Origin: Corallium rubrum
Taxonomy: Eukaryota > Cnidaria > Anthozoa > Scleralcyonacea > Coralliidae
Length of the DNA stretch: 64,000 nucleotides
Assembly: GCA_964035015.1 (NCBI GenBank)
Contig: OZ036013.1
Coordinates: 9,309,366 to 9,373,365, forward strand
Reading direction: 5' to 3'
A model generated the notes under the pieces. That model saw only the letters and a list, made by a program, of their open reading frames with translations. It made no database searches and was not told the DNA's origin. Each line of letters starts with the position of its first letter. The first letter of the stretch is position 1. The translations under genes and the position numbers were made by a program. Positions 1 through 64,000 of the stretch are shown here, piece by piece.

Positions 1-2
1 GT

Positions 3-140
3 CGTAAACGCAAACGGGTGAATTCTCCTATAAAAGCCAACACAAGACGTAAAACCACCAGTCGTTCACAAGCTGTGAAGAAGAAAACATCTGTGCCTAC
101 AGAAGCAAAGATCGGACCGTTTATAAAATATAAATCATGA
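3..140 (+). CDS. C-terminus of a very basic Polinton protein (partial)
   Basis: An open frame enters from the left edge and ends at a TGA that overlaps the next start codon in TCATGA. About 45 residues are visible, strongly enriched in Lys and Arg (it begins RKRKRVNSP) and ending IGPFIKYKS. A short basic protein next to the capsid gene suggests a DNA-condensing or capsid-associated protein of the adjacent Polinton. That is inference from position and charge. The start lies outside the window. Confidence 0.45.
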   Translation, partial: RKRKRVNSPIKANTRRKTTSRSQAVKKKTSVPTEAKIGPFIKYKS

Positions 141-1483
141 GTCAAGCCTTTAACACCCTGCATAAAGATTCGTGTGGTTGTGGAAAATCAGAATTAGATT
201 TATTTGTAATGCCTGGTACACAAGTAGAAATGAACAAAGGATTTTGGGAAGATATAGATCCAGTTTCGAGTATTGGAGCTTCAGACACCATCGAGTTTCT
301 GTGTGCTGCAAATTCTGATGTGTATACCGATTTAGCAAACAGTTACCTACACGTGAAAGCAAAAATAACCAACAACGACGGATCTGATCTCGATGAAAAT
401 GTTCAAGTCGGGCCTGTAAATCTGTGGATGCATGCTTTATTTTCTCAAGTAGAAGTTTACCTGAACAACAAGCTTGTCACACCGTCGAGCACTGCTTATC
501 CCTACCGATCCTATATGGAGACTGTACTGAACTTTAGCAAAGACGCAAAATCATCTCATCTAACCTCAGCGTTGTTCTATAAAGATCAAGCTGGTCGAAT
601 GGATGTCGTGAACCCTGTAGCAGTAGATGCCGATGCAAACAAGGGTTTGAAACTACGGTATGTTCATGCAAGCCAGAGTAAGTCTGTGGCTATGGAGGGC
701 AGAATCCATTCCGACCTGTTTGCACAAGACCGTTATATTCTTGGTGCTGTACCAATCAAACTCAAGCTAGTGCGTTCGAGAAACCCATTTTCACTGGTAT
801 CGTCAGCAGATCATCCTGACTTTAAAGTGGTTTTGGAAGAATGTGTATTTCGCGTTCGTCGTGTCAACGTCTCCTCTACCGTTATGATGGCTCATACCCA
901 TGCCCTTCAACGTGTCACGGCCAAGTACCCTATCAATCGTGTCAGTTGTAAAGTGGTTTCTGTACCGAGAGGAAATATGTCAGGAAATCAACCAAATATA
1001 TTTCAAGGCCCTATACCTAATCGAGTGGTTATCGGAATGGTGGATGCAGATGCTTATAATGGTACCTATACTAAAAATCCTTTCAATTTCAAAAACTACG
1101 ACATCACTTCTCTTGGTCTAACGGTAAATGGAGAACATTTGCCTGGAAAACCCCTACAACTGAAATTTGCTGCTGCGAGAGGAAGTAACTACGTGTCCGC
1201 TTTCCAAACCTTGTATGCTGGTACTAACAAGTTATTTCAAAATGATGGCAATGGTATTACACGAGATAAGTATGCCAATGGGTACACTTTATTCGTGTTT
1301 GATCTGACAGCTGATCTGTGCCTGAGTGATCATATTCAACCGATTAAAAATGGAAACGTATCGATAGAATGTCAATTTGGAACGGCTCTGACAGCAGCTA
1401 TAAATATCGTGGTGCTTGGAGAATTTCAAAGTCTTATCGAAATTGACACCAACCGCAACGTTCTGTGCGACTTTAGCAGTTAA
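137..1483 (+). CDS. Polinton capsid protein, F54H12.2-like (probable double jelly-roll major capsid)
   Basis: A 448-residue intact frame. The opening (a CGCGKSELDLF segment, then a PxTQVEMNKGFW-like stretch) and the VNLWMHALFSQVEVYLNN and DAKSSHLTSALFYKD blocks match the family widely annotated in invertebrate genomes as 'uncharacterized protein F54H12.2-like', which is encoded by Polintons/Mavericks. Members of about 450 residues rich in beta-strand are taken as capsid jelly-roll proteins. I call it the major (hexon-like) capsid, but cannot exclude the penton role from sequence alone. The start is fixed by overlap with the upstream stop, and the stop lies one base before the protease start, so the three plus-strand genes form a tight virion-gene cassette. 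No lesion is seen. Confidence 0.7.
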   Translation: MSQAFNTLHKDSCGCGKSELDLFVMPGTQVEMNKGFWEDIDPVSSIGASDTIEFLCAANSDVYTDLANSYLHVKAKITNNDGSDLDENVQVGPVNLWMHALFSQVEVYLNNKLVTPSSTAYPYRSYMETVLNFSKDAKSSHLTSALFYKDQAGRMDVVNPVAVDADANKGLKLRYVHASQSKSVAMEGRIHSDLFAQDRYILGAVPIKLKLVRSRNPFSLVSSADHPDFKVVLEECVFRVRRVNVSSTVMMAHTHALQRVTAKYPINRVSCKVVSVPRGNMSGNQPNIFQGPIPNRVVIGMVDADAYNGTYTKNPFNFKNYDITSLGLTVNGEHLPGKPLQLKFAAARGSNYVSAFQTLYAGTNKLFQNDGNGITRDKYANGYTLFVFDLTADLCLSDHIQPIKNGNVSIECQFGTALTAAINIVVLGEFQSLIEIDTNRNVLCDFSS

Positions 1484-1484
1484 A

Positions 1485-1946
1485 ATGAACACTCTACAAA
1501 TCTTAAACGTCCTGAAAAGTGATCCATTTACCAAGACCGTATTTAAATACGTGTTACCATCGGATCGTCTACCAAGTCAGATACCGAAAAGACCTAGGGG
1601 TTTTATTCTGAATGTGGATTCTAGTAATGGACCAGGCACGCATTGGGTAGCAATTTATCTCACTTCAGATGGACAAGGGGAATTTTTGGACTCGTACGGA
1701 CAAGAACCCGGATTTTATAGCAAAACCTTTGAAACGTTTTTACGAGATCATGCTAGCAGTTTTACATGGAATGAACAGACTTTACAGTCATTAGGGTCTC
1801 GCGTGTGTGGACAATATTGTTTATTTTATGCTTTACATCGATGTAGAAATATTGCCATGTCAACAATTGTTGGCATGTTTACTAATAATAAAGAATGGAA
1901 TGACATGCTGGTCCGTGACTTTATGCGTAAATATTATTGTGTGTAA
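1485..1946 (+). CDS. Adenain-like cysteine protease (maturation protease)
   Basis: A 153-residue protein from the ATG one base after the capsid stop. The frame is open further upstream inside the capsid gene, but this ATG gives the usual protease length. The fold is the adenovirus-type / Ulp1-like C5 protease found in Polintons: His53 in GTHWVAIY, Asp69 in FLDSYG, Gln101 in QSLGS and the nucleophile Cys108 in RVCGQYC, in the order His-Asp-Gln-Cys. In the family it cleaves capsid and core precursors during virion maturation. All catalytic positions are present and the frame is intact, so it may still be functional. It converges with the minus-strand gene ending at 2016. Confidence 0.85.
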   Translation: MNTLQILNVLKSDPFTKTVFKYVLPSDRLPSQIPKRPRGFILNVDSSNGPGTHWVAIYLTSDGQGEFLDSYGQEPGFYSKTFETFLRDHASSFTWNEQTLQSLGSRVCGQYCLFYALHRCRNIAMSTIVGMFTNNKEWNDMLVRDFMRKYYCV

Positions 1947-2015
1947 TAAATACAAGACAATTAATGTTGTAAATAATTCTTTATTGTAATATCAAAAGTT
2001 TTACAAGGAATAAAT

Positions 2016-2756
2016 TTATTTAACCCATTTATATGGATGTAAGTTTTTGTCTCTTCGTTTCTGTTTTTCTTTTGTTCTTTTTGATGTTGCGGGAGATGAC
2101 GTCAGGGGCGGGGAGGTGTCTGAAATATCTTTAGTCTTATATTCTCGTACCATGCTTAAACGATTTTCATTTCTGATAATGCCTTCGGGAACATTCATGT
2201 TTCCTAATGCTTTTGCGAAAAGCTGCCATCCAGCAGGGTTAAAATTCTTTCGTTGACGTAGAGAATCGTTGACCAAGTCAACAACATTTGTACCCGGAAT
2301 TGGTCGTCCTTTAAACACCATCTGTCCTTGGTCAGTCCATCCTATGAGGTCTTTATTCGCTTTAAGTTTCTTAACCAACTGGCGAGCTCTTGATTTCATT
2401 GTTACGGGTACACTTTCTAAAATGTCAGTTTCTATCTCTCCAGGCAACTCAGAGGGTGTTGTTTCAGCAATCTCTTCTGTATTCACTGATTCTTCAGGTT
2501 TATCGTCAGCTATGGGCGTCGATACGACGTTTACACGTACGGGTCTACTCATGCGTTTATCGTAATAATTCAGATAACGTTGAAGCGACTGATCGTACAT
2601 TTTCACTTTCTCGTCTTGTGTTATATCTTGACGTTTAAGAAGATTTTGCATTTCTGAATCTAGTTCATTCACCTGCGCTGTTAAAGGAGTGACCAAGGGT
2701 TTCTTTCGGTCTGTCATATGTTCTGGAACTAACACCAATCTCCGGACGTGTTCCAT
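2016..2756 (-). CDS. Conserved Polinton protein of unknown function, basic C-terminus
   Basis: A 246-residue frame. It starts MEHVRRLVLVPEHM, has an acidic middle (about residues 85-115), then a conserved-looking block around residues 135-200 (KGRPIPGTNVVDLVNDSLRQ, GWQLFAKALGNMNVPEG) and ends in a Lys/Arg-rich tail. I recognise it as a recurrent companion of Polinton capsid genes but know no function. The short folded block and basic tail would suit a virion core or assembly protein; that is inference. Its ATG overlaps the stop of the upstream 111-residue gene in TAATG, so the two are probably expressed from one transcript. Confidence 0.6.
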   Translation of the reverse strand: MEHVRRLVLVPEHMTDRKKPLVTPLTAQVNELDSEMQNLLKRQDITQDEKVKMYDQSLQRYLNYYDKRMSRPVRVNVVSTPIADDKPEESVNTEEIAETTPSELPGEIETDILESVPVTMKSRARQLVKKLKANKDLIGWTDQGQMVFKGRPIPGTNVVDLVNDSLRQRKNFNPAGWQLFAKALGNMNVPEGIIRNENRLSMVREYKTKDISDTSPPLTSSPATSKRTKEKQKRRDKNLHPYKWVK

Positions 2757-3091
2757 TATTTGGTTAAAAAACTCGCCAGTTGTTCAAGTACAGGAGCTAG
2801 GAGAAACGGTAGAAAACCTTCACCTTCTTGTAGAATGACTTTCTTTCTTTTTGTTACTGGATGACGCTTATCAGCAACAAACTTGATATGATCGTTATAA
2901 GGGGCTAGTTTCCTTGCTGTCTTAGGAGCAAGCTTAATTGTTTCACACCACACGTTCAGAAGACACTGTCTAATGGCTTCTATTAAATCGTCGTCGGCTG
3001 CTTTTATAATCGCGTTTCGCAGTTGAGGATTACACTTTGCCAATACTTTTAAAACATCGCAGTTCCTTCTTATACAAGCAGACATGATCAA
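2756..3091 (-). CDS. Small basic-hydrophobic Polinton protein (virion-associated candidate)
   Basis: 111 residues. The first half is helical with Cys residues (RNCDVLKVLAKCNPQLRNAI), followed by a basic linker (RHPVTKRKKVIL) and a hydrophobic C-terminus beginning GEGFLPFLLAPVL. This layout, basic segment then Gly-rich hydrophobic helix, recurs in small proteins next to the ATPase and capsid genes of Polintons and resembles adenovirus minor core or membrane-active proteins in design only. The function is inferred, not shown. A second Met at residue 3 could be the real start. It overlaps the downstream 246-residue gene by one base. Confidence 0.55.
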   Translation of the reverse strand: MIMSACIRRNCDVLKVLAKCNPQLRNAIIKAADDDLIEAIRQCLLNVWCETIKLAPKTARKLAPYNDHIKFVADKRHPVTKRKKVILQEGEGFLPFLLAPVLEQLASFLTK

Positions 3092-3120
3092 ATGATCGCA
3101 CTGTCACTGAACAACCCCTT

Positions 3121-3759
3121 TTATACTCTGGGCTGGTACACGTAATGGGTGTCTGTCGGAAAGATCCCGGATCTTACTCGGATTTCATCGGGACAGGTCG
3201 GCGTGAGATCGACAAACAGGTAGGAATACGGCTCTTTAGTCGCCATCTGATAGGCTTGCTGAAAAAATTTTGTGTTGCTAGGATACAGCTGTTTGGCCAG
3301 ATGAATTACTTGACTTGCATCGCGGACATTTTTTGTTAGAACGAGATAACTAGCGTTCAGGGAAATGGTCCGATGATCTTTACTTTGGTGAAACAGATTC
3401 TGTACAATATAAATTACACTGAGATTCCCATGGTGCGATTTTTTCGTAAATAATTTAGCGATTTCTGCATCTTTTTCACCCATCATGTCATCAATGATGT
3501 ACAAATTTCTTGTTTGGGGGTTAATGCTATCCAGCATCGACTGGGGCAAACCTTGGACAAACTGAATACCCGGAACTAATGATTCTATTTCAGCAAATGT
3601 GTCTTGATACTCGGAATAGAAATATTTAATGTTCTCTGGAGCAGGGTCGATCATAATTTGGGCGTTGGCTAACAATTGTTTCACAAAGGATGTCTTCCCC
3701 GTCTTGGTCCCCCCAGAGACCATGAGCCCAAACGGATGTGTTAACTGTATGGAGTACAT
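3121..3759 (-). CDS. FtsK/HerA-type genome-packaging ATPase
   Basis: A 212-residue intact P-loop ATPase. Walker A is GTKTGKTS at residues 17-24. Walker B is a hydrophobic strand ending Asp90-Asp91 (LYIIDD), followed by a sensor-like stretch with YIVQN. Family knowledge: Polintons and related double jelly-roll viruses use an A32/FtsK-HerA ATPase of about this size to pump DNA into the capsid. It lies upstream of the two small virion genes on the same strand. The C-terminal PYSYLFVDLTP block is repeated almost unchanged in the truncated copies inside the palindromic element (32280 and 55680 regions), which helps to identify those pieces. Confidence 0.88.
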   Translation of the reverse strand: MYSIQLTHPFGLMVSGGTKTGKTSFVKQLLANAQIMIDPAPENIKYFYSEYQDTFAEIESLVPGIQFVQGLPQSMLDSINPQTRNLYIIDDMMGEKDAEIAKLFTKKSHHGNLSVIYIVQNLFHQSKDHRTISLNASYLVLTKNVRDASQVIHLAKQLYPSNTKFFQQAYQMATKEPYSYLFVDLTPTCPDEIRVRSGIFPTDTHYVYQPRV

Positions 3760-3789
3760 AGTTAAACTGAACAGAACGCTTGTGAAATC

Positions 3790-4026
3790 TTATTTATACC
3801 ATTTGGGCCGCTTCGTACATTGTACTCGTTTTATGTACTTAGTATTTCGAATAAGTCTGTGTAATTCGTTTAACAATGTTTCTAAATCTATAGGAGAAGC
3901 TTTAGCTCGAATCAAATGAGATTGTCTTTCTTTTGAAGAGAGTTGATGAACATTGGATAAATGATTTACTAATCTTAATAAACCTTGCTTGCTACAGACA
4001 GGACAATCCTTACGCCTTCGAGGCAT
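3790..4026 (-). CDS. Small C2H2 zinc-finger protein of Polinton
   Basis: 78 residues starting MPRRRKDCPVCSKQG. A single finger C-x2-C-x11-H-x4-H is formed by Cys8, Cys11, His23 and His28, followed by a Leu-rich helix and a basic tail. Homologues with the same MPRRRKDCP opening occur in both arms of the palindromic element at 33060 and 54895. The position is constant: directly downstream of PolB sequence. It is probably a DNA- or RNA-binding regulator; the role is not known. Confidence 0.65.
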   Translation of the reverse strand: MPRRRKDCPVCSKQGLLRLVNHLSNVHQLSSKERQSHLIRAKASPIDLETLLNELHRLIRNTKYIKRVQCTKRPKWYK

Positions 4027-4073
4027 GATAACAAATGAACGATTTGAAAATGGTACTCAAAAATAAATACTTT

Positions 4074-4166
4074 ATATGGCCCTGAGGGCCTTTTTCGTGG
4101 CCCTGTGGCCCTATCGCTTGAATACACTCCCTGTCCCCTCTGACCCTCCACCCCCACCCCTAACCC
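4074..4166. repeat. GGCC-rich palindromic spacer and C-rich tract between zinc-finger gene and PolB
   Basis: A GGCCCTGAGGGCC / GGCCCTGTGGCCC motif pair at 4078-4111 is followed by a degenerate ACCCCTAACCC-type tract. A comparable run of GGCCCGAT repeats lies in the same intergenic place (PolB piece to zinc-finger gene) in the palindromic element. Confidence 0.5.
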
Positions 4167-4293
4167 TGTGTTCTAAAAGACCTCATTAAGCCCTTAAACC
4201 GCCACGCCAGAAAATTGACAATAGATAGTATTAATAAAAGATATATTTACAAACACACACAAAATTTTTAAAATTATTTACAAGCACACAAAG

Positions 4294-7200
4294 TTAAAAT
4301 CCATAAGGTAAAGTATCAAAATTATCGACAATTACACGCTTACTGTATACAATTCTATAATCCTTGCTTTCTCTTTTCGTTAAGGCATCCTTATTCTTCC
4401 TATCACGCACAATTTTACTAGGAATATTTACAGAAACTTTAGCAGGATCTACTATATCACAGACAACACCGAGGTAAACCATATCACACATAACGTCGTG
4501 ATTAACTTTTTGCTGAGTCCTAAAATTTAAGGTGATCCCTCTCACTTTACATACGGTTTTACCGGTGTTCAGTTCGTAACTATAGTTCTTTGGACCACCG
4601 GAGACAAAGGTTACGATATGGTTACCGTCTAACTCATCGGTCAACTCTCCGAGGTAGGATCCGGTAGGCGGTTCCCATTCTCCTTCTTTTGACACGTAAA
4701 TGATCGAGTCAGTATCGAAATACAGTACGCGACGGTTGAGTTGTTCCAATACACTGTACAGTTTCAGGCGGGCGTGGGCTGTAGTAAAGGACGCAATCAC
4801 CACGTTGGTCTTCTCGCTGGTCAGCACGAAATCGTCAGTGTGTTCGTAATGTACCTCAATCAGCTCGTCATTAATAAAGTTTGCGTCGGTCACGTTCACT
4901 TTGTCGCTCGACAACAAGTCAAAGTATTCAGCCGGATCCGAGATGATCTTCACCTGAGTCATATTGGGACGCTGCGCGAATTTACCTAAAACACAGACAG
5001 AAAGAAAAGAAAAGGGAAGGGAAAACATTAGTCACTGAATATTTCTGTGAGAAACCCTAAAAAATAAAAAGCGCTCTTTGTCACGAAAAACTATTACACT
5101 CACCCCAAAAAGAATTCAACATCAGTTTTGCCAGCGCCCTCAGACCAGGATTCTTGACGATCTGATTCGGATCCAACTGAATTCCTTCGTTAGCAGCGTA
5201 ATCTGCGATATACTGCGCCTTTTTCTCCTCGGTGTCACAATCTGCAGGATATCCACTTGCCTGAAGAAGAATAAGAGTAAGGATAATAAGTCATAATTGA
5301 TAAGTAACATATGAAAAACAATATTAATATCTTACCTCTTGCTTAATCTTGAGGAAGGTGTCCACGTAGTCTTTGAAAAGACCATCTGTATGTTCAGGAA
5401 AGTGCCAAACTTCGTCAATCTTGAGCAAACGGTACCCCTTCTCCAACGCTTTCTGCAGCTCGAGAGTGACCCAGGTACCGTGTAGAGTTCTGTCGACGTC
5501 GAGGTGATCACAGGGTTCTTGTTGGAGATCGTCAGCGCAGGTTCGACACAACGGAAACATCAACTTGCCTTGGGTGCGGTACGGGAGGACAGGATGGTAG
5601 AGGCCACGAGGAGGAAGAACGGAACATTTCACCACGCCAAAGTATTCATTGATAGGTCTAAAGTTCTCGGTGATGATCTCTGGGTGACCAAGCGGATATT
5701 CACCGTACTTACTGCACCACGGGTATAAGCTGCAGAAATCCACGTAGTGGACTTTCTCGTCGGGTTGAGCTTCGTAAAATAAACGAGTCGCGTTCGTCCT
5801 CCCGCCGAAGAAACTTTCTCGAGGCTGTAGGGGCTCGGAGATCTCGAAGCGTTCAAAAAAGGTCTTCATCTCGGGGTCTGTCTCGAGTTGTCGGTCGATG
5901 TCGCAGGTCCAAATTTCCACGACGTTATATCCAGCGTCTTTCAGGAACTGAATCTTTTCCAGGGTTCGTGGCGGAGGTCGTGCATGGCAAGTTGGTTGAC
6001 AGGATTGACCGTATCTCTGGCATAACATTTTGTACATCCGTGCCACAGGCAGCCTTGCACCTCCCACACCGTGTTCGCCTCTGCGTTGTACCCGTCGACG
6101 AGGTATTTACCGATACGCTGCTCGCCATGGTTTCGTGCATGGCGAATGGCGACATCATCTCGAAGGGCAATCCAGGTTAACATCTTGAGGGCAATCACCG
6201 ACTGTTTGTTTTCGGGTTTGTAGCCTTGAGGTGAGATGATGGCGATGGAATTCTTCTTTAAAAAGGTTTTTCGGAAAACCAGGTTGCAAGCAGAAGCGAT
6301 AGTGAGGCAAGAGGCGAATGGGTCCACATCGGTCATATCACGAAACAGTTCACGGAAGTCAAGGCAACAGCGGCGCAAAATGTCAACATCAGACTGGCAA
6401 TAGCTTAGGATTTCGGCTTGGAAGTCAAAGTCGTAGTCACGTTCGATGAGGTCGTTGTACCACACGTAGAATTTCTCTCGATCACCAGGGCTCATACCGT
6501 CGGGATCGTAAAACTTGGCGTCGGGAAGTGGTCCCACGTAGCTCTGGTTCTCAGCACGATTGAAAAAGTGGGGAAAGTAGCCTTTTTCCAGCTCAGTGAG
6601 ACCGAAAGTCTTGGGAAAATCAGCCAGACGCATAGGGATGAAACACAGCGAGTCAATGAACTTAATTTTCAATTCTGGCACGAAGAGAGAAAGGATCTTG
6701 GCAGCGCGAGTGATGACTTCAGGAGTTATACCGTTCTTATAGAGGTACTGCAGGATAAAGTAACCATCGTAAGCTTGAAAATTGTGGGCGATGAAGGTGG
6801 TGTTGGCGTTCTCGATCTGGAAGACCCACTCGCAGAACTCGTCCTTGGCTTTGGACCCAGAAAACACGAACTCGTCACCGCTTTCGTTTTGGACCACACA
6901 AAGATTGGGGATGTGTTGACCATTGTCTTGCGTACATTCGAAGTCGAAAAACATCAAGTTTTGCTCTCGCTTGACAGTATCGTCGACGTCGTTGTCCACT
7001 GCTACGTCGTCGTCAAGGAACTCGTTATTTGTGCTTTCTTGGGCTGGTTGTCGATTTCTTTTTTCGATGGGTTGCATATAGCACTGGTGGTTCTCTGGTT
7101 TGACGTACTTGGAACATACGGTGCACCGCACTAACCCACAGTGATGGTCGTTGATACTGGCTCGGGTCACTACGCGTTGACATTTCTGGCACTTGGTGAG

Positions 7201-8951
7201 CGAACTACAGAGGGCTTTTTGCTGTCCAACTGCTGCTTTGTGTCGAGAGAAACACTCGTCGCTCTTAAAGAACCGATTGCAGTCTTGGCAATATCTCCAC
7301 TGGACCATTGGGCAGTTCTGTATATGACACAGCTTGCATAAGTCTCCACACGGATGGCTGGTGATCTTATCGTACCCTTTCTTACATCTATGGCAATACT
7401 GTTTTCTGGCAAGGAAGGCGGGCATACTCGTAATCACGTCGTAGTGATTATCGTGGTGATAGAGGTACAGGTGTTTGTCGGCCTCGGGATCGGAATAAAT
7501 TAAGGCATTCAAATGTTCCTTGGAGACGACGTTCAGCTGGTAACCAGGGAGGACAGCCTGGAACTTCTTGATTTCGGGGATGCCGCAGGGACCCAGGGGA
7601 ACACCAGCGGTCTCGTGGAGTTCATGAGCTAATTGAACTTGGAGAGGTTTCTCTGGTCTGCGAATATAATTATATCGTGGGTCGTTGTCCAATTTTGCCT
7701 TGGCAACGACAATGGCTCGCGCACAACAAAGTTCATCTTTGTTTTTTATCTGAAGTAAACACCGTTTCTTATTCAGATATGCTTGCAAGTTGACCACATC
7801 GCGTCGTTTTCGTGCACCACCTTGAGGCATTTCAACATGGACTACATTCACGTTGACGGACTGGTCTAACGTAAATTGCGTATTCGATTGGACAACGCGT
7901 TCCACGGCGGCCAGGAATCTCTCGGGGGTCAACCGGTCTCGTTGAAGGAAAGGCAAAGAAATGGGACGGTCGAGTTGGTGGGAATTCAGGATAAGGCGAA
8001 CTTGGTCATGAGGGGCCATATCGGTGGTTAGACGATCAAACAGGTGCTGAAAAGCGTGGTTTAGCGTTGACACAACATTTGAAACACCATGAACGTTTAA
8101 CGGGTTGAACTGGATGGTATAATCCGTACCTAAAACATAGTACACTATCTTACACATTTGACCAGGTGATAAGAATTAAAAGCATGGTAAACCTCATTTC
8201 ATATCACACGTCAAACGGTCAAGTGAGCGCTTAAAAGCGCTGCTTAACGTGGAAACCACACACATAAGGATTAAAAAACATGGTAAACTTTAATTTATTA
8301 TCACACGCCAAACGGTCAAGTAAGCGCTTAAAAGCACTGTTTAACGTGGAAACCACACGCCATGAAAATGTAAAGGTAAAAACTGAACAGAGTAATCAGT
8401 ACCTGTGGTCCTGAACTTTCGGACGTTGACCTGCTTGGCTGATTTAATGGTGAAGTACTCCTCGTCGGTTTTTTGGCGCTTCGGTGTAGACTCATCAACG
8501 TCGCCACGTTTTCGCTTACTGCCTTAACCCACTTGGTTTTCCAACGGTTCAGGAGAATCAAGTTGCTCAGCTTCCTCATCGTGCCACAAGAACTCGTCGT
8601 TGGCCCAATCTTCGTTAAATTGTCGGCGTTCGTCATCGGTCCAATTGGCCATCATTTCGCTTACAACACCAGATGGCGTCTCTGTCTCTCGTTGAAGATC
8701 GTCAGCCATAGCATTCGTCCAAAAGACAATCCTCTGCTGCAAAGCAGCCCGCTTCTGCTCTTCGTTGAAAACAAAAGACTGCTCCAAAAACTCCAGAGCA
8801 CTCTCCGTCTCACAACTCTTGATCAATTCGACCATATCAATCTAAAAACATAAGTGGCAAAATCATAAGTATACATTCGCAAAATCATAAGTATACACTC
8901 AAGTTTCGCACGAAAATAACGCTCGAAACACAAACTTACCGTTTGAGACAT
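4294..8951 (-). pseudogene. Protein-primed family B DNA polymerase (pPolB) of Polinton, five exons, with a stop and a frameshift
   Basis: I read five exons: 8951-8940 (four codons), 8841-8403, 8129-5336, 5260-5104 and 4985-4294. Each junction has GT...AG and keeps phase. Exonuclease motifs: ExoI FDFEC near 6945, ExoII HNFQAYDG near 6775, ExoIII YCQSDVD near 6395. Polymerase motif A DFCSLYP is near 5730, motif B KLMLNSFWG is split by the last intron, motif C YFDTDS is near 4710. Cys/His clusters lie between about 7080 and 7420. The length would be about 1364 residues, which suits Polinton pPolB. Two lesions: an in-frame TAA at 8526-8524 with homologous coding sequence continuing beyond it, and a one-base loss between about 5990 and 5955. 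I therefore call it a probable pseudogene, though assembly errors could mimic both lesions. In the family this enzyme replicates the linear element using a protein primer. Confidence 0.85.
8130..8402 (-). repeat. PolB intron built of tandem degenerate copies of the exon that follows it
   Basis: Just after the donor (CAG|GTACTGATTAC) the intron reads like the start of the next exon (GTACGGATTATACC). Two units of about 100 bp (about 8279-8362 and 8181-8265) share GTGCTTTTAAGCGCT-type sequence with each other and match exon sequence CACGCTTTTCAGCAC near 8050. The intron therefore appears to be a tandem duplication of the 5' part of exon 3, with AGGT at both ends. Confidence 0.7.
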
Positions 8952-9782
8952 CTTGATCACAGTAGAATAAAAACTTTCCAATAAAACACTTTCCAAGACA
9001 CACTCCAAAAGACTTTCGACGTTACTCGTAAGAGAACAGAAATCGAATGAGACGACGCGACGCTGTACATTCTCTATGGTTACATCCTAAGATTGCCCAA
9101 ACATGTTCTTTTGTTTCATTTGTTAATGAGTTTTTAATGAGTTTTTAACGAGTTTCCTACATGTGGCTTATGCAAATATCAGTAATTTTACACCTTATCA
9201 TCCTCAACCGTCTCTTGAATACCGTGTTAAATATTCTACACTATGCAAATATCACTGCTCCTACCTCCTACGTGTGCACTGAGCCATCCTGTCGCCAAAT
9301 AATATTTCGTTTATATACCGTCACATAAAATTGTTCCTACGGCTTTTTCGAATCATCTAAAATCTTAAGTTCTTACGATTTCTTCACTTACAAACAAGGG
9401 TTTAGCTAGCAATGATTCTAGGATGATTGAATATTTAGGTTCTAATATAATATTCATCATATGCTATTAATTTAAGTCTATACGAGCTCTGTCAATTCAG
9501 ACACTTAGGCTGCTCAAAACTCTCTATACTGATCGAGACAAGGTTTCAGATAAAAAAATATAAAGTGCCTCTATCAATTTCTCTTTAGTTCCTTGTAAAG
9601 AACGTCTATTTTGTTAAAGTTTACTGTACGCATGCTCTGTACGTATACGTGTCCCACAACTGTTGACTATAAGTAGGGTTAAGGGTACGTTTAAATGAAA
9701 AGGTGATTACTATTACTTATAAGGATATAAGCCGAGTACCTTTTGATAATGACGTAACTTCGGAAATCAGTCGGAGAGCTAT
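8952..9782. other. No gene seen; upstream flank of PolB, probable end of the first Polinton
   Basis: AT-rich sequence without a convincing frame or homology. A Polinton terminus is expected somewhere here because PolB usually lies near one end, but the other end is outside the window, so the inverted repeat cannot be recognised by matching. Confidence 0.4.
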
Positions 9783-10060
9783 CGGTTATGACGTATAATA
9801 CCAGGGCGGTTGAGTAACAGCTGGGGTTGGGGGGAAAAGTTAGGATTAGAGTGTCCTAAAGGAGCCTGAGAAATAATGACGTATGCATAAATAATAAGTC
9901 GGTATGACGTAGTGAATACCAGGGGGGTTAAGTAACAGCTAGAGCTAGGGGGAAAAGTTAGGGTTACTATGTCCCAAAGGAACATGAGAAATAATGACGT
10001 ATGCATAATGAGATTAGGGTTAGAACGTCACAAAGGAGAATGAATAAATAATAAGTTGAA
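9783..10060. repeat. Tandem repeat, about 125 bp unit, two full copies and a partial one
   Basis: Units share GGTATGACGTA...AATACCAGGG, AGTAACAGCT, GGGGAAAAGTTAGG and AGAAATAATGACGTATGCAT in the same order. The third unit is cut short. No coding content. Confidence 0.75.
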
Positions 10061-10112
10061 TATTTAATGAGGCGGCATCCCTTTGGGGTCTATAGTGGGG
10101 TCTATCACTACT

Positions 10113-10370
10113 TATGCCCCCAAAATTTTTATTGTCTCGTTCGAAAGAACTTTTGAAACTGTAATTCAACTTCCTTTACAGATTTTCGCCGGCACAGAAA
10201 TCTTTCCAAGTGATTTTGTTGGATAAAAACAAATATATTTCCAAGTCTGTGATAACTCATCATTATGCAATGTGTGATGTCACTTGCACGGAAACAAGAA
10301 TCTGTAAAAGAAGTTGAATTATATTTTTAAAAGTTCGTTCAAATGAAACACTAAATATTTTGGGGGCATA
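10113..10370. mobile_element. MITE with long inverted repeats (TATGCCCCCAAAAT... termini)
   Basis: The left end TATGCCCCCAAAATTTTT and the right end reading AATATTTTGGGGGCATA are inverted copies. The pairing continues for about 75 bp, including AATTCAACTTCC/TTTTACAGATT against its complement. The length of about 260 bp and lack of coding frame indicate a miniature DNA transposon. The superfamily is not assigned. Confidence 0.7.
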
Positions 10371-10779
10371 TACACTTTAAACAGTGAACGTTTTTGGTTT
10401 TGAAAGATGATTCTGAAATTACCAAATCTGAAACTAAAACAATGAAAACACACAATCCATGTATATGAGGTGACAACAAACCCAGCACAGCCATATTCCA
10501 CACCATTATAATTTATATTTATACTGTTGACTAATGTTTTCTTATAGCTTGATGTTTTTATAGCATAATTTATTAGTTCCAATAGATAATTAAGTTCTTT
10601 CTAATGAATTTATGATCTTGGACGACAAGTCAAGAGAGTCAACAGAACATTATACACAAGCTAAATCCTATAGGATATATTGTAAAACATTTGGGATGTT
10701 TATTTAAGATTCTATTGTGTGCAGAAATCATATGGAATATTGAACAGAATACTCAGACACACATTCTACAAGTTCTGGG

Positions 10780-10976
10780 TATTCTATGGGATTTATAAAT
10801 CCTATAGAATATCCTATAGAAGTTAGTTAATATTCTATGGAATATTCTATAGGATCTAGAAATCCATAGAATGTGGAATATTCTATAGAATATTCTATAG
10901 AATATATAAATCCCATAGAATATTCTATAGAATGTGGAATATTCTATAGAATATTCTATAGAATCCTATGGAATAT
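10780..10976. repeat. Array of ATTCTATAGAAT palindromes
   Basis: Roughly a dozen repeats of the 12-bp palindrome ATTCTATAGAAT and near variants, arranged as longer palindromes and ending where the GATA microsatellite begins. No frame of interest. Confidence 0.8.
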
Positions 10977-10987
10977 TTTCGTAAGGG

Positions 10988-10989
10988 TG

Positions 10990-11033
<44 letters not shown>

Positions 11034-11207
11034 GATAGATAGATAGATAGATGGATGGATGGATGGATGGATGGATGGACGGACGGACGGACGGACGGAC
11101 GGACGGACGGACGGACGGACGGACGGACGGACAGGCGGAGGCGGAGGCGGAGGCGGAGGCGGAGGCGGAGGCGGAGGCGGAGGCGGAGGCGGAGGCGGAG
11201 GCGGAGG

Positions 11208-11279
<72 letters not shown>
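10988..11279. repeat. Compound microsatellite (GATA, GGAT, GGAC, GGAGGC, GA)n
   Basis: Consecutive blocks GATA, GGAT, GGAC, GGCGGA and GA are each perfect or nearly so. Long open frames on both strands here (polyPro, RERE, SLSL) are products of the repeat and not genes. Confidence 0.95.
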
Positions 11280-11281
<2 letters not shown>

Positions 11282-11350
11282 ATTTATTTAAAATCGGTGT
11301 TTCAATCAATAATTACAAATTGCTTTACATGAAAGCCGATTAAATATTTA
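11280..11350 (-). mobile_element. Short 3' end of a CR1-like LINE copy
   Basis: The sequence next to the first GA tract (TTATTTAAAATCGGTG...TTTACATGAAAGCCGA) resembles that next to the second tract (TTATTTAAGCTCGGAA...TTTACAAGAAAGCCGA), which is the 3' end of the LINE that follows. It is probably a second, almost fully 5'-truncated copy whose 3' end also abuts a (TC)n run. Confidence 0.5.
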
Positions 11351-11454
11351 CATTAGTTGTATATACAGATTATTTTTGTACTTTTGATAAAATTATGAAA
11401 AATTATAATATATTATGTACAAGTATTTCATTAATTTGAATTAATTTAAATGCT

Positions 11455-13190
<1,736 letters not shown>

Positions 13191-13203
13191 TTTTTTGTGT
13201 ATT

Positions 13204-13497
13204 GCAGTGACAGACAGACGGACAGACGGACAGACGGACAGACGGACAGACGGACAGACGGACAGACGACGACGACAGACGGACGGACGGAAGGACGGAC
13301 GGACGGACGGACGGACGGACGGACGGACGAACGGACGGACGGACGGAAGGACGGACCGACGGACCGACGGACCGACGGGCCGACCGGCCGACGGGCCGAC
13401 GGGCAGGCGGGCAGGCGGGCAGGCGGGCAGGCGGGCAGGCGGGCAGGCGGGCAGGCGGGCAGGCGGGCAGGCGGGCAGGCGGGCAGGCGGGCAGGCG

Positions 13498-13575
<78 letters not shown>

Positions 13576-13929
13576 TAGACAGACAGACAGATAGATGGAT
13601 AGATAGATACCTACGTACGTACGTACCTACGTACGTACCTACGTACGTACATACGTACGTACATACGTACGTACGTACGTACGTACGTACATACGTACGT
13701 ACATACGTACCTACATACGTACCTACATACGTACCTACATAGGTACCTACATAGGTACCTACATACGTACGTACATACGTACGTACCTACGTACGTACAT
13801 ACGTACGAACATACGTACGTACATACGTACGTACATACGTACGTACATACGTACGTACATACGTACGTACATACGTACGTACATACGTACGTACATACAT
13901 ACATACATACATATACATACACACACACA

Positions 13930-13982
<53 letters not shown>
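13204..13982. repeat. Compound microsatellite block (GACA/GACG, GGCA, GTAC, CATA, CA)n
   Basis: Nearly 780 bp of successive tetranucleotide families drifting from GACGGACA through GGCAGGC, GACA, GATA, CGTACGTA/CCTA and CATA to (CA)n. Open frames across it on both strands are repeat products. Confidence 0.95.
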
Positions 13983-13984
<2 letters not shown>

Positions 13985-14085
13985 CGTCGAAATTTCGACG
14001 TCGATTTGATTTGGGTTTCCTACACTTTTTCAACGTCGTTTCGACGTCCGAGGTCGACGTCGAATCAACGTCGAAACGGGGTCAT
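13983..14085. repeat. Repeated ACGTCGA motif cluster
   Basis: At least seven ACGTCGA/TCGACGT words within about 100 bp (AACGTCGAAATTTCGACGT and related) form interleaved palindromes. It is probably the end of a mobile element; no partner end was found. Confidence 0.5.
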
Positions 14086-15282
14086 TTTGGCAACTGCATT
14101 GTAGTTTTTCAAAGCGTTTCGGAACCCAATGTTTGAACCCAATGTTTAAATTCTATTCGTCCAACATTTTTGTGTTTACTGTTTAGAAAGATTAGATCTC
14201 CTTAATTTCTAGGTTTTTTCTTAGGTTTTTTCTTGTCAGGATTGTTAGGGTTATAGAGTTTTTATTGGGTTCCGAATTTTGCTTTGAAATGACTTTCCTC
14301 AAGTGTTAACTCTTACATTATTTTGGGTTAACTTATATTTTTCCCGAAGAATTAGCGACTGATTTCAGTGGCTAAGTTGCTTGGTCGCCGTCCTGAGGAA
14401 ATCCTGTAATTTTTTGGACTCTAATTACTCGGGCTACCTGTGGTAGCCGAGTCTAGGTTTCCCGCTCTGTTATTATTATTTTCTTCACCACACAAAACTG
14501 TAAAATTGCGCATTACCTCCCATATATGGAGCCTACACTTCGAGTGTTCGGTCACTTCTAAAAATTCATCGACAGCATGTTCCTTTTAGTTCCCATTCTG
14601 TGGAACTTTGTATCAAGCACGTCACTGATCAACCATATATAGCAATTTACTTGGAAATCCTACCAACAATTCCATCAAAGGCAAAGCGCTGCTAGCCGAA
14701 GCTGTTGCATCCAAGTGGAAACCGACTACGACAACTCATGGCTAAACAGGTCACAGAGATGAGGATCAAAACGCTAACATTCTGGAACTTTATATTGGCA
14801 CTGCATACACTTTGTCATGCTTTTGGTCGAGCAATTGCGATCTTCATAGGCTTTTCACTTGGCTTCAGCAATACTGTCTGTGAATTGGTCTGAACTCGCC
14901 CAGGCCCTGTAAACCTCATGAAAACTATTGCAAACAAAATCCAAGATGTGAGAACATAAGGAACATTCATGAAGATGACAGACATTAAAGAAACAGTTTG
15001 TTGACAGTAAAAGTATCTTCATATTTTTGCATTATTATTTATGTGCTTTATTTTTTACTGACTGTTGCTTGTCTTTGAGTTTGAGATCGCAATGGGCAGT
15101 AGTCTTATTGATCAATTAGGATTTATATTCAAAGTGCTTTGAATCTTTGAGTATGTAATTTTATGACAAGTAAGTTATCCATATCTTGACGTTCATTTTG
15201 ATAAGTTTACTGTATAAATTTTGATGCATAGATCGAGTAAAAAGATATTCACCATAGAAACAACTTTGAAACAGTTATGCTC

Positions 15283-15335
<53 letters not shown>

Positions 15336-17552
15336 TGTATAGTAATACTTTAATGGCATATTGGCCGTTATAACATCAGCAGCTAAGTGTGTGTTATATG
15401 AGGATGGTGCCAAAATGTGTAGAGAAATTAGAGTGTCTGACATTCAACTACAGTACTAGCACTGCAGAGTTGAAGAGCCTTCCCAACATGCTCCAAAGCA
15501 AATACACATGGAATCAGGATTCATGTTGTATGAAGATATTGCATAGATGTAGGGTGTTACTAGTCACCTATTGCATATTTGCTGCATCTGTACCTGCCCA
15601 CACATGTTAAGTTTGGGCACCTCAGACAACTAAAATCAGTGAGGTTAAAAGACTACAATGCAGGGCAATTAAATATAGTTATTTTAAGTTTTTGAACTGG
15701 CAGGATGATTTATCATACAATCTGAATGATCATCTGAAAACATTTTAACCTGTGTAGCCGGCACTGGGGATTGGGAAGGACAGTGAATCACCGGCTATGC
15801 AGGCTAAAAACAGTTAATCTACTACTACTGTATACCATTATAATACTGGCATGACTTGAAAGATCTTATCTATTTTAAACGTTATACAAGTCACTATGAT
15901 ATTCCTATTAATAGTTTTGTGCAACTCAATAATTCAGTCAGAATCTTAAGAAACAGTTCAGAACTAGATGCACTAGTTTCTAAGTTTCTAAATGCTGTAC
16001 TAAACTTTTTAAGCTAGTTAATACTTGAACTGTATACAGTATTTAAACTTTGAAGTAGTCTAAGTTGCTCAATACCAGATTCTACCTCAGTTAATCAATT
16101 TAAAACTCAACTTTCTAATCACTACATTAATGCTGTAATTATTAGTTAATGCTTACGATATCAATAACTTTTTTTTGGAAATCCATGTTTAAAATGTTCA
16201 TCCCGACCTGTAACATACTCTCCTCTAAACCTTACTGCTACTGACCTTACTGACCTTAATCTCTTATATCTATTGTATTTGTTTACATGATTATCCTGAA
16301 TTGTGAAATGATCTAGAAGTCCAGATATTAATTAATATGAAAGAAAATGAAACCCAACCCTAACCCCCACCTCTAAACCAGACCCTAAACCTAATGACAA
16401 CCCCCGGTAACCATAAATCTAACCACAGCCCCTCCCCCCTGCACCACATTCAGCCTTCAATCTGATCTTACTCGGCCAACTCCCACCTCTTTGCTCGTGC
16501 GTTATAGAGACCTCTGCACTTTCCAGTAGCCCGGGTGAACACCTGACCCAGGTGTCTTGTTGTAGTTAGTTTGACTCTTGTAAGGTTTTTAATATTTGAT
16601 CTAAAAAAACCTTTGAAAGGGCATGATGCTGGAAAATCAAAATTTTAATAATTAATATAGAACAAAACACAATTGTATATTACGTGCTTGAATAAGTGAA
16701 ACAGGTCGTTCAGCATTTTTTTATAAACCTGGGAGAACCGCTGGATACGAGTATATTGATTACAATTTCACAGTAATTCTTGTGTTTTCAAAATGGCATT
16801 TTTTGTTTTATACTTTTTTCAAGTTTTGGTCACTGGTCAAGTCTTTTAAGTATTACTTGTTGACGCTGTACTTATATGACGTGAAACTTAATTTAATTGT
16901 GAAATACAGAAATATATTTTTAATGTTTTGGAAACTGTGACTTGTACATGTATCTTGAATATTAAATACGGAATTTTCTAATCTCTAAAATTCCGTAAAA
17001 TCTTCCCAGAAAATGTAGGAAATGGCATTTCAGAGACTTAAGTCTACAAAATTTTCTTGCCCCGCATGTCTTCGGTTCCTTTGACCCCCTCCCTCCCCTT
17101 ATTCGTAAAATATTGGCAAATGGCTATACACCACTAGTAAACAACATACGTTAGCTTAATCGATGCTTACACATTTATAACGGCAGCTAGAAGGTATACG
17201 AAATCGACTGTGGGCAAACCAGAAAACAATCAGTAGATATGCTATGAGAAACGGTCAAAATTTAATGTTATATTCTAATTAAAGTGCCAACGAGTGCCAA
17301 AAGCAATGTAGTTTTATAAGGCGTTATATGGCCGAAAAAAAATTATATTATTGACTTTGTTTATGTTTTAATAGACCATATACATGCAAGCAAATATCGT
17401 TATTCGGTTATGTATTGTCTGGACGGTTGAAGCGCTTGCTGCTTTCATTTATCTACAGTTATGCACTTGTAGAAACGACAAAAAATTTAATTAAATATGC
17501 TCACATGAAATTCTAACAAATACAATATTTCCTCGGAAACGTCAATGTTTAC
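14086..17552. other. Intergenic stretch without a supported gene
   Basis: Only short frames without family likeness. It contains a TA microsatellite at 15287-15333, a small inverted pair GTGTAGCCGG.../CCGGCTATGCAGG at 15755-15806, and a degenerate CCCTAACC-type C-rich tract at 16350-16475. No RNA gene was recognised. Confidence 0.5.
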
Positions 17553-17554
17553 TT

Positions 17555-17785
17555 GTTTTGTTTCGTTTTGTTTTTTTGCGTTTGTTATGTTTTGTTTCGT
17601 TTCGTTTCGTTTCGTTTCGTTTCGCTTCGCTTCGTTTCGCTTCGCTTCGTTTCGTTTCGTTTCGTTTCGTTTCGTTTCGTTTCGTTTCGTTTTGTTTTGT
17701 TTTGTTTTGTTTTGATTTGTTTTGTTTTGTTTTGTTTTGTTTTGTTTTGTTTTGTTTTGTTTTGTTTTGTTTTGTTTTGTTTTTG
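17555..17785. repeat. (TTTCG)n / (TTTTG)n pentanucleotide microsatellite
   Basis: A TTTCG-based array grades into a TTTTG-based array, as expected when CpG positions in the first type decay to TpG. The Phe/Val/Leu-rich frames over it are artefacts. Confidence 0.9.
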
Positions 17786-18314
17786 GGTTCTATTTAATTT
17801 TCTTTCCTATGCATGCATGTTGGTTAAACATATAATTTTAAATGACAAATATATTTATCTGTTGTTTTTATACAATATTACTTGCCCTCGGCCCGTTTCG
17901 AGACCTTGAAAAGCGCAATTTCACGCCATTTTGAATTTATTTTAACATTAACAGGCATCAATTAAATATTACTTACATGATGAACATTTGTTAACATGAT
18001 TGACTGAACTGTTGACCAGAAAGGTAGATGAGGGCATGCATTTACTTGTCAAAGAGAAAAACTCAATTAAATTTAGACCTCAGTGACTTTACTCACTTCG
18101 TTTCGTTCGGCTTATATTTTCCAACCATTGTATACTCCTACAAATACTTTTAACAAAACTAAACACCTCTACAATTTAAAACTAATACTTTTATGTGGAC
18201 TTATCGGCTAAATATATTGACTTAATTAAGACATCATTAACTAAAACATTGACAGTGGTAGTTATTGCCGACACTCATTTAATTTATATTTGCTGTGTCA
18301 TTTACGTTTTTAAA

Positions 18315-18527
18315 TTAACTCTTTCTTGTCCGAATTGGTCTTTAGTATTTTATTCTGGCTAACGCCAGACGATTTTATTCACCTCTGGGGAAGCCCCCGG
18401 ACAGGAATGAGTTATAAACTATCTCTTTAACTCTTTCTTGTCCGAATTGGTCTTTAGTATTTTATTCTGGCTAACGCCAGACGATTTTATTCACCTCTGG
18501 GGAAGCCCCCGGACAGGAATGAGTTAA
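18315..18527. mobile_element. Two tandem copies of a ~100 bp MITE with TTAACTC ends
   Basis: Copies at 18315-18414 and 18427-18527 are almost identical. Each begins TTAACTCTTTCTTGTCCG and ends CGGACAGGAATGAGTTA, which are inverted repeats. The second copy is bounded by TTAA on both sides. They lie just upstream of the start codon at 18547, so they may sit within the promoter or 5' UTR of the host gene. Confidence 0.75.
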
Positions 18528-18546
18528 AAGACTTGGGTTTTGAGAC

Positions 18547-18853
18547 ATGGTAGAACAAGAGCCTGCAGTTATTTATTGTGAAACGATGGATCCATTACCG
18601 CCAGGTCCACCGGATCTTCCTCCTAGAAATAGAGATGTTTTCCCACAGTTCAGGTTTCAAGAAAATCCAACTGTTGTCTCGCAAAGCCATAACAGATGTT
18701 GTCAAAACACTTTCTCAACCAAGCAAGTGGCGCTGATAATGGCGGTCGTATTTTTTGCAGCTTTGTCAATTGCGTTTATCGTAATACATTTTACGGCAGA
18801 CAATGAAAAGAAAACTGTCACAAGTATAGCGACACCAAAGCCAACGAGAAAAG
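18547..18853 (+). CDS. Exon 1 of a type II transmembrane protein (host gene; probable fibrinogen-related protein)
   Basis: 102 codons plus one base, ending at a good donor (AAAAG|GTAAGT), phase 1. The N-terminal ~60 residues are cytoplasmic-looking with a proline-rich stretch (PLPPGPPDLPPR, residues 17-27). Residues 61-82 form one uncleaved membrane helix (VALIMAVVFFAALSIAFIVI), followed by a Thr/Lys-rich stalk. There is no signal peptide, so type II topology is likely. The next exon in compatible phase with a recognisable domain is the fibrinogen-related exon at 63482; joining them continues the stalk directly into the domain. Intermediate exons cannot be excluded. Confidence 0.6.
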
Positions 18854-19841
18854 GTAAGTACACGATAAACGGTATTATTTTATTATATATACCCTCACAA
18901 ATAATCGCCCAATGCCATGGACCTTTTGCATTATCGCAAAACATGCTGGTAGTTCAGTTACATGCAAAAAAATTAATTAGGAAGATGGCAACCGCTTTAT
19001 TCGAATAGGAGCCGTGAAGCATTTAGGCCAAGTAAAAAGCGGTGAAGCGGGGTCTTTTTTCGTCAAAGTAATTTTAGGCAAAGGTTCAAAGGCTACACAG
19101 TACAGTAATATAGGGCACAATGAAATATTAATAACAAAAGACTTTAGTTTTAATACTGTAGTTTATTTCACAACTTAATTTGAACAAATGACTGGCTTCA
19201 ATATATAAGACATGCACGCCCAGACGTGCATGTATCTCTGCGTTAATGCCTATTTGTGACAAAATTGATGGAATTGTATCCTTGTAACAACCTTGTATTC
19301 AGATCAAAAGCTGAGCAAGATTTTTGAAAAAATTGTCCATGCTCACAGGTCATGATGTGTTTTAACTTTAAAAAAAGAACTCAGAGTAAAGCCATCACGG
19401 AACAGGAGGCTAAGGACTGACAACTCTACTCGTATCTGGCATGACTTCCAAGCCCAGACAGGTGGTCACCCAATCAAATACTAACTCAATTCAATTGGGC
19501 TTTACTGTGGGGAAAGTTTAAAGGTTTCACACGTTTTGTCTCGTAGTTTACATGCCCCCTGAACACTGAATAAGTTAGCTTTTTCTTATTTACACTATTT
19601 ACAACACAAACACCTCGTTCCCTACAAAACCCAAACAAAAACGAATAACAAAACATGCATCGTTATAAAGTGTCAAATTGCACTTCCGGTTGGCTGATCC
19701 TAATCGCGTGACTTCGCCATGGTAACCAGTTGTCGTATGTGCTAAAATGAAATATTAAGAATTAATGTCAAATGTTCCTAGAGGTATCCTACACCCTCCT
19801 CCTATTTAAGTTGTGTCCGACTTAAATATCAGCCATCAGTC
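18854..19841. other. First part of the large intron, no gene seen
   Basis: AT-rich sequence between the donor of exon 1 and the BEL/Pao remnant. Apart from the 5S-like fragment listed separately I see nothing here. Confidence 0.45.
19452..19500 (-). ncRNA. 5S rRNA-like fragment (possible 5S-derived SINE remnant)
   Basis: On the minus strand the sequence resembles the 3' half of 5S rRNA. On the plus strand it reads AGGTGGTCACCCAATCAAA followed by TACTAAC, close to the reverse complement of the conserved TTGGATGGGTGACC region. The 5' half and the internal promoter are not recognisable, so it is at best a fossil. Confidence 0.3.
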
Positions 19842-20400
19842 TTATTCGTTCACGTTTTCCGACACACTCACTAGTCGGTTTCTGGCAGTAGTCTTGGCTC
19901 GTCGAGCACTTCGAGGCTCAACCTCGTCTCGACGTTGACTGTTCGCCGTTGCGGTTGAATCATCCGATGGTTTTTCCTCTTTGTTCGCTGTTGCCGTTGA
20001 ATTATCGGATGGGTTTTCCTCCTTGGGAGCTCCGCTAATCTCTAGATCACCTATCAACTGAAGTGGTCGCTCGATTACGTAGCCGTTACCTGTACGAATC
20101 TCGAATCCTCGCGTAACTCAGTCGTTTCCCACGATGATGTCCACGATCTTTCCGATTCTACACTTAAGCCGGTTTTCCACTAGCGAATTTTGTCGCGCGA
20201 AGCGACTTTTGCTTTTGTCTCATGAGCTCTGAGCCGGAACTAATCAGAAATCTATTGAATTCTAACAAAAGAAAGTCGCTTCGCGCGAAAAAAATCGCCT
20301 AGTGGAAAACCGGCTTAAGCTCGGTTCTTGGTAGCATCTTTTAGTAACACAACTGAATTTCTTTCCGGGATAGTTTGATTCTTTGCCTTTAACTTCTTCG
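19842..20400 (-). pseudogene. BEL/Pao-like retrotransposon pol C-terminus remnant
   Basis: Minus-strand reading gives a segment with IPERNSVVLLKD, then RIGKIVDIIVG, then a TGA, then GFEIRTGNGYVIERPLQL and an acidic/basic tail ending at 19842. This order (strand ending LLKD, GKI-V-I--G, R---I-T--G---RP---L) is that of the small all-beta domain (DUF5641 type) closing BEL/Pao integrases. The piece is interrupted by a TTAA-flanked MITE at 20164-20318 and by a stop. Gypsy origin is the alternative. Confidence 0.5.
20164..20318. mobile_element. MITE with TTAA ends inserted in the BEL/Pao remnant
   Basis: The termini TTAAGCCGGTTTTCCACTAG and CTAGTGGAAAACCGGCTTAA are perfect inverted repeats about 155 bp apart, with a second inner inverted pair (GCGCGAAGCGACTTT / AAGTCGCTTCGCGC). 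TTAA at both ends fits a piggyBac-type target duplication. No coding capacity. Confidence 0.8.
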
Positions 20401-20489
20401 TACATCCTTCCTGTAAGGCGTGAAGATACTCATTGATTCATCGTTTCCGAACATTCTGTCGATGGGCCATGAAGTACCGTAGTCGTTTC

Positions 20490-20491
20490 GC

Positions 20492-20552
<61 letters not shown>
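20490..20552. repeat. (TA)n microsatellite
   Basis: An uninterrupted TA run of about 58 bp. Confidence 0.95.
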
Positions 20553-20553
<1 letters not shown>

Positions 20554-20616
20554 GTGTGGGTTTTGGTCTACGAAACGCAAAGAGTGCTCGATAACATATA
20601 GTTAGAGCAAATATAG

Positions 20617-20681
20617 ATTTTCGCTTACCTCAAAAGTCTGCAACAGATGAAACAGCCTGTTGCAGACTTTTGAGGTAAGCG

Positions 20682-20686
<5 letters not shown>
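20617..20686. repeat. Perfect hairpin with 30 bp arms
   Basis: ATTTTCGCTTACCTCAAAAG-type sequence and its exact inverted copy are separated by about 10 bp, and the right arm runs directly into a (TA)n tract. It looks like a small foldback element or the result of hairpin-mediated duplication. A transcript would form a long stem. Confidence 0.8.

Positions 20687-20761
<75 letters not shown>
20687..20761. repeat. (TA)n microsatellite between two hairpins
   Basis: About 75 bp of TA/AT joining the hairpin ending at 20686 to the one starting near 20770. Confidence 0.95.
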
Positions 20762-20762
<1 letters not shown>

Positions 20763-20765
20763 TAT

Positions 20766-20902
20766 TTATTTATTTATTTATTTATTCGGTAGACTTGCTG
20801 TGCTACTCGGAGTTTCACGCAGTAAAGCGATCGTCAGGCAACGATCGCTTTACTGCGTGAAACTCCGAGTATTTCAGCAAGTCTACCGAATAAATAAATA
20901 TT
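20766..20902. repeat. Long hairpin with ~60 bp arms
   Basis: The arms contain TATTCGGTAGACTTGCTG and its inverted copy, then CGGAGTTTCACGCAGTAAAG and its inverted copy around a short GTCAGGCAA loop region. There is a small mismatch near the arm middle. TATTTATTT sequence flanks the left arm and pairs with AAATAAATA on the right. Confidence 0.8.
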
Positions 20903-20981
20903 ATCCGCTCTACCGGTAATGGTATTGAGCGCTCTAAAACCATTGACAAGTTCTGTAACCACTTCGTTACAGTCAATTATC

Positions 20982-20982
<1 letters not shown>

Positions 20983-21058
<76 letters not shown>
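20983..21058. repeat. (TA)n microsatellite at the left edge of the hAT-like element
   Basis: A TA tract of about 75 bp directly adjoining CAGGGGCGGATC. The matching right terminus at 60241 is also followed by TATATATATG, consistent with insertion into a TA run. Confidence 0.9.
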
Positions 21059-21061
<3 letters not shown>

Positions 21062-21663
21062 GGGCGGATCTAGAGGGGTGCGAGCGTGGCTTGAGCCACG
21101 GTCAGATTTTCCTAATTATTCCAAATTAAATAATATAATTGATATTTCAAAAATAAAAAACTATTAATAACAAAAGGATACTGACGTAAGAACGACATTA
21201 GCCACCGTAAAAATACTAAACCGATTGTCAAAATAGCTGCGGATTTTCGCATCTTTGACAATCAGTTGCACCGCAATCGGTCTCAGGTAGTTAGAAGTCC
21301 GAGAATGTGGCGAGAGTGGCCGAAAAAGTTACCGAACGTGCTACGAATTCGCTGAAGAAATTGGAGAACACTTCTGCTAAATTCAGCCACGGTCAGCGGA
21401 GCGATCTGCTAAATTCAGCCACGGTCAGCGGACTATTAAGGGGTGCAAACCAATCAGAGAGCCAGAATAGAGTGGCTGAATTTGGCGGGAGCCACGGTCA
21501 GCCACCCTTGCCATATCTTGTTACAATATTATTGCGAAATAATGCAATCAAATCGTCGGCTCCGGTAGTCGGTAGTGCACGTGACGTCGGTCTGTCTTGA
21601 CCGGAGTTCTTCAGAATGATATTAAAGAATGGCTGCGCGTATGGAGGGACAATGATTGTGCCT

Positions 21664-21669
21664 GTGACA
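21664..21669. other. Target-site duplication GTGACA, left copy
   Basis: Six bases directly before the TATGAGGCGCC terminus. The identical hexamer follows the right terminus at 59152-59157. Confidence 0.8.
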
Positions 21670-22301
21670 TATGAGGCGCCATTTGTAAAATAATTATTTA
21701 GTAGGTATTTCGCATTATTTCACGTTATTTAGTTGATTCGATATCATTATTTACTAACAATTAATTCTTTTAACGAAAGCATGGTATATTGTTGCATACA
21801 TAATGTGCGCATTATTTATAAATAATAAAATTTATTTACATATAACGTTTACATTATTTATAAATAATAAAATTTATTTACATATAACGTTTACATTATT
21901 TACAAATAATAAAATTTATTCTTAAAACAGTGGTTCATTATATACAAATAACATACACTTTATTTCTTACTGTCCACTTTGTTTACATATAATGTGCGCA
22001 TTATTTATATATAATGCATGCATTATTTATATATAAACATGCATTATTTATATATAATGCATGCTTTGTTTATATACATCCAAATATAAATATGAAATTA
22101 TTTATCGTTTTATTTTCAATTTATGAATCATACCAATAATTTGTAAATAAAAACGACTGCATTTCATGTAAAAAATTAAAGTATGTTTATAAAAAATGAT
22201 TTCATTGTATGCGCAGCATTATATGCGCGCAAGGTATTCCCGCGGTAAAATCTGACCCGAGTTTGGTTCGCGAGTATTGCGCGGGAAACACGTTCGACGC
22301 A
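21670..22301. repeat. Left terminal inverted repeat of the IS3EU-like element
   Basis: It matches the reverse complement of 58550-59151 over about 600 bp with small indels. It holds repeated TTATTTATAAATAATAAAAT and TATAATGCATGCATTAT words and ends in a GCGCGGGAAACAC block. The first exon of the HECT gene starts about 40 bp inside, so this repeat probably contains its promoter. Confidence 0.8.
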
Positions 22302-22339
22302 ATTCTCATTTGCGCGGGAAACAGCACTCAAAGAAGACG

Positions 22340-25300
22340 ATGGCGAGCAATCGAGTTGACTCGGCTGCCCTTGGCAGGATAATCGCCAACGCTGTCTCTC
22401 ATTATCTCGATAACGAACAGGTACGATTAATTTGTGATTGTTAATTTGTTCTACATCATTTGCATGTTAAACGTTGTCTTTGACAAATCATAGTTACTAG
22501 TAATATAACCCGACACAAATGCTGTCTGTGTTTACATGGCTAGAGTATAAACGAACCATCAAGTAATTCAACTTCAAGGGAAGCTCCTGTCAATAGAAAT
22601 ACAAACGAGAGTCGGAATCCGTCTGTTCAGACGCGTCTGCCATCGTTGTTTGGTGGTGTTAGTAGAAACGCATTACGTCCAACTAATTCAAGCGTAAACA
22701 ACGAACAGGACAAACCAACGTCGACACAAAGACAGAATGCACCGAAGCGAAAACGGTCGACATCCGGTGTGGTAGGGAAAACAAAGACATGGAATAAAGA
22801 CGTTGTGTGTCTTCCCGAAAGTATGTTTGAAAACAACAGTACGATTCCGATACCAAGAGGGCGTCAGCGTGGTGAAATAGCGCAAAGAGAACTTATCGGC
22901 AAAATTCGTTTGGTGTCTTCATGGACAGCACGAGAGGTAAAACAAATATTTAATAATGGAATAATGCACCTTTATAGGGGGAGGGATCGGGCGTTCCTGG
23001 ATATTTTTATGCTAATTTTTTTCGATCAATAGATATTCATCAAATTTCTTTATTCGCTTGAATCTATCTTCAGTGTGAGGCAGACTTTAAAAAAAGTAGT
23101 CTTTAGGGAAGTATAATGAAATTCCTGTATATCCTTGGACCATCATCCATGTATGCGTATGAATGAGGATAGATAAGATAGATAGATAGATAACTTTATT
23201 TAAACACGCTTACAACGTCAACAAAAGCTTATTTCCACGATGGGCGTGTACCACTGACCCATATATAACAGTTATACAACCGACAACTCGCGTATAACGG
23301 TTATACAATGGTTATATGTAGGTCAGTGGAGTGCACACTAAGTAAGAATAGATAATAGATAATTTATATGCTATAGTAAAAAAGTAAGTAACGGGCATGC
23401 ACCACTGACCTACACATAACCGTTTTAAAATTCACAATTACATATAGGTCAGTGGAGTGCATACTAAGTAAAGAACAAATTTATATGCTATAGTAAAAAA
23501 ATATAACGGGTGTGCACCACTGATCTACATGCATATAACAGTTTAAACAGACTAAAGGATGGTCAAATGTCTCACATCTGGATACCCACCATACCCCCTG
23601 GGTTTGCAATAAGATAATTCGTGATTTATATTGTGCTGTGATTTATAGGAATGCACATTTATGTGTGTATAACTGAATAGATAAATTAAGTAGGTATAGC
23701 TATATATTTACAATACATGAAATAGTTATTAAGTTGTAGGTGTTGGTGGTTTTTATAAATATAATTGTATGTACATTGTATAGTATACAAGGTCTTTACT
23801 CTAGAGGGTTCATTATTTATAGGGAGGGGGTGGCAAATGGGTAGGGGGTGGTGGCAAAGAATACGTTAGATACATATAAAATACTAAAATAGGACACAAT
23901 AGATTGATTATAAAAGTTTCAATTTCTTGTTGGTTTGTATATTGGGTCATTCCAGAAAACATCCACACCTCCCCCACGGAGGAAATGTGAAGTTGACCCC
24001 CTCCCCTCTTCGGATGTCCTAGTACATTTTACTATTATCAGAAATAGATTTACCTCCCTCCCCTCCCCAGATGGCACAAATTTCCTCTGTGGGAGAGGTA
24101 TGGATCTTTTCTGGAATGACCCATTGTGCCTTCAGTGTCTATTTTTGATAGAAACTACAAGTATCATTCATCACAGTATAAATCACAAAAAAAAACACCT
24201 AAAATATATATATTATCATAAAAAAAGAACAGCACTGACATTTATTAAACATACTCTATTGTATAGCAACAACATACAATTTGATTCCGCATGGTCAGAA
24301 TATTCCATAAAGGCCCTGTTCAGCAAGAAAGGGTTAATGATATTGTCCTACCTCTTAAATCAGATTTGGGAATACATGTACATGTACTAATTTTCCGTGA
24401 CCCTCTGTAACTGTCATTCTAAAGGCTAGTTTCCACTTAGGAAAATTTTCTGGATGTCTGGAACGGATAGGGAAGTTTTCTTTATCTTGTGTGCTCTCTG
24501 TTGGAACTAATGACTTTAATACAAAGGAAACTACTATCCAAACTACTATCCTGTCCATTCCTATCCTGTGGAGGATTTTCTTGAGTGGAAACTAGCCCTA
24601 ACCATCTGTGATCTGTATTTGTAATAAACTAGTTTCTATTTAAGGATTTAGGAAATTTTAATTGAAAACTTTTATTAATTAATTGCATACACACTTAGCG
24701 GGTTTAACATTTCACTCTTTCTCCAGACTGCAGAGTTGGGCAATGGTGCACACCCCTGACTTCTATTGTGCAACAATTTTTGATGCCTCATCTGCCCCTA
24801 TACCATTCTCTGGGCAATGTATTTTCAGGACTTTAGGACTTTACAGTATTTCAGGACTTTTTGGTTTAACTGAAACATCTCCCCTGCCTGCCCCTGATTG
24901 CACCCCTGGGACATCTTTTGCACCCATGCCCCGAGATTTTACAGCTTTTGTGCACCTGAGATCTCGGTGAAAACTGCCCAACTCTGCAGTCTGGCTGTTT
25001 CACTCAATGAAATAGAAAAATGCACGCACCAATAGTATGACCAAAAAATCCACCTTTTCTTTCTTTGCTTATTATGCAATCTAATTTCTAGAGGAACCCA
25101 TTGGAGATATCAAATTGATATCAATGATACTACATGTCATTGTCTTATTTAAAATCTCAATTAGGTGAGAGAGGAGATATCATCAATCTTCAAACATTTG
25201 TTTGTACTGGGGGAACATGAATTGATCCAATATGATTACCTCACCACTGTTCCTGGCATGAAGCGTCTGAAAAAACCAAATGTTTCAACAACATTTAGCT

Positions 25301-28300
25301 GGAATGGACAAGAAGTGGCCTCCCTAACTGGCCAAGGGTCGTTATATGTAGTGGCCAAGTCTGCATTGAAATGCAAAGTTGATCTAAGAGAGGTAACTTA
25401 CTGTGTGTTTACACTAGTATTAGTACATGTATACATGCATGCGACCCAAATAAGATATTGTTTTTTAAAGGAATGAAGAATATATTTTTCAAATATTTTT
25501 TTATTTGCGTGCAATCACATATAAGCCCTTAAATTAAATGTACTTTATGTAACAGTTCCTGCAGACAGAGGCTGAATGTTAAAAATCTGTTTTGCGTAGT
25601 TCCAGAAAATATACATTACCACCTCCCCCAGGGTCATGGATATTTTCTGAAACTACACATTTCAAAAGTAATAACAAATGTCTTTTCTTGCCAAGGTCCA
25701 GTGTGAATGCACTGTATTTGCAATATAGCATCTGCAATACTGTAAAAATACAGTAATTGAGACTTTGAGGTCTTGTTAACACGTTTAAGAATACTGGTAA
25801 ACCTATTGAAAAAACCCTGGATACCCCCTATTGATTGGTAATCATGCTTTGGTTTAATTTCTAGTCTGGGGATGTATTCACTTAAAAGGGCGGTAAATAT
25901 TATTAAACTTGTTCTTATATACGCCTATACGTTAAGGTTGTGCGGTTTACCGGGTTTTTCCCCGTTTTATTGTTAAACCGTTTTTTTCGGTTTAGCTTTT
26001 AGAAAAACCGGAAAACCGTCATCTTTATTTATTACAATGTTACAATGTATAATTTTGTTTAGTTCTTAAAATTGTTACTATTAAAGATGAGAAAAGCAAA
26101 ATAAAATTAAAGTTAGCCAACGTTTTCGCTGAACGTCGTTTTTTGTCCAATAATTTGCCGTGATTTATGCAGTCATTTATAATTATACAGCCCAATTATG
26201 ACGTCCAGCGCTATTAAAAATTTGAAATTGCGTTCCTTCAATTAGTTACATACTAAAATTGCGTTTACTTAGTTTCTGAAATTTTGAAAAACCGGTTTTA
26301 CGGTTTACCGGGTGTTTTTTTCGGACGGTTTGGCAGTTTTTATTTCAATCAAAACCGCCCAAGCTTACTATACGTGTAAGTGAGTTGCTGAACACAGGAA
26401 TGACCTGAGAGAGTATAAGAAATCACTGCATTTCTGGCTTATATTTTGTACTGACCGGCAGGTAACTCACTTTGTCGAGAAATTAGCAATGGATTCAGAT
26501 CTCGGGACTTCGTAGCACACGTCATAAACATTTCAGAAGTTTAATCATAACTCATGCTGTTCACAAAATAATTTATTTCATGTAGGAGTTAGATCATGAG
26601 GATTTCAATGATGATATTCCAGGAGAGCCAATTGAATTGGAGAATAATGTAGGTTTATGTATATAGGCGATGACAATTGTTTTGTACTGGATTGATTTGC
26701 AAAATATGCCTTAATGTGTACTACTGTAATTATTTAACTGTTCCTATAGACATTGCAAGTACCACCAAGACACAATGCTCCCAGAAACTCTACTTACAGG
26801 TATACTACAGTAGTCACTGGCTGCTTAATGTTCACCATGTTCGGGATGATGTTTTTAAAAAATATCTAAAATTCATCTGTTTTTGCTGCCTAGTCTGTAT
26901 GAAGAACTACATTCAACAACATATTCCAATAATTCCATCTTGGTGAATGATAGCGACGATGATTTGCAACAAGCAATTGCTAACAGTTTAGAGGATGGTG
27001 AAGCCAATTCCATTGACAACAATGATAACCATGAAATGTAAGCCTATTTATGGGTTGTTGAATGTTGATATGTTCTGGTTGTGTAGTACAGAGTACTTTA
27101 GTAAACAAATCCCCCCCCCCCGTCTTCCGTGTTCCTTTTCTTTTACATAGTAACATTTCTTTATCCAACATACTTTTTCGTTATTTTTTGTCTATGATCG
27201 GATTTTTAGTGATGAAAAGTCCTTACAAGTTCTTATCCGGGGGCACAGTACAACTAATTTAAAGTCAGTTGAGGAAGGTACTCTGCGATTCGTAGTGCGT
27301 CGCAATTTTCTCTGGATGGATACCATTCGAAAATTGAGAAGATCGACTAAAGAAGATTTGAACTATCCAATCCGTGTGGATTTTTTGGGCGAAAGTGCAG
27401 TTGATGCTGGAGGGCCACGCAGAGAATTCTTTTCCTTGCTGGTTAATTGTGCTGCAAAAGCAAATGTCCTCATTGGCATTGGTGGACATTATACCTTTTC
27501 TCATGATATTGAAAAGTTAGAAAGCAAGGAGTACTATTATTTTGGGCAAATAATAGCTTTGTCGTTGTTGCAAGGAGGGAGTGGACCACACTGTTTTTGT
27601 AAACCTGTTGCAGAATATATTGCTTATGAAGCCATAAAATCTGAAGGTGATGTTGAGACAATCCCAGACTATGAAATCCGCGAAAAATTAAAACAGGTAG
27701 CTGTTCACAACATGAATGCTTCTGCACTGGGGGAAGATGAGTAGAGAAAGGCTCAGGGTTAGCCCTTGAATTTTGAGGCGCACAGCCATTTGCACTCTAT
27801 TAATGTGTTCCTGAGTTGGTTACAGTACAACGCACCCATAAGTTAATTGATATGATCAAGTAAAATTAGTGCACAACTATTTTCTTCTTGAAAATGGTCT
27901 TCCCACTCATCGCCATGAAGCTTTGAACATTTCGACCATGATGCAATGCAAGACGGCGAAGATCATGAGACAAGAGCATATAGCCGCTGCAGCACACTGG
28001 AACACGGCAGATTTTTAGCTTTGTACAAGAGGGGGAATTTGTTACTTTTCTGCTTAAAACAAAATTCAAGGTTTCTCCGGGCCTTGTCTTGTGGGGTCTT
28101 GCTAAAAATTCCTGTATCCGAATTAAAGCTCAGGTTTATACTGGCCGACTTTGACACATTTAGAGAGGGTATCAGAAAAGTTACTTTACAAATATTGGTC
28201 CGACAAATGTGCAATGTCATAGCGTCCCCAATTAGTTCTACAAATACAGTGTAGTTACATTCATCATCAAGACATGAGGCCCATTGGGTTATCAGTACCC

Positions 28301-29778
28301 GGAATGTGTGATACCTTCATTAAAACAAAGTCGCTTAGAACCTATCTCAGTATCTGTGGACCCGCCCCAGTATTTTACCTATTTTCTTTTTCAGTAGAAG
28401 TAGCCAGAAATATTTTCTCTTTACTCGTATCCTGTAGGTATTATTGTGTGCAGATGACCGCCAGTTACACGAATACATAGATACAAACTGTGACTTCCGA
28501 TTTGATTGTGGCTACAATAATTCAACAAGTTCCATCAGTACAGTAAACAAAGTGTGTTTTGTTCAGATGCTAACAAAGCAACAGTTGGTATATAGATGCA
28601 AGGCAGAAATGGATCAATTTCTTGAAGGTGTTTATAAATGCAGATCATTGGAATTATTTTACTTTCTAACATATTGTTTATTTTACAGCCGATAAGACGA
28701 GTTCACGCATGGCACGCGTTATATAAGATAAAGACACAACGTATGCGAACTACACCATACAAAGACAAGTTATGCACGAGGAGCTAATCGCTGCCAAAAA
28801 AGCGTACGAGATTTTTTTGACTTTCAAAATCCCGTGGGATTTTTCTGAGATTTGTTCGGAGCTTTTGAAATTTTTGGGGATTTGTTGGACTTTTTACGGG
28901 TTTTTGAGATTTTTGCGGGGTTTTTTTTTGTTGTTTTTTAATTCTTAAAGGTGTACGAGAGTTTTTGGAGTGATTTGCCCCTCGATTATGGGTCAGTCTG
29001 TCTTTAATATGTACGCTAAGCTATTAAGTAAAAACTGTATTATTACATAGCTTTATGCCGCTGTTATATTTCGGCGAGATTCTACTGTATATTGAAAACT
29101 AGGATCTTATGTTGCCCACTGACGATGATTGCTCATTAGTTGCAGGAATGATCAATGATAAACATATTTTGTTTTCATTCAGGTTTTAAGGTTCATGGAA
29201 TACTTCAACTTTTGCGAAAACACCCAGTTAATTTCATGCATTTACTAACTGTCTGCCCAGAAGCCCAGTTAACTGCCGATTTCGTAGAGACGTTGTTTTC
29301 TCCACAGTTTTCACCTGAGGGATGTAACAAACGGCAAGCTGAGATGGTGATATTTTTAAACTGGCATGAATTCCTAGAAGAAACTGAAAGTGAGAACAGC
29401 TCTTACGACATTCAGACATTTGTTTACAATGAACAATACTCATTTTTATTGGAAAGATGTCTAGTCTAATGGTTTTTGTAAATTTTAACGTTTATAGATG
29501 GTGCAGTAAAACTAACATTTGAGGGCATGGACGAGGGAGCAGTTTCCTTGGAAACCATCTTACAGTTTTGTACCGGTGCTAAAAGCATTCCAGCTGAGGG
29601 ATTTTTTGATCATCCATACATCAGCTTTGATCATGTCACAACTAGTCGATTACCATCAGCAAACACATGTGCCAATGCCTTATCTTTTCCAGTCAACACA
29701 CGGCTGCAAGATTACAACATATTCAAAGAGGATATGATCCGCTGCCTTACTGAGTGTCATGGTTTCGGAAATGTTTAA
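22340..29778 (+). CDS. HECT-type E3 ubiquitin ligase with a UIM, encoded by the IS3EU-like element (10 exons)
   Basis: Exons read by eye: 22340-22420, 22544-22936, 25165-25392, 26586-26648, 26750-26799, 26894-27037, 27210-27696, 28438-28627, 29183-29389, 29498-29778. All junctions are GT-AG and in phase, giving 707 residues. Residues 28-160 are Ser/Asn-rich with a basic patch (PKRKR). A ubiquitin-interacting motif (DDDLQQAIANSLED) is near 293-306. The HECT domain runs from about 345 to the end, with its N-lobe opening (VDFLGESAVDAGGPRREFF) and the catalytic Cys672 in SANTCANALSFPV. The enzyme transfers ubiquitin through a thioester on that Cys. HECT genes of this type are repeatedly seen beside this integrase class in animal genomes. 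No lesion seen, so it may be functional; the substrate is unknown. Confidence 0.82.
23165..23545. repeat. Intronic GATA tract and tandem repeat with CACTGACCTA / TAGGTCAGTG inverted words
   Basis: After a short GATA run, two and a half units of about 150 bp each contain TGCACCACTGACCTACA and, inverted, ATAGGTCAGTGGAGTGCA, plus TTATATGCTATAGTAAAAAA. They lie in intron 2 of the HECT gene. Confidence 0.65.
23943..24123. mobile_element. MITE with TGGGTCATTCCAGAAAA ends
   Basis: The left TGGGTCATTCCAGAAAACAT and right ATCTTTTCTGGAATGACCCA are inverted repeats 180 bp apart. The interior is rich in CCTCCCC. It lies in intron 2 of the HECT gene. Confidence 0.75.
24424..24597. mobile_element. MITE with GGCTAGTTTCCACT ends
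   Basis: The left GGCTAGTTTCCACTTAGGA and right TTGAGTGGAAACTAGCC are inverted, with inner GAAAATTTTC/GGATTTTC pairing. Non-coding, intronic. Confidence 0.7.
24723..24994. mobile_element. MITE with CCAGACTGCAGAGTTGGGCA ends
   Basis: The terminal 20 bases and TGCCCAACTCTGCAGTCTGG at the other end are exact inverted repeats about 270 bp apart. Intronic, no coding capacity. Confidence 0.75.
25596..25656. mobile_element. Very short foldback element (GTAGTTCCAGAAAATAT ends)
   Basis: A 61-bp segment whose ends GTAGTTCCAGAAAATAT and ATATTTTCTGAAACTAC pair with one mismatch. The TTCCAGAAAA core is shared with the MITE at 23943, suggesting relatedness. Confidence 0.55.
25930..26370. repeat. AAACCG/CGGTTT-rich element in HECT intron 3
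   Basis: Many CGGTTTACCGGGT and AAAACCGG words on both strands, with loosely inverted ends (TAAGGTTGTGCGGTTT... / ...AAACCGCCCAAGCTTA). It is probably a degraded MITE; exact ends are uncertain. Confidence 0.4.
27745..28437. other. HECT intron 7, nothing recognised
   Basis: About 690 bp between exons 7 and 8. No frame or repeat that I can name. Confidence 0.4.
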
Positions 29779-31016
29779 TGTCATGATGGAATGAATGACA
29801 ATTTTACGTTTGCATCCTGAGTGCCATGGTTTTGGTAATGTCCATGAACAGCTTTTATTGACATATGATAATGTACAGTAAAACAGTGCCGTATGAAGTT
29901 TACATAGTGCATACATACCAATTTACCAAGACCACCATCAGACTTAAAAATTATTATATCTGAAAATTGTCAGTTTTGAGGCTGGCAAAATGAAGTTTTT
30001 TTCTTTGTGACATGGCCAGGGGCATTATTGCAAACCCAGTATTTTTTATATAGAATTATCTGATTCACATTTATACTTGTTAATTTTCATCCTTTACTGG
30101 CAGTATGTTTCTCAATATGCTGTACATACTTTGCCCTACTGTACCTTCATTGTTTGTCCCTGCCCCAGCAGCAATGTCCCTGAACATGGATACAATTGTG
30201 GAACTAAAACTACTGATCACATGTACAGGATGCACCAACAACTAAATGTTCAGCATTCATATATTTACAAACAACAATTATAGATTTAAAAATAACAGAA
30301 CATTAACTTGAATATGAAATGTCAGTTCATTAGTTGATATTACTATTATTAGTCAGCTGTAATAGCCCATGTACTGTACAATATATAGCTACACATACTG
30401 TTGTAATCAGTTGGCTGTTAATGGGGAGCATTAATTTCCAAATTATTTTGTTTCTAGTTTGCTTAAGTACAGTCCCTTGCACCTAAGTGGAAACACCGCC
30501 CGTCAAAACATGTTCTATTTCAAGGGCAAACATGAAAGTTTTCCTTGGAAACATATTATGTTTCCCTTCGATATGTACATGTTTGTGCTCTTAGCCAATC
30601 ACGTTTTGCCAATCCCACGGTGTCAATTTCAAAACGGTTAACTTTTGAACATGTTTTGAACATGTTTTGACGGGCAGTGTTTCCACTTAGCTGCAAATGA
30701 CAGTATTACATTATTTTAACATTTTATAACATTGTAAAATATTTTACTGTGGACTGGTAAGGTTACACGTTCTTTAGATGAAATTTCGAACAAAATATAC
30801 CTCTCTTACATTAATATTCCAAAAAGATATTACACGATGGTGTGAAGATGTGCATCTTTGAGTGGTGAAAACAATAGTTTACAAATGAGTGTAGCAAATG
30901 AGTAAAATATTGTTTTCAGCACAAGAAGATAAAATTCGTATCTTCAAGCCACCAGTTCTCATATAGATTCTATGCAAAAAGTGGTAAGTGACATCGATAA
31001 TGGAAAAATTTATACA
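29779..31016. other. 3' flank of the HECT gene up to the Polinton-derived insertion, with one MITE
   Basis: AT-rich IS3EU sequence without a further gene. A MITE at 30478-30696 has ends TTGCACCTAAGTGGAAACAC and GTGTTTCCACTTAGCTGCAA, with inner CGTCAAAACATGTTC pairing. A related MITE lies at 49085-49353. Confidence 0.55.
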
Positions 31017-31128
31017 TACATAAGTAGTAATGTGCGGGGCTTAATGGACCCGGTTTTATGCGAAAGTAAGCCCTTAATAATTCATGAGTTATGAATATTC
31101 AATGAGGTCGGAGTTCCGAAGAGTGAAC

Positions 31129-31264
31129 GAAGCATTTCCGAGTCCGAAGCATTTCCGAGTCCGATAAAACGCCGAAGCATTTCCGAGTCCGAAGCATTTC
31201 CGAGTCCGATAAAACGCCGAAGCATTTCCGAGTCCGAAGCATTTCCGAGTCCGATAAAACGCCG
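31129..31264. repeat. Subterminal tandem repeat of the palindromic element, left copy
   Basis: GAAGCATTTCCGAGTCC units in pairs are separated by GATAAAACGCC. The inverted copy is at 56690-56829. Frames across it (RFIGLGNASDSEML repeats) are artefacts. It lies between the terminus and the first gene, so it may include promoter elements or a replication-related repeat. Confidence 0.75.
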
Positions 31265-31297
31265 AGTGATTGCTGAGATTACATCATTTTTAACACG

Positions 31298-31666
31298 ATG
31301 GCCGAACAAACAATTTGGGCTGAATTGCAGGAAAATAATATCGAGATAGAGAAAGATACGTTATGTTTTTACATGAATAGATGCTTTGGAGAGCATGATG
31401 AATTGTATGAGAGGATTATCGACCAAATCAACGGTGATAACTTGCCGAGTAGCTTGTATAATATTTATGAAGAGATGGATCTTGTGAATTTCGGTAGAAT
31501 TATTGCTTATTTGACTCTAGTGTTGAAAGTGAGTGATTATTGCGATACCGAAACACTTTGCCAAGCTGTTAGAAGAACTGCCAAAGATTTTAGGCGAATT
31601 GACTTGAGGCAATACGAAACTGTAAAACACTCGTGGATAAAAAGACTGATTAGATTTCTAACATAA
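31298..31666 (+). CDS. Small Bcl-2-like protein, left arm copy
   Basis: 122 residues, predicted largely helical. Residues 59-72 (EMDLVNFGRIIAYL) match the BH1 pattern of Bcl-2 family proteins, where an N-W-G-R core follows an acidic-hydrophobic lead; here Phe replaces Trp (NFGR, residues 64-67). Near the C-terminus Trp113 in HSWIKRLIRF could be the BH2 Trp. Adintovirus-class elements are reported to carry Bcl-2 homologues, which would block host apoptosis. The protein is shorter than usual and has no obvious C-terminal membrane anchor. The call rests on one motif plus context. The identical gene is present in the right arm. Confidence 0.5.
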   Translation: MAEQTIWAELQENNIEIEKDTLCFYMNRCFGEHDELYERIIDQINGDNLPSSLYNIYEEMDLVNFGRIIAYLTLVLKVSDYCDTETLCQAVRRTAKDFRRIDLRQYETVKHSWIKRLIRFLT

Positions 31667-31886
31667 CTGTTGTGAGGGATGTTAGAGCGTTGCTAAGGCG
31701 AATTTGAATATTACAAGTTCGGGCGAAAAAAAGTCATTAAAAATCGATTACACAAAGTCATTAAGCCTCCGCTCGCTCAAGATATGGACGACTGATATAT
31801 TATAATAGATTACAGCAGAGCAAGAGTTTGACGTTTGTAATTCTTTCGAGTGTATTTGTGGCTCTTAAAAGAGCCGGTTTGATTGT

Positions 31887-32390
31887 GTGCACATTATATG
31901 TGGGCGAAGCGGAATATACAATTTTTGCTTGTTGTTCCTCTTTCTTTGCACGCAGAACACATTGGTGTCGTGTCCCACGGTTTACGACACACAGCACACC
32001 TCACTAATGGTCATTGATGATTTACAAAATGAATTGTCCGACAACGTTGAGCTTGCGAATCTATTCACCAAGGGTTCTCATCACAGATCAATATCCGTTA
32101 TATTTCTACAGCAGGCTTTGTATAATAAAGGGAAATACTCGCGTCTGTGCTCACTTAATTGCCATTATATGGTTCTTTTCAAAAGTCCGCGCGACCAAAC
32201 AATTATTCATACTTTAGCCAGACAAATGTTTCCTGGCTGTGGTCAATATCTAGTAGAAGCTTATCAAAATGCTACTGAGGAACCTTACAGTTACCTTTTC
32301 GTTGATTTGCATCCCCAAACTGATGATAAATATAGACTACGCGCGAAGATATTTCCAGATGAGTGGCAAATCGTTTACGTCAAGAAGTGA
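31887..32390 (+). pseudogene. Packaging ATPase, C-terminal half only, left arm copy
   Basis: From about 31990 the frame matches the Polinton packaging ATPase from just before Walker B (SLMVIDDLQ) through FTKGSHHRSISVIFLQQ and PYSYLFVDLHP to the C-terminus (VYVKK). The Walker A half is absent: upstream sequence (residues 1-30 of the open frame) is unrelated and hydrophobic. Without the P-loop it cannot hydrolyse ATP. It could be a fossil or a dominant-negative partner; the second is speculation. The right-arm copy is 56068-55565. Confidence 0.75.
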
Positions 32391-32429
32391 TAAAATAACT
32401 GACCTGAGTGATAACCGAATCATTTCATT

Positions 32430-32846
32430 ATGTCTACTCATATGCGAAAGAACTTTAATATGTTGAGCGAGTACGAACAGGGTTTAGTATTTGAGAGGAA
32501 AGTGGAATTAATTACTCGTTCGCTCGAGTGGGGAATCGAAAATGAACAACTTGGGTTAACAGCGAACCTTACGGATTCCTGGACACCAGAAGAAAGACAA
32601 CAGTTTTTGATGGACTGGCAAGATGATGAGGCATTGCTACAGAACGAACGATTAGGGCTCGCTTCAAACCATATGGATTCTTGGACCCCTGAACAACGAG
32701 AAAATTTCATGATGGATTGGCAAGACGACGAACCTTTGCTACAGACTGGCCGTGGGGAGAAGAGATCAATCGACGACGTAGACGATGGTGCAAGTACATC
32801 TGAACAGGTTAGCGGAGCCGTTCATTTTTGTGAGATGAGAAGATGA
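32430..32846 (+). pseudogene. N-terminal piece of pPolB, left arm copy
   Basis: 138 residues. Two imperfect repeats (DSWTPEERQQFLMDWQDDEALL and DSWTPEQRENFMMDWQDDEPLL) match the NWTDDERRQFNEDWANDE segment of PolB exon 2 of the first Polinton. The KRSIDDVDDG block matches KRKRGDVDES there. The frame then runs into a TGCTCATGAGCA repeat array. All exonuclease and polymerase motifs are missing, so the main part of PolB has been deleted. The right-arm copy is 55525-55109. Confidence 0.7.
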
Positions 32847-32996
32847 GCACATGCTCATAACTGCTCATGAGCACTTGCTCATTTGCTCATAACTGCTCAT
32901 GAGCACTTGCTCATTTGCTCATAACTGCTCATGAGCACTTGCTCATTTGCTCATATGGCCCGATCAGGCCCGATGGCCCGATTGCTGACTAGACGT
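32847..32996. repeat. GCTCATGAGC tandem array and GGCCCGAT repeats, left arm
   Basis: Three units of about 32 bp (ACTTGCTCATTTGCTCATAA plus CTGCTCATGAGC) are followed by GGCCCGATCAGGCCCGATGGCCCGAT. The same sequences form the symmetry centre of the element at 53610-53930 and recur inverted at 54970-55110. Confidence 0.8.
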
Positions 32997-33059
32997 CTAA
33001 ATGTCATTTTATGAGTTATATTACACGCACTTGCGAATCAGAGAACTTCATTTCGAAAC

Positions 33060-33269
33060 ATGCCACGAAGACGTAAAGATTGTCCCTTATGTGGGAAACA
33101 AAGTTTGGTAAAGCTATCCAACCATTTGGCTGATGTTCATCAACTTTCTCGCGAGAAAAGGCAGCCATATCTTACTCAAGCAAGATTAAATGCGTTAGAG
33201 AATGATCGACAAAAACCGGTTGCTAAAGTTGAAATAACTATAGAAAGCATGGACGAAAGAAATTCCTAG
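33060..33269 (+). CDS. Small C2H2 zinc-finger protein (MPRRRKD family), left arm copy
   Basis: 69 residues, one finger with Cys8, Cys11, His23 and His28, homologous to the gene at 3790-4026. It is intact. The right-arm copy (54895-54686) differs by Arg/Cys at residue 32. Likely nucleic-acid binding; function unknown. Confidence 0.65.
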   Translation: MPRRRKDCPLCGKQSLVKLSNHLADVHQLSREKRQPYLTQARLNALENDRQKPVAKVEITIESMDERNS

Positions 33270-33346
33270 TCCAAAAATCAAGTGGTGTTTATTAACAAGG
33301 ACTTTCCGTCCCTACTCGTCATTTACAGGTTGTCTGAGCTGAAAGA

Positions 33347-33907
33347 ATGAGCTGCCAATATTGTGGGAAAATGTTTAGTAAAGGCTATAATCTAAGACGG
33401 CACGAAAACGATTATTGTCCGTCAAGGGAATACACTGACACTGAGGAGCCTGATATGGAATCTGATGAAGAAATGTCAAGCTCGTCGTATGATGAAAACA
33501 GCCAGAGGTCCGAAGATGATGGTGAAGTAAAGGAAGAGATTGATCCTTGGGCAACCATGATTGACGATGCAAAAGTGACGGTTCGGCCAGAATATGATGA
33601 ACTGTTAAAAACGTTGCAAATGGAAGGGCAAGAAGAAAGTGTAGCTAAGCAGAAAGCCTTTGAAAAAATTCTCCCTGAACTTCAGAAAGAATTCGCTGAC
33701 GTTTACGTGGATAATTTACGTTGGATGAAAGCACTTAAAAAGGATCCTGTGCATGGAAAGATCATGGAAACGAAGCAGACACTTGTGAACGAAGACTCGT
33801 TTGATCCTGATGAAGCTTTATCTGCAGCGGTTGACAAAAGAAAGTTTCTTTTGAAACAGCTTTTAGAAGATCAAGGACGTTTTTCAGATAGTGATGATGA
33901 TCAGTGA
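33347..33907 (+). CDS. C2H2 zinc-finger protein with acidic middle, left arm copy
   Basis: 186 residues. An N-terminal finger C-x2-C-x12-H-x4-C (MSCQYCGKMFSKGYNLRRHE then NDYC) is followed by a Glu/Ser/Asp-rich stretch (residues 30-65) and a helical domain to an acidic SDSDDDQ end. It may act as a transcription or packaging factor; I know no assigned function. The CMC element inserted 14 bp past the stop. The right-arm copy at 54608-54048 is identical in protein sequence. Confidence 0.6.
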   Translation: MSCQYCGKMFSKGYNLRRHENDYCPSREYTDTEEPDMESDEEMSSSSYDENSQRSEDDGEVKEEIDPWATMIDDAKVTVRPEYDELLKTLQMEGQEESVAKQKAFEKILPELQKEFADVYVDNLRWMKALKKDPVHGKIMETKQTLVNEDSFDPDEALSAAVDKRKFLLKQLLEDQGRFSDSDDDQ

Positions 33908-33921
33908 ATCGATGTAATGCT

Positions 33922-34740
33922 CACAGCAAAATCCTAAATTCTTAGCAAGAATAAGATTTCTTATTTTAAGCAAATCATTGCTTGAAATAAGAATTTTAGC
34001 AAAATTTTACTAGGTAAGAACTGCCAATTCTTGAATTGAGAACAAATTATCTAAACAAGATCATGCACTTCTTAAATTAAGCAAAGTTTTACTTGACTAG
34101 AATTAACATTATGACTGCTATAATTTTAATATAAGTTAAATAGCATGCAATTGTTGTCTAAGAACAATTGTTGTTTTAATTCGATATACTATTCGAATTA
34201 TTTTGGTCATTCTCATTTTAAGCAATCTATTTCTCAAAATAAGAAATCCAATAAATTTAAGAATTACTAATTCTTAAATTAAGGAAAAATATTCTCAACA
34301 AGAATTTGTATTCTTAAATTAAGAATATTAATACTTGTTGTATGTATAATGTCCGCATTTATACCGATGCTTGCACTGATGAAAATTACTTTGATACATG
34401 TACACACAAAAGTTAATTGTTAAAGTGTGTAATAGAGAGATTTTGAAGACAAATTGTACAAAGTGATTAGCAAAGCTTTGAAAGCTTTTCAAAAACAGAG
34501 TAAATGACCCAAAACTAAAAATAACTAAACATGCGATCAATCTTCTAACAATCCACTATATGCTGCTTGCAATTTTGAAATATTTATTGTACCTAAAGAG
34601 GTAGCTATTAATATATACAAAAGCAAGTTATAAATATGTACAGTAGTTACAGTATTATCAATTAAGTGTTTTATATATCTGTGCAAAATACATACACTTA
34701 TTGAGATTTACATTTCTATAAATCTTGATCAGTCCCTTGC
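33922..34740. repeat. Left subterminal region of the CMC element
   Basis: Rich in short TTCTTAAATTAAG / CTTATTTTAAGC words in both orientations, like the right end (52980-53488) with CTTGTTTTAAGTA and TTCTTGGTAAGAATT. Such subterminal motif clusters are typical transposase-binding regions of CACTA-type elements. No gene. Confidence 0.6.
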
Positions 34741-34752
34741 ATGTTTTATAGT

Positions 34753-37700
34753 TCAATTATTGATTGGACTAGTACCCTGTACATATTCATGCATAACATC
34801 AACAATTTCATACTTAGGAGATACAAAACAGTTTTCCTGCATATCACTTTTTGCATGAAAAACATTGAAGTCCACTAAATTCTCATAAGGAACAACACAG
34901 ACCACATCAGGTATGACCTTCTTAACTAAGTACGCCTGGTGCAAGTAGTCCAAGCAAAATGTGTCAAAAGCACAAACTTCGAAATAAACAAAGTCACTTA
35001 TTAACCAAATCTGCCTTAGCTGTCCAAATACTGGAAGAGGTGGGTCATTGCATACACCAATAGCAATCACTGCATCTTTGCAAAATTTCGTACCATTTAA
35101 TACAATCCAGCTCACCTTGTGCACCTTTTCCAGTTGTATGCCAGGTAATAAACCAGATTCATTAAATGTTTGCTGTAGAGCACATAGTTCCTCCCCACTG
35201 GCAACACGAACTACTCCACACTTCTTCTCTGTTGCAAACAATGGATGTGAGCTAGGACTTTCTTCCACATCTCCAAAATTTGAACATTCAAGGAACTGGT
35301 GTCTTTTTGCCAAAGACAAAGGCAGATTTTTAAAATTCTGCTTTCTTGCTAATTCCTTAAAATACTTATGAGCAGATTCAAAGTTAAAACACGATGAACG
35401 AATCAGGGGGCCCAAATGTTTTATCATTCCAGGAATATGCAGCATGTAATGCTGCTTAGGAATAATATTCTTATCTGGAAACAATTCTCGAAATTTGTTG
35501 AGATGTTCCTTTATCAACAGCTTCAAATATTGGATGCTCTCTAGCCGGATAACAGGTGCAAACACAAGTTGAACAATTTCTATAAGCTCAACTAAAAATG
35601 TGTAATGGTCATCATTTGTGTTAACCATAGGGCACAGAATGTAGGGCAAGATACGAAGGAATAATCTTGCTTGGGCTGCATTATACTTTAGCTTGTACCT
35701 TTCTTCTCCACTGAAAACTGCTTCTCTGAGATGCCCTGGTTTATCACTCATCTCTGAATATCCATAGTTGTGATTAAGGATAGCATTATTTAGGCGTTGA
35801 AGGGTAATGGCTCTACTTTCAATAAAATAAAGTAGAACGAGTCGGATTTCGTATTGCACCACACCCTCCAACAGAGTGTGCATAATATCCTGTGGCAACT
35901 GCTTTGTGACATCAAATTCAGGAAGTTGACATAAGGCACTTCGTTTGTTGACACCATAAGTGGTCTGCAAATCACTTTGGACAACATCAGTTGGGGCTTG
36001 CTCAATTGCAGTACATTCTTGGTTGTAGAGATCTATGGTGCGTTGTGTAAAAGCTTCCTCGACAAAGTCTTCTTGCATTTTGTCAAAGTTGCAATAACAC
36101 GATCTGCATTTTTGGAATGCAACACCAACACCTTCTTTAAAACCACCCCAAAGATGCTGACCTAATGTGTCCCCAGCACAAATTACAACTTTCCCAAAAA
36201 CCATTTCTTCAGCACCATTCACAACCATAGGAACTCCATGGTAAAGTTGAATAATGTCTTTGATGGCAGGCTGCAAGATGGATTCAATCCCATACTTCTT
36301 TACCAGCTTTGCATTTGCTATTGCCAACAGCCTAACCGCACAATGCTTTGACCTGAATTTTGGATTTAAATTGGCCAAAGTATAATAAAACATATCCACT
36401 TTGTGTGTACCAGCATTGCTACCAAGAGGATTGCATACTTCCAACTCATCGTGATAAAGAACCAACATCAGAGCATTCTTATGGCTTTGAAAATATTCAT
36501 CACTTCGATATACATCCCCATCACAAATATCATAAAATAACCCTTGCTCACACTGTGTGGGCTCTTTCAAAACAATGCCAGCAATTCTTTTATTACTCAA
36601 GACTTGCCTGAGGCTTTCTAGAATAGGGATGTATATGAAGGACTCATTTTTCTCACTAATAACTCTCTTTGGACCTTTTTTCTTTCTCACCAATTTCTTG
36701 CCAAGGCATATTTCAGTATAGTCCACATAATTAAAGTTATCTTTAATATAAGTGGCATGTAAGGGCTCCATCTCTATACCACAGAATGGATTTGCTACCT
36801 GGCTAAATACCTTGTTGACAAGAGACTTGTTGTCAACTGTGCATGGCTCCAAAGATGTAATCAGTTGGTGTTTCACTGAGGCTAACACTTGGTTTACCAA
36901 ACATGTTGTGCTTTCAATGACTGTATTCATGGATGTCTGTATTAAAGAAAAACAATCTTTATTTAAAATAATTTATTATTAAAAATGGAATGGTTTATTG
37001 ATTTTTCCTGAATCAGTATTAAAATCAACAATCTTACATGTGTGATTATTCATGGTTATCTCACATGCGTAGAATTCATTTCATATTTTTTAACATCTAT
37101 TATCTAAGGCTTACAAACAGGTACACTGTATATGCACTGTATGTCTGACATCCACACGCATGTACTGTACTTTAGTTAAACAGTTTATATTAGAGCACCT
37201 GAGCATAGATGAAAAGATTCTAGGTCAATTCCTCTTTGGGGCTCAAAAACAATTTGCTGGGTTACTAATAAAGCATAACTGAGTAGTAAACAGTTTACAA
37301 TGTAACAAGACAAACTATTCTTTTTCTGTTCAAATTTCACATTTCTTTTGTAAATACACCCATAATTGAAGGAAGACCTATTTCCTACTCTATTTTGTAA
37401 TGCAGACAAGAAAGGTTTCAAATGGTAACATTTTCTTAGTCCAATTAAATCAGTTAATAGCCTTAAAAAAGGTAATTGAACATTACCTGTGGTATTTTAC
37501 TTCGCTCTTTAACTTTCAATATAAATGATGCAGCACTCTTTTTAATATCAATATTATTTTCCTAAAATAATAGAATTATTTGCAAAATTTAGTATTACAT
37601 GTAGCACATAAAATTATAGATGTGTAAAAAATTATTCATATACAGTATAAATAACAGTCATCTTCATTTTTAGTATTTTTAACCATGAAGGTGACTGGTA

Positions 37701-37857
37701 TTTAGTCAAAGATGTTTGATATATCATGCAAGTTAACAGGTACAACAGGTATTCTGACCACCTGGGTTTACAATTGTTGACAAAACCCTGTGCCAATCCA
37801 TATAAACTTATCTATCTATCAATACATGTATATATCTATCAATACATGTATATATAA

Positions 37858-37919
<62 letters not shown>

Positions 37920-38490
37920 TAGATAAGTTTATACCGATTGGCACAGGGTTTTGTCAACAATTGTTAACCTGGGTTAAGACCTTTTAGGCTTTGTCTACAG
38001 CACATTAGACGGTAGACGATAATTCTCCAATTGGTTTCTCACTGAAATTGTATTCTGACTTTTTCTTTTCTGAAAATATTATGCAAACAACAGGAAGGTA
38101 TATATTTACCATGGCCACCTGTTGAGCTTCCAAATCACTTTCACCATCACTGGAGAGGTCGTTCCAATCATCATTTGTGTCATTCTCATGGGTAATAGTG
38201 AATTCAGTATCCAAGGATTCTTGTTCCTCTTGACCCACATCGACACGACGATTAGTGCGGACAGGTTTCTGACTATAGGCTTCTCTGTGGTGTTTAAGCA
38301 CATGTTTGTAAAAAGTATTGTATCTGGTAAATGTTGCAGGACAATCGCCAACGCCGCAGATAATGTGAAAGTTTGGCTCATTACAGTGAACAGTATTGTA
38401 ATGATTTAATAAACTTCTTAAGACTATCGTCTCGAATGTTTCACATCGCGAGCATCTATAAACCTCATGAGTATCATCGCCATCTTGCAT
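34753..38490 (-). CDS. CMC-type DDE transposase with N-terminal zinc fingers (3 exons)
   Basis: Exons 38490-38110, 37561-37487 and 36936-34753, GT-AG and in phase, give 879 residues. The N-terminus has two C2H2-like units (CSRCET...HYNTVH, residues 13-35; CGVGDCPATF...HVLKHH, 45-69) and an acidic linker. The core has LYHDELEVCNPLG (Asp315), a KVDMFYYTLANL strand, CAGDTLGQHLWGGF (Asp408), a CRSCYC pair and DIMHTLLEGVVQYE (Glu509/515). This order suits the CACTA/EnSpm Tnp2-like fold: Asp, Asp, zinc knuckle inserted, Glu. It would cut the CACTG ends. No lesion seen. Assignment to CMC rests on this pattern plus the element termini. Confidence 0.7.
37768..37968. repeat. Foldback element with (TA)n loop in the transposase intron
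   Basis: ACAATTGTTGACAAAACCCTGTGCCAAT-type arm sequence (37771-37822) and its inverted copy (37911-37966) surround a TA tract. The design equals the hairpins with TA tracts at 20.6-20.9 kb. Confidence 0.7.
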
Positions 38491-38764
38491 CCTTGGTTAT
38501 GAATCACATATCACAGATCACATTCACATATCATGATCAATATGATCTTCAATATGGTCTTCGTATTTTTCCGGACACTTCGTATTATTTCGTATACGGC
38601 CGGAACCCACTCGTGCAACATAGTCACGTGGCACATGGGATGTCAGTTGTCAGTGCTTCGATTGTTCGATAAGCGTCCATTGTCAACGGAGCTGAGCCAA
38701 GTGAGCGATGGTTATATTCTACGTGCGTTTATTCACGAATTGAAAGGTCTTGAAAGCGTCTGAA
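38491..38764. promoter_or_regulatory. Divergent promoter region between transposase gene and a plus-strand first exon
   Basis: 274 bp separate the transposase start (38490, minus) from an ATG at 38765 (plus) that opens a 61-nt exon. The head-to-head arrangement suggests a shared bidirectional promoter. No core element can be fixed by eye. Confidence 0.35.
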
Positions 38765-38825
38765 ATGACTTCCTTGTTAGAGCAGATGAAAAGGGAAGCT
38801 CCTGATGCAGCTAAGATATTTGAAG
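38765..38825 (+). CDS. Candidate first coding exon (20 codons), possibly of the SAMD3-like gene
   Basis: ATG opens MTSLLEQMKREAPDAAKIFE and reaches a good donor (GAAG|GTAAGA) in phase 1. The second exon of the SAMD3-like gene (47006) begins in phase 1, so splicing across the opposite-strand FEN-like gene would be in frame. The alternative first exon is 46900-46933, also phase 1. Which one is used is open. Confidence 0.35.
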
Positions 38826-39782
38826 GTAAGAGCACAATGTATTTAAACACACAAAATGATCGTCGTACAATGCGATTGCCGTTGATCGTTCAAAGTCCAA
38901 ACGCATTGTAAAAGTTTCTAATTATAAGCTTGAAATTTCCGTTTGACGTGGTTCATAATCAGTTTAACGATAAGCTACTAATTTCAATGTGTAATGTTTG
39001 TTGTGTATATTCTAAATGTCAGTCGTTTAAAGCTGTTTTGCTGTGATAAGAAGCGGCTATAATTTGCATACTTTCCGGCAATTTTCACTCAAACCACGAA
39101 GCAGGAATATTATTCTTTATTTTTGTGTTACATAACAAAATAGTGGCAGAGATTTGATTGAAAACTCTCCTCTTGTCGTTCTGACCATAAGAAAGACGGC
39201 GAATAGGAGCAGAACATACAAGATTGAAAGAGATTGAGGTTGAATCTATCGTTGATTACTAGTCGCCATGTAGGCCGTCACATGCGACTTAATAAAAGCA
39301 CTAGAAATGACATTCCGTTGCACACAACGCGAGGCTAAATAATTTTACGATGATAAGGCATTTCATGATCCTGGAAATAGATATTTTCGAAGCCCCCGTT
39401 CGTAAGTGTGCACAATTACTCGAAACCGGCAATTGAAGTTTGTGACGTCATCACAATGGAATTTTACATTAACGCTCAATTTATGCGCTATTTCCGAGTT
39501 ATTTCACAACGATACGGTAGTCGGTGGTCTTGTGAATGGCTATTTTCAAGCTCGTAGCCATACGTATACACAATAACGCAAAACAAGCAAAATATGGTTA
39601 TGACGTCATCAGAATGGAATGTTACTCGTAAGGTCTTAGCTATGCGCAGTTTTTCTGAAATAATTTGTTAAATTGACGTGAAACAAAGATAAGAATTCAT
39701 TTAAATGAATAAGAGATCTATAAATTGTAGAATACAGGAGCATAAACGTTTACCCTACCTCTCTTACAACCGGAGAAGGACA
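38826..39782. other. No gene seen between candidate exon and FEN-like gene
   Basis: Sequence of mixed composition with scattered TGACGTCATCA words (39441, 39602). No supported frame. Confidence 0.4.
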
Positions 39783-42700
39783 TCATTCATTGTCGCTGTC
39801 CTCCTCACTTTCAGAACCATCCTCACTATCGGAGAATTCATCGCAATTGTCCTTTCCATTTGAGCAATCTATGCATTTGCAAAGGCTGGTGCATGATAAA
39901 TTCGCTTTGACACATGAACAACGATTGCTGGCACAGCCTTTTTTGCAGGAACACTCGATGTTTTCCAAGATCCCATCTGGAGCAGGAGGCAAATCCATCC
40001 AATTTATGCTCACGTTACCGTCCTCGTCAACCAGCCATCCATGGTTAGTTATGTCCGGACATTCGACTATAGAATTCAAAGCTTTTTGCCAAATTGCTGC
40101 CTGATAAACCGCTCGTTTAATGTGCTTACCCAACGCATCTCTCGTGCATGGCATTTGATCTGCGCCGTATTTTCAAAGACTGAAAATTTTGAATCTTGCC
40201 TCATCAACTTTGTTCGAATTTTGTTGTTTATATAGACGGCACACGAATACCTCTAGCGCATTAACCAAGTCCGAGTCCGGTGTAAAACAAGAACCAAAAT
40301 TGGCAAATGATTCGTAAAGTTCAGGAAAATCATCAAGCACTTTTAAGGAGGTCACCTTCCCCTTTCCGTGAAAGGCACTAGTAGTGTCGCAGCCTAAAAA
40401 CAAATAATTCAACGCATTGTAAGTTACTGATTACTGCATTTAAGTTATATTGCCTGGTGTTTCTTTTTGGTCAAAATGCTATTTAAACTTAAGTCACGGA
40501 AGCTTTAATTCTTTTCCCTTAAGATTCGGCCAGAAAAAGTACAATAGTAAATTAGCGGGTTTTGCCACGATCGATATACATGTATGTAACTTTTTTGTGA
40601 AATTAAGTGCGAAACGACACAATTTACTCCCCCCATCTAGCATATAAACAGTCTTACATATCAAAGGTAAGAGAAGCGACTATTTCGAGTTTTATAGATC
40701 ATTCCAATAAAAACATTTACAAAATATACAAACCAGTGAAAGCATGAAAACCAATAAGTGCGTTACACATACGCAATCCCAATTGATCATAAACTTCATT
40801 GATGCCAATAAGCCTTCTGTTGTTTCCAGAACCAGTGTCAAAAAATAGCGAAGATCTGATTTCAACCTTATGGGCCAACATCAGAATAAAAACATCTGTG
40901 TCAGGGCTTCGGATCGTGACGTTGCTGTGCATTGTAGAAGCATGTTGCGCATGCAGGATTAATCGCGTATCAGCTTCTTCATGGTTTGAATACAGCTCTG
41001 GGACACTTTCAATTTTCAGCATGTTATCACTTAAGGTATCAACGAAAAACTTGTGACAGTCGGCTCCATGCGTGAAAAACAAAGTGAGATGCTGTAGTAT
41101 TCGTGCAAGATCAAGAGTCGCCAAATGTTGGAAAATAAATTCAATCAATGCTTCTTTGTTTTCGCCTAAAGACAAAAACTTCTTGAACTGTCGAGGAACT
41201 TTTTGAGTTGCACCACCGATCCTGACCCGAGTGACACCCGACATCGATCTCTTTTCTCGCTCAATATTTTTTATGCTGACTGATGGGTAAGTATCACATA
41301 TGAAGTCTACCCTATTTCCTTGAGCTTTCTTTGCTGAGCTGATTATGATGCGAACGACTCTTTCTGCTAAATCACCAAATGTCCCCGGAATATCTTTGAG
41401 CGTCTGCAATAATGCCATTCCATCAAGCAGAAGTGCATCAGTATTTTCGGGAGGGTCAACATTGCAGTCTGCACGGCGAAGCAATTCGTGCATAAGTTTA
41501 CATTTTGGAGTTTTCACTAAATCACCAATACTTGTTGCCAACGGCGCAGGGTATTTTCTTAGACTATATTTCATCAGATTCCGCATGTCAATCTCACGGG
41601 ATTGACCAATGGCTAAAAGGCGGGAGATGAATTTTGAATCATTGCGTAATTCAACGACTTTACCTTGCTTCGTACTTGCTTTGCTGCTAGTTCTTTTCTT
41701 CGAGAAAGTGTTCAAGTTTGTCTTCTGTATCGTTGTGAAGATATCCGGGTTGGCAGCTTTGACCTTCTGTGAGACAAATTCTTCGAATTTTCTCTCACCA
41801 ATCTCGTGGGACTTCAGAAGATCATTTGATACGGACGCAGTAGCAATTTCACCATTAGCAATATTTACAAGGTCCTCAAGATCATCATCAAATGGATCAG
41901 TCATGTTGGATAATGTTTCAACAACACTTTCAACCTCAGCATTATGACGCTTAATTTGAGAGGAGTCGACATCTTTACGTGACCTATAAAAAAGGGAAAC
42001 TTTGTTACTGCATTAAACCACGACGAATGCTATTTCTTTCTAATAGCCAATAGCTCTTCGCAGGTATGGGACTTCGCAGTCGATCAATATTACCCATGCA
42101 AATATAACAATTTATAAGTAAATTTGAACCTTTCTTCTTCATGAAGGCCAGCAACAACATAACATTGCCTCGTGATAGATCCTCTCTCCGACTGAGCTAA
42201 AATCCATCTCTTCACAGCAGAGCGATTGAGAGTGAAGCCAACAATGCCGCCTTTAGTTTTCGAATCTCTATTAAACGTTTGCTCCATCGTCTGGTCGCAT
42301 GCCGTTGAGGAAAATCCGTAACGATCTTGTCTTTGACATGTCCAGGTTTCAACAACTCCTTGGATAGCTCCTATAAAAGATACATGTAGAATAGTCATGC
42401 ATAAATGGGCGTTAGTTGGATAACAGTGCCTTATATATGATTAGAATTCACAGATGTATCTATTTAGAAGTAAGATTCTTGAAAACTTTTCAACCCATAC
42501 CGTCTGTAAGTAGCTAATTAGAAATTTAAGATCGTCCTTTTCGTGGGGAAAGCAATCATGAGAACATTGTCCCAGTTTTACCTGGATGCGTTTTATCCAA
42601 AGAAATCATCTCCAACCAATACATGGAGCCGAATCTAGCATAATTGATCCGATCAGCTACAAAAAACCAAGGCAGCATGGAACGAACGGCAGACAAGTGT

Positions 42701-45700
42701 AATTGCCAGTCGTTTTCTCTTGTAGCACGAATGAAGAGGAGGAGAACTTGTACCATTTTAATGTACAGTAACCAGTACGCCATTGTATGGTTGGATGCAG
42801 ACTTCGTTTTCGTGTAGAGACTGAAATTATCCATAATTCCCTCAAGCCTCATCGACTGTAGGAAATCCCCAAAGTTTTTGTCAGGGTAAGACGCTGCCAT
42901 GCTTTCTGTGAAAGGAAACAAAGGGTTCTTCTTATTCTATCAATGTTATTGCATGTCACTTTCCTAATTGTGCAACATCCTAGAGTCCCATTCTGACCTT
43001 GCCTTTTTGAAACATTTATACTTACAATTTCATTCTCTGTTTATTTAACTCTTTAAATACCAAAAATGTATTGCACAAATTTGATCAAAATAAAGTTGTT
43101 AAATTTAAACAATCACAATGATTTAAAACTCTTAACTATCGAGACGTGTTCAAATTACGTTTTACCATTATTAAATGAGGTTTCATGTATATATTTACAG
43201 CATTGACATACCAATAAACCCCTTAATTTCGATTTGAGATTCCAGTGGTAATGATTGGAGATATGAATTGAACAGCATACGCATCATTGCCTCATAAATT
43301 ACTTTGTGTGTTCTCAAACTTCGGTTATAGTGCTTTCCAGTCATTACTCCTTTCAAAGATCCAGCTGCGACAAGGTCAGCTTCAACTAACAAATCCTGAA
43401 AAGAGATATGGAAATACTGTAAATTTACTTCTTATGTCTACCAATGAGGTTGGCAGGGGTGGAAAAATTGGGCTAGCACACAAGCACCACTCCCAGGAGA
43501 TTTGAAATAACCAACATGAGGTTTTTTTCCAAAAAACTTTGTATAAAGCATTACTTGAGAATAAGAGTTTTTGGCTGCACGAAAATTTTTACTTTTAGGC
43601 AGCGTTCGCAGGAAGAAAAATTGATTTTTTCCACCACTAGAGGTTCGAGGTACAAATGGGGCAGATGTTCATTATCAAAAGAATATGAACCTTTAAATGT
43701 ACATAAAAATTGCTGAGCTTACCTTTAAGCCTCCATCTCCAAATAGCTTGGCAATTGCACCACAGAAAGACATGGCCATATGAAAAGCGCCCATACGTAC
43801 GATAAAACGATCCACATAGGTAACATCCTTCCACCTGATTTGTTGAATCTTTGAATAAATTGCTTCATCAAAGACAAGGCATACGTACTGTAGACCCAAT
43901 TCATCAGCAATCTTCTTGCTCCTCTGAAGAATGGTGTTAATTGTCGAGAAATCTGTGGCAGATGCATCTATTATAGGCAGGTACGCAACTTTAGACAATT
44001 GTGGGATACTTTCTTTGGATAGTAATGTGTTGTAACCTGTCCAGTTAGGTAAAAGAGTGTTGGTTTGCAGCATGCGACTCACAATAAATGAAAAATCAAG
44101 CTTCCTTCCATAACTTTGTGGCTGTTCATGAGCTTTCTCGCTAAGATCAATGTCTTCAAGAGCCTTGCGGAGATCAACTGTCACTCTTTTCCCCAAAGTA
44201 TAAGGAGCAATTTGATCTGGAACATGCTTTAAGGATGATGCTCTTGGGATGGTTTCTCTTGATGTATTCTGACTTTCGATTTCTTCATAATCTCTTTGTA
44301 TTATGATACCCCCTGTTACATGAGTTGTTTCCTTTCCTGTTTTTGTGTCTTCTAAAAAATCGTCATTGTCCCAAGCTATTGCAATGTTCTGGTTCTTTCT
44401 GACACCAGCTGGAACAACTCCTTCATCTGATATGCTTAATTCGGCTAACCCTGTTTCATGGCATAGTGCGAAATTGTTGGACATACAATGACCAAACTGA
44501 CCTAACAGGTTAATGACTTTCGATGATCCGGTTAACTGCCTCATCGCCATTGCCAATGACAAAGACTTTGGTGTAAACTTTTTCCCATTAGATGAAATAA
44601 AGATCATGTCCTGTACCAGTGAAAATATTCTTGATTTCTGCTTGTCAGTAACAGCTACATAAGAATCAATCTGTGCTTCATCAGAAAATCCAAGAGTCCA
44701 AGCCAAGAAATTAAATAAAGTTGGTGTAACAATTACCTGAACATTTTCAATGCTGATGTCCGCAGCCACAGGAGGCCATGGAACCCGAAGTCCCTGGATA
44801 CTGGCTATCTTTCCCTTGAGTAACATGGAAGCATGATACAAGACTTGTGCCTCATTAATGATGGGTTCATTTGCTTTCATGTCATCCAATTCATCTGAGT
44901 CATCATCATCGTGATCACTCTCACTGCTGGGATGTAAATCAGGGTCATCTCCCACAATATCGATCAGACACAAATTCTCTGTGAAGACAATTTCACTAAC
45001 ATTGCGTCGCTTTGGTGTAACAAATACAAGTTGTGGATATGAATGAATAAGTCTTTCTTTCAATCTGAATTTCCTAAAGCTTCTTGCATCTAATCCTTCA
45101 ACTCTTTGTACTATCTTGACAAACTTTTTATAGAGGTGTGACATAAATGTTACCTCTTTATTCTTGATGAGATCCTCGACTACCTCTTTACAAAACTGTG
45201 CATATCCTGCATTATAAAGAGGCTTAGCACTGTCACTTGCTTTTTTGTCCCATCTATACAAAAAGTTAGTGTAATTTGTGTAGCATTTCCTATGGTATCT
45301 AACCTCAATAGCCACGCAGTCTTTATCCATTATTTGAAGCAACATCCTGTCATCCTTCTTCTTAGTTGCTGCTTCTCGTAATAGACCTGCATCTACAGTC
45401 TCACAGACGACAAGTGGCATTCTTTTTCTTTTTCCAGATTGCTAAGATAAATTTTGAATTAGCAATTAGCGATAAAAGATTTTTGCTATTTTGAGAAAAA
45501 AATAATATTGCCTAATTTTATGGGTATGCAGTATTCCTACGGAGCGATTGCTTTACCATGTTAAGCCTTGCCTGATTTTCATAACCGTAATCTCTTTATT
45601 AAGCCCCCCTCTCCAATAGGCCCCCTTTTGAGATGAAGAACTTTATTAAGCCCCCCCCCCCCCCTCATTCATGCATTCAATGTAAAACTATGTAATATTA

Positions 45701-46668
45701 CTAAATATACTATTGTGAAACATACATTATATCATTCTTGAAGAAAATTATCATATCATTTCATGGATAAATAAATAAATAAATAAATAAATAAGCCCCC
45801 CTCTCCAATAAGCCCCCCCCCCCTCTCAAAAGTGCCTGAAAAGAATAAGCCCCTGGGGGGCTTAATAGAGAGATTACAGTGTATCACAAAAATTTAGCTG
45901 ATCATCATGATCTTTGCAACTGATATAAATTAATGAAAATGGGAGTTGCAGCGATTACACGCTTCCCACGAATCCCCCATTTAACGCAGATTATTTAAAT
46001 CATGGAGCAAATTGTGCAACAATTGTTAGAATTCTTGCAACTGCAATTCCATCAATTTTATGGCAACCATTACAAAACTAATATGAAGTTGTTATTATAA
46101 GTTAAATAAATAAATAAATAAATTAGGGTTATTCAGTTCTAATTTACAGACTTACCATGACAAACAAATCTGATTCTTTCTCACAAATTATGCACCTAGG
46201 TAGCAAGACATGAGATGTCTTAGCGGGTACACCAGACTTCTTGTTTTCCCGACCATCATCCGCGAGAGACAGGCGTGTCAACTTCCTTCGTGGTGGAGCA
46301 ACTTCACTGTCCGTTTTCTCTTGGTTGCTTTGACCAGATAAATGTTTCTCTTCCGCCGTTTTAAGCTTATTTTCGTCGCAAATTCTTTTGTAGCAGTTTT
46401 GATGGTAATACCATTGCAGATCCTCACACGTATTTGCAGAAAGAAATTCAGCTACGTCTTCGTCAGTAAATAAATCGTATGATTTTCGACAAATCTCCGA
46501 TTTCTCGCCTTCTAGCTTAACCCATCTTTTTCGGCAACTTATAAATTTTAATAAACGCTGGTCGGTAACTTGTGTGAGAGATTGTGATACATCGTCAAAA
46601 TGAATAAAACATTTGCATAACTTTAAATTTCTAATGTCAGCCATATTATTTTGCATCAGTTGAGACAA
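39783..46668 (-). pseudogene. Large FEN1/PIN-like nuclease-fold protein with C-terminal CXC domain (7 exons, one in-frame TGA)
   Basis: Exons 46668-46156, 45441-43723, 43395-43212, 42905-42582, 42370-42130 (weak donor GTTCAA), 41983-40734 and 40393-39783 join in phase to 1613 residues. It belongs to a large uncharacterised family common in cnidarians and molluscs. The N-terminus has Cys/His pairs (CRKSYDLF, YYHQNCYKRIC, CIICEKESDLF). Residues 1327-1415 carry NHEEADTRLILHA, RSPDTDVFILML and LIGFHAFTGCDTTSAF, the order of the XPG-I acidic motif, the second acidic motif and the GCD turn of FEN1-type nucleases; that equation is my inference. Residues about 1558-1584 form a CXC (tesmin-like) cysteine motif. 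TGA at 40175-40173 (codon 1484) breaks the frame while homologous sequence continues, so it may be a recent pseudogene. Confidence 0.65.
45587..45877. mobile_element. MITE with GTAATCTCTTTATTAAGCCCCCC ends (between exons 1 and 2 of the FEN-like gene)
   Basis: The left GTAATCTCTTTATTAAGCC and right GGCTTAATAGAGAGATTAC are inverted, with poly-C/G inner arms and an internal AATA microsatellite. About 290 bp, non-coding. Confidence 0.75.
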
Positions 46669-46899
46669 TTTCCAGGTGGCCGCGTTGCCTGATCGCAGGC
46701 AAAAGTTCGTGTTGCCTAGGTGATACCACGAAGAGTGTTCAGAAATTCAAAATGGCGGCCAGTTACGGGGATAGAAACTGGCACAAGTTTGATGTTAATT
46801 TTCTACTTATTGTGCACAATTGCCGATGGGGGCTTGGCATTTCTTAACACAGGAGACTTAAATACATTAAACTATGAAAGAATTTCTTAGCCTCGCGAC

Positions 46900-47301
46900 A
46901 TGTGCAACGAACTTGAACGAAAGGATGCAACAGGTGACGGCCTAATGTGACAACTCTATTTTGTTCCATCAAAATTTACATAACACAGTGTATCGTTCCT
47001 TTTAGATAATGGTTTCAGTGATGACAACGACATTCAACAACTGTGTTACGAGACCGTAAAGGAATTGTTTCCTGGTTCAGGTGCTAAATTTTTGTTGCAA
47101 AGATCAAAAGTCTGGAAAATGATTAAGCAATCAAACGTAAGTTTTCCCGGTTGTGCTATATTAAAATCACCGATTATAAGCCCACCGAATATAAGGGGAC
47201 ACTAACCAAGTTATTTTTTTTTACTTGGCCTTAGACAATTTTATTACTAGTTAGTTTCATGCCACATGCATATGGGGTGGTACTCTTCAGATAAGATGGT
47301 C

Positions 47302-47357
<56 letters not shown>

Positions 47358-47786
47358 CTATATACTTTTTTCTAGGATACAACAGATATTTTAAGTGTAT
47401 CAAGTGGTGAAAGTTCCACAAGTACCTGCTCATCTCCTACACCTATCCATACCACTACTACTCAAAAGATTGAAAGTCCATCACACATTGTAATGATGTC
47501 TCCTGAGTACACTATATACCGGGATAAAGACCTGGACGTGGCTTCTCAGTCTGGAGAGATACCTGATGAATTGAAGCATAGACTCATTCGATCAACAATT
47601 TATAATATGCAGGCAGCAGCTTATCGTCCACCTTTTAATAGGCGTCCTAATAATGCTGAATTACAAGAGATGGCAAAGTCTTTAGTATTGACATACCCTT
47701 GTCTTAAGGACCCAGAAACTGGTCATGTGAGTACTGCTGTAGTATACTGTAGTATAACTAGATACACTGTACAGTATGTGTTATGT

Positions 47787-47820
<34 letters not shown>

Positions 47821-50800
47821 TATACTGTATATATATTCTTGTGTTGAACAGGATATCTCACCGCTTTCCTCACTCATGGGATATCCTGGTCAACACTTAT
47901 ATTTAAGAAATGGAAAATGTCCACCTGTAGTTATAGCCTGATGCAAACACAAGAGTGAGTTGGAATAATTATGTGAACCCAAATTGTAGGCGAGTGGTTT
48001 ACATAAGTATTTTTGAATTTTCCCAGATGCAATTGAGTTTTTGCATCAGGTTATATAAACACAGGGCATGCATTTTCTATTTTTTTGTTACAACTGTGTT
48101 TGTATAGCCTGATATAAGCACAGTAACTGATCGATCACAGTGTGTGTAAGATTAAATATATAGATCACAGTGATTAATAGTAATTATTTTACACTTTCCC
48201 TAGGGTGCACTGTTTAAAAAATTACAAAAGCGTTTATATAATATGAAGGTGGTTGGATCTGGGTGTAAGAAGGAGCCATCCGAAAAAAGAAAGCTACCAA
48301 AAAAAGAGATCGTTGTTGACAATGCGAATGTCAAACGAGGGAAAAAAGATGTCCAGGTAGTTGAAACGTCAGAGGATGATGACGATGATTCCAGCTCTGA
48401 TGTCACAGGTGTAAACAGCGGAAAGAGATCAAGTAAGTAAAGTTAAAAGATAAGATTAAGAAGAAATGTTTAACCCCTTGGAGATTTCTCCCCTTGATGA
48501 GTAAAATTAGCAGAATGTTAGCCAGAGTAAAACACTAAAAACTGAATTAATGATACAGGTGTGAAAGGCTTATTACAAGCCAAGTTGTATAATAAAATAG
48601 TTTAGTTATGATATGGTACAGTATGGTTTCCAATTATGTCTGGTTGACAAAATATGAACTTACATTAACAATTATTAATCTACAAGTCTTAGCATTTTTC
48701 ACACAAGAAAATGTAGAGCTCTTGCACTCTATTCTACTTTGTGAATTAAAAGCAAAAGCTGATTAAATATTTTACAAGCAGCTGCTTTACGTGCAATCAA
48801 CTTTGCTAATACCAGACATTGATTTGCCCAAAATGTTTGTTTCGTCAATACATGACTTTCGAATCTCAACTGCACATCAGAATGGTGCGTTCTGACTCAG
48901 GATAAAAGTCATTTCAGTTCATAACATCTAGCTGAGGTCTCTGTATAAATGAGTTTGGAAATATAAATGCAATGCAAATGAATACTGTCAGTCTTTGCCT
49001 GATGTTATGAATTGAAATGAGTTTTATCCCGATTCAGAATTGAATTCAAAAGTTGTGTATACATCTCAAACTCATTAATACAGTCAGTTGTTGGCACCTA
49101 AGCGTGTACACCACCTGTCAAAACATGTTCTAAATTTAAGTCAAAGTTAACCATTTTGAAATCAACACCATGGGATTGGTGAGATGTGATTTGCTAAGGG
49201 AACATTCATGTGACAATAATGTATTGGTTCGAATATATTGAATGAAAACCTAATACCTTTCCAAGGTAAACATTTATAATTATACATGTAACTTTCACAT
49301 TGACATAAAACATGTTTTGACTGGTTGTGTACATGCTTAGGTGCCAACAACTGTAATTCGTGAATAATCAGTCAATTACAATAGTTCATGAATTAAATCA
49401 CCTGAATGAAGTTGGATGCATAGTCCAGTAAAACCCAATATATTAGATGAAAACCATCTAATTCTTAAGATCTCAATTAACTATGTAAAATAAACAAGTT
49501 GCTGGATCATACTCGTGAATAAAATCTCATGAGGGTTTCTTTTAATTGCATTTTCCAATTGGAATTGCTCAATTGAGATGCCATATCAACAACTTGTTTA
49601 TCGTGTTTCATCAGGGGAATTTAAACACTCAAAAACAATAAAACCACTTGGCCTTGTGCTTTCATCATGTTTTCTCCTGTATCAACTGTCAAGTAGTAGA
49701 ATTTTAGTAGAAATTTATATTGTAAAGTTTTTTCATTTCTTTTTGCTGTACAAGCTGTTATAAGTTAAACTCAAGTAATAAAGTTAAAGTCAAGACTCAA
49801 ACCCTCAACTTTCTGAATGCCAACTTCAGAAGATTGTAGGTTTGAATCCCATCTGGACCTTAGAGTTTTTCTCCAACTCTGAGTTTTACTTTAGACAGTT
49901 TGGACAGCAAAAACAAATGAAAAAACTTCACCAACTTCTAGCTGAAAACACTACTACAATAGAAATTTTTATTGTATCATTACAGATTTTCATGGTGGTT
50001 ACTCTCCAGATATTATGGCACGGCACTATAGTGCCTTGATGAAAGAGTGTAAAAAGACCAAGCCAAACAACACAGTTATTAATTCCTACCTTAATAAGGA
50101 GTTCCCTAGTAGAAGGAATTGGCTTCAGGCAACAAATGCCCACAATAGATGTGAAGTGTTCCTTGAAGCCTACCCCTGCTTCACAAATCATGTAGAGGTA
50201 CAGTACAATATACTAGATATCATCCTGCTTTTTACAGTCATTATACTGCAGAAAGATTAAACTAAAGATTTAAACCTAAAGATTTAACTGGATAATGCTA
50301 CTGTTATTTAGTATTTCATTTCATAATTTTGAAGATGAAAAACTACTGACAATGTTAAACCTTTTAAGTCACTATCAGCAAATAGGAAAAATGCTTTGTT
50401 TGAGCTCATTTACATTAGATTTGGCACAATGAAAAGTTTGACATTTCAACTAGGCATTAGTCATGATGCACTTTCAATTTATTTTTTAATACAGTAACTA
50501 TACTGTTGTGTAATGCTAATGTTATCAATAATATTAGAATTACTTATGAATTTATTGGTCAATTACTGTGTTTATATCAGGCTATGCAAACACAGTTGTG
50601 ACATCATGGCAAATTTCTTAGCCTTGTTTTACAAAAGAAATAGAAAATGGATGCCCTGGGTTTATATAACCTGATGCAAACACTCATTCCATTGAAGTGA
50701 GCTTGAGGGCATTCAAAAGTACTTAATATGTAAACCCTTGTCTATGGCTCGGGTTCATATAAACTTTTGAATTCTCCCAGTCACTCTCATGTTTGCATCA

Positions 50801-52567
50801 GGCTATAATATAAACACGGGCAGCCATTTTCTATTTCTTAAATACAGGTTGACAGGTCGACCTCGCATCCAAAATTAAGGATTATCCTTAATTGTCAACC
50901 CACCTAGAATTAAGGATAATCCTTAATTTTAAATGAAAACTCATCCCCCATACCCCAACCCCTAACCACAACCCCCTGGTAGCCCTAAACCTAACCAAAA
51001 AACCCCGGACCCTAAACCTAGTCACAACCCTCCGGAAAAATGACCCACCTCTTAAACCCCGACCACAACACCTTAATTTTGGTAAGAGATCGTGTTGAGG
51101 TTGAATATATGTTAAAATAATCTTTTTGATTTCAGATTGTAGAGGAAGTTCGGCGGTGTTTAAAGATCCAAGAGAATGGGCAACCTGATACCTTTCTTCA
51201 CCAGTGTGCTCAAAGATTGGAAGATGAGATTGACTCCATAGTGTATTATGGAGTTTGTGAGAAGGGCATGAAGCATCCAATGAATCCTAGATTAAGTGAG
51301 TAATTTCTGTGATTATTTTTTGTTCATGTTAGGATTGCATTTAGTAAAACCCAAAACATCTAGTGTGGCTGAGGTGTACATTACTGTACTTCTGGGTTAC
51401 CCTCTCAAACTTGTACTTGACTTCCTTAACCCTTCTCTGCTCAAAGGTTTTCTTATTTTTTAAAAAATATTTATTTCTTTATTATTCCACCATTGTAGAT
51501 ACCAAACTTATTCATACGGTGCAAAATTTGCAAACAATTTTCCCCAGTAAGCATGGGAAGGTGAAGAAGTCTGTGAACATTATTGGCATCTTAGAGGTCA
51601 GTTGAAGAGTTTTCAAATATTACATTTGATATTCACTTTAGCATGAAAATAGTGCTTTTATCTTTATAGAAGTAAATCCCAACCTTTATAATAATCATTC
51701 CACATCATATATTTAATAGATAAGCTATCATTTTGTTTGTTAGTTAGCTCTTCATGAGTTATTAAGTATTTTTATATAATATATAGTATATTACCAAAAC
51801 CAATGATCTGCAGCATGGGTCAAGAAAAATATGTTAATGAACATTAACGAACCCATCTGCATTCCTTAGCCTTTAAAATTGACACAGTGAGATCACTGAA
51901 ATATGATTGGTCCATTTGCCACTTTTGAATTCTCCAACTAAAAGGGTTTAGGAATGCAGATGGAGTTGTCAATGGTTCGGGTGGAAGTCATGACATGATT
52001 TTTTCACCTGTTGCGCATCATCGATAATGTATGCAATAGGGTATCAATATATAGTAAGTGTTACATGCTGTATAGACTTTAAGGGGTATATACTGTATTA
52101 AAGCAAATTTGTGTTGGTTGTCGTTGTTGTTTGGTCAGTTAGTGTTCCTGAAAGGAGCAGACTGTCAAAATATCTATTTTTCTTGCTATTAATGATTTTG
52201 GACAAGCTGTTAGTTATAAACTTGAAATCTTGTTTTCTCTTTTTAGGAGCACGATGATCCTGAAGATTGGTGCAAGCAAAGGAAGGGGGATTTGCCATGC
52301 ATTTTGATTAGCAAAAATGAAGTGCTTCTCTTAGTTGGGAAGAAAATAGTTTGTAATGCTGAGCCGAAAAAGCTGAGTGGACTTATCCTGGCCTTTCTTG
52401 GTATGTTTTATTTATTGGATGTGGACTACCCAGCAGCACACGAAGTTGGGCTTACAATGCTGCATTTCCTCTTTTTCGATGATAAATCTACACCAGCTGA
52501 CATGAATGCCCAGTTCAATACAACATTGGCTGATTACATGAAGTACAAGAAGGCGAATGAGTATTAA
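46900..52567 (+). CDS. SAMD3-like protein of the CMC element (8 exons)
   Basis: Exons 46900-46933, 47006-47136, 47376-47726, 48204-48432, 49986-50197, 51136-51295, 51499-51596 and 52247-52567, all GT-AG and in phase, give 511 residues. The body resembles proteins annotated in fish and invertebrates as 'sterile alpha motif domain-containing protein 3-like': the IRSTIYNMQAAAYRPPFNRRP...YP block (exon 3), a Lys-rich acidic stretch (exon 4), NRRNWL-like SRRNWLQATNAHNR (exon 5), and a C-terminal domain around LPCILISKNEVLLLVGKK...FYLLDVDYP (exon 8). A SAM fold at the N-terminus (exon 2) is possible but not clear. Function unknown; it is a transposon accessory protein by position. It is divergent from the FEN-like gene (231 bp between starts). 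No lesion. Confidence 0.6.
47312..47356. repeat. (TA)n microsatellite in SAMD3-like intron 2
   Basis: A TA run close to the exon 3 acceptor. Another lies in intron 3 near 47788-47820. Confidence 0.9.
47905..48110. mobile_element. MITE-like repeat (TAGCCTGATGCAAACAC family), copy 1
   Basis: TAGCCTGATGCAAACACA and, inverted, TTTTTGCATCAGGTTATATAAAC bound a unit with GAATTTTCCCAG. The same words occur at 50550-50855. Confidence 0.55.
48600..49084. other. SAMD3-like intron 4, unclassified
   Basis: AT-rich with a partly inverted pair GACTCAGGATAAAAGTCATTT / AAATGAGTTTTATCCCGATTC (48893-49037), perhaps a decayed MITE. No gene. Confidence 0.35.
49085..49353. mobile_element. MITE with CAGTTGTTGGCACCTAAG ends
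   Basis: The left CAGTTGTTGGCACCTAAGC and right CTTAGGTGCCAACAACTG are exact inverted repeats. The inner TCAAAACATGTTCTAAA motif relates it to the MITE at 30478-30696. Confidence 0.75.
50550..50855. mobile_element. MITE-like repeat (TAGCCTGATGCAAACAC family), copy 2
   Basis: Bounded by GTGTTTATATCAGGCTATGC and GCATCAGGCTATAATATAAACAC in inverted arrangement, with AGAAATAGAAAATGG and its complement inside. It is fuller than copy 1. Confidence 0.6.
50875..51075. repeat. AATTAAGGATTATCC inverted pair and degenerate CCCTAACC tract
   Basis: Two AATTAAGGATTATCCTTAATT palindromic words at 50873-50925, then about 110 bp of C-rich sequence with CCCTAAACCTA words. Not long or regular enough to be telomeric. 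Confidence 0.5.
51597..52246. other. SAMD3-like intron 7, nothing recognised
   Basis: 650 bp of AT-rich sequence without a repeat or frame I can name. Confidence 0.4.
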
Positions 52568-52639
52568 AAAAAAACTCTACATTTTTCTATTATGTAATGT
52601 ATAATGCATGCCACATTTTCTTTAGATATATTACCAATG

Positions 52640-52826
52640 TCGTTCCCAGAGCCCATGTTCCCCACCTGGGAAACGAGAGACTCTGGGATAATCCGTTTCA
52701 CATCAATATTTCATTGGCTGATGAATATGATTACTCTTCTTCCGATAACAAGAATCCTGTGATGGGGTGAATGGATTATCCCAGAGCCTCTCGTTTCGCG
52801 GGTGGGGAATGTGGGCTCTGGGAACG
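52640..52826. mobile_element. MITE with ~60 bp inverted repeats (TCGTTCCCAGAGCCCA ends)
   Basis: TCGTTCCCAGAGCCCATGTT at the left pairs with the right end. The pairing continues through ACGAGAGACTCTGGGATAATCC against GGATTATCCCAGAGCCTCTC. 187 bp in total, just after the SAMD3-like stop. Confidence 0.8.
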
Positions 52827-52979
52827 AGATTGACATATTACTTGATTGTATATTTAAATTACATAATTAGTGCATGGATATATACTTTGTTGGATTGTAA
52901 CATCATATATTTGACTTATACTTTAGTAAATATTTTAATTTTGGATTGTAGCGGTTTTTAGAGAAATCTGGGTTAAGTG

Positions 52980-53488
52980 AATCATGTTATGTATATGTAT
53001 AAATATATTTTAATCTTATTCTTAAGAAGTCTTAAGTTGATGCGTATATTTTATATATAATATTTTTAGTAAGTATAGAGATATTCTTGGTATGAACGCT
53101 TGATTTAATATATCTTTTGTTAAGAAAAAATATTCTTGGTAAGAATTCTTGATTCAAGTGTATTTTTACCTAACAAGTAAAAGTTTTCTAACTATACGGA
53201 ATAGTAACTTTTTACTTGTTTTAAGTAATGTTTTTCTCAAAACAAGTAATAATTTTCTTAAAACAAGAAAATATTTATTTAATCAAGTATTTTTCTACTT
53301 AAAATAAGAATAAAAAATTCTTGTTTTAAGTATTATTTTACTTGATAAGCAAAATATTCTCGGTTAGAATTCTCAGTAAGTAAAACTTTTCTAACTATGC
53401 GGAATAGTAAGAATTTACTTGTTTTAAGTAATATTGGACTTGAAATAAGTATTTTTTTTCTTGAAATAAGAATTAGGATTTTGCAGTG
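52980..53488. repeat. Right subterminal region of the CMC element
   Basis: Dense TTCTTGGTAAGAATTCTTG, AAAACAAGTAA and CTTGTTTTAAGTA words in both orientations, ending in the GGATTTTGCAGTG terminus. Probable transposase-binding sites. Confidence 0.65.
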
Positions 53489-54035
53489 CTTATGTGAAAT
53501 AAAAATTTATCAAAATTGTATTGTGTCTTGTTTCATTTTTTAAGCAATAATAAGTCCTTGAAGAAAAAAAAATGTACACCAGAATTAAGCCGTACCTTCT
53601 ATCGGGCCTGATCGGGCCATCGGGCCTGATCGGGCCATATGAGCAAATGAGCAAGTGCTCATGAGCAGTTATGAGCAAATGAGCAAGTGCTCATGAGCAG
53701 TTATGAGCAAATGAGCAAGTGCTCATGAGCAGTTATGAGCAAATGAGCAAGTGCACTTGCTCATTTGCTCATAACTGCTCATGAGCACTTGCTCATTTGC
53801 TCATAACTGCTCATGAGCACTTGCTCATTTGCTCATAAGTGCTCATGAGCACTTGCTCATTTGCTCATAACTGCTCATGAGCACTTGCTCATTTGCTCAG
53901 GCCCGATGGCCCGATCAGGCCCGATAGAAGGTACGGCTTAATTCTGGTGTACATTTTTTTCTTCAAGGACTTATTATTGCTTAAAAAATGAAACAAGACA
54001 CAATACAATTTTGATAAATTTTTATTTCACATAAG
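53489..54035. repeat. Symmetry centre of the palindromic Polinton-derived element
   Basis: A 547-bp inverted repeat centred at about 53753/53754 (GAGCAAGTGCACTTGCTC). The arms contain the GCTCATGAGC array and GGCCCGAT repeats, then GAAGGTACGGCTTAATTC and TTCAAGGACTTATTATTGC in mirror order. Arm lengths differ slightly by repeat-unit number. It joins the two 3.2 kb arms head to head. Confidence 0.85.
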
Positions 54036-54047
54036 CATTACATCGAT

Positions 54048-54608
54048 TCACTGATCATCATCACTATCTGAAAAACGTCCTTGATCTTCTAAAAGCTGTT
54101 TCAAAAGAAACTTTCTTTTGTCAACCGCTGCAGATAAAGCTTCATCAGGATCAAACGAGTCTTCGTTCACAAGTGTCTGCTTCGTTTCCATGATCTTTCC
54201 ATGCACAGGATCCTTTTTAAGTGCTTTCATCCAACGTAAATTATCCACGTAAACGTCAGCGAATTCTTTCTGAAGTTCAGGGAGAATTTTTTCAAAGGCT
54301 TTCTGCTTAGCTACACTTTCTTCTTGCCCTTCCATTTGCAACGTTTTTAACAGTTCATCATATTCTGGCCGAACCGTCACTTTTGCATCGTCAATCATGG
54401 TTGCCCAAGGATCAATCTCTTCCTTTACTTCACCATCATCTTCGGACCTCTGGCTGTTTTCATCATACGACGAGCTTGACATTTCTTCATCAGATTCCAT
54501 ATCAGGCTCCTCAGTGTCAGTGTATTCCCTTGACGGACAATAATCGTTTTCGTGCCGTCTTAGATTATAGCCTTTACTAAACATTTTCCCACAATATTGG
54601 CAGCTCAT
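54048..54608 (-). CDS. C2H2 zinc-finger protein with acidic middle, right arm copy
   Basis: Inverted duplicate of 33347-33907 with an identical protein (186 residues, finger at the N-terminus, acidic tail). See that entry for domains. Confidence 0.6.
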   Translation of the reverse strand: MSCQYCGKMFSKGYNLRRHENDYCPSREYTDTEEPDMESDEEMSSSSYDENSQRSEDDGEVKEEIDPWATMIDDAKVTVRPEYDELLKTLQMEGQEESVAKQKAFEKILPELQKEFADVYVDNLRWMKALKKDPVHGKIMETKQTLVNEDSFDPDEALSAAVDKRKFLLKQLLEDQGRFSDSDDDQ

Positions 54609-54685
54609 TCTTTCAGCTCAGACAACCTGTAAATGACGAGTAGGGACGGAAAGTCCTTGTTAATAAACACCACTTGATTTTTGGA

Positions 54686-54895
54686 CTAGGAATTTCTTTC
54701 GTCCATGCTTTCTATAGTTATTTCAACTTTAGCAACCGGTTTTTGTCGATCATTCTCTAACGCATTTAATCTTGCTTGAGTAAGATATGGCTGCCTTTTC
54801 TCGCAAGAAAGTTGATGAACATCAGCCAAATGGTTGGATAGCTTTACCAAACTTTGTTTCCCACATAAGGGACAATCTTTACGTCTTCGTGGCAT
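54686..54895 (-). CDS. Small C2H2 zinc-finger protein (MPRRRKD family), right arm copy
   Basis: Inverted duplicate of 33060-33269 with one residue changed (Cys in place of Arg at position 32, in QLSCEKRQ). Finger ligands intact. Confidence 0.65.
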   Translation of the reverse strand: MPRRRKDCPLCGKQSLVKLSNHLADVHQLSCEKRQPYLTQARLNALENDRQKPVAKVEITIESMDERNS

Positions 54896-54969
54896 GTTTC
54901 GAAATGAAGTTCTCTGATTCGCAAGTGCGTGTAATATAACTCATAAAATGACATTTAGACGTCTAGTCA

Positions 54970-55110
54970 GCAATCGGGCCATCGGGCCTGATCGGGCCAT
55001 ATGAGCAAATGAGCAAGTGCTCATGAGCAGTTATGAGCAAATGAGCAAGTGCTCATGAGCAGTTATGAGCAAATGAGCAAGTGCTCATGAGCAGTTATGA
55101 GCATGTGCTC
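54970..55110. repeat. GCTCATGAGC array, right arm
   Basis: Mirror copy of 32847-32996 with the GGCCCGAT motif at its outer side. Confidence 0.8.
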
Positions 55111-55525
55111 ATCTTCTCATCTCACAAAAATGAACGGCTCCGCTAACCTGTTCAGATGTACTTGCACCATCGTCTACGTCGTCGATTGATCTCTTCTCCC
55201 CACGGCCAGTCTGTAGCAAAGGTTCGTCGTCTTGCCAATCCATCATGAAATTTTCTCGTTGTTCAGGGGTCCAAGAATCCATATGGTTTGAAGCGAGCCC
55301 TAATCGTTCGTTCTGTAGCAATGCCTCATCATCTTGCCAGTCCATCAAAAACTGTTGTCTTTCTTCTGGTGTCCAGGAATCCGTAAGGTTCGCTGTTAAC
55401 CCAAGTTGTTCATTTTCGATTCCCCACTCGAGCGAACGAGTAATTAATTCCACTTTCCTCTCAAATACTAAACCCTGTTCGTACTCGCTCAACATATTAA
55501 AGTTCTTTCGCATATGAGTAGACAT
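55109..55525 (-). pseudogene. N-terminal piece of pPolB, right arm copy
   Basis: Inverted duplicate of 32430-32846, same 138-residue frame, lacking all catalytic motifs. Confidence 0.7.
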
Positions 55526-55564
55526 AATGAAATGATTCGGTTATCACTCAGGTCAGTTATTTTA

Positions 55565-56068
55565 TCACTTCTTGACGTAAACGATTTGCCACTCATCTGG
55601 AAATATCTTCGCGCGTAGTCTATATTTATCATCAGTTTGGGGATGCAAATCAACGAAAAGGTAACTGTAAGGTTCCTCAGTAGCATTTTGATAAGCTTCT
55701 ACTAGATATTGACCACAGCCAGGAAACATTTGTCTGGCTAAAGTATGAATAATTGTTTGGTCGCGCGGACTTTTGAAAAGAACCATATAATGGCAATTAA
55801 GTGAGCACAGACGCGAGTATTTCCCTTTATTATACAAAGCCTGCTGTAGAAATATAACGGATATTGATCTGTGATGAGAACCCTTGGTGAATAGATTCGC
55901 AAGCTCAACGTTGTCGGACAATTCATTTTGTAAATCATCAATGACCATTAGTGAGGTGTGCTGTGTGTCGTAAACCGTGGGACACGACACCAATGTGTTC
56001 TGCGTGCAAAGAAAGAGGAACAACAAGCAAAAATTGTATATTCCGCTTCGCCCACATATAATGTGCAC
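55565..56068 (-). pseudogene. Packaging ATPase C-terminal half, right arm copy
   Basis: Inverted duplicate of 31887-32390 with identical reading. It starts just before Walker B and has no P-loop. Confidence 0.75.
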
Positions 56069-56288
56069 ACAATCAAACCGGCTCTTTTAAGAGCCACAAA
56101 TACACTCGAAAGAATTACAAACGTCAAACTCTTGCTCTGCTGTAATCTATTATAATATATCAGTCGTCCATATCTTGAGCGAGCGGAGGCTTAATGACTT
56201 TGTTTAATCGATTTTTAATGACTTTTTTTCGCCCGAACTTGTAATATTCAAATTCGCCTTAGCAACGCTCTAACATCCCTCACAACAG

Positions 56289-56657
56289 TTATGTTAGAAA
56301 TCTAATCAGTCTTTTTATCCACGAGTGTTTTACAGTTTCGTATTGCCTCAAGTCAATTCGCCTAAAATCTTTGGCAGTTCTTCTAACAGCTTGGCAAAGT
56401 GTTTCGGTATCGCAATAATCACTCACTTTCAACACTAGAGTCAAATAAGCAATAATTCTACCGAAATTCACAAGATCCATCTCTTCATAAATATTATACA
56501 AGCTACTCGGCAAGTTATCACCGTTGATTTGGTCGATAATCCTCTCATACAATTCATCATGCTCTCCAAAGCATCTATTCATGTAAAAACATAACGTATC
56601 TTTCTCTATCTCGATATTATTTTCCTGCAATTCAGCCCAAATTGTTTGTTCGGCCAT
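56289..56657 (-). CDS. Small Bcl-2-like protein, right arm copy
   Basis: Inverted duplicate of 31298-31666, protein identical, with the BH1-like NFGR core at residues 64-67. Both copies are open from start to stop. Confidence 0.5.
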   Translation of the reverse strand: MAEQTIWAELQENNIEIEKDTLCFYMNRCFGEHDELYERIIDQINGDNLPSSLYNIYEEMDLVNFGRIIAYLTLVLKVSDYCDTETLCQAVRRTAKDFRRIDLRQYETVKHSWIKRLIRFLT

Positions 56658-56689
56658 CGTGTTAAAAATGATGTAATCTCAGCAATCAC

Positions 56690-56829
56690 TCGGCGATTTA
56701 TCGGACTCGGAAATGCTTCGGACTCGGAAATGCTTCGGCGTTTTATCGGACTCGGAAATGCTTCGGACTCGGAAATGCTTCGGCGTTTTATCGGACTCGG
56801 AAATGCTTCGGACTCGGAAATGCTTCGTT
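56690..56829. repeat. Subterminal GGACTCGGAAATGCTTC array, right arm
   Basis: Inverted copy of 31129-31264 with the same paired-unit structure. Confidence 0.75.
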
Positions 56830-56984
56830 CACTCTTCGGAACTCCGACCTCATTGAATATTCATAACTCATGAATTATTAAGGGTTACTCATGAATTATT
56901 AAGGGCTTACTTTCGCATAAAACCGGGTCCATTAAGCCCCGCACATTACTACTTACATAGGCCTATAAATATACATATATACAT

Positions 56985-57002
56985 ATACATATATACATAT
57001 AC

Positions 57003-57066
<64 letters not shown>
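56985..57066. repeat. (TA)n / ATACATAT microsatellite
   Basis: Lies just outside the right end of the palindromic element, in IS3EU sequence. Confidence 0.9.
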
Positions 57067-57071
<5 letters not shown>

Positions 57072-57188
57072 GTATTAAATAAAGTTCTTTATCATGAAGC
57101 ATTATATAAACACTTGAGAAAATTGGGGAGTGGGCTCATGATGATGTATTATTCTACAGTTATGATATCAATATCATTTGTTAGACTG

Positions 57189-58359
57189 TTAATGTCCTAA
57201 AAGATGGTTGCCCACAAAATTTACAGTTTGCAAATAAATGTCTCTTCCTTTATTGCCTGATTGACCAAGTGGATCGATGCTCCTTTTTAATTCTTCAAAT
57301 GCTTGCCCTTCAAGGCAACAAGGTATGCTGTTAACTTCTACATAAGGCAGGTCCTCTCTTCTGGAAAGCAAATCTGGGACTGATACCTCTGGGTAGTATA
57401 TTTCTTGGCCACGGTGCAACTCAATCAAACTCTGAATTCGCCCAAAATAGCTGAAGTGGAGTTGCATTTTTCTCTGTGGAAAGGTTGTGGCAATTATATG
57501 ATGCAGCAAACTCTTGTATCGCTCTATTTATTCTTGGCAAGAACACGTAATGGAGGCAAAACAGGTCAACGTCATTCTTAGGGTTTAACTCCCCTCTGAA
57601 TTCCAGATCATGGAACACTTCAGAATATGGACGATTAACATGTCGATTTAGATCTCCATTAAGCCGTTCAACTCTCTGATTCTTAACTGAAGTGCCAGCG
57701 ATCACACCGTATTCACCATGGTGCTCGATCATTTCTTCCCATACCCGAATGTTTTCACCCCCATGGTCTGTCCGAACTCGAATAGGCCTGCCATACTGGA
57801 TAACAGCACGCTGAAATTTCTCCAAAACTGTATCGGCGAGATTGTTATCGGATGCCTCGGCAAAAGTGATCAATCTACTGAATCCATCTATTGACAGGTG
57901 AGTGACTATCTTCCATCTTACCAACTTATGATTTCCATCCATGTGCCAAACGTAATTTGGGCAAGGGGAATCGTAAATTCTTCGCCGTGGTTTATCGCGC
58001 CCACGAGTGATGATGCCATCTGGGTCAACACGGTGAATAGAGCTTCTAACCCTTCCACGCTGCAGACGAAAGCCTTTGGCGCGTAGATGACCCATAACCA
58101 TCACTTCCCCAGCGTTTGGATGCTCGCTCTTGATTTGCCTGACAATATTGTCAAGGCCTTCATCATCAATCGTTGTATATGACCTAGTGATACCAGCATC
58201 GTTCATTATTCGGTACACTGTTGGTCTACTGACATTCAGCATTTTAGCAATTTGTACAACAGAGAAGCCTAAGGTGAGCATATTTACAATTTCATCGTCT
58301 TTACCACTCACTTTTGGCCTTCCAACTACATTGCTTCCCTCCAATGGCAATGGCTCCAT
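57189..58359 (-). CDS. IS3EU-type DDE integrase/transposase with N-terminal HTH (frame shifted near the C-terminus)
   Basis: The main frame 58359-57421 gives 312 residues. A helix-turn-helix (residues 24-60, VVQIAKMLNVSRPTVYRIM) is followed by an rve-type catalytic core with Asp141 (WHMDGNHK), Asp198 (RTDHGGEN) and Glu231 (NQRVERLNGD), Asp-to-Glu spacing 32. The family C-terminus (SVPDLL..., IPCCLEGQAFEELK, PLGQSG, DIYLQTVNF) continues in another frame (57509-57189), so there is a frameshift near 57430-57500 or an unrecognised junction. It would cut and join the TATGAGG ends and make the 6-bp duplication. It is transcribed inward from the right inverted repeat, mirroring the HECT gene at the other end. 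Catalytic residues are intact. Confidence 0.82.
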
Positions 58360-58549
58360 ATTTTCGTTTCAAATTTTAATATACTATAATATAATAATAG
58401 CGGAATACGTGGTAAATTATAGCTTTTGCCTAAAGCAATGCTCAACTTCCAAACGATGTGTAATCATACACAACACAATCTTACCTGTTCGTTACTGTAT
58501 CGATATAAAGGACAGCCGAGTCAACTCTGTTGTTCAGACATCTTGATTT

Positions 58550-59151
58550 GTGTTTCCCGCGCAATACTCGCGAACCAATACTCGCGAACCAATACTCGCG
58601 GGTCAAATTTTACCGCGAGAATAACTTGCGCGCATATAAAGTGCGCATACAATGAAATCATCTTTACTTAGTTTATTTAATGCAGTAGTTTTTATTTACA
58701 AATAATTGGTATGATTCATAAATTGAAAATATAACGATAAATAATTTTATATTTATATTTGGATGTATATAAACAAAGCATGCATTATATATAAATAATG
58801 CATGCATTATATATAAATAATGCGTACATTATATGTAAACAAAGTGGACACTAAGAAATAAAGTGTATGTTATTTGTATATAATGAACCACTGTTTTAAG
58901 AATAAATTTTATTATTTGTAAATAATGTAAACGTTATATGTAAATAAATTTTATTATTTATAAATAATGTAAACGTTATATGTAAATAAATTTTATTATT
59001 TATAAATAATGCGCACATTATGTATGCAACAATATACCATGCTTTCGTTAAAAGAATTAATTGTTAGTAAATAATGATATCGAATCAACTAAATAACGTG
59101 AAATAATGCGAAATACCTACTAAATAATTATTTTACAAATGGCGCCTCATA
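58550..59151. repeat. Right terminal inverted repeat of the IS3EU-like element
   Basis: Inverted copy of 21670-22301. Near its inner edge the word ACTCGCGAACCAAT is present in extra copies compared with the left repeat. The integrase gene starts about 190 bp inside. The target duplication GTGACA follows at 59152. Confidence 0.8.
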
Positions 59152-59157
59152 GTGACA
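59152..59157. other. Target-site duplication GTGACA, right copy
   Basis: Identical to 21664-21669 and directly after the ...CCTCATA terminus. Confidence 0.8.
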
Positions 59158-60241
59158 GATAGTCGAAATACTAGATGGTAAGTTCACAAGAAAATTAAGG
59201 AAGAGATGTTGGTTTGTTTGGTTTCTTTATTTATAGTACGAGTTCCTCTCTACTAAAATTGTTGATCGTCAGACGCTAGTTACTATATTAATAAGACTGT
59301 GGTGTTTATACTCAGACTATATAAATCTTTAAAGCATTGATCAATTTGAAGAACAAGCATGAGATCAAACCGAGAGCCGCGACCTCTCTCTCTCTCATTA
59401 CATTATTTATTAATATAATTCTCATCGACTGAAACACAGCATTTCTATCATGGTTTAACTTTGAAATATTATCTGCAAGACTCGGAGACTTGTCAGTCGC
59501 GGGATTTAACACTCTCTTAATCGTTAGACGTTTCGAACTATTATTTATATTATTAACTTACAGACTGTCCCCAATTAGCTGTACATAGCTAAATACATTG
59601 ACACTTAAATAAAGTTAAAAAGTTAAAATAGAGCGACGATATTTACGAATCTATTTACTAACTCAGTTTACATCTTCTGGCTGTCATCAACTCCATTGTT
59701 GTTATTCTCGCTTTATCGAGGGAAAGAGTCCGAAAGACAGTATAAAACGTAAAGGGACTCCATTTCCTGATCTGGAGTCTGACAAATGCTAGCTGATACC
59801 TATAAATTGTTAATATTAATATTACACTAGCAGGGTTGCTTTGATTATTCTTGTTTCAAGTAAAAATTGGCTGGCATTAGACAGAATACTCAATAGAATT
59901 CTAAATAATGGCCAAAGGATACCCAGCTGCTTGACTGTCACACAAACCTCGTTAAACATACATTACGATTCATATTACTTCTAAACATTTTATTGAATAA
60001 TTAGAAGATGTTGGCTTGAACTTAATTAGAGAAAAGAAAAATTTTGATTTGAGTAAAATTTATACAAAGATCTCGGTGAAAAACATGTATAAAACGATCC
60101 TACAATATGACTCTAGATCTCTCTCAAAATGCAGGAAATGCGTTTTCAGAGACTCTAATTTTCAAAATTTTCCGTGGGGGCATGCCCCCGGACCCCCCTA
60201 GATTGTGGCCACGGTCAGATTTTAGGCTAGATCCGCTCCTG
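59158..60241. other. Right part of the hAT-like element, non-coding
   Basis: No frame with likeness to a transposase. Near the end it contains GGGGGCATGCCCCCGGACCCCCC and GGCCACGGTCAGATTTT. The latter is shared with the left end (21096-21112), supporting one element. Confidence 0.5.
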
Positions 60242-60357
60242 TATATATATGTATATATAATAAAAGTAGCGTGCTGCATAGGCAGTGTAGAAACAACAAT
60301 CGAAATATAGGAAGGTTAAATATACTGCCGAAACAGAGAACGTAGGAGTCTAACGTT

Positions 60358-61862
60358 TTGAGAGACCAAGAAAAACTGTACCAAACTACGTACAACCGAG
60401 TTAGACACAAGAACACAACAATCGCTAGATTTTACGGCCTACCGAAAATCCATAAAGAAAATACTCCTCTCCGACCAATTGTCTCCCTCCCTGGATCACC
60501 GACTTACAACCTATCGAAATATCTTGCTAAAATACTCAAACCTCTGGTCAAAACATCACCTCATTCCATCGACAACGTTAACACTTTCCTGACCAATATT
60601 AAAGACGTAAAAGTTGAACCTGATGAAACCATGGTATCCTTCGACGTAGTTTCTCTATTGACTCCCACACCACTAGACACAGCACGACGAATCACTGAAC
60701 AACTACTTACTGACGATAAATCATGGCAAACAAGAACCTCACTCGACAAAGAAGACATACTTGAACTCCTTGACCTATGCCTTTCAACGGAATTCTGCTT
60801 CCAAAACACTTTCTACCGACAATATCCGGTACCCCTATGGGGTCACCTCTTTCCAGTTTCCTTGCTGAAGCAGTGATGCAGGAACTAGAAAAGAGAACCG
60901 TGACTAACAACCACGACATTAGAACTTGGGACAGATACGTAGACGACGTGTTTGCAATAATCAAGAAAGACAAAACTGACAAAATATTACAAACAATCAA
61001 CAACACTACGGAAAATATTAAATTTACAAAAGAAGAAGAACAGCAAAACCAACTCTCTTTTCTCGACGTATTACTGACTAAAACTAATGACGGCACCTTG
61101 CACACCCAAGTTTACCGGAAGAAAGCACACACTGACCAAATACTGAATTACAACAGCAACCACCCTACTCAACACAAAATCAGTTGTATTAAAACATTAT
61201 TCAACCGAATTGACACGCACTGTAACACAGAACAATCCAAAACAGACGAACGTAGATACCTTTCTCGACATTCCGTATGAGCAACTACCCTATAGGAATT
61301 TCATCAACAAAGTCCTAACGCGCAAAGAACGAACACCAACGAACATCACACCTGACCAACCTGCTCCTGAAAGGACTAGGATCACTTTACCATACATCCA
61401 CCTACGTCAGAAATGACAGCAAGACTTCTCCGACCATTCAACATTGACATAGCACACAAACCAAGACATAAACTTGGATCTAATTTCACGAAACCCAAAG
61501 ACAAAACAATTACAAGCGATAGACACAACGCTATTTACATGTTTTCTTGCCGTAACTGCGCACAACAATACATTGGACAAACATCCAAAAAGATTGAGAC
61601 ACGACTAACAGAACATCGGAACGCTATAAACCGACATGACCATAATTCACTTCCTGCCAAACACGCTGACGACAACGGACACACTTTTGACTGGTCACGA
61701 ACGAAAATACTAGGACAGGCGACTACCAAACACGCGCGCGAATTTAAAGAAGCGTGGCACAGCACAGACAAACGTACATCAAACCGATACATCGACATAC
61801 CTACAACCTACCTTCAATTAAAACGTTCACTGATGAAGGCCAGTGCCCGAAACGTAAAATAA
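60358..61862 (+). pseudogene. Penelope-like element: reverse transcriptase plus GIY-YIG endonuclease, frameshifted
   Basis: Pieces in order: 60358-60876 (FYGLPKIHKENTPLRPIVS, SPTYNLSKYLAKIL, SFDVVSLLTPTPL), then after a shift near 60825 the frame 60777-61280 (GTPMGSPLSSFLAE, YVDDVFAI catalytic motif, QLSFLDVLLT), then after another near 61250 the frame to 61416, then after a third near 61400 the frame 61413-61862. The last piece has IAHKP and a GIY-YIG nuclease (NAIYMFSCRNCAQQYIGQTS, Arg in ETRLTEH). This is the domain order of Penelope-like retroelements with endonuclease. The 5' part of the reverse transcriptase is missing. Three frameshifts make it inactive. Confidence 0.88.
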
Positions 61863-61949
61863 AGATTTTTATCATTCCTTTTTTGATGTTTCATGATTGT
61901 ACTTGGAATTGATGTTCAAAGCTGGCTCTCTGACAATATATATATATAA

Positions 61950-62118
61950 CGTTCTAAGGATTTTGGGTGAAGGAAAATTCGAGTGTAGAATATATACATT
62001 TTGAGACCAAACCGGGACCAGTTGCGAAAAATGCAAATACACGGGCCTTCCGGCAGGAATTGAACCCACGACCTTGCGATTCTAGTGCAATGCTCTGACC
62101 ACTGAGCCACGGAGGCCG
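61950..62118 (-). mobile_element. tRNA-derived SINE, copy 1
   Basis: Minus strand: a tRNA-like head with A box TGGCTCAGTGG and B box GGTTCAATTCC, then GCCGGAAGGCCCGTG, a TTTTTCGCAACTGGTCCCGG body and a tail ending CCAAAATCCTTAGAACG. It is not a tRNA gene because no full cloverleaf closes and a SINE body follows. Confidence 0.7.
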
Positions 62119-62226
62119 TGGCCGAGAGCTTGATCGTGAGTTCTGTATATATAATAAGGTGGTAATGCCAGGAGAGAATTAGGTATATTATAAGTAATAT
62201 TGGGCATTTCACTCGATTACATAGCA

Positions 62227-62372
62227 CGTTCTAAGGATTTTGGGTGAAGGAAAATTCGAGTGTAGAATATATACATTTTGAGACCAAATCGGGACCAGTT
62301 GCGAAAAATGCAACTACACGGGCCTTCGGGCAGGAATTGAACCCACGACCTTGCCATTCTAGTGCAATGCTC
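62227..62372 (-). mobile_element. tRNA-derived SINE, copy 2 (head truncated)
   Basis: The same body and tail as copy 1. The head stops at GAGCATTGCACTAG, where it abuts copy 3 in inverted orientation. Confidence 0.7.
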
Positions 62373-62475
62373 CTTGGCTCAATGGTCAGAGCATTGCACT
62401 GGAATCGCAAGGTCGTGGGTTCAATTCCTGCCGGAAGGCCCGTGTAGTTGCATTTTGCGCAACTGGTCCCGGTCG
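62372..62475 (+). mobile_element. tRNA-derived SINE, copy 3 (tail truncated), inverted to copy 2
   Basis: Plus strand: TTGGCTCAATGGTCAGAGC (A box) through GTGGGTTCAATTCCTGCC (B box) and on to GCAACTGGTCCCGG. Copies 2 and 3 form a hairpin of about 100 bp arms. Confidence 0.7.
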
Positions 62476-62601
62476 TTCTGACCTAATGGCTTTAATTTTC
62501 TTTTATGTAATAAAACAAAACGTTTCAAAAGCTTTACTTAAAGGCACTAACGTTTATTGAATTAAAGCAACTCATATATGTTAACGGTAAAATAGGGTGA
62601 A

Positions 62602-62690
62602 GACTGTGAGGACCTGACTCAGGTCCTCACAGTGTCACGAGTCCTCACAGTGTAGGTGTGTAACTCACCGAGGTCCTCACAATGTGGGGT
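62602..62690. repeat. GTGAGGACC / GGTCCTCAC repeat cluster
   Basis: ACTGTGAGGACCTGACTCAGG and its inverted form, then two more TCCTCACAGTG/TCCTCACAATG words. Short palindromic cluster of unknown role. Confidence 0.6.
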
Positions 62691-62695
62691 ACACT

Positions 62696-62774
62696 AACAC
62701 ATACATACATACATACATACATACATACATACATACATACATACATACATACATACATACATACATACATACAA
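62696..62774. repeat. (CATA)n microsatellite
   Basis: About 19 perfect CATA units. Confidence 0.95.
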
Positions 62775-63481
62775 TAAAATACAAATTTCAAATTTATAAA
62801 ATACAATAAAATTAATGCGCTGCTTTGCTAAGGTTGAATTGTAAAAAAATATCTAAATAGTAAGGGTTCTATAAATCCAAAATTGAGCTGTACGTTTCTT
62901 TGATAAAGGACCTTAGCTCGAAACGCTATCGAACTGTATGCAATATTCCTTAATCTAAATTGCACTTCAAGTTTTAGGTTGCAGTACTAGTGTTTAAAAA
63001 TTATTCGGGCCAACCAGCTAGGCGTCCAAAAATTATTTAGTCCCAACAGTTACAAAGTCTTGGGGCCCGCAAGGTACAGATTCTCAGGGCCCCTGCAACA
63101 GGAAATCTCCCAGTGTCGCTGTAGGCCACGCCGCCCTTGTGCTTAGTTGACGCGTTCAGTCAAGTGATCGTCATCTGTGATCTATTACAGTACACACATG
63201 GAAAAATGTCTTGTATTTATTAAATACGCATTGTTAAATTCTAATTATAAGACCTGGGGTCGGAGCTTATACAGCAGTAATACCCAAGTGTGCTAATCAT
63301 TGAGAGCTTCTATTAATCGGAAGCGAACAAAATGTTTGGAAACACACACCACAGACACATATACCTTTATTCTATATATTTGCTCTAGATTGTCTTTACA
63401 ATACAACAACATATGCACGTTTAAGTTGGACTTACACTTTTATATATTTGTGACATTCTACAAATTATTCTTTACATATAG
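62775..63481. other. End of the large intron, no gene seen
   Basis: AT-rich sequence closing with a pyrimidine-poor but usable acceptor (CTTTACATATAG) at 63481. Confidence 0.4.
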
Positions 63482-63865
63482 TACTGCGGAAAAGTTGTGC
63501 TGATTTGTACAAAAACGGGGTGAAATCCAATGGCGTGTACACAATTGACCCAGATTGTCGAGGAACTTTTGATGTAAGGTGTGACATGACAACTGATGGA
63601 GGAGGTTGGACTGTTTTTCAAAGGCGAATGGACGGAAGCGTGGATTTTTATCTAAATTTGGCTGACTACAAAAATGGATTTGGTAATCTCAGTGGAGAGT
63701 TCTGGCTAGGACTGGACAAGATAAATCGTTTGTCAAAGAGTGGTCAAGATGTTTTGAGAGTTGATCTAGGAGATTTTGAAGGCGAGACACGTTACGCTAA
63801 GTACAACACATTTGCCATGGCAGATGAAACAGAACTATATAAGTTGACAGTAACAGGTTATTCAG
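63482..63865 (+). CDS. Fibrinogen-related domain exon (N-terminal part) of the host gene
   Basis: 128 codons, phase 1 at both ends, from acceptor ATAG to donor TTCAG|GTGAGA. It encodes the start of a fibrinogen C-terminal-like domain: SCADLYKNG, then Cys in DPDCRGTFDVRCDMTTDGGGW, FQRRMDGSVDF, W in GEFWLGLDKI, ending TGYSG. Conserved first Cys, GGGW and FWLG blocks are intact; the calcium- and ligand-binding C-terminal part lies beyond the window. With exon 1 at 18547 it would give a membrane-anchored ectodomain with a fibrinogen-related lectin-like domain, as in innate recognition receptors. Linking the two exons is inference from phase and order. Confidence 0.8.
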
Positions 63866-64000
63866 GTGAGAAACGTTTTATTTGAGAAAGTTATTAACAA
63901 GGTACAGAGTTATTTGTTTGTAGTTGTGTATTAAAAAATTGGAAACGTGTCGCACACTTGGTCAAATTTGTGGGAGAAAAGTCGCCACAATGGCAGTATT

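What the first reader, a model, noticed from the sequence alone, without database searches (positions are those of the whole stretch)
31023..56953. A Polinton-derived element that is an almost perfect 6.4 kb palindrome, like a snap-back defective viral genome
Seen: AG...CT termini, a 6-bp target duplication (TACATA) and two 3.2 kb arms that are inverted near-identical copies meeting at about 53753. Each arm carries the same five genes, and capsid, protease, integrase and polymerase core are missing. Known: in viruses with protein-primed linear DNA replication, defective genomes made of one terminus duplicated head to head arise by strand switching. Inference: this is the integrated form of such a snap-back genome of a Polinton, mobilised in trans. 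That would link transposons with defective-interfering virus biology. Bearing the recognition terminus at both ends, it could compete with full elements for polymerase and integrase.
Basis: partly seen in the sequence, partly recalled or inferred. Interest (0 to 1): 0.9.

Follow-up and report, generated by a model that had tools for sequence, protein, structure and literature searches.

The report
Integrated palindromic Polinton, one of several
A virus-like mobile element in this animal genome sits in the chromosome as a mirror-image DNA molecule with the same end at both tips, and at least three similar mirror-image copies lie elsewhere in the same genome, which suggests that such elements copy themselves outside the chromosome and sometimes fold back on themselves.

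Summary
31023-56953 has (AGT)2...(ACT)2 termini, a TACATA target duplication, and two inverted arms (3,162 and 3,200 bp) that meet at 53753/53754 with no spacer.

Searching the host assembly (474 Mb) decided the rest. The outer arm (1-1440) is the RIGHT end of a full-size Polinton (C52), including sequence beyond its terminal repeat (463/463 identical). It is fused to half of a zinc-finger mini-Polinton (that stretch occurs at 38 scored loci). Both arms carry that same right end, so one end is duplicated. Three further full palindromes at other sites (8.1, 9.5 and 5.6 kb) have exact 6-bp duplications, arms differing by 0-0.18% outside the centre, and centres in self-complementary tandem arrays. 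Other elements have one end at both tips and long but incomplete symmetry.

Snap-back formation on an extrachromosomal, protein-primed replicon is the best explanation (0.62). Interference with full elements is untested. No paper listed by my ten searches (capped lists) describes palindromic integrated Polintons.

The parts
31017..31022 (.). 6-bp target-site duplication TACATA, left
56954..56959 (.). 6-bp target-site duplication TACATA, right
31023..33921 (+). left arm, outer part (terminus to insert)
33922..53488 (.). nested 19,567-bp insert with CACAGCAAAATCCTAA / TTAGGATTTTGCAGTG ends and a 2-bp CT duplication (33920-33921, 53489-53490); CACTA/EnSpm-like; the 22-nt pattern of its right end occurs exactly at 3 other places in the genome
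   Evidence: weak DUF4218 match of ORF 34753-36972
53489..53753 (+). left arm, inner part (insert to centre)
53754..56953 (-). right arm, inverted copy, uninterrupted
53638..53899 (.). tandem array of self-complementary 32-bp units spanning the palindrome centre at 53753/53754
32843..32955 (+). second copy of the 32-bp array within the left arm (mirror 55000-55112); folds strongly as ssDNA (z -4.26)
31298..31666 (+). 122-aa ORF, Bcl-2-like only tentatively (below Pfam cut-off); mirror 56289-56657 (-)
31977..32390 (+). C-terminal part of the A32-like packaging ATPase, Walker A part not found; mirror 55565-55978 (-)
32002..32464 (+). 463 bp identical to the right end of the C52 Polinton; about 0.67 kb of C52 is absent just before it
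32462..32463 (+). join between Polinton right end (start of gene Y, MSTHMRKNFNM) and the zinc-finger mini-element; mirror 55492-55493
32430..32846 (+). ORF3 (138 aa), fused across the join; mirror 55109-55525 (-)
33060..33269 (+). ZnF1, 69-aa zinc-finger-like ORF; mirror 54686-54895 (-)
33347..33907 (+). ZnF2, 186-aa C2H2 zinc-finger ORF (below Pfam cut-off) with a conserved C-terminal domain; mirror 54048-54608 (-)

Best explanation
This is a non-autonomous, palindromic Polinton derivative that was integrated as a unit. Shown: one Polinton end (the right end of a C52-type element) is present at both tips, fused to half of a zinc-finger mini-Polinton; the arms are almost identical; the termini are exact; a 6-bp duplication flanks the whole; the same genome holds three other full palindromes (four in all, with three kinds of terminus), each centred in a self-complementary tandem array. 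Inferred: during extrachromosomal, protein-primed, strand-displacing replication a strand switched or folded back in the array and was copied back to its own terminus. That gave a head-to-head molecule with a replication and integration terminus at each tip, which a full Polinton's polymerase and integrase then copied and inserted. A CACTA-like transposon later entered the left arm.
For: Exact 6-bp duplications in all four palindromes: TACATA (window), GTCCCT (L010), GTAGTC (L034/L035), GATATT (C52-nested), with a natural empty GATATT site in the C49 Polinton. Arm mismatches outside the centres 3/2899, 7/3948, 5/4518, 0/2383. All four centres lie in tandem arrays with self-complementary units. 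The centre differs between the window (perfect) and L010 (asymmetric) although they share the array. The outer arm is right-end sequence in the window but left-end sequence in L009, L010, L013 and L014. The arms stop exactly at the element terminus and the host flanks differ.
Against: No extrachromosomal molecule, replication intermediate or particle was observed. The window's exact hybrid was found once only among scored matches, so that it was copied after it formed is not shown. L013 and L014 show that long symmetric ends also occur without a full palindrome, so repair between terminal repeats could contribute. In three of the four palindromes the very centre is imperfect (60-base symmetry 0.87, 0.90, 0.72). 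The window and L010 share almost identical zinc-finger DNA, so they may not be independent. Polymerase and integrase supply in trans is assumed. I did not measure how often such arrays occur away from palindrome centres; the window arm itself has one in mid-arm.
Confidence: 0.62

Rival explanations
1. Terminal-repeat homogenisation rather than snap-back: a hybrid end formed on one side of an extrachromosomal element was copied to the other end by pairing of the terminal repeats (panhandle repair), step by step lengthening the symmetric part.
For: L013, L014 and L009 have long repeats (2.55, 2.54 and 1.48 kb) around a single copy of the zinc-finger centre; L036 has at least 3.56 kb around a 2.3-kb unique centre.
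Against: It does not by itself duplicate the central zinc-finger genes or give a centre without spacer; four palindromes are complete.
Confidence: 0.18
2. In-situ change: an ordinary integrated element became a palindrome in the chromosome by fold-back at a break or by gene conversion between its inverted ends.
For: Fold-back inversions at hairpins or breaks are reported in yeast (PMC7467729, PMC10622511, abstract starts in the listing). The 6-bp duplications would be kept.
Against: The copied arm ends exactly at the terminus with no host flank copied; this precision would be needed at four sites.
Confidence: 0.15
3. Assembly or read artefact (fold-back chimera).
For: Long-read libraries can yield fold-back reads (general knowledge).
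Against: Different flanks with a shared 6-bp duplication, differences between arms, and an insert in one arm only; the same pattern at four sites with four different duplications.
Confidence: 0.03

Closest known systems
Polinton/Maverick elements (Adintoviridae-like)
   Same: (AGT)2//(ACT)2 end motif and 6-bp duplications as reported for vertebrate Mavericks (PMC8097293, passages seen); ATPase fragment; full-size relatives with integrase and PolB in the same genome
   Different: Element itself lacks polymerase, integrase, capsid and protease; both tips are the same end
Snapback genomes of adeno-associated virus
   Same: Self-complementary molecule built from one end, symmetric or with a loop (PMC8235507, passages seen)
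   Different: Parvovirus hairpin replication, not protein-primed (recalled); no target duplication in the passages seen
Defective adenovirus genomes with one end duplicated (incomplete particles; symmetric Ad12 recombinant)
   Same: One terminus at both ends of a protein-primed linear genome
   Different: Recalled only; the rows listed showed no paper on them; not chromosomal elements
Foldback-type transposons (e.g. Tetris)
   Same: Very long inverted ends with internal tandem repeats (recalled)
   Different: Not Polinton ends (recalled); the paper was seen only as a search listing (PMC4079207)

Membership tests
Polinton/Maverick | AG...CT, (AGT)2//(ACT)2 termini | tested here: met
   motif from PMC8097293
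Polinton/Maverick | 6-bp target duplication | tested here: met
   TACATA
Polinton/Maverick | protein-primed PolB and rve integrase in the element | tested here: not met
   not found in the arms (for PolB; for integrase); so a non-autonomous derivative, not an autonomous Polinton
Polinton/Maverick | capsid, protease, packaging ATPase | tested here: not met
   only a C-terminal ATPase fragment
Snap-back (one-end-duplicated) defective genome | both tips from one parental end, beyond the parental terminal repeat | tested here: met
   right-end sequence of C52 in both arms
Snap-back (one-end-duplicated) defective genome | complete inverted symmetry about one centre | tested here: met
   apart from the later insert in one arm
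Snap-back (one-end-duplicated) defective genome | formed and copied as a free molecule with helper functions | not testable with these tools
   needs free DNA or time-resolved data
Defective interfering genome | reduces yield or copy number of the full element | not testable with these tools
   no functional data
CACTA/EnSpm (the nested insert) | CACTA-like ends and 2-3-bp target duplication | tested here: met
   CACAG/CACTG ends, CT duplication; criteria recalled
CACTA/EnSpm (the nested insert) | TNP2/DUF4218-type transposase | tested here: inconclusive
   DUF4218 E 0.0013, below Pfam cut-off

The most novel reading that the evidence does not exclude
In this genome Polintons repeatedly produce snap-back molecules that re-integrate, and a family of zinc-finger mini-Polintons lives as their protein-coding satellites and swaps ends with them; the chromosomes thus preserve a helper / defective / satellite system of a virus-like element whose particles had not been observed according to the paper I saw on vertebrate Mavericks.
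Probability: 0.5. Interest if true: 0.86.

Novelty: new variant of a known kind. Interest (0 to 1): 0.76.

Why it matters
Polintons are thought to replicate like viruses, but the abstract of PMC8097293 (listing) says that Maverick particles have not been observed. A palindrome with the same terminus at both tips and a clean target duplication is what strand switching on a linear protein-primed replicon predicts, and it can be counted in ordinary genome assemblies. It makes two questions testable: whether Polintons replicate outside the chromosome, and whether they carry defective or satellite partners.

Tried and rejected
Two unrelated flanking elements instead of one: rejected because one TACATA pair flanks the whole and the inner arm continues past the insert. 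Palindrome of the zinc-finger mini-element alone: rejected because the outer Polinton end is mirrored too. Selection on the zinc-finger genes from young copies: uninformative (ZnF1 2 synonymous to 14 other changes in 16 copies, ZnF2 8 to 16 in 15 copies; of 17 aligned copies one was dropped for gaps in ZnF1 and two in ZnF2). ZnF2 has 203 relatives at E 0.01 or less among 280 candidates. Viral contig scans with two ATPases gave no relative. NCBIfam gave nothing for three ORFs of the insert, and the PDB sequences nothing for the 739-aa ORF. Literature: the rows listed (lists capped at 10-20 rows) showed no paper on palindromic or snap-back Polintons; passages of five papers were read, none in full.
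Full report
Structure. Window 31023-56953 begins AGTAGTAATGTGCGGGG and ends with the inverse, flanked by TACATA on both sides. The outer left arm 31023-33921 matches the inverted right arm with 3 mismatches in 2,899 aligned bases and one 21-bp gap. At 33921 the left arm is interrupted: 33922-53488 (19,567 bp) starts CACAGCAAAATCCTAA, ends TTAGGATTTTGCAGTG, repeats CT at the join, and holds a 739-aa ORF with a weak DUF4218 match below cut-off. The 22-nt pattern of its right end occurs exactly at three other places in the genome. I read it as a CACTA-like transposon. The left arm resumes at 53489-53753, and the right arm starts at 53754 with no spacer; the symmetry is perfect for 85 bases each way. 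The arms are thus 3,162 bp (2-bp duplication counted once) and 3,200 bp. The centre lies in a tandem array of 32-bp self-complementary units; a second copy of that array lies in mid-arm and folds strongly as single-stranded DNA (z -4.26; one control stretch -0.58; the C52-nested array -4.52).

Genes. Each arm has five ORFs: a 122-aa protein that is Bcl-2-like only below Pfam's cut-off, the C-terminal part of a packaging ATPase, ORF3, and two zinc-finger ORFs. The ATPase has 49 relatives at E 0.01 or less among 55 candidates; one carries the name of the octocoral Paramuricea clavata (79% identical). In the tblastn output that I could see (homologues P0001-P0012) the match in the arm starts at residue 35 to 92 of the homologue, the rest of the N-terminal half having only chance-level matches (E 1 or more), so no Walker A part was found in the arms. 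ZnF2 has 203 relatives at E 0.01 or less among 280 candidates; in an alignment of 15 the C-terminal domain is conserved.

Relatives in the host genome. The left arm gave 137 matches from 40 scored of 504 candidates. The zinc-finger half is a family: 40 of these matches, at 38 loci, reach its 3' part; among them only the window and C1:41.63M hold two inverted copies. I fetched ten small loci. In eight (L012, L015, L016, L028-L032; 2.5-3.2 kb) I read AGT[AG]G termini and exact 6-bp duplications; in L026 and L027 the outer ends were not resolved. Over all 17 aligned copies, ZnF1 is open in 15 and ZnF2 in 15. In the two small elements tested, L016 and L028, nine query pieces of the neighbour Polinton (no integrase among them) matched only at the ORF3 place of L028. 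I call them mini-Polintons.

Parent. C52:5732798-5754855 (pieces L017, L018, L011) has the same terminus at both ends and carries an integrase (rve and chromodomain shown on its 98.7% identical stretch in L009), PolB and ATPase (matches to the neighbour Polinton's genes). Capsid and protease labels rest on resemblance from memory: the neighbour's corresponding ORFs have no Pfam match. Its duplication is imperfect (TGTTTA/TATTTA). Arm positions 980-1442 equal C52's right end (463 of 463), and 1-982 match it at 94.9%, while about 0.67 kb of C52 between them is missing from the window. The join to the mini-element lies inside the next gene: MSTHMRKNFNM continues into ORF3. L009, L010, L013 and L014 instead carry C52-type LEFT-end sequence at both tips. 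So single ends were duplicated from either side. The left-end hybrids share a breakpoint in the mini-element, so they may go back to one fusion; the window's is separate.

Other palindromes. L010 (C1:41.63M) is 8,130 bp, duplication GTCCCT, arms 7 mismatches in 3,948. L034/L035 (C188:940032-949549) is 9,518 bp, duplication GTAGTC, 5 in 4,518; I fetched it because one search listed an inverted Bcl-2-like pair there. A third, about 5.6 kb, lies inside the C52 Polinton (L018:6617 to L011:3221), duplication GATATT, 0 in 2,383; the C49 Polinton shows the natural empty site with one GATATT. These mismatch counts leave out the centres and gaps (1-3 gaps each); BLAST over nearly the whole gives 99.46% for L010 and 99.34% for L034. 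All four centres lie in tandem arrays with self-complementary units. Only the window's centre is perfect; within 60 bases the symmetry is 0.87 (L010), 0.90 (L034) and 0.72 (C52-nested). In the zinc-finger stretch the window's left arm equals L010's left arm (0 of 922), the window's arms differ by 1 and L010's by 3, so these two share a recent source, and I cannot exclude that one palindrome gave rise to both and was remodelled.

How common. One search (40 of 176 candidates scored) listed 12 inverted pairs of the end. I read eight over their whole length, two without the right terminus (L036, C9:1.33M), one in part (C8, right 3.8 kb) and one not at all (C9:681009). Of the first ten: 3 are full palindromes (window, L010, C188), 4 have long symmetric ends around a unique centre (L009, L013, L014, L036), and 3 are full-size elements (C52, C49:10.3M, C9:1.33M), the latter two with internal inverted or repeated stretches. 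A probe from C188 that lies beyond the terminal repeat of the neighbour Polinton, where it occurs at the left end only (40 of 1,848 candidates scored), found four inverted pairs: C188, C1:61.23M, C86 and C20. End reads gave exact duplications for C1:61.23M (CACGAG) and C86 (AATACA), and none for C20, whose right side is truncated or mosaic. together also pair C8 and C25. The interiors of C1:61.23M, C86, C20, C8 and C25 were not read or only in part, and in their families a longer terminal repeat is possible. All counts are lower bounds.

Mechanism. Shown: one-end duplication, symmetry, exact termini and target duplications, recurrence. Inferred: fold-back or strand switch in the array on a linear, protein-primed, strand-displacing replicon, then integration by a helper's integrase. 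End-to-end joining of two half molecules would give the same product and cannot be separated. An in-situ origin would have to stop exactly at the terminus each time. Homogenisation between terminal repeats probably also acts, as L013 and L014 suggest.

Literature. Vertebrate Mavericks have (AGT)2//(ACT)2 end motifs and 6-bp duplications (PMC8097293, passages). AAV makes symmetric and asymmetric snapback genomes (PMC8235507, passages), a parallel for the window and L010. Yeast fold-back inversions are linked to hairpins and breaks (PMC7467729, PMC10622511, abstract starts only). The rows listed by ten searches showed nothing on palindromic Polintons; the adenovirus parallels are recalled.

Noticed in passing
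window 1-10112, continuing left to C49:9305340 (L033:5341): A second Polinton, about 14.1 kb, TSD TATGCC on both sides, terminal repeats about 280 bp; capsid-like and protease-like ORFs (137-1946, labels from memory), ATPase (3121-3759), PolB spread over several ORFs (4294-8157), and relatives of ORF3 (8467-8829) and ZnF1 (3886-4026)..
   Followed up: partly
window 57421-58359 (-): 312-aa ORF with rve-type integrase core (PF24764) and helix-turn-helix, just right of the element; probably a separate transposon.
   Followed up: no
window 21670-22163 and 58679-59151: Inverted pair of about 0.5 kb repeats, 97-99% identical, on either side of the element.
   Followed up: no
window 40717-45441: Large ORFs (431 and 582 aa) inside the insert with no NCBIfam family and no Pfam family above cut-off; perhaps another nested element or captured gene.
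   Followed up: partly
L009:70-9904: 9.8-kb element with integrase, GRF zinc ribbon and an ORF with a weak LRR N-terminal match, left end at both tips, TSD AGGGGT; Polinton left-end stretch of 4.6 kb joined to the zinc-finger mini-element.
   Followed up: partly
L024/L025 (C9:1329000-1348999): Full-size Polinton with an inverted pair of about 3 kb (about 96-98%) besides its terminal repeats.
   Followed up: no
L022-L023 (C17:97652-111041): Long tandem array with a period of about 128 bp, next to half of a hybrid element.
   Followed up: no
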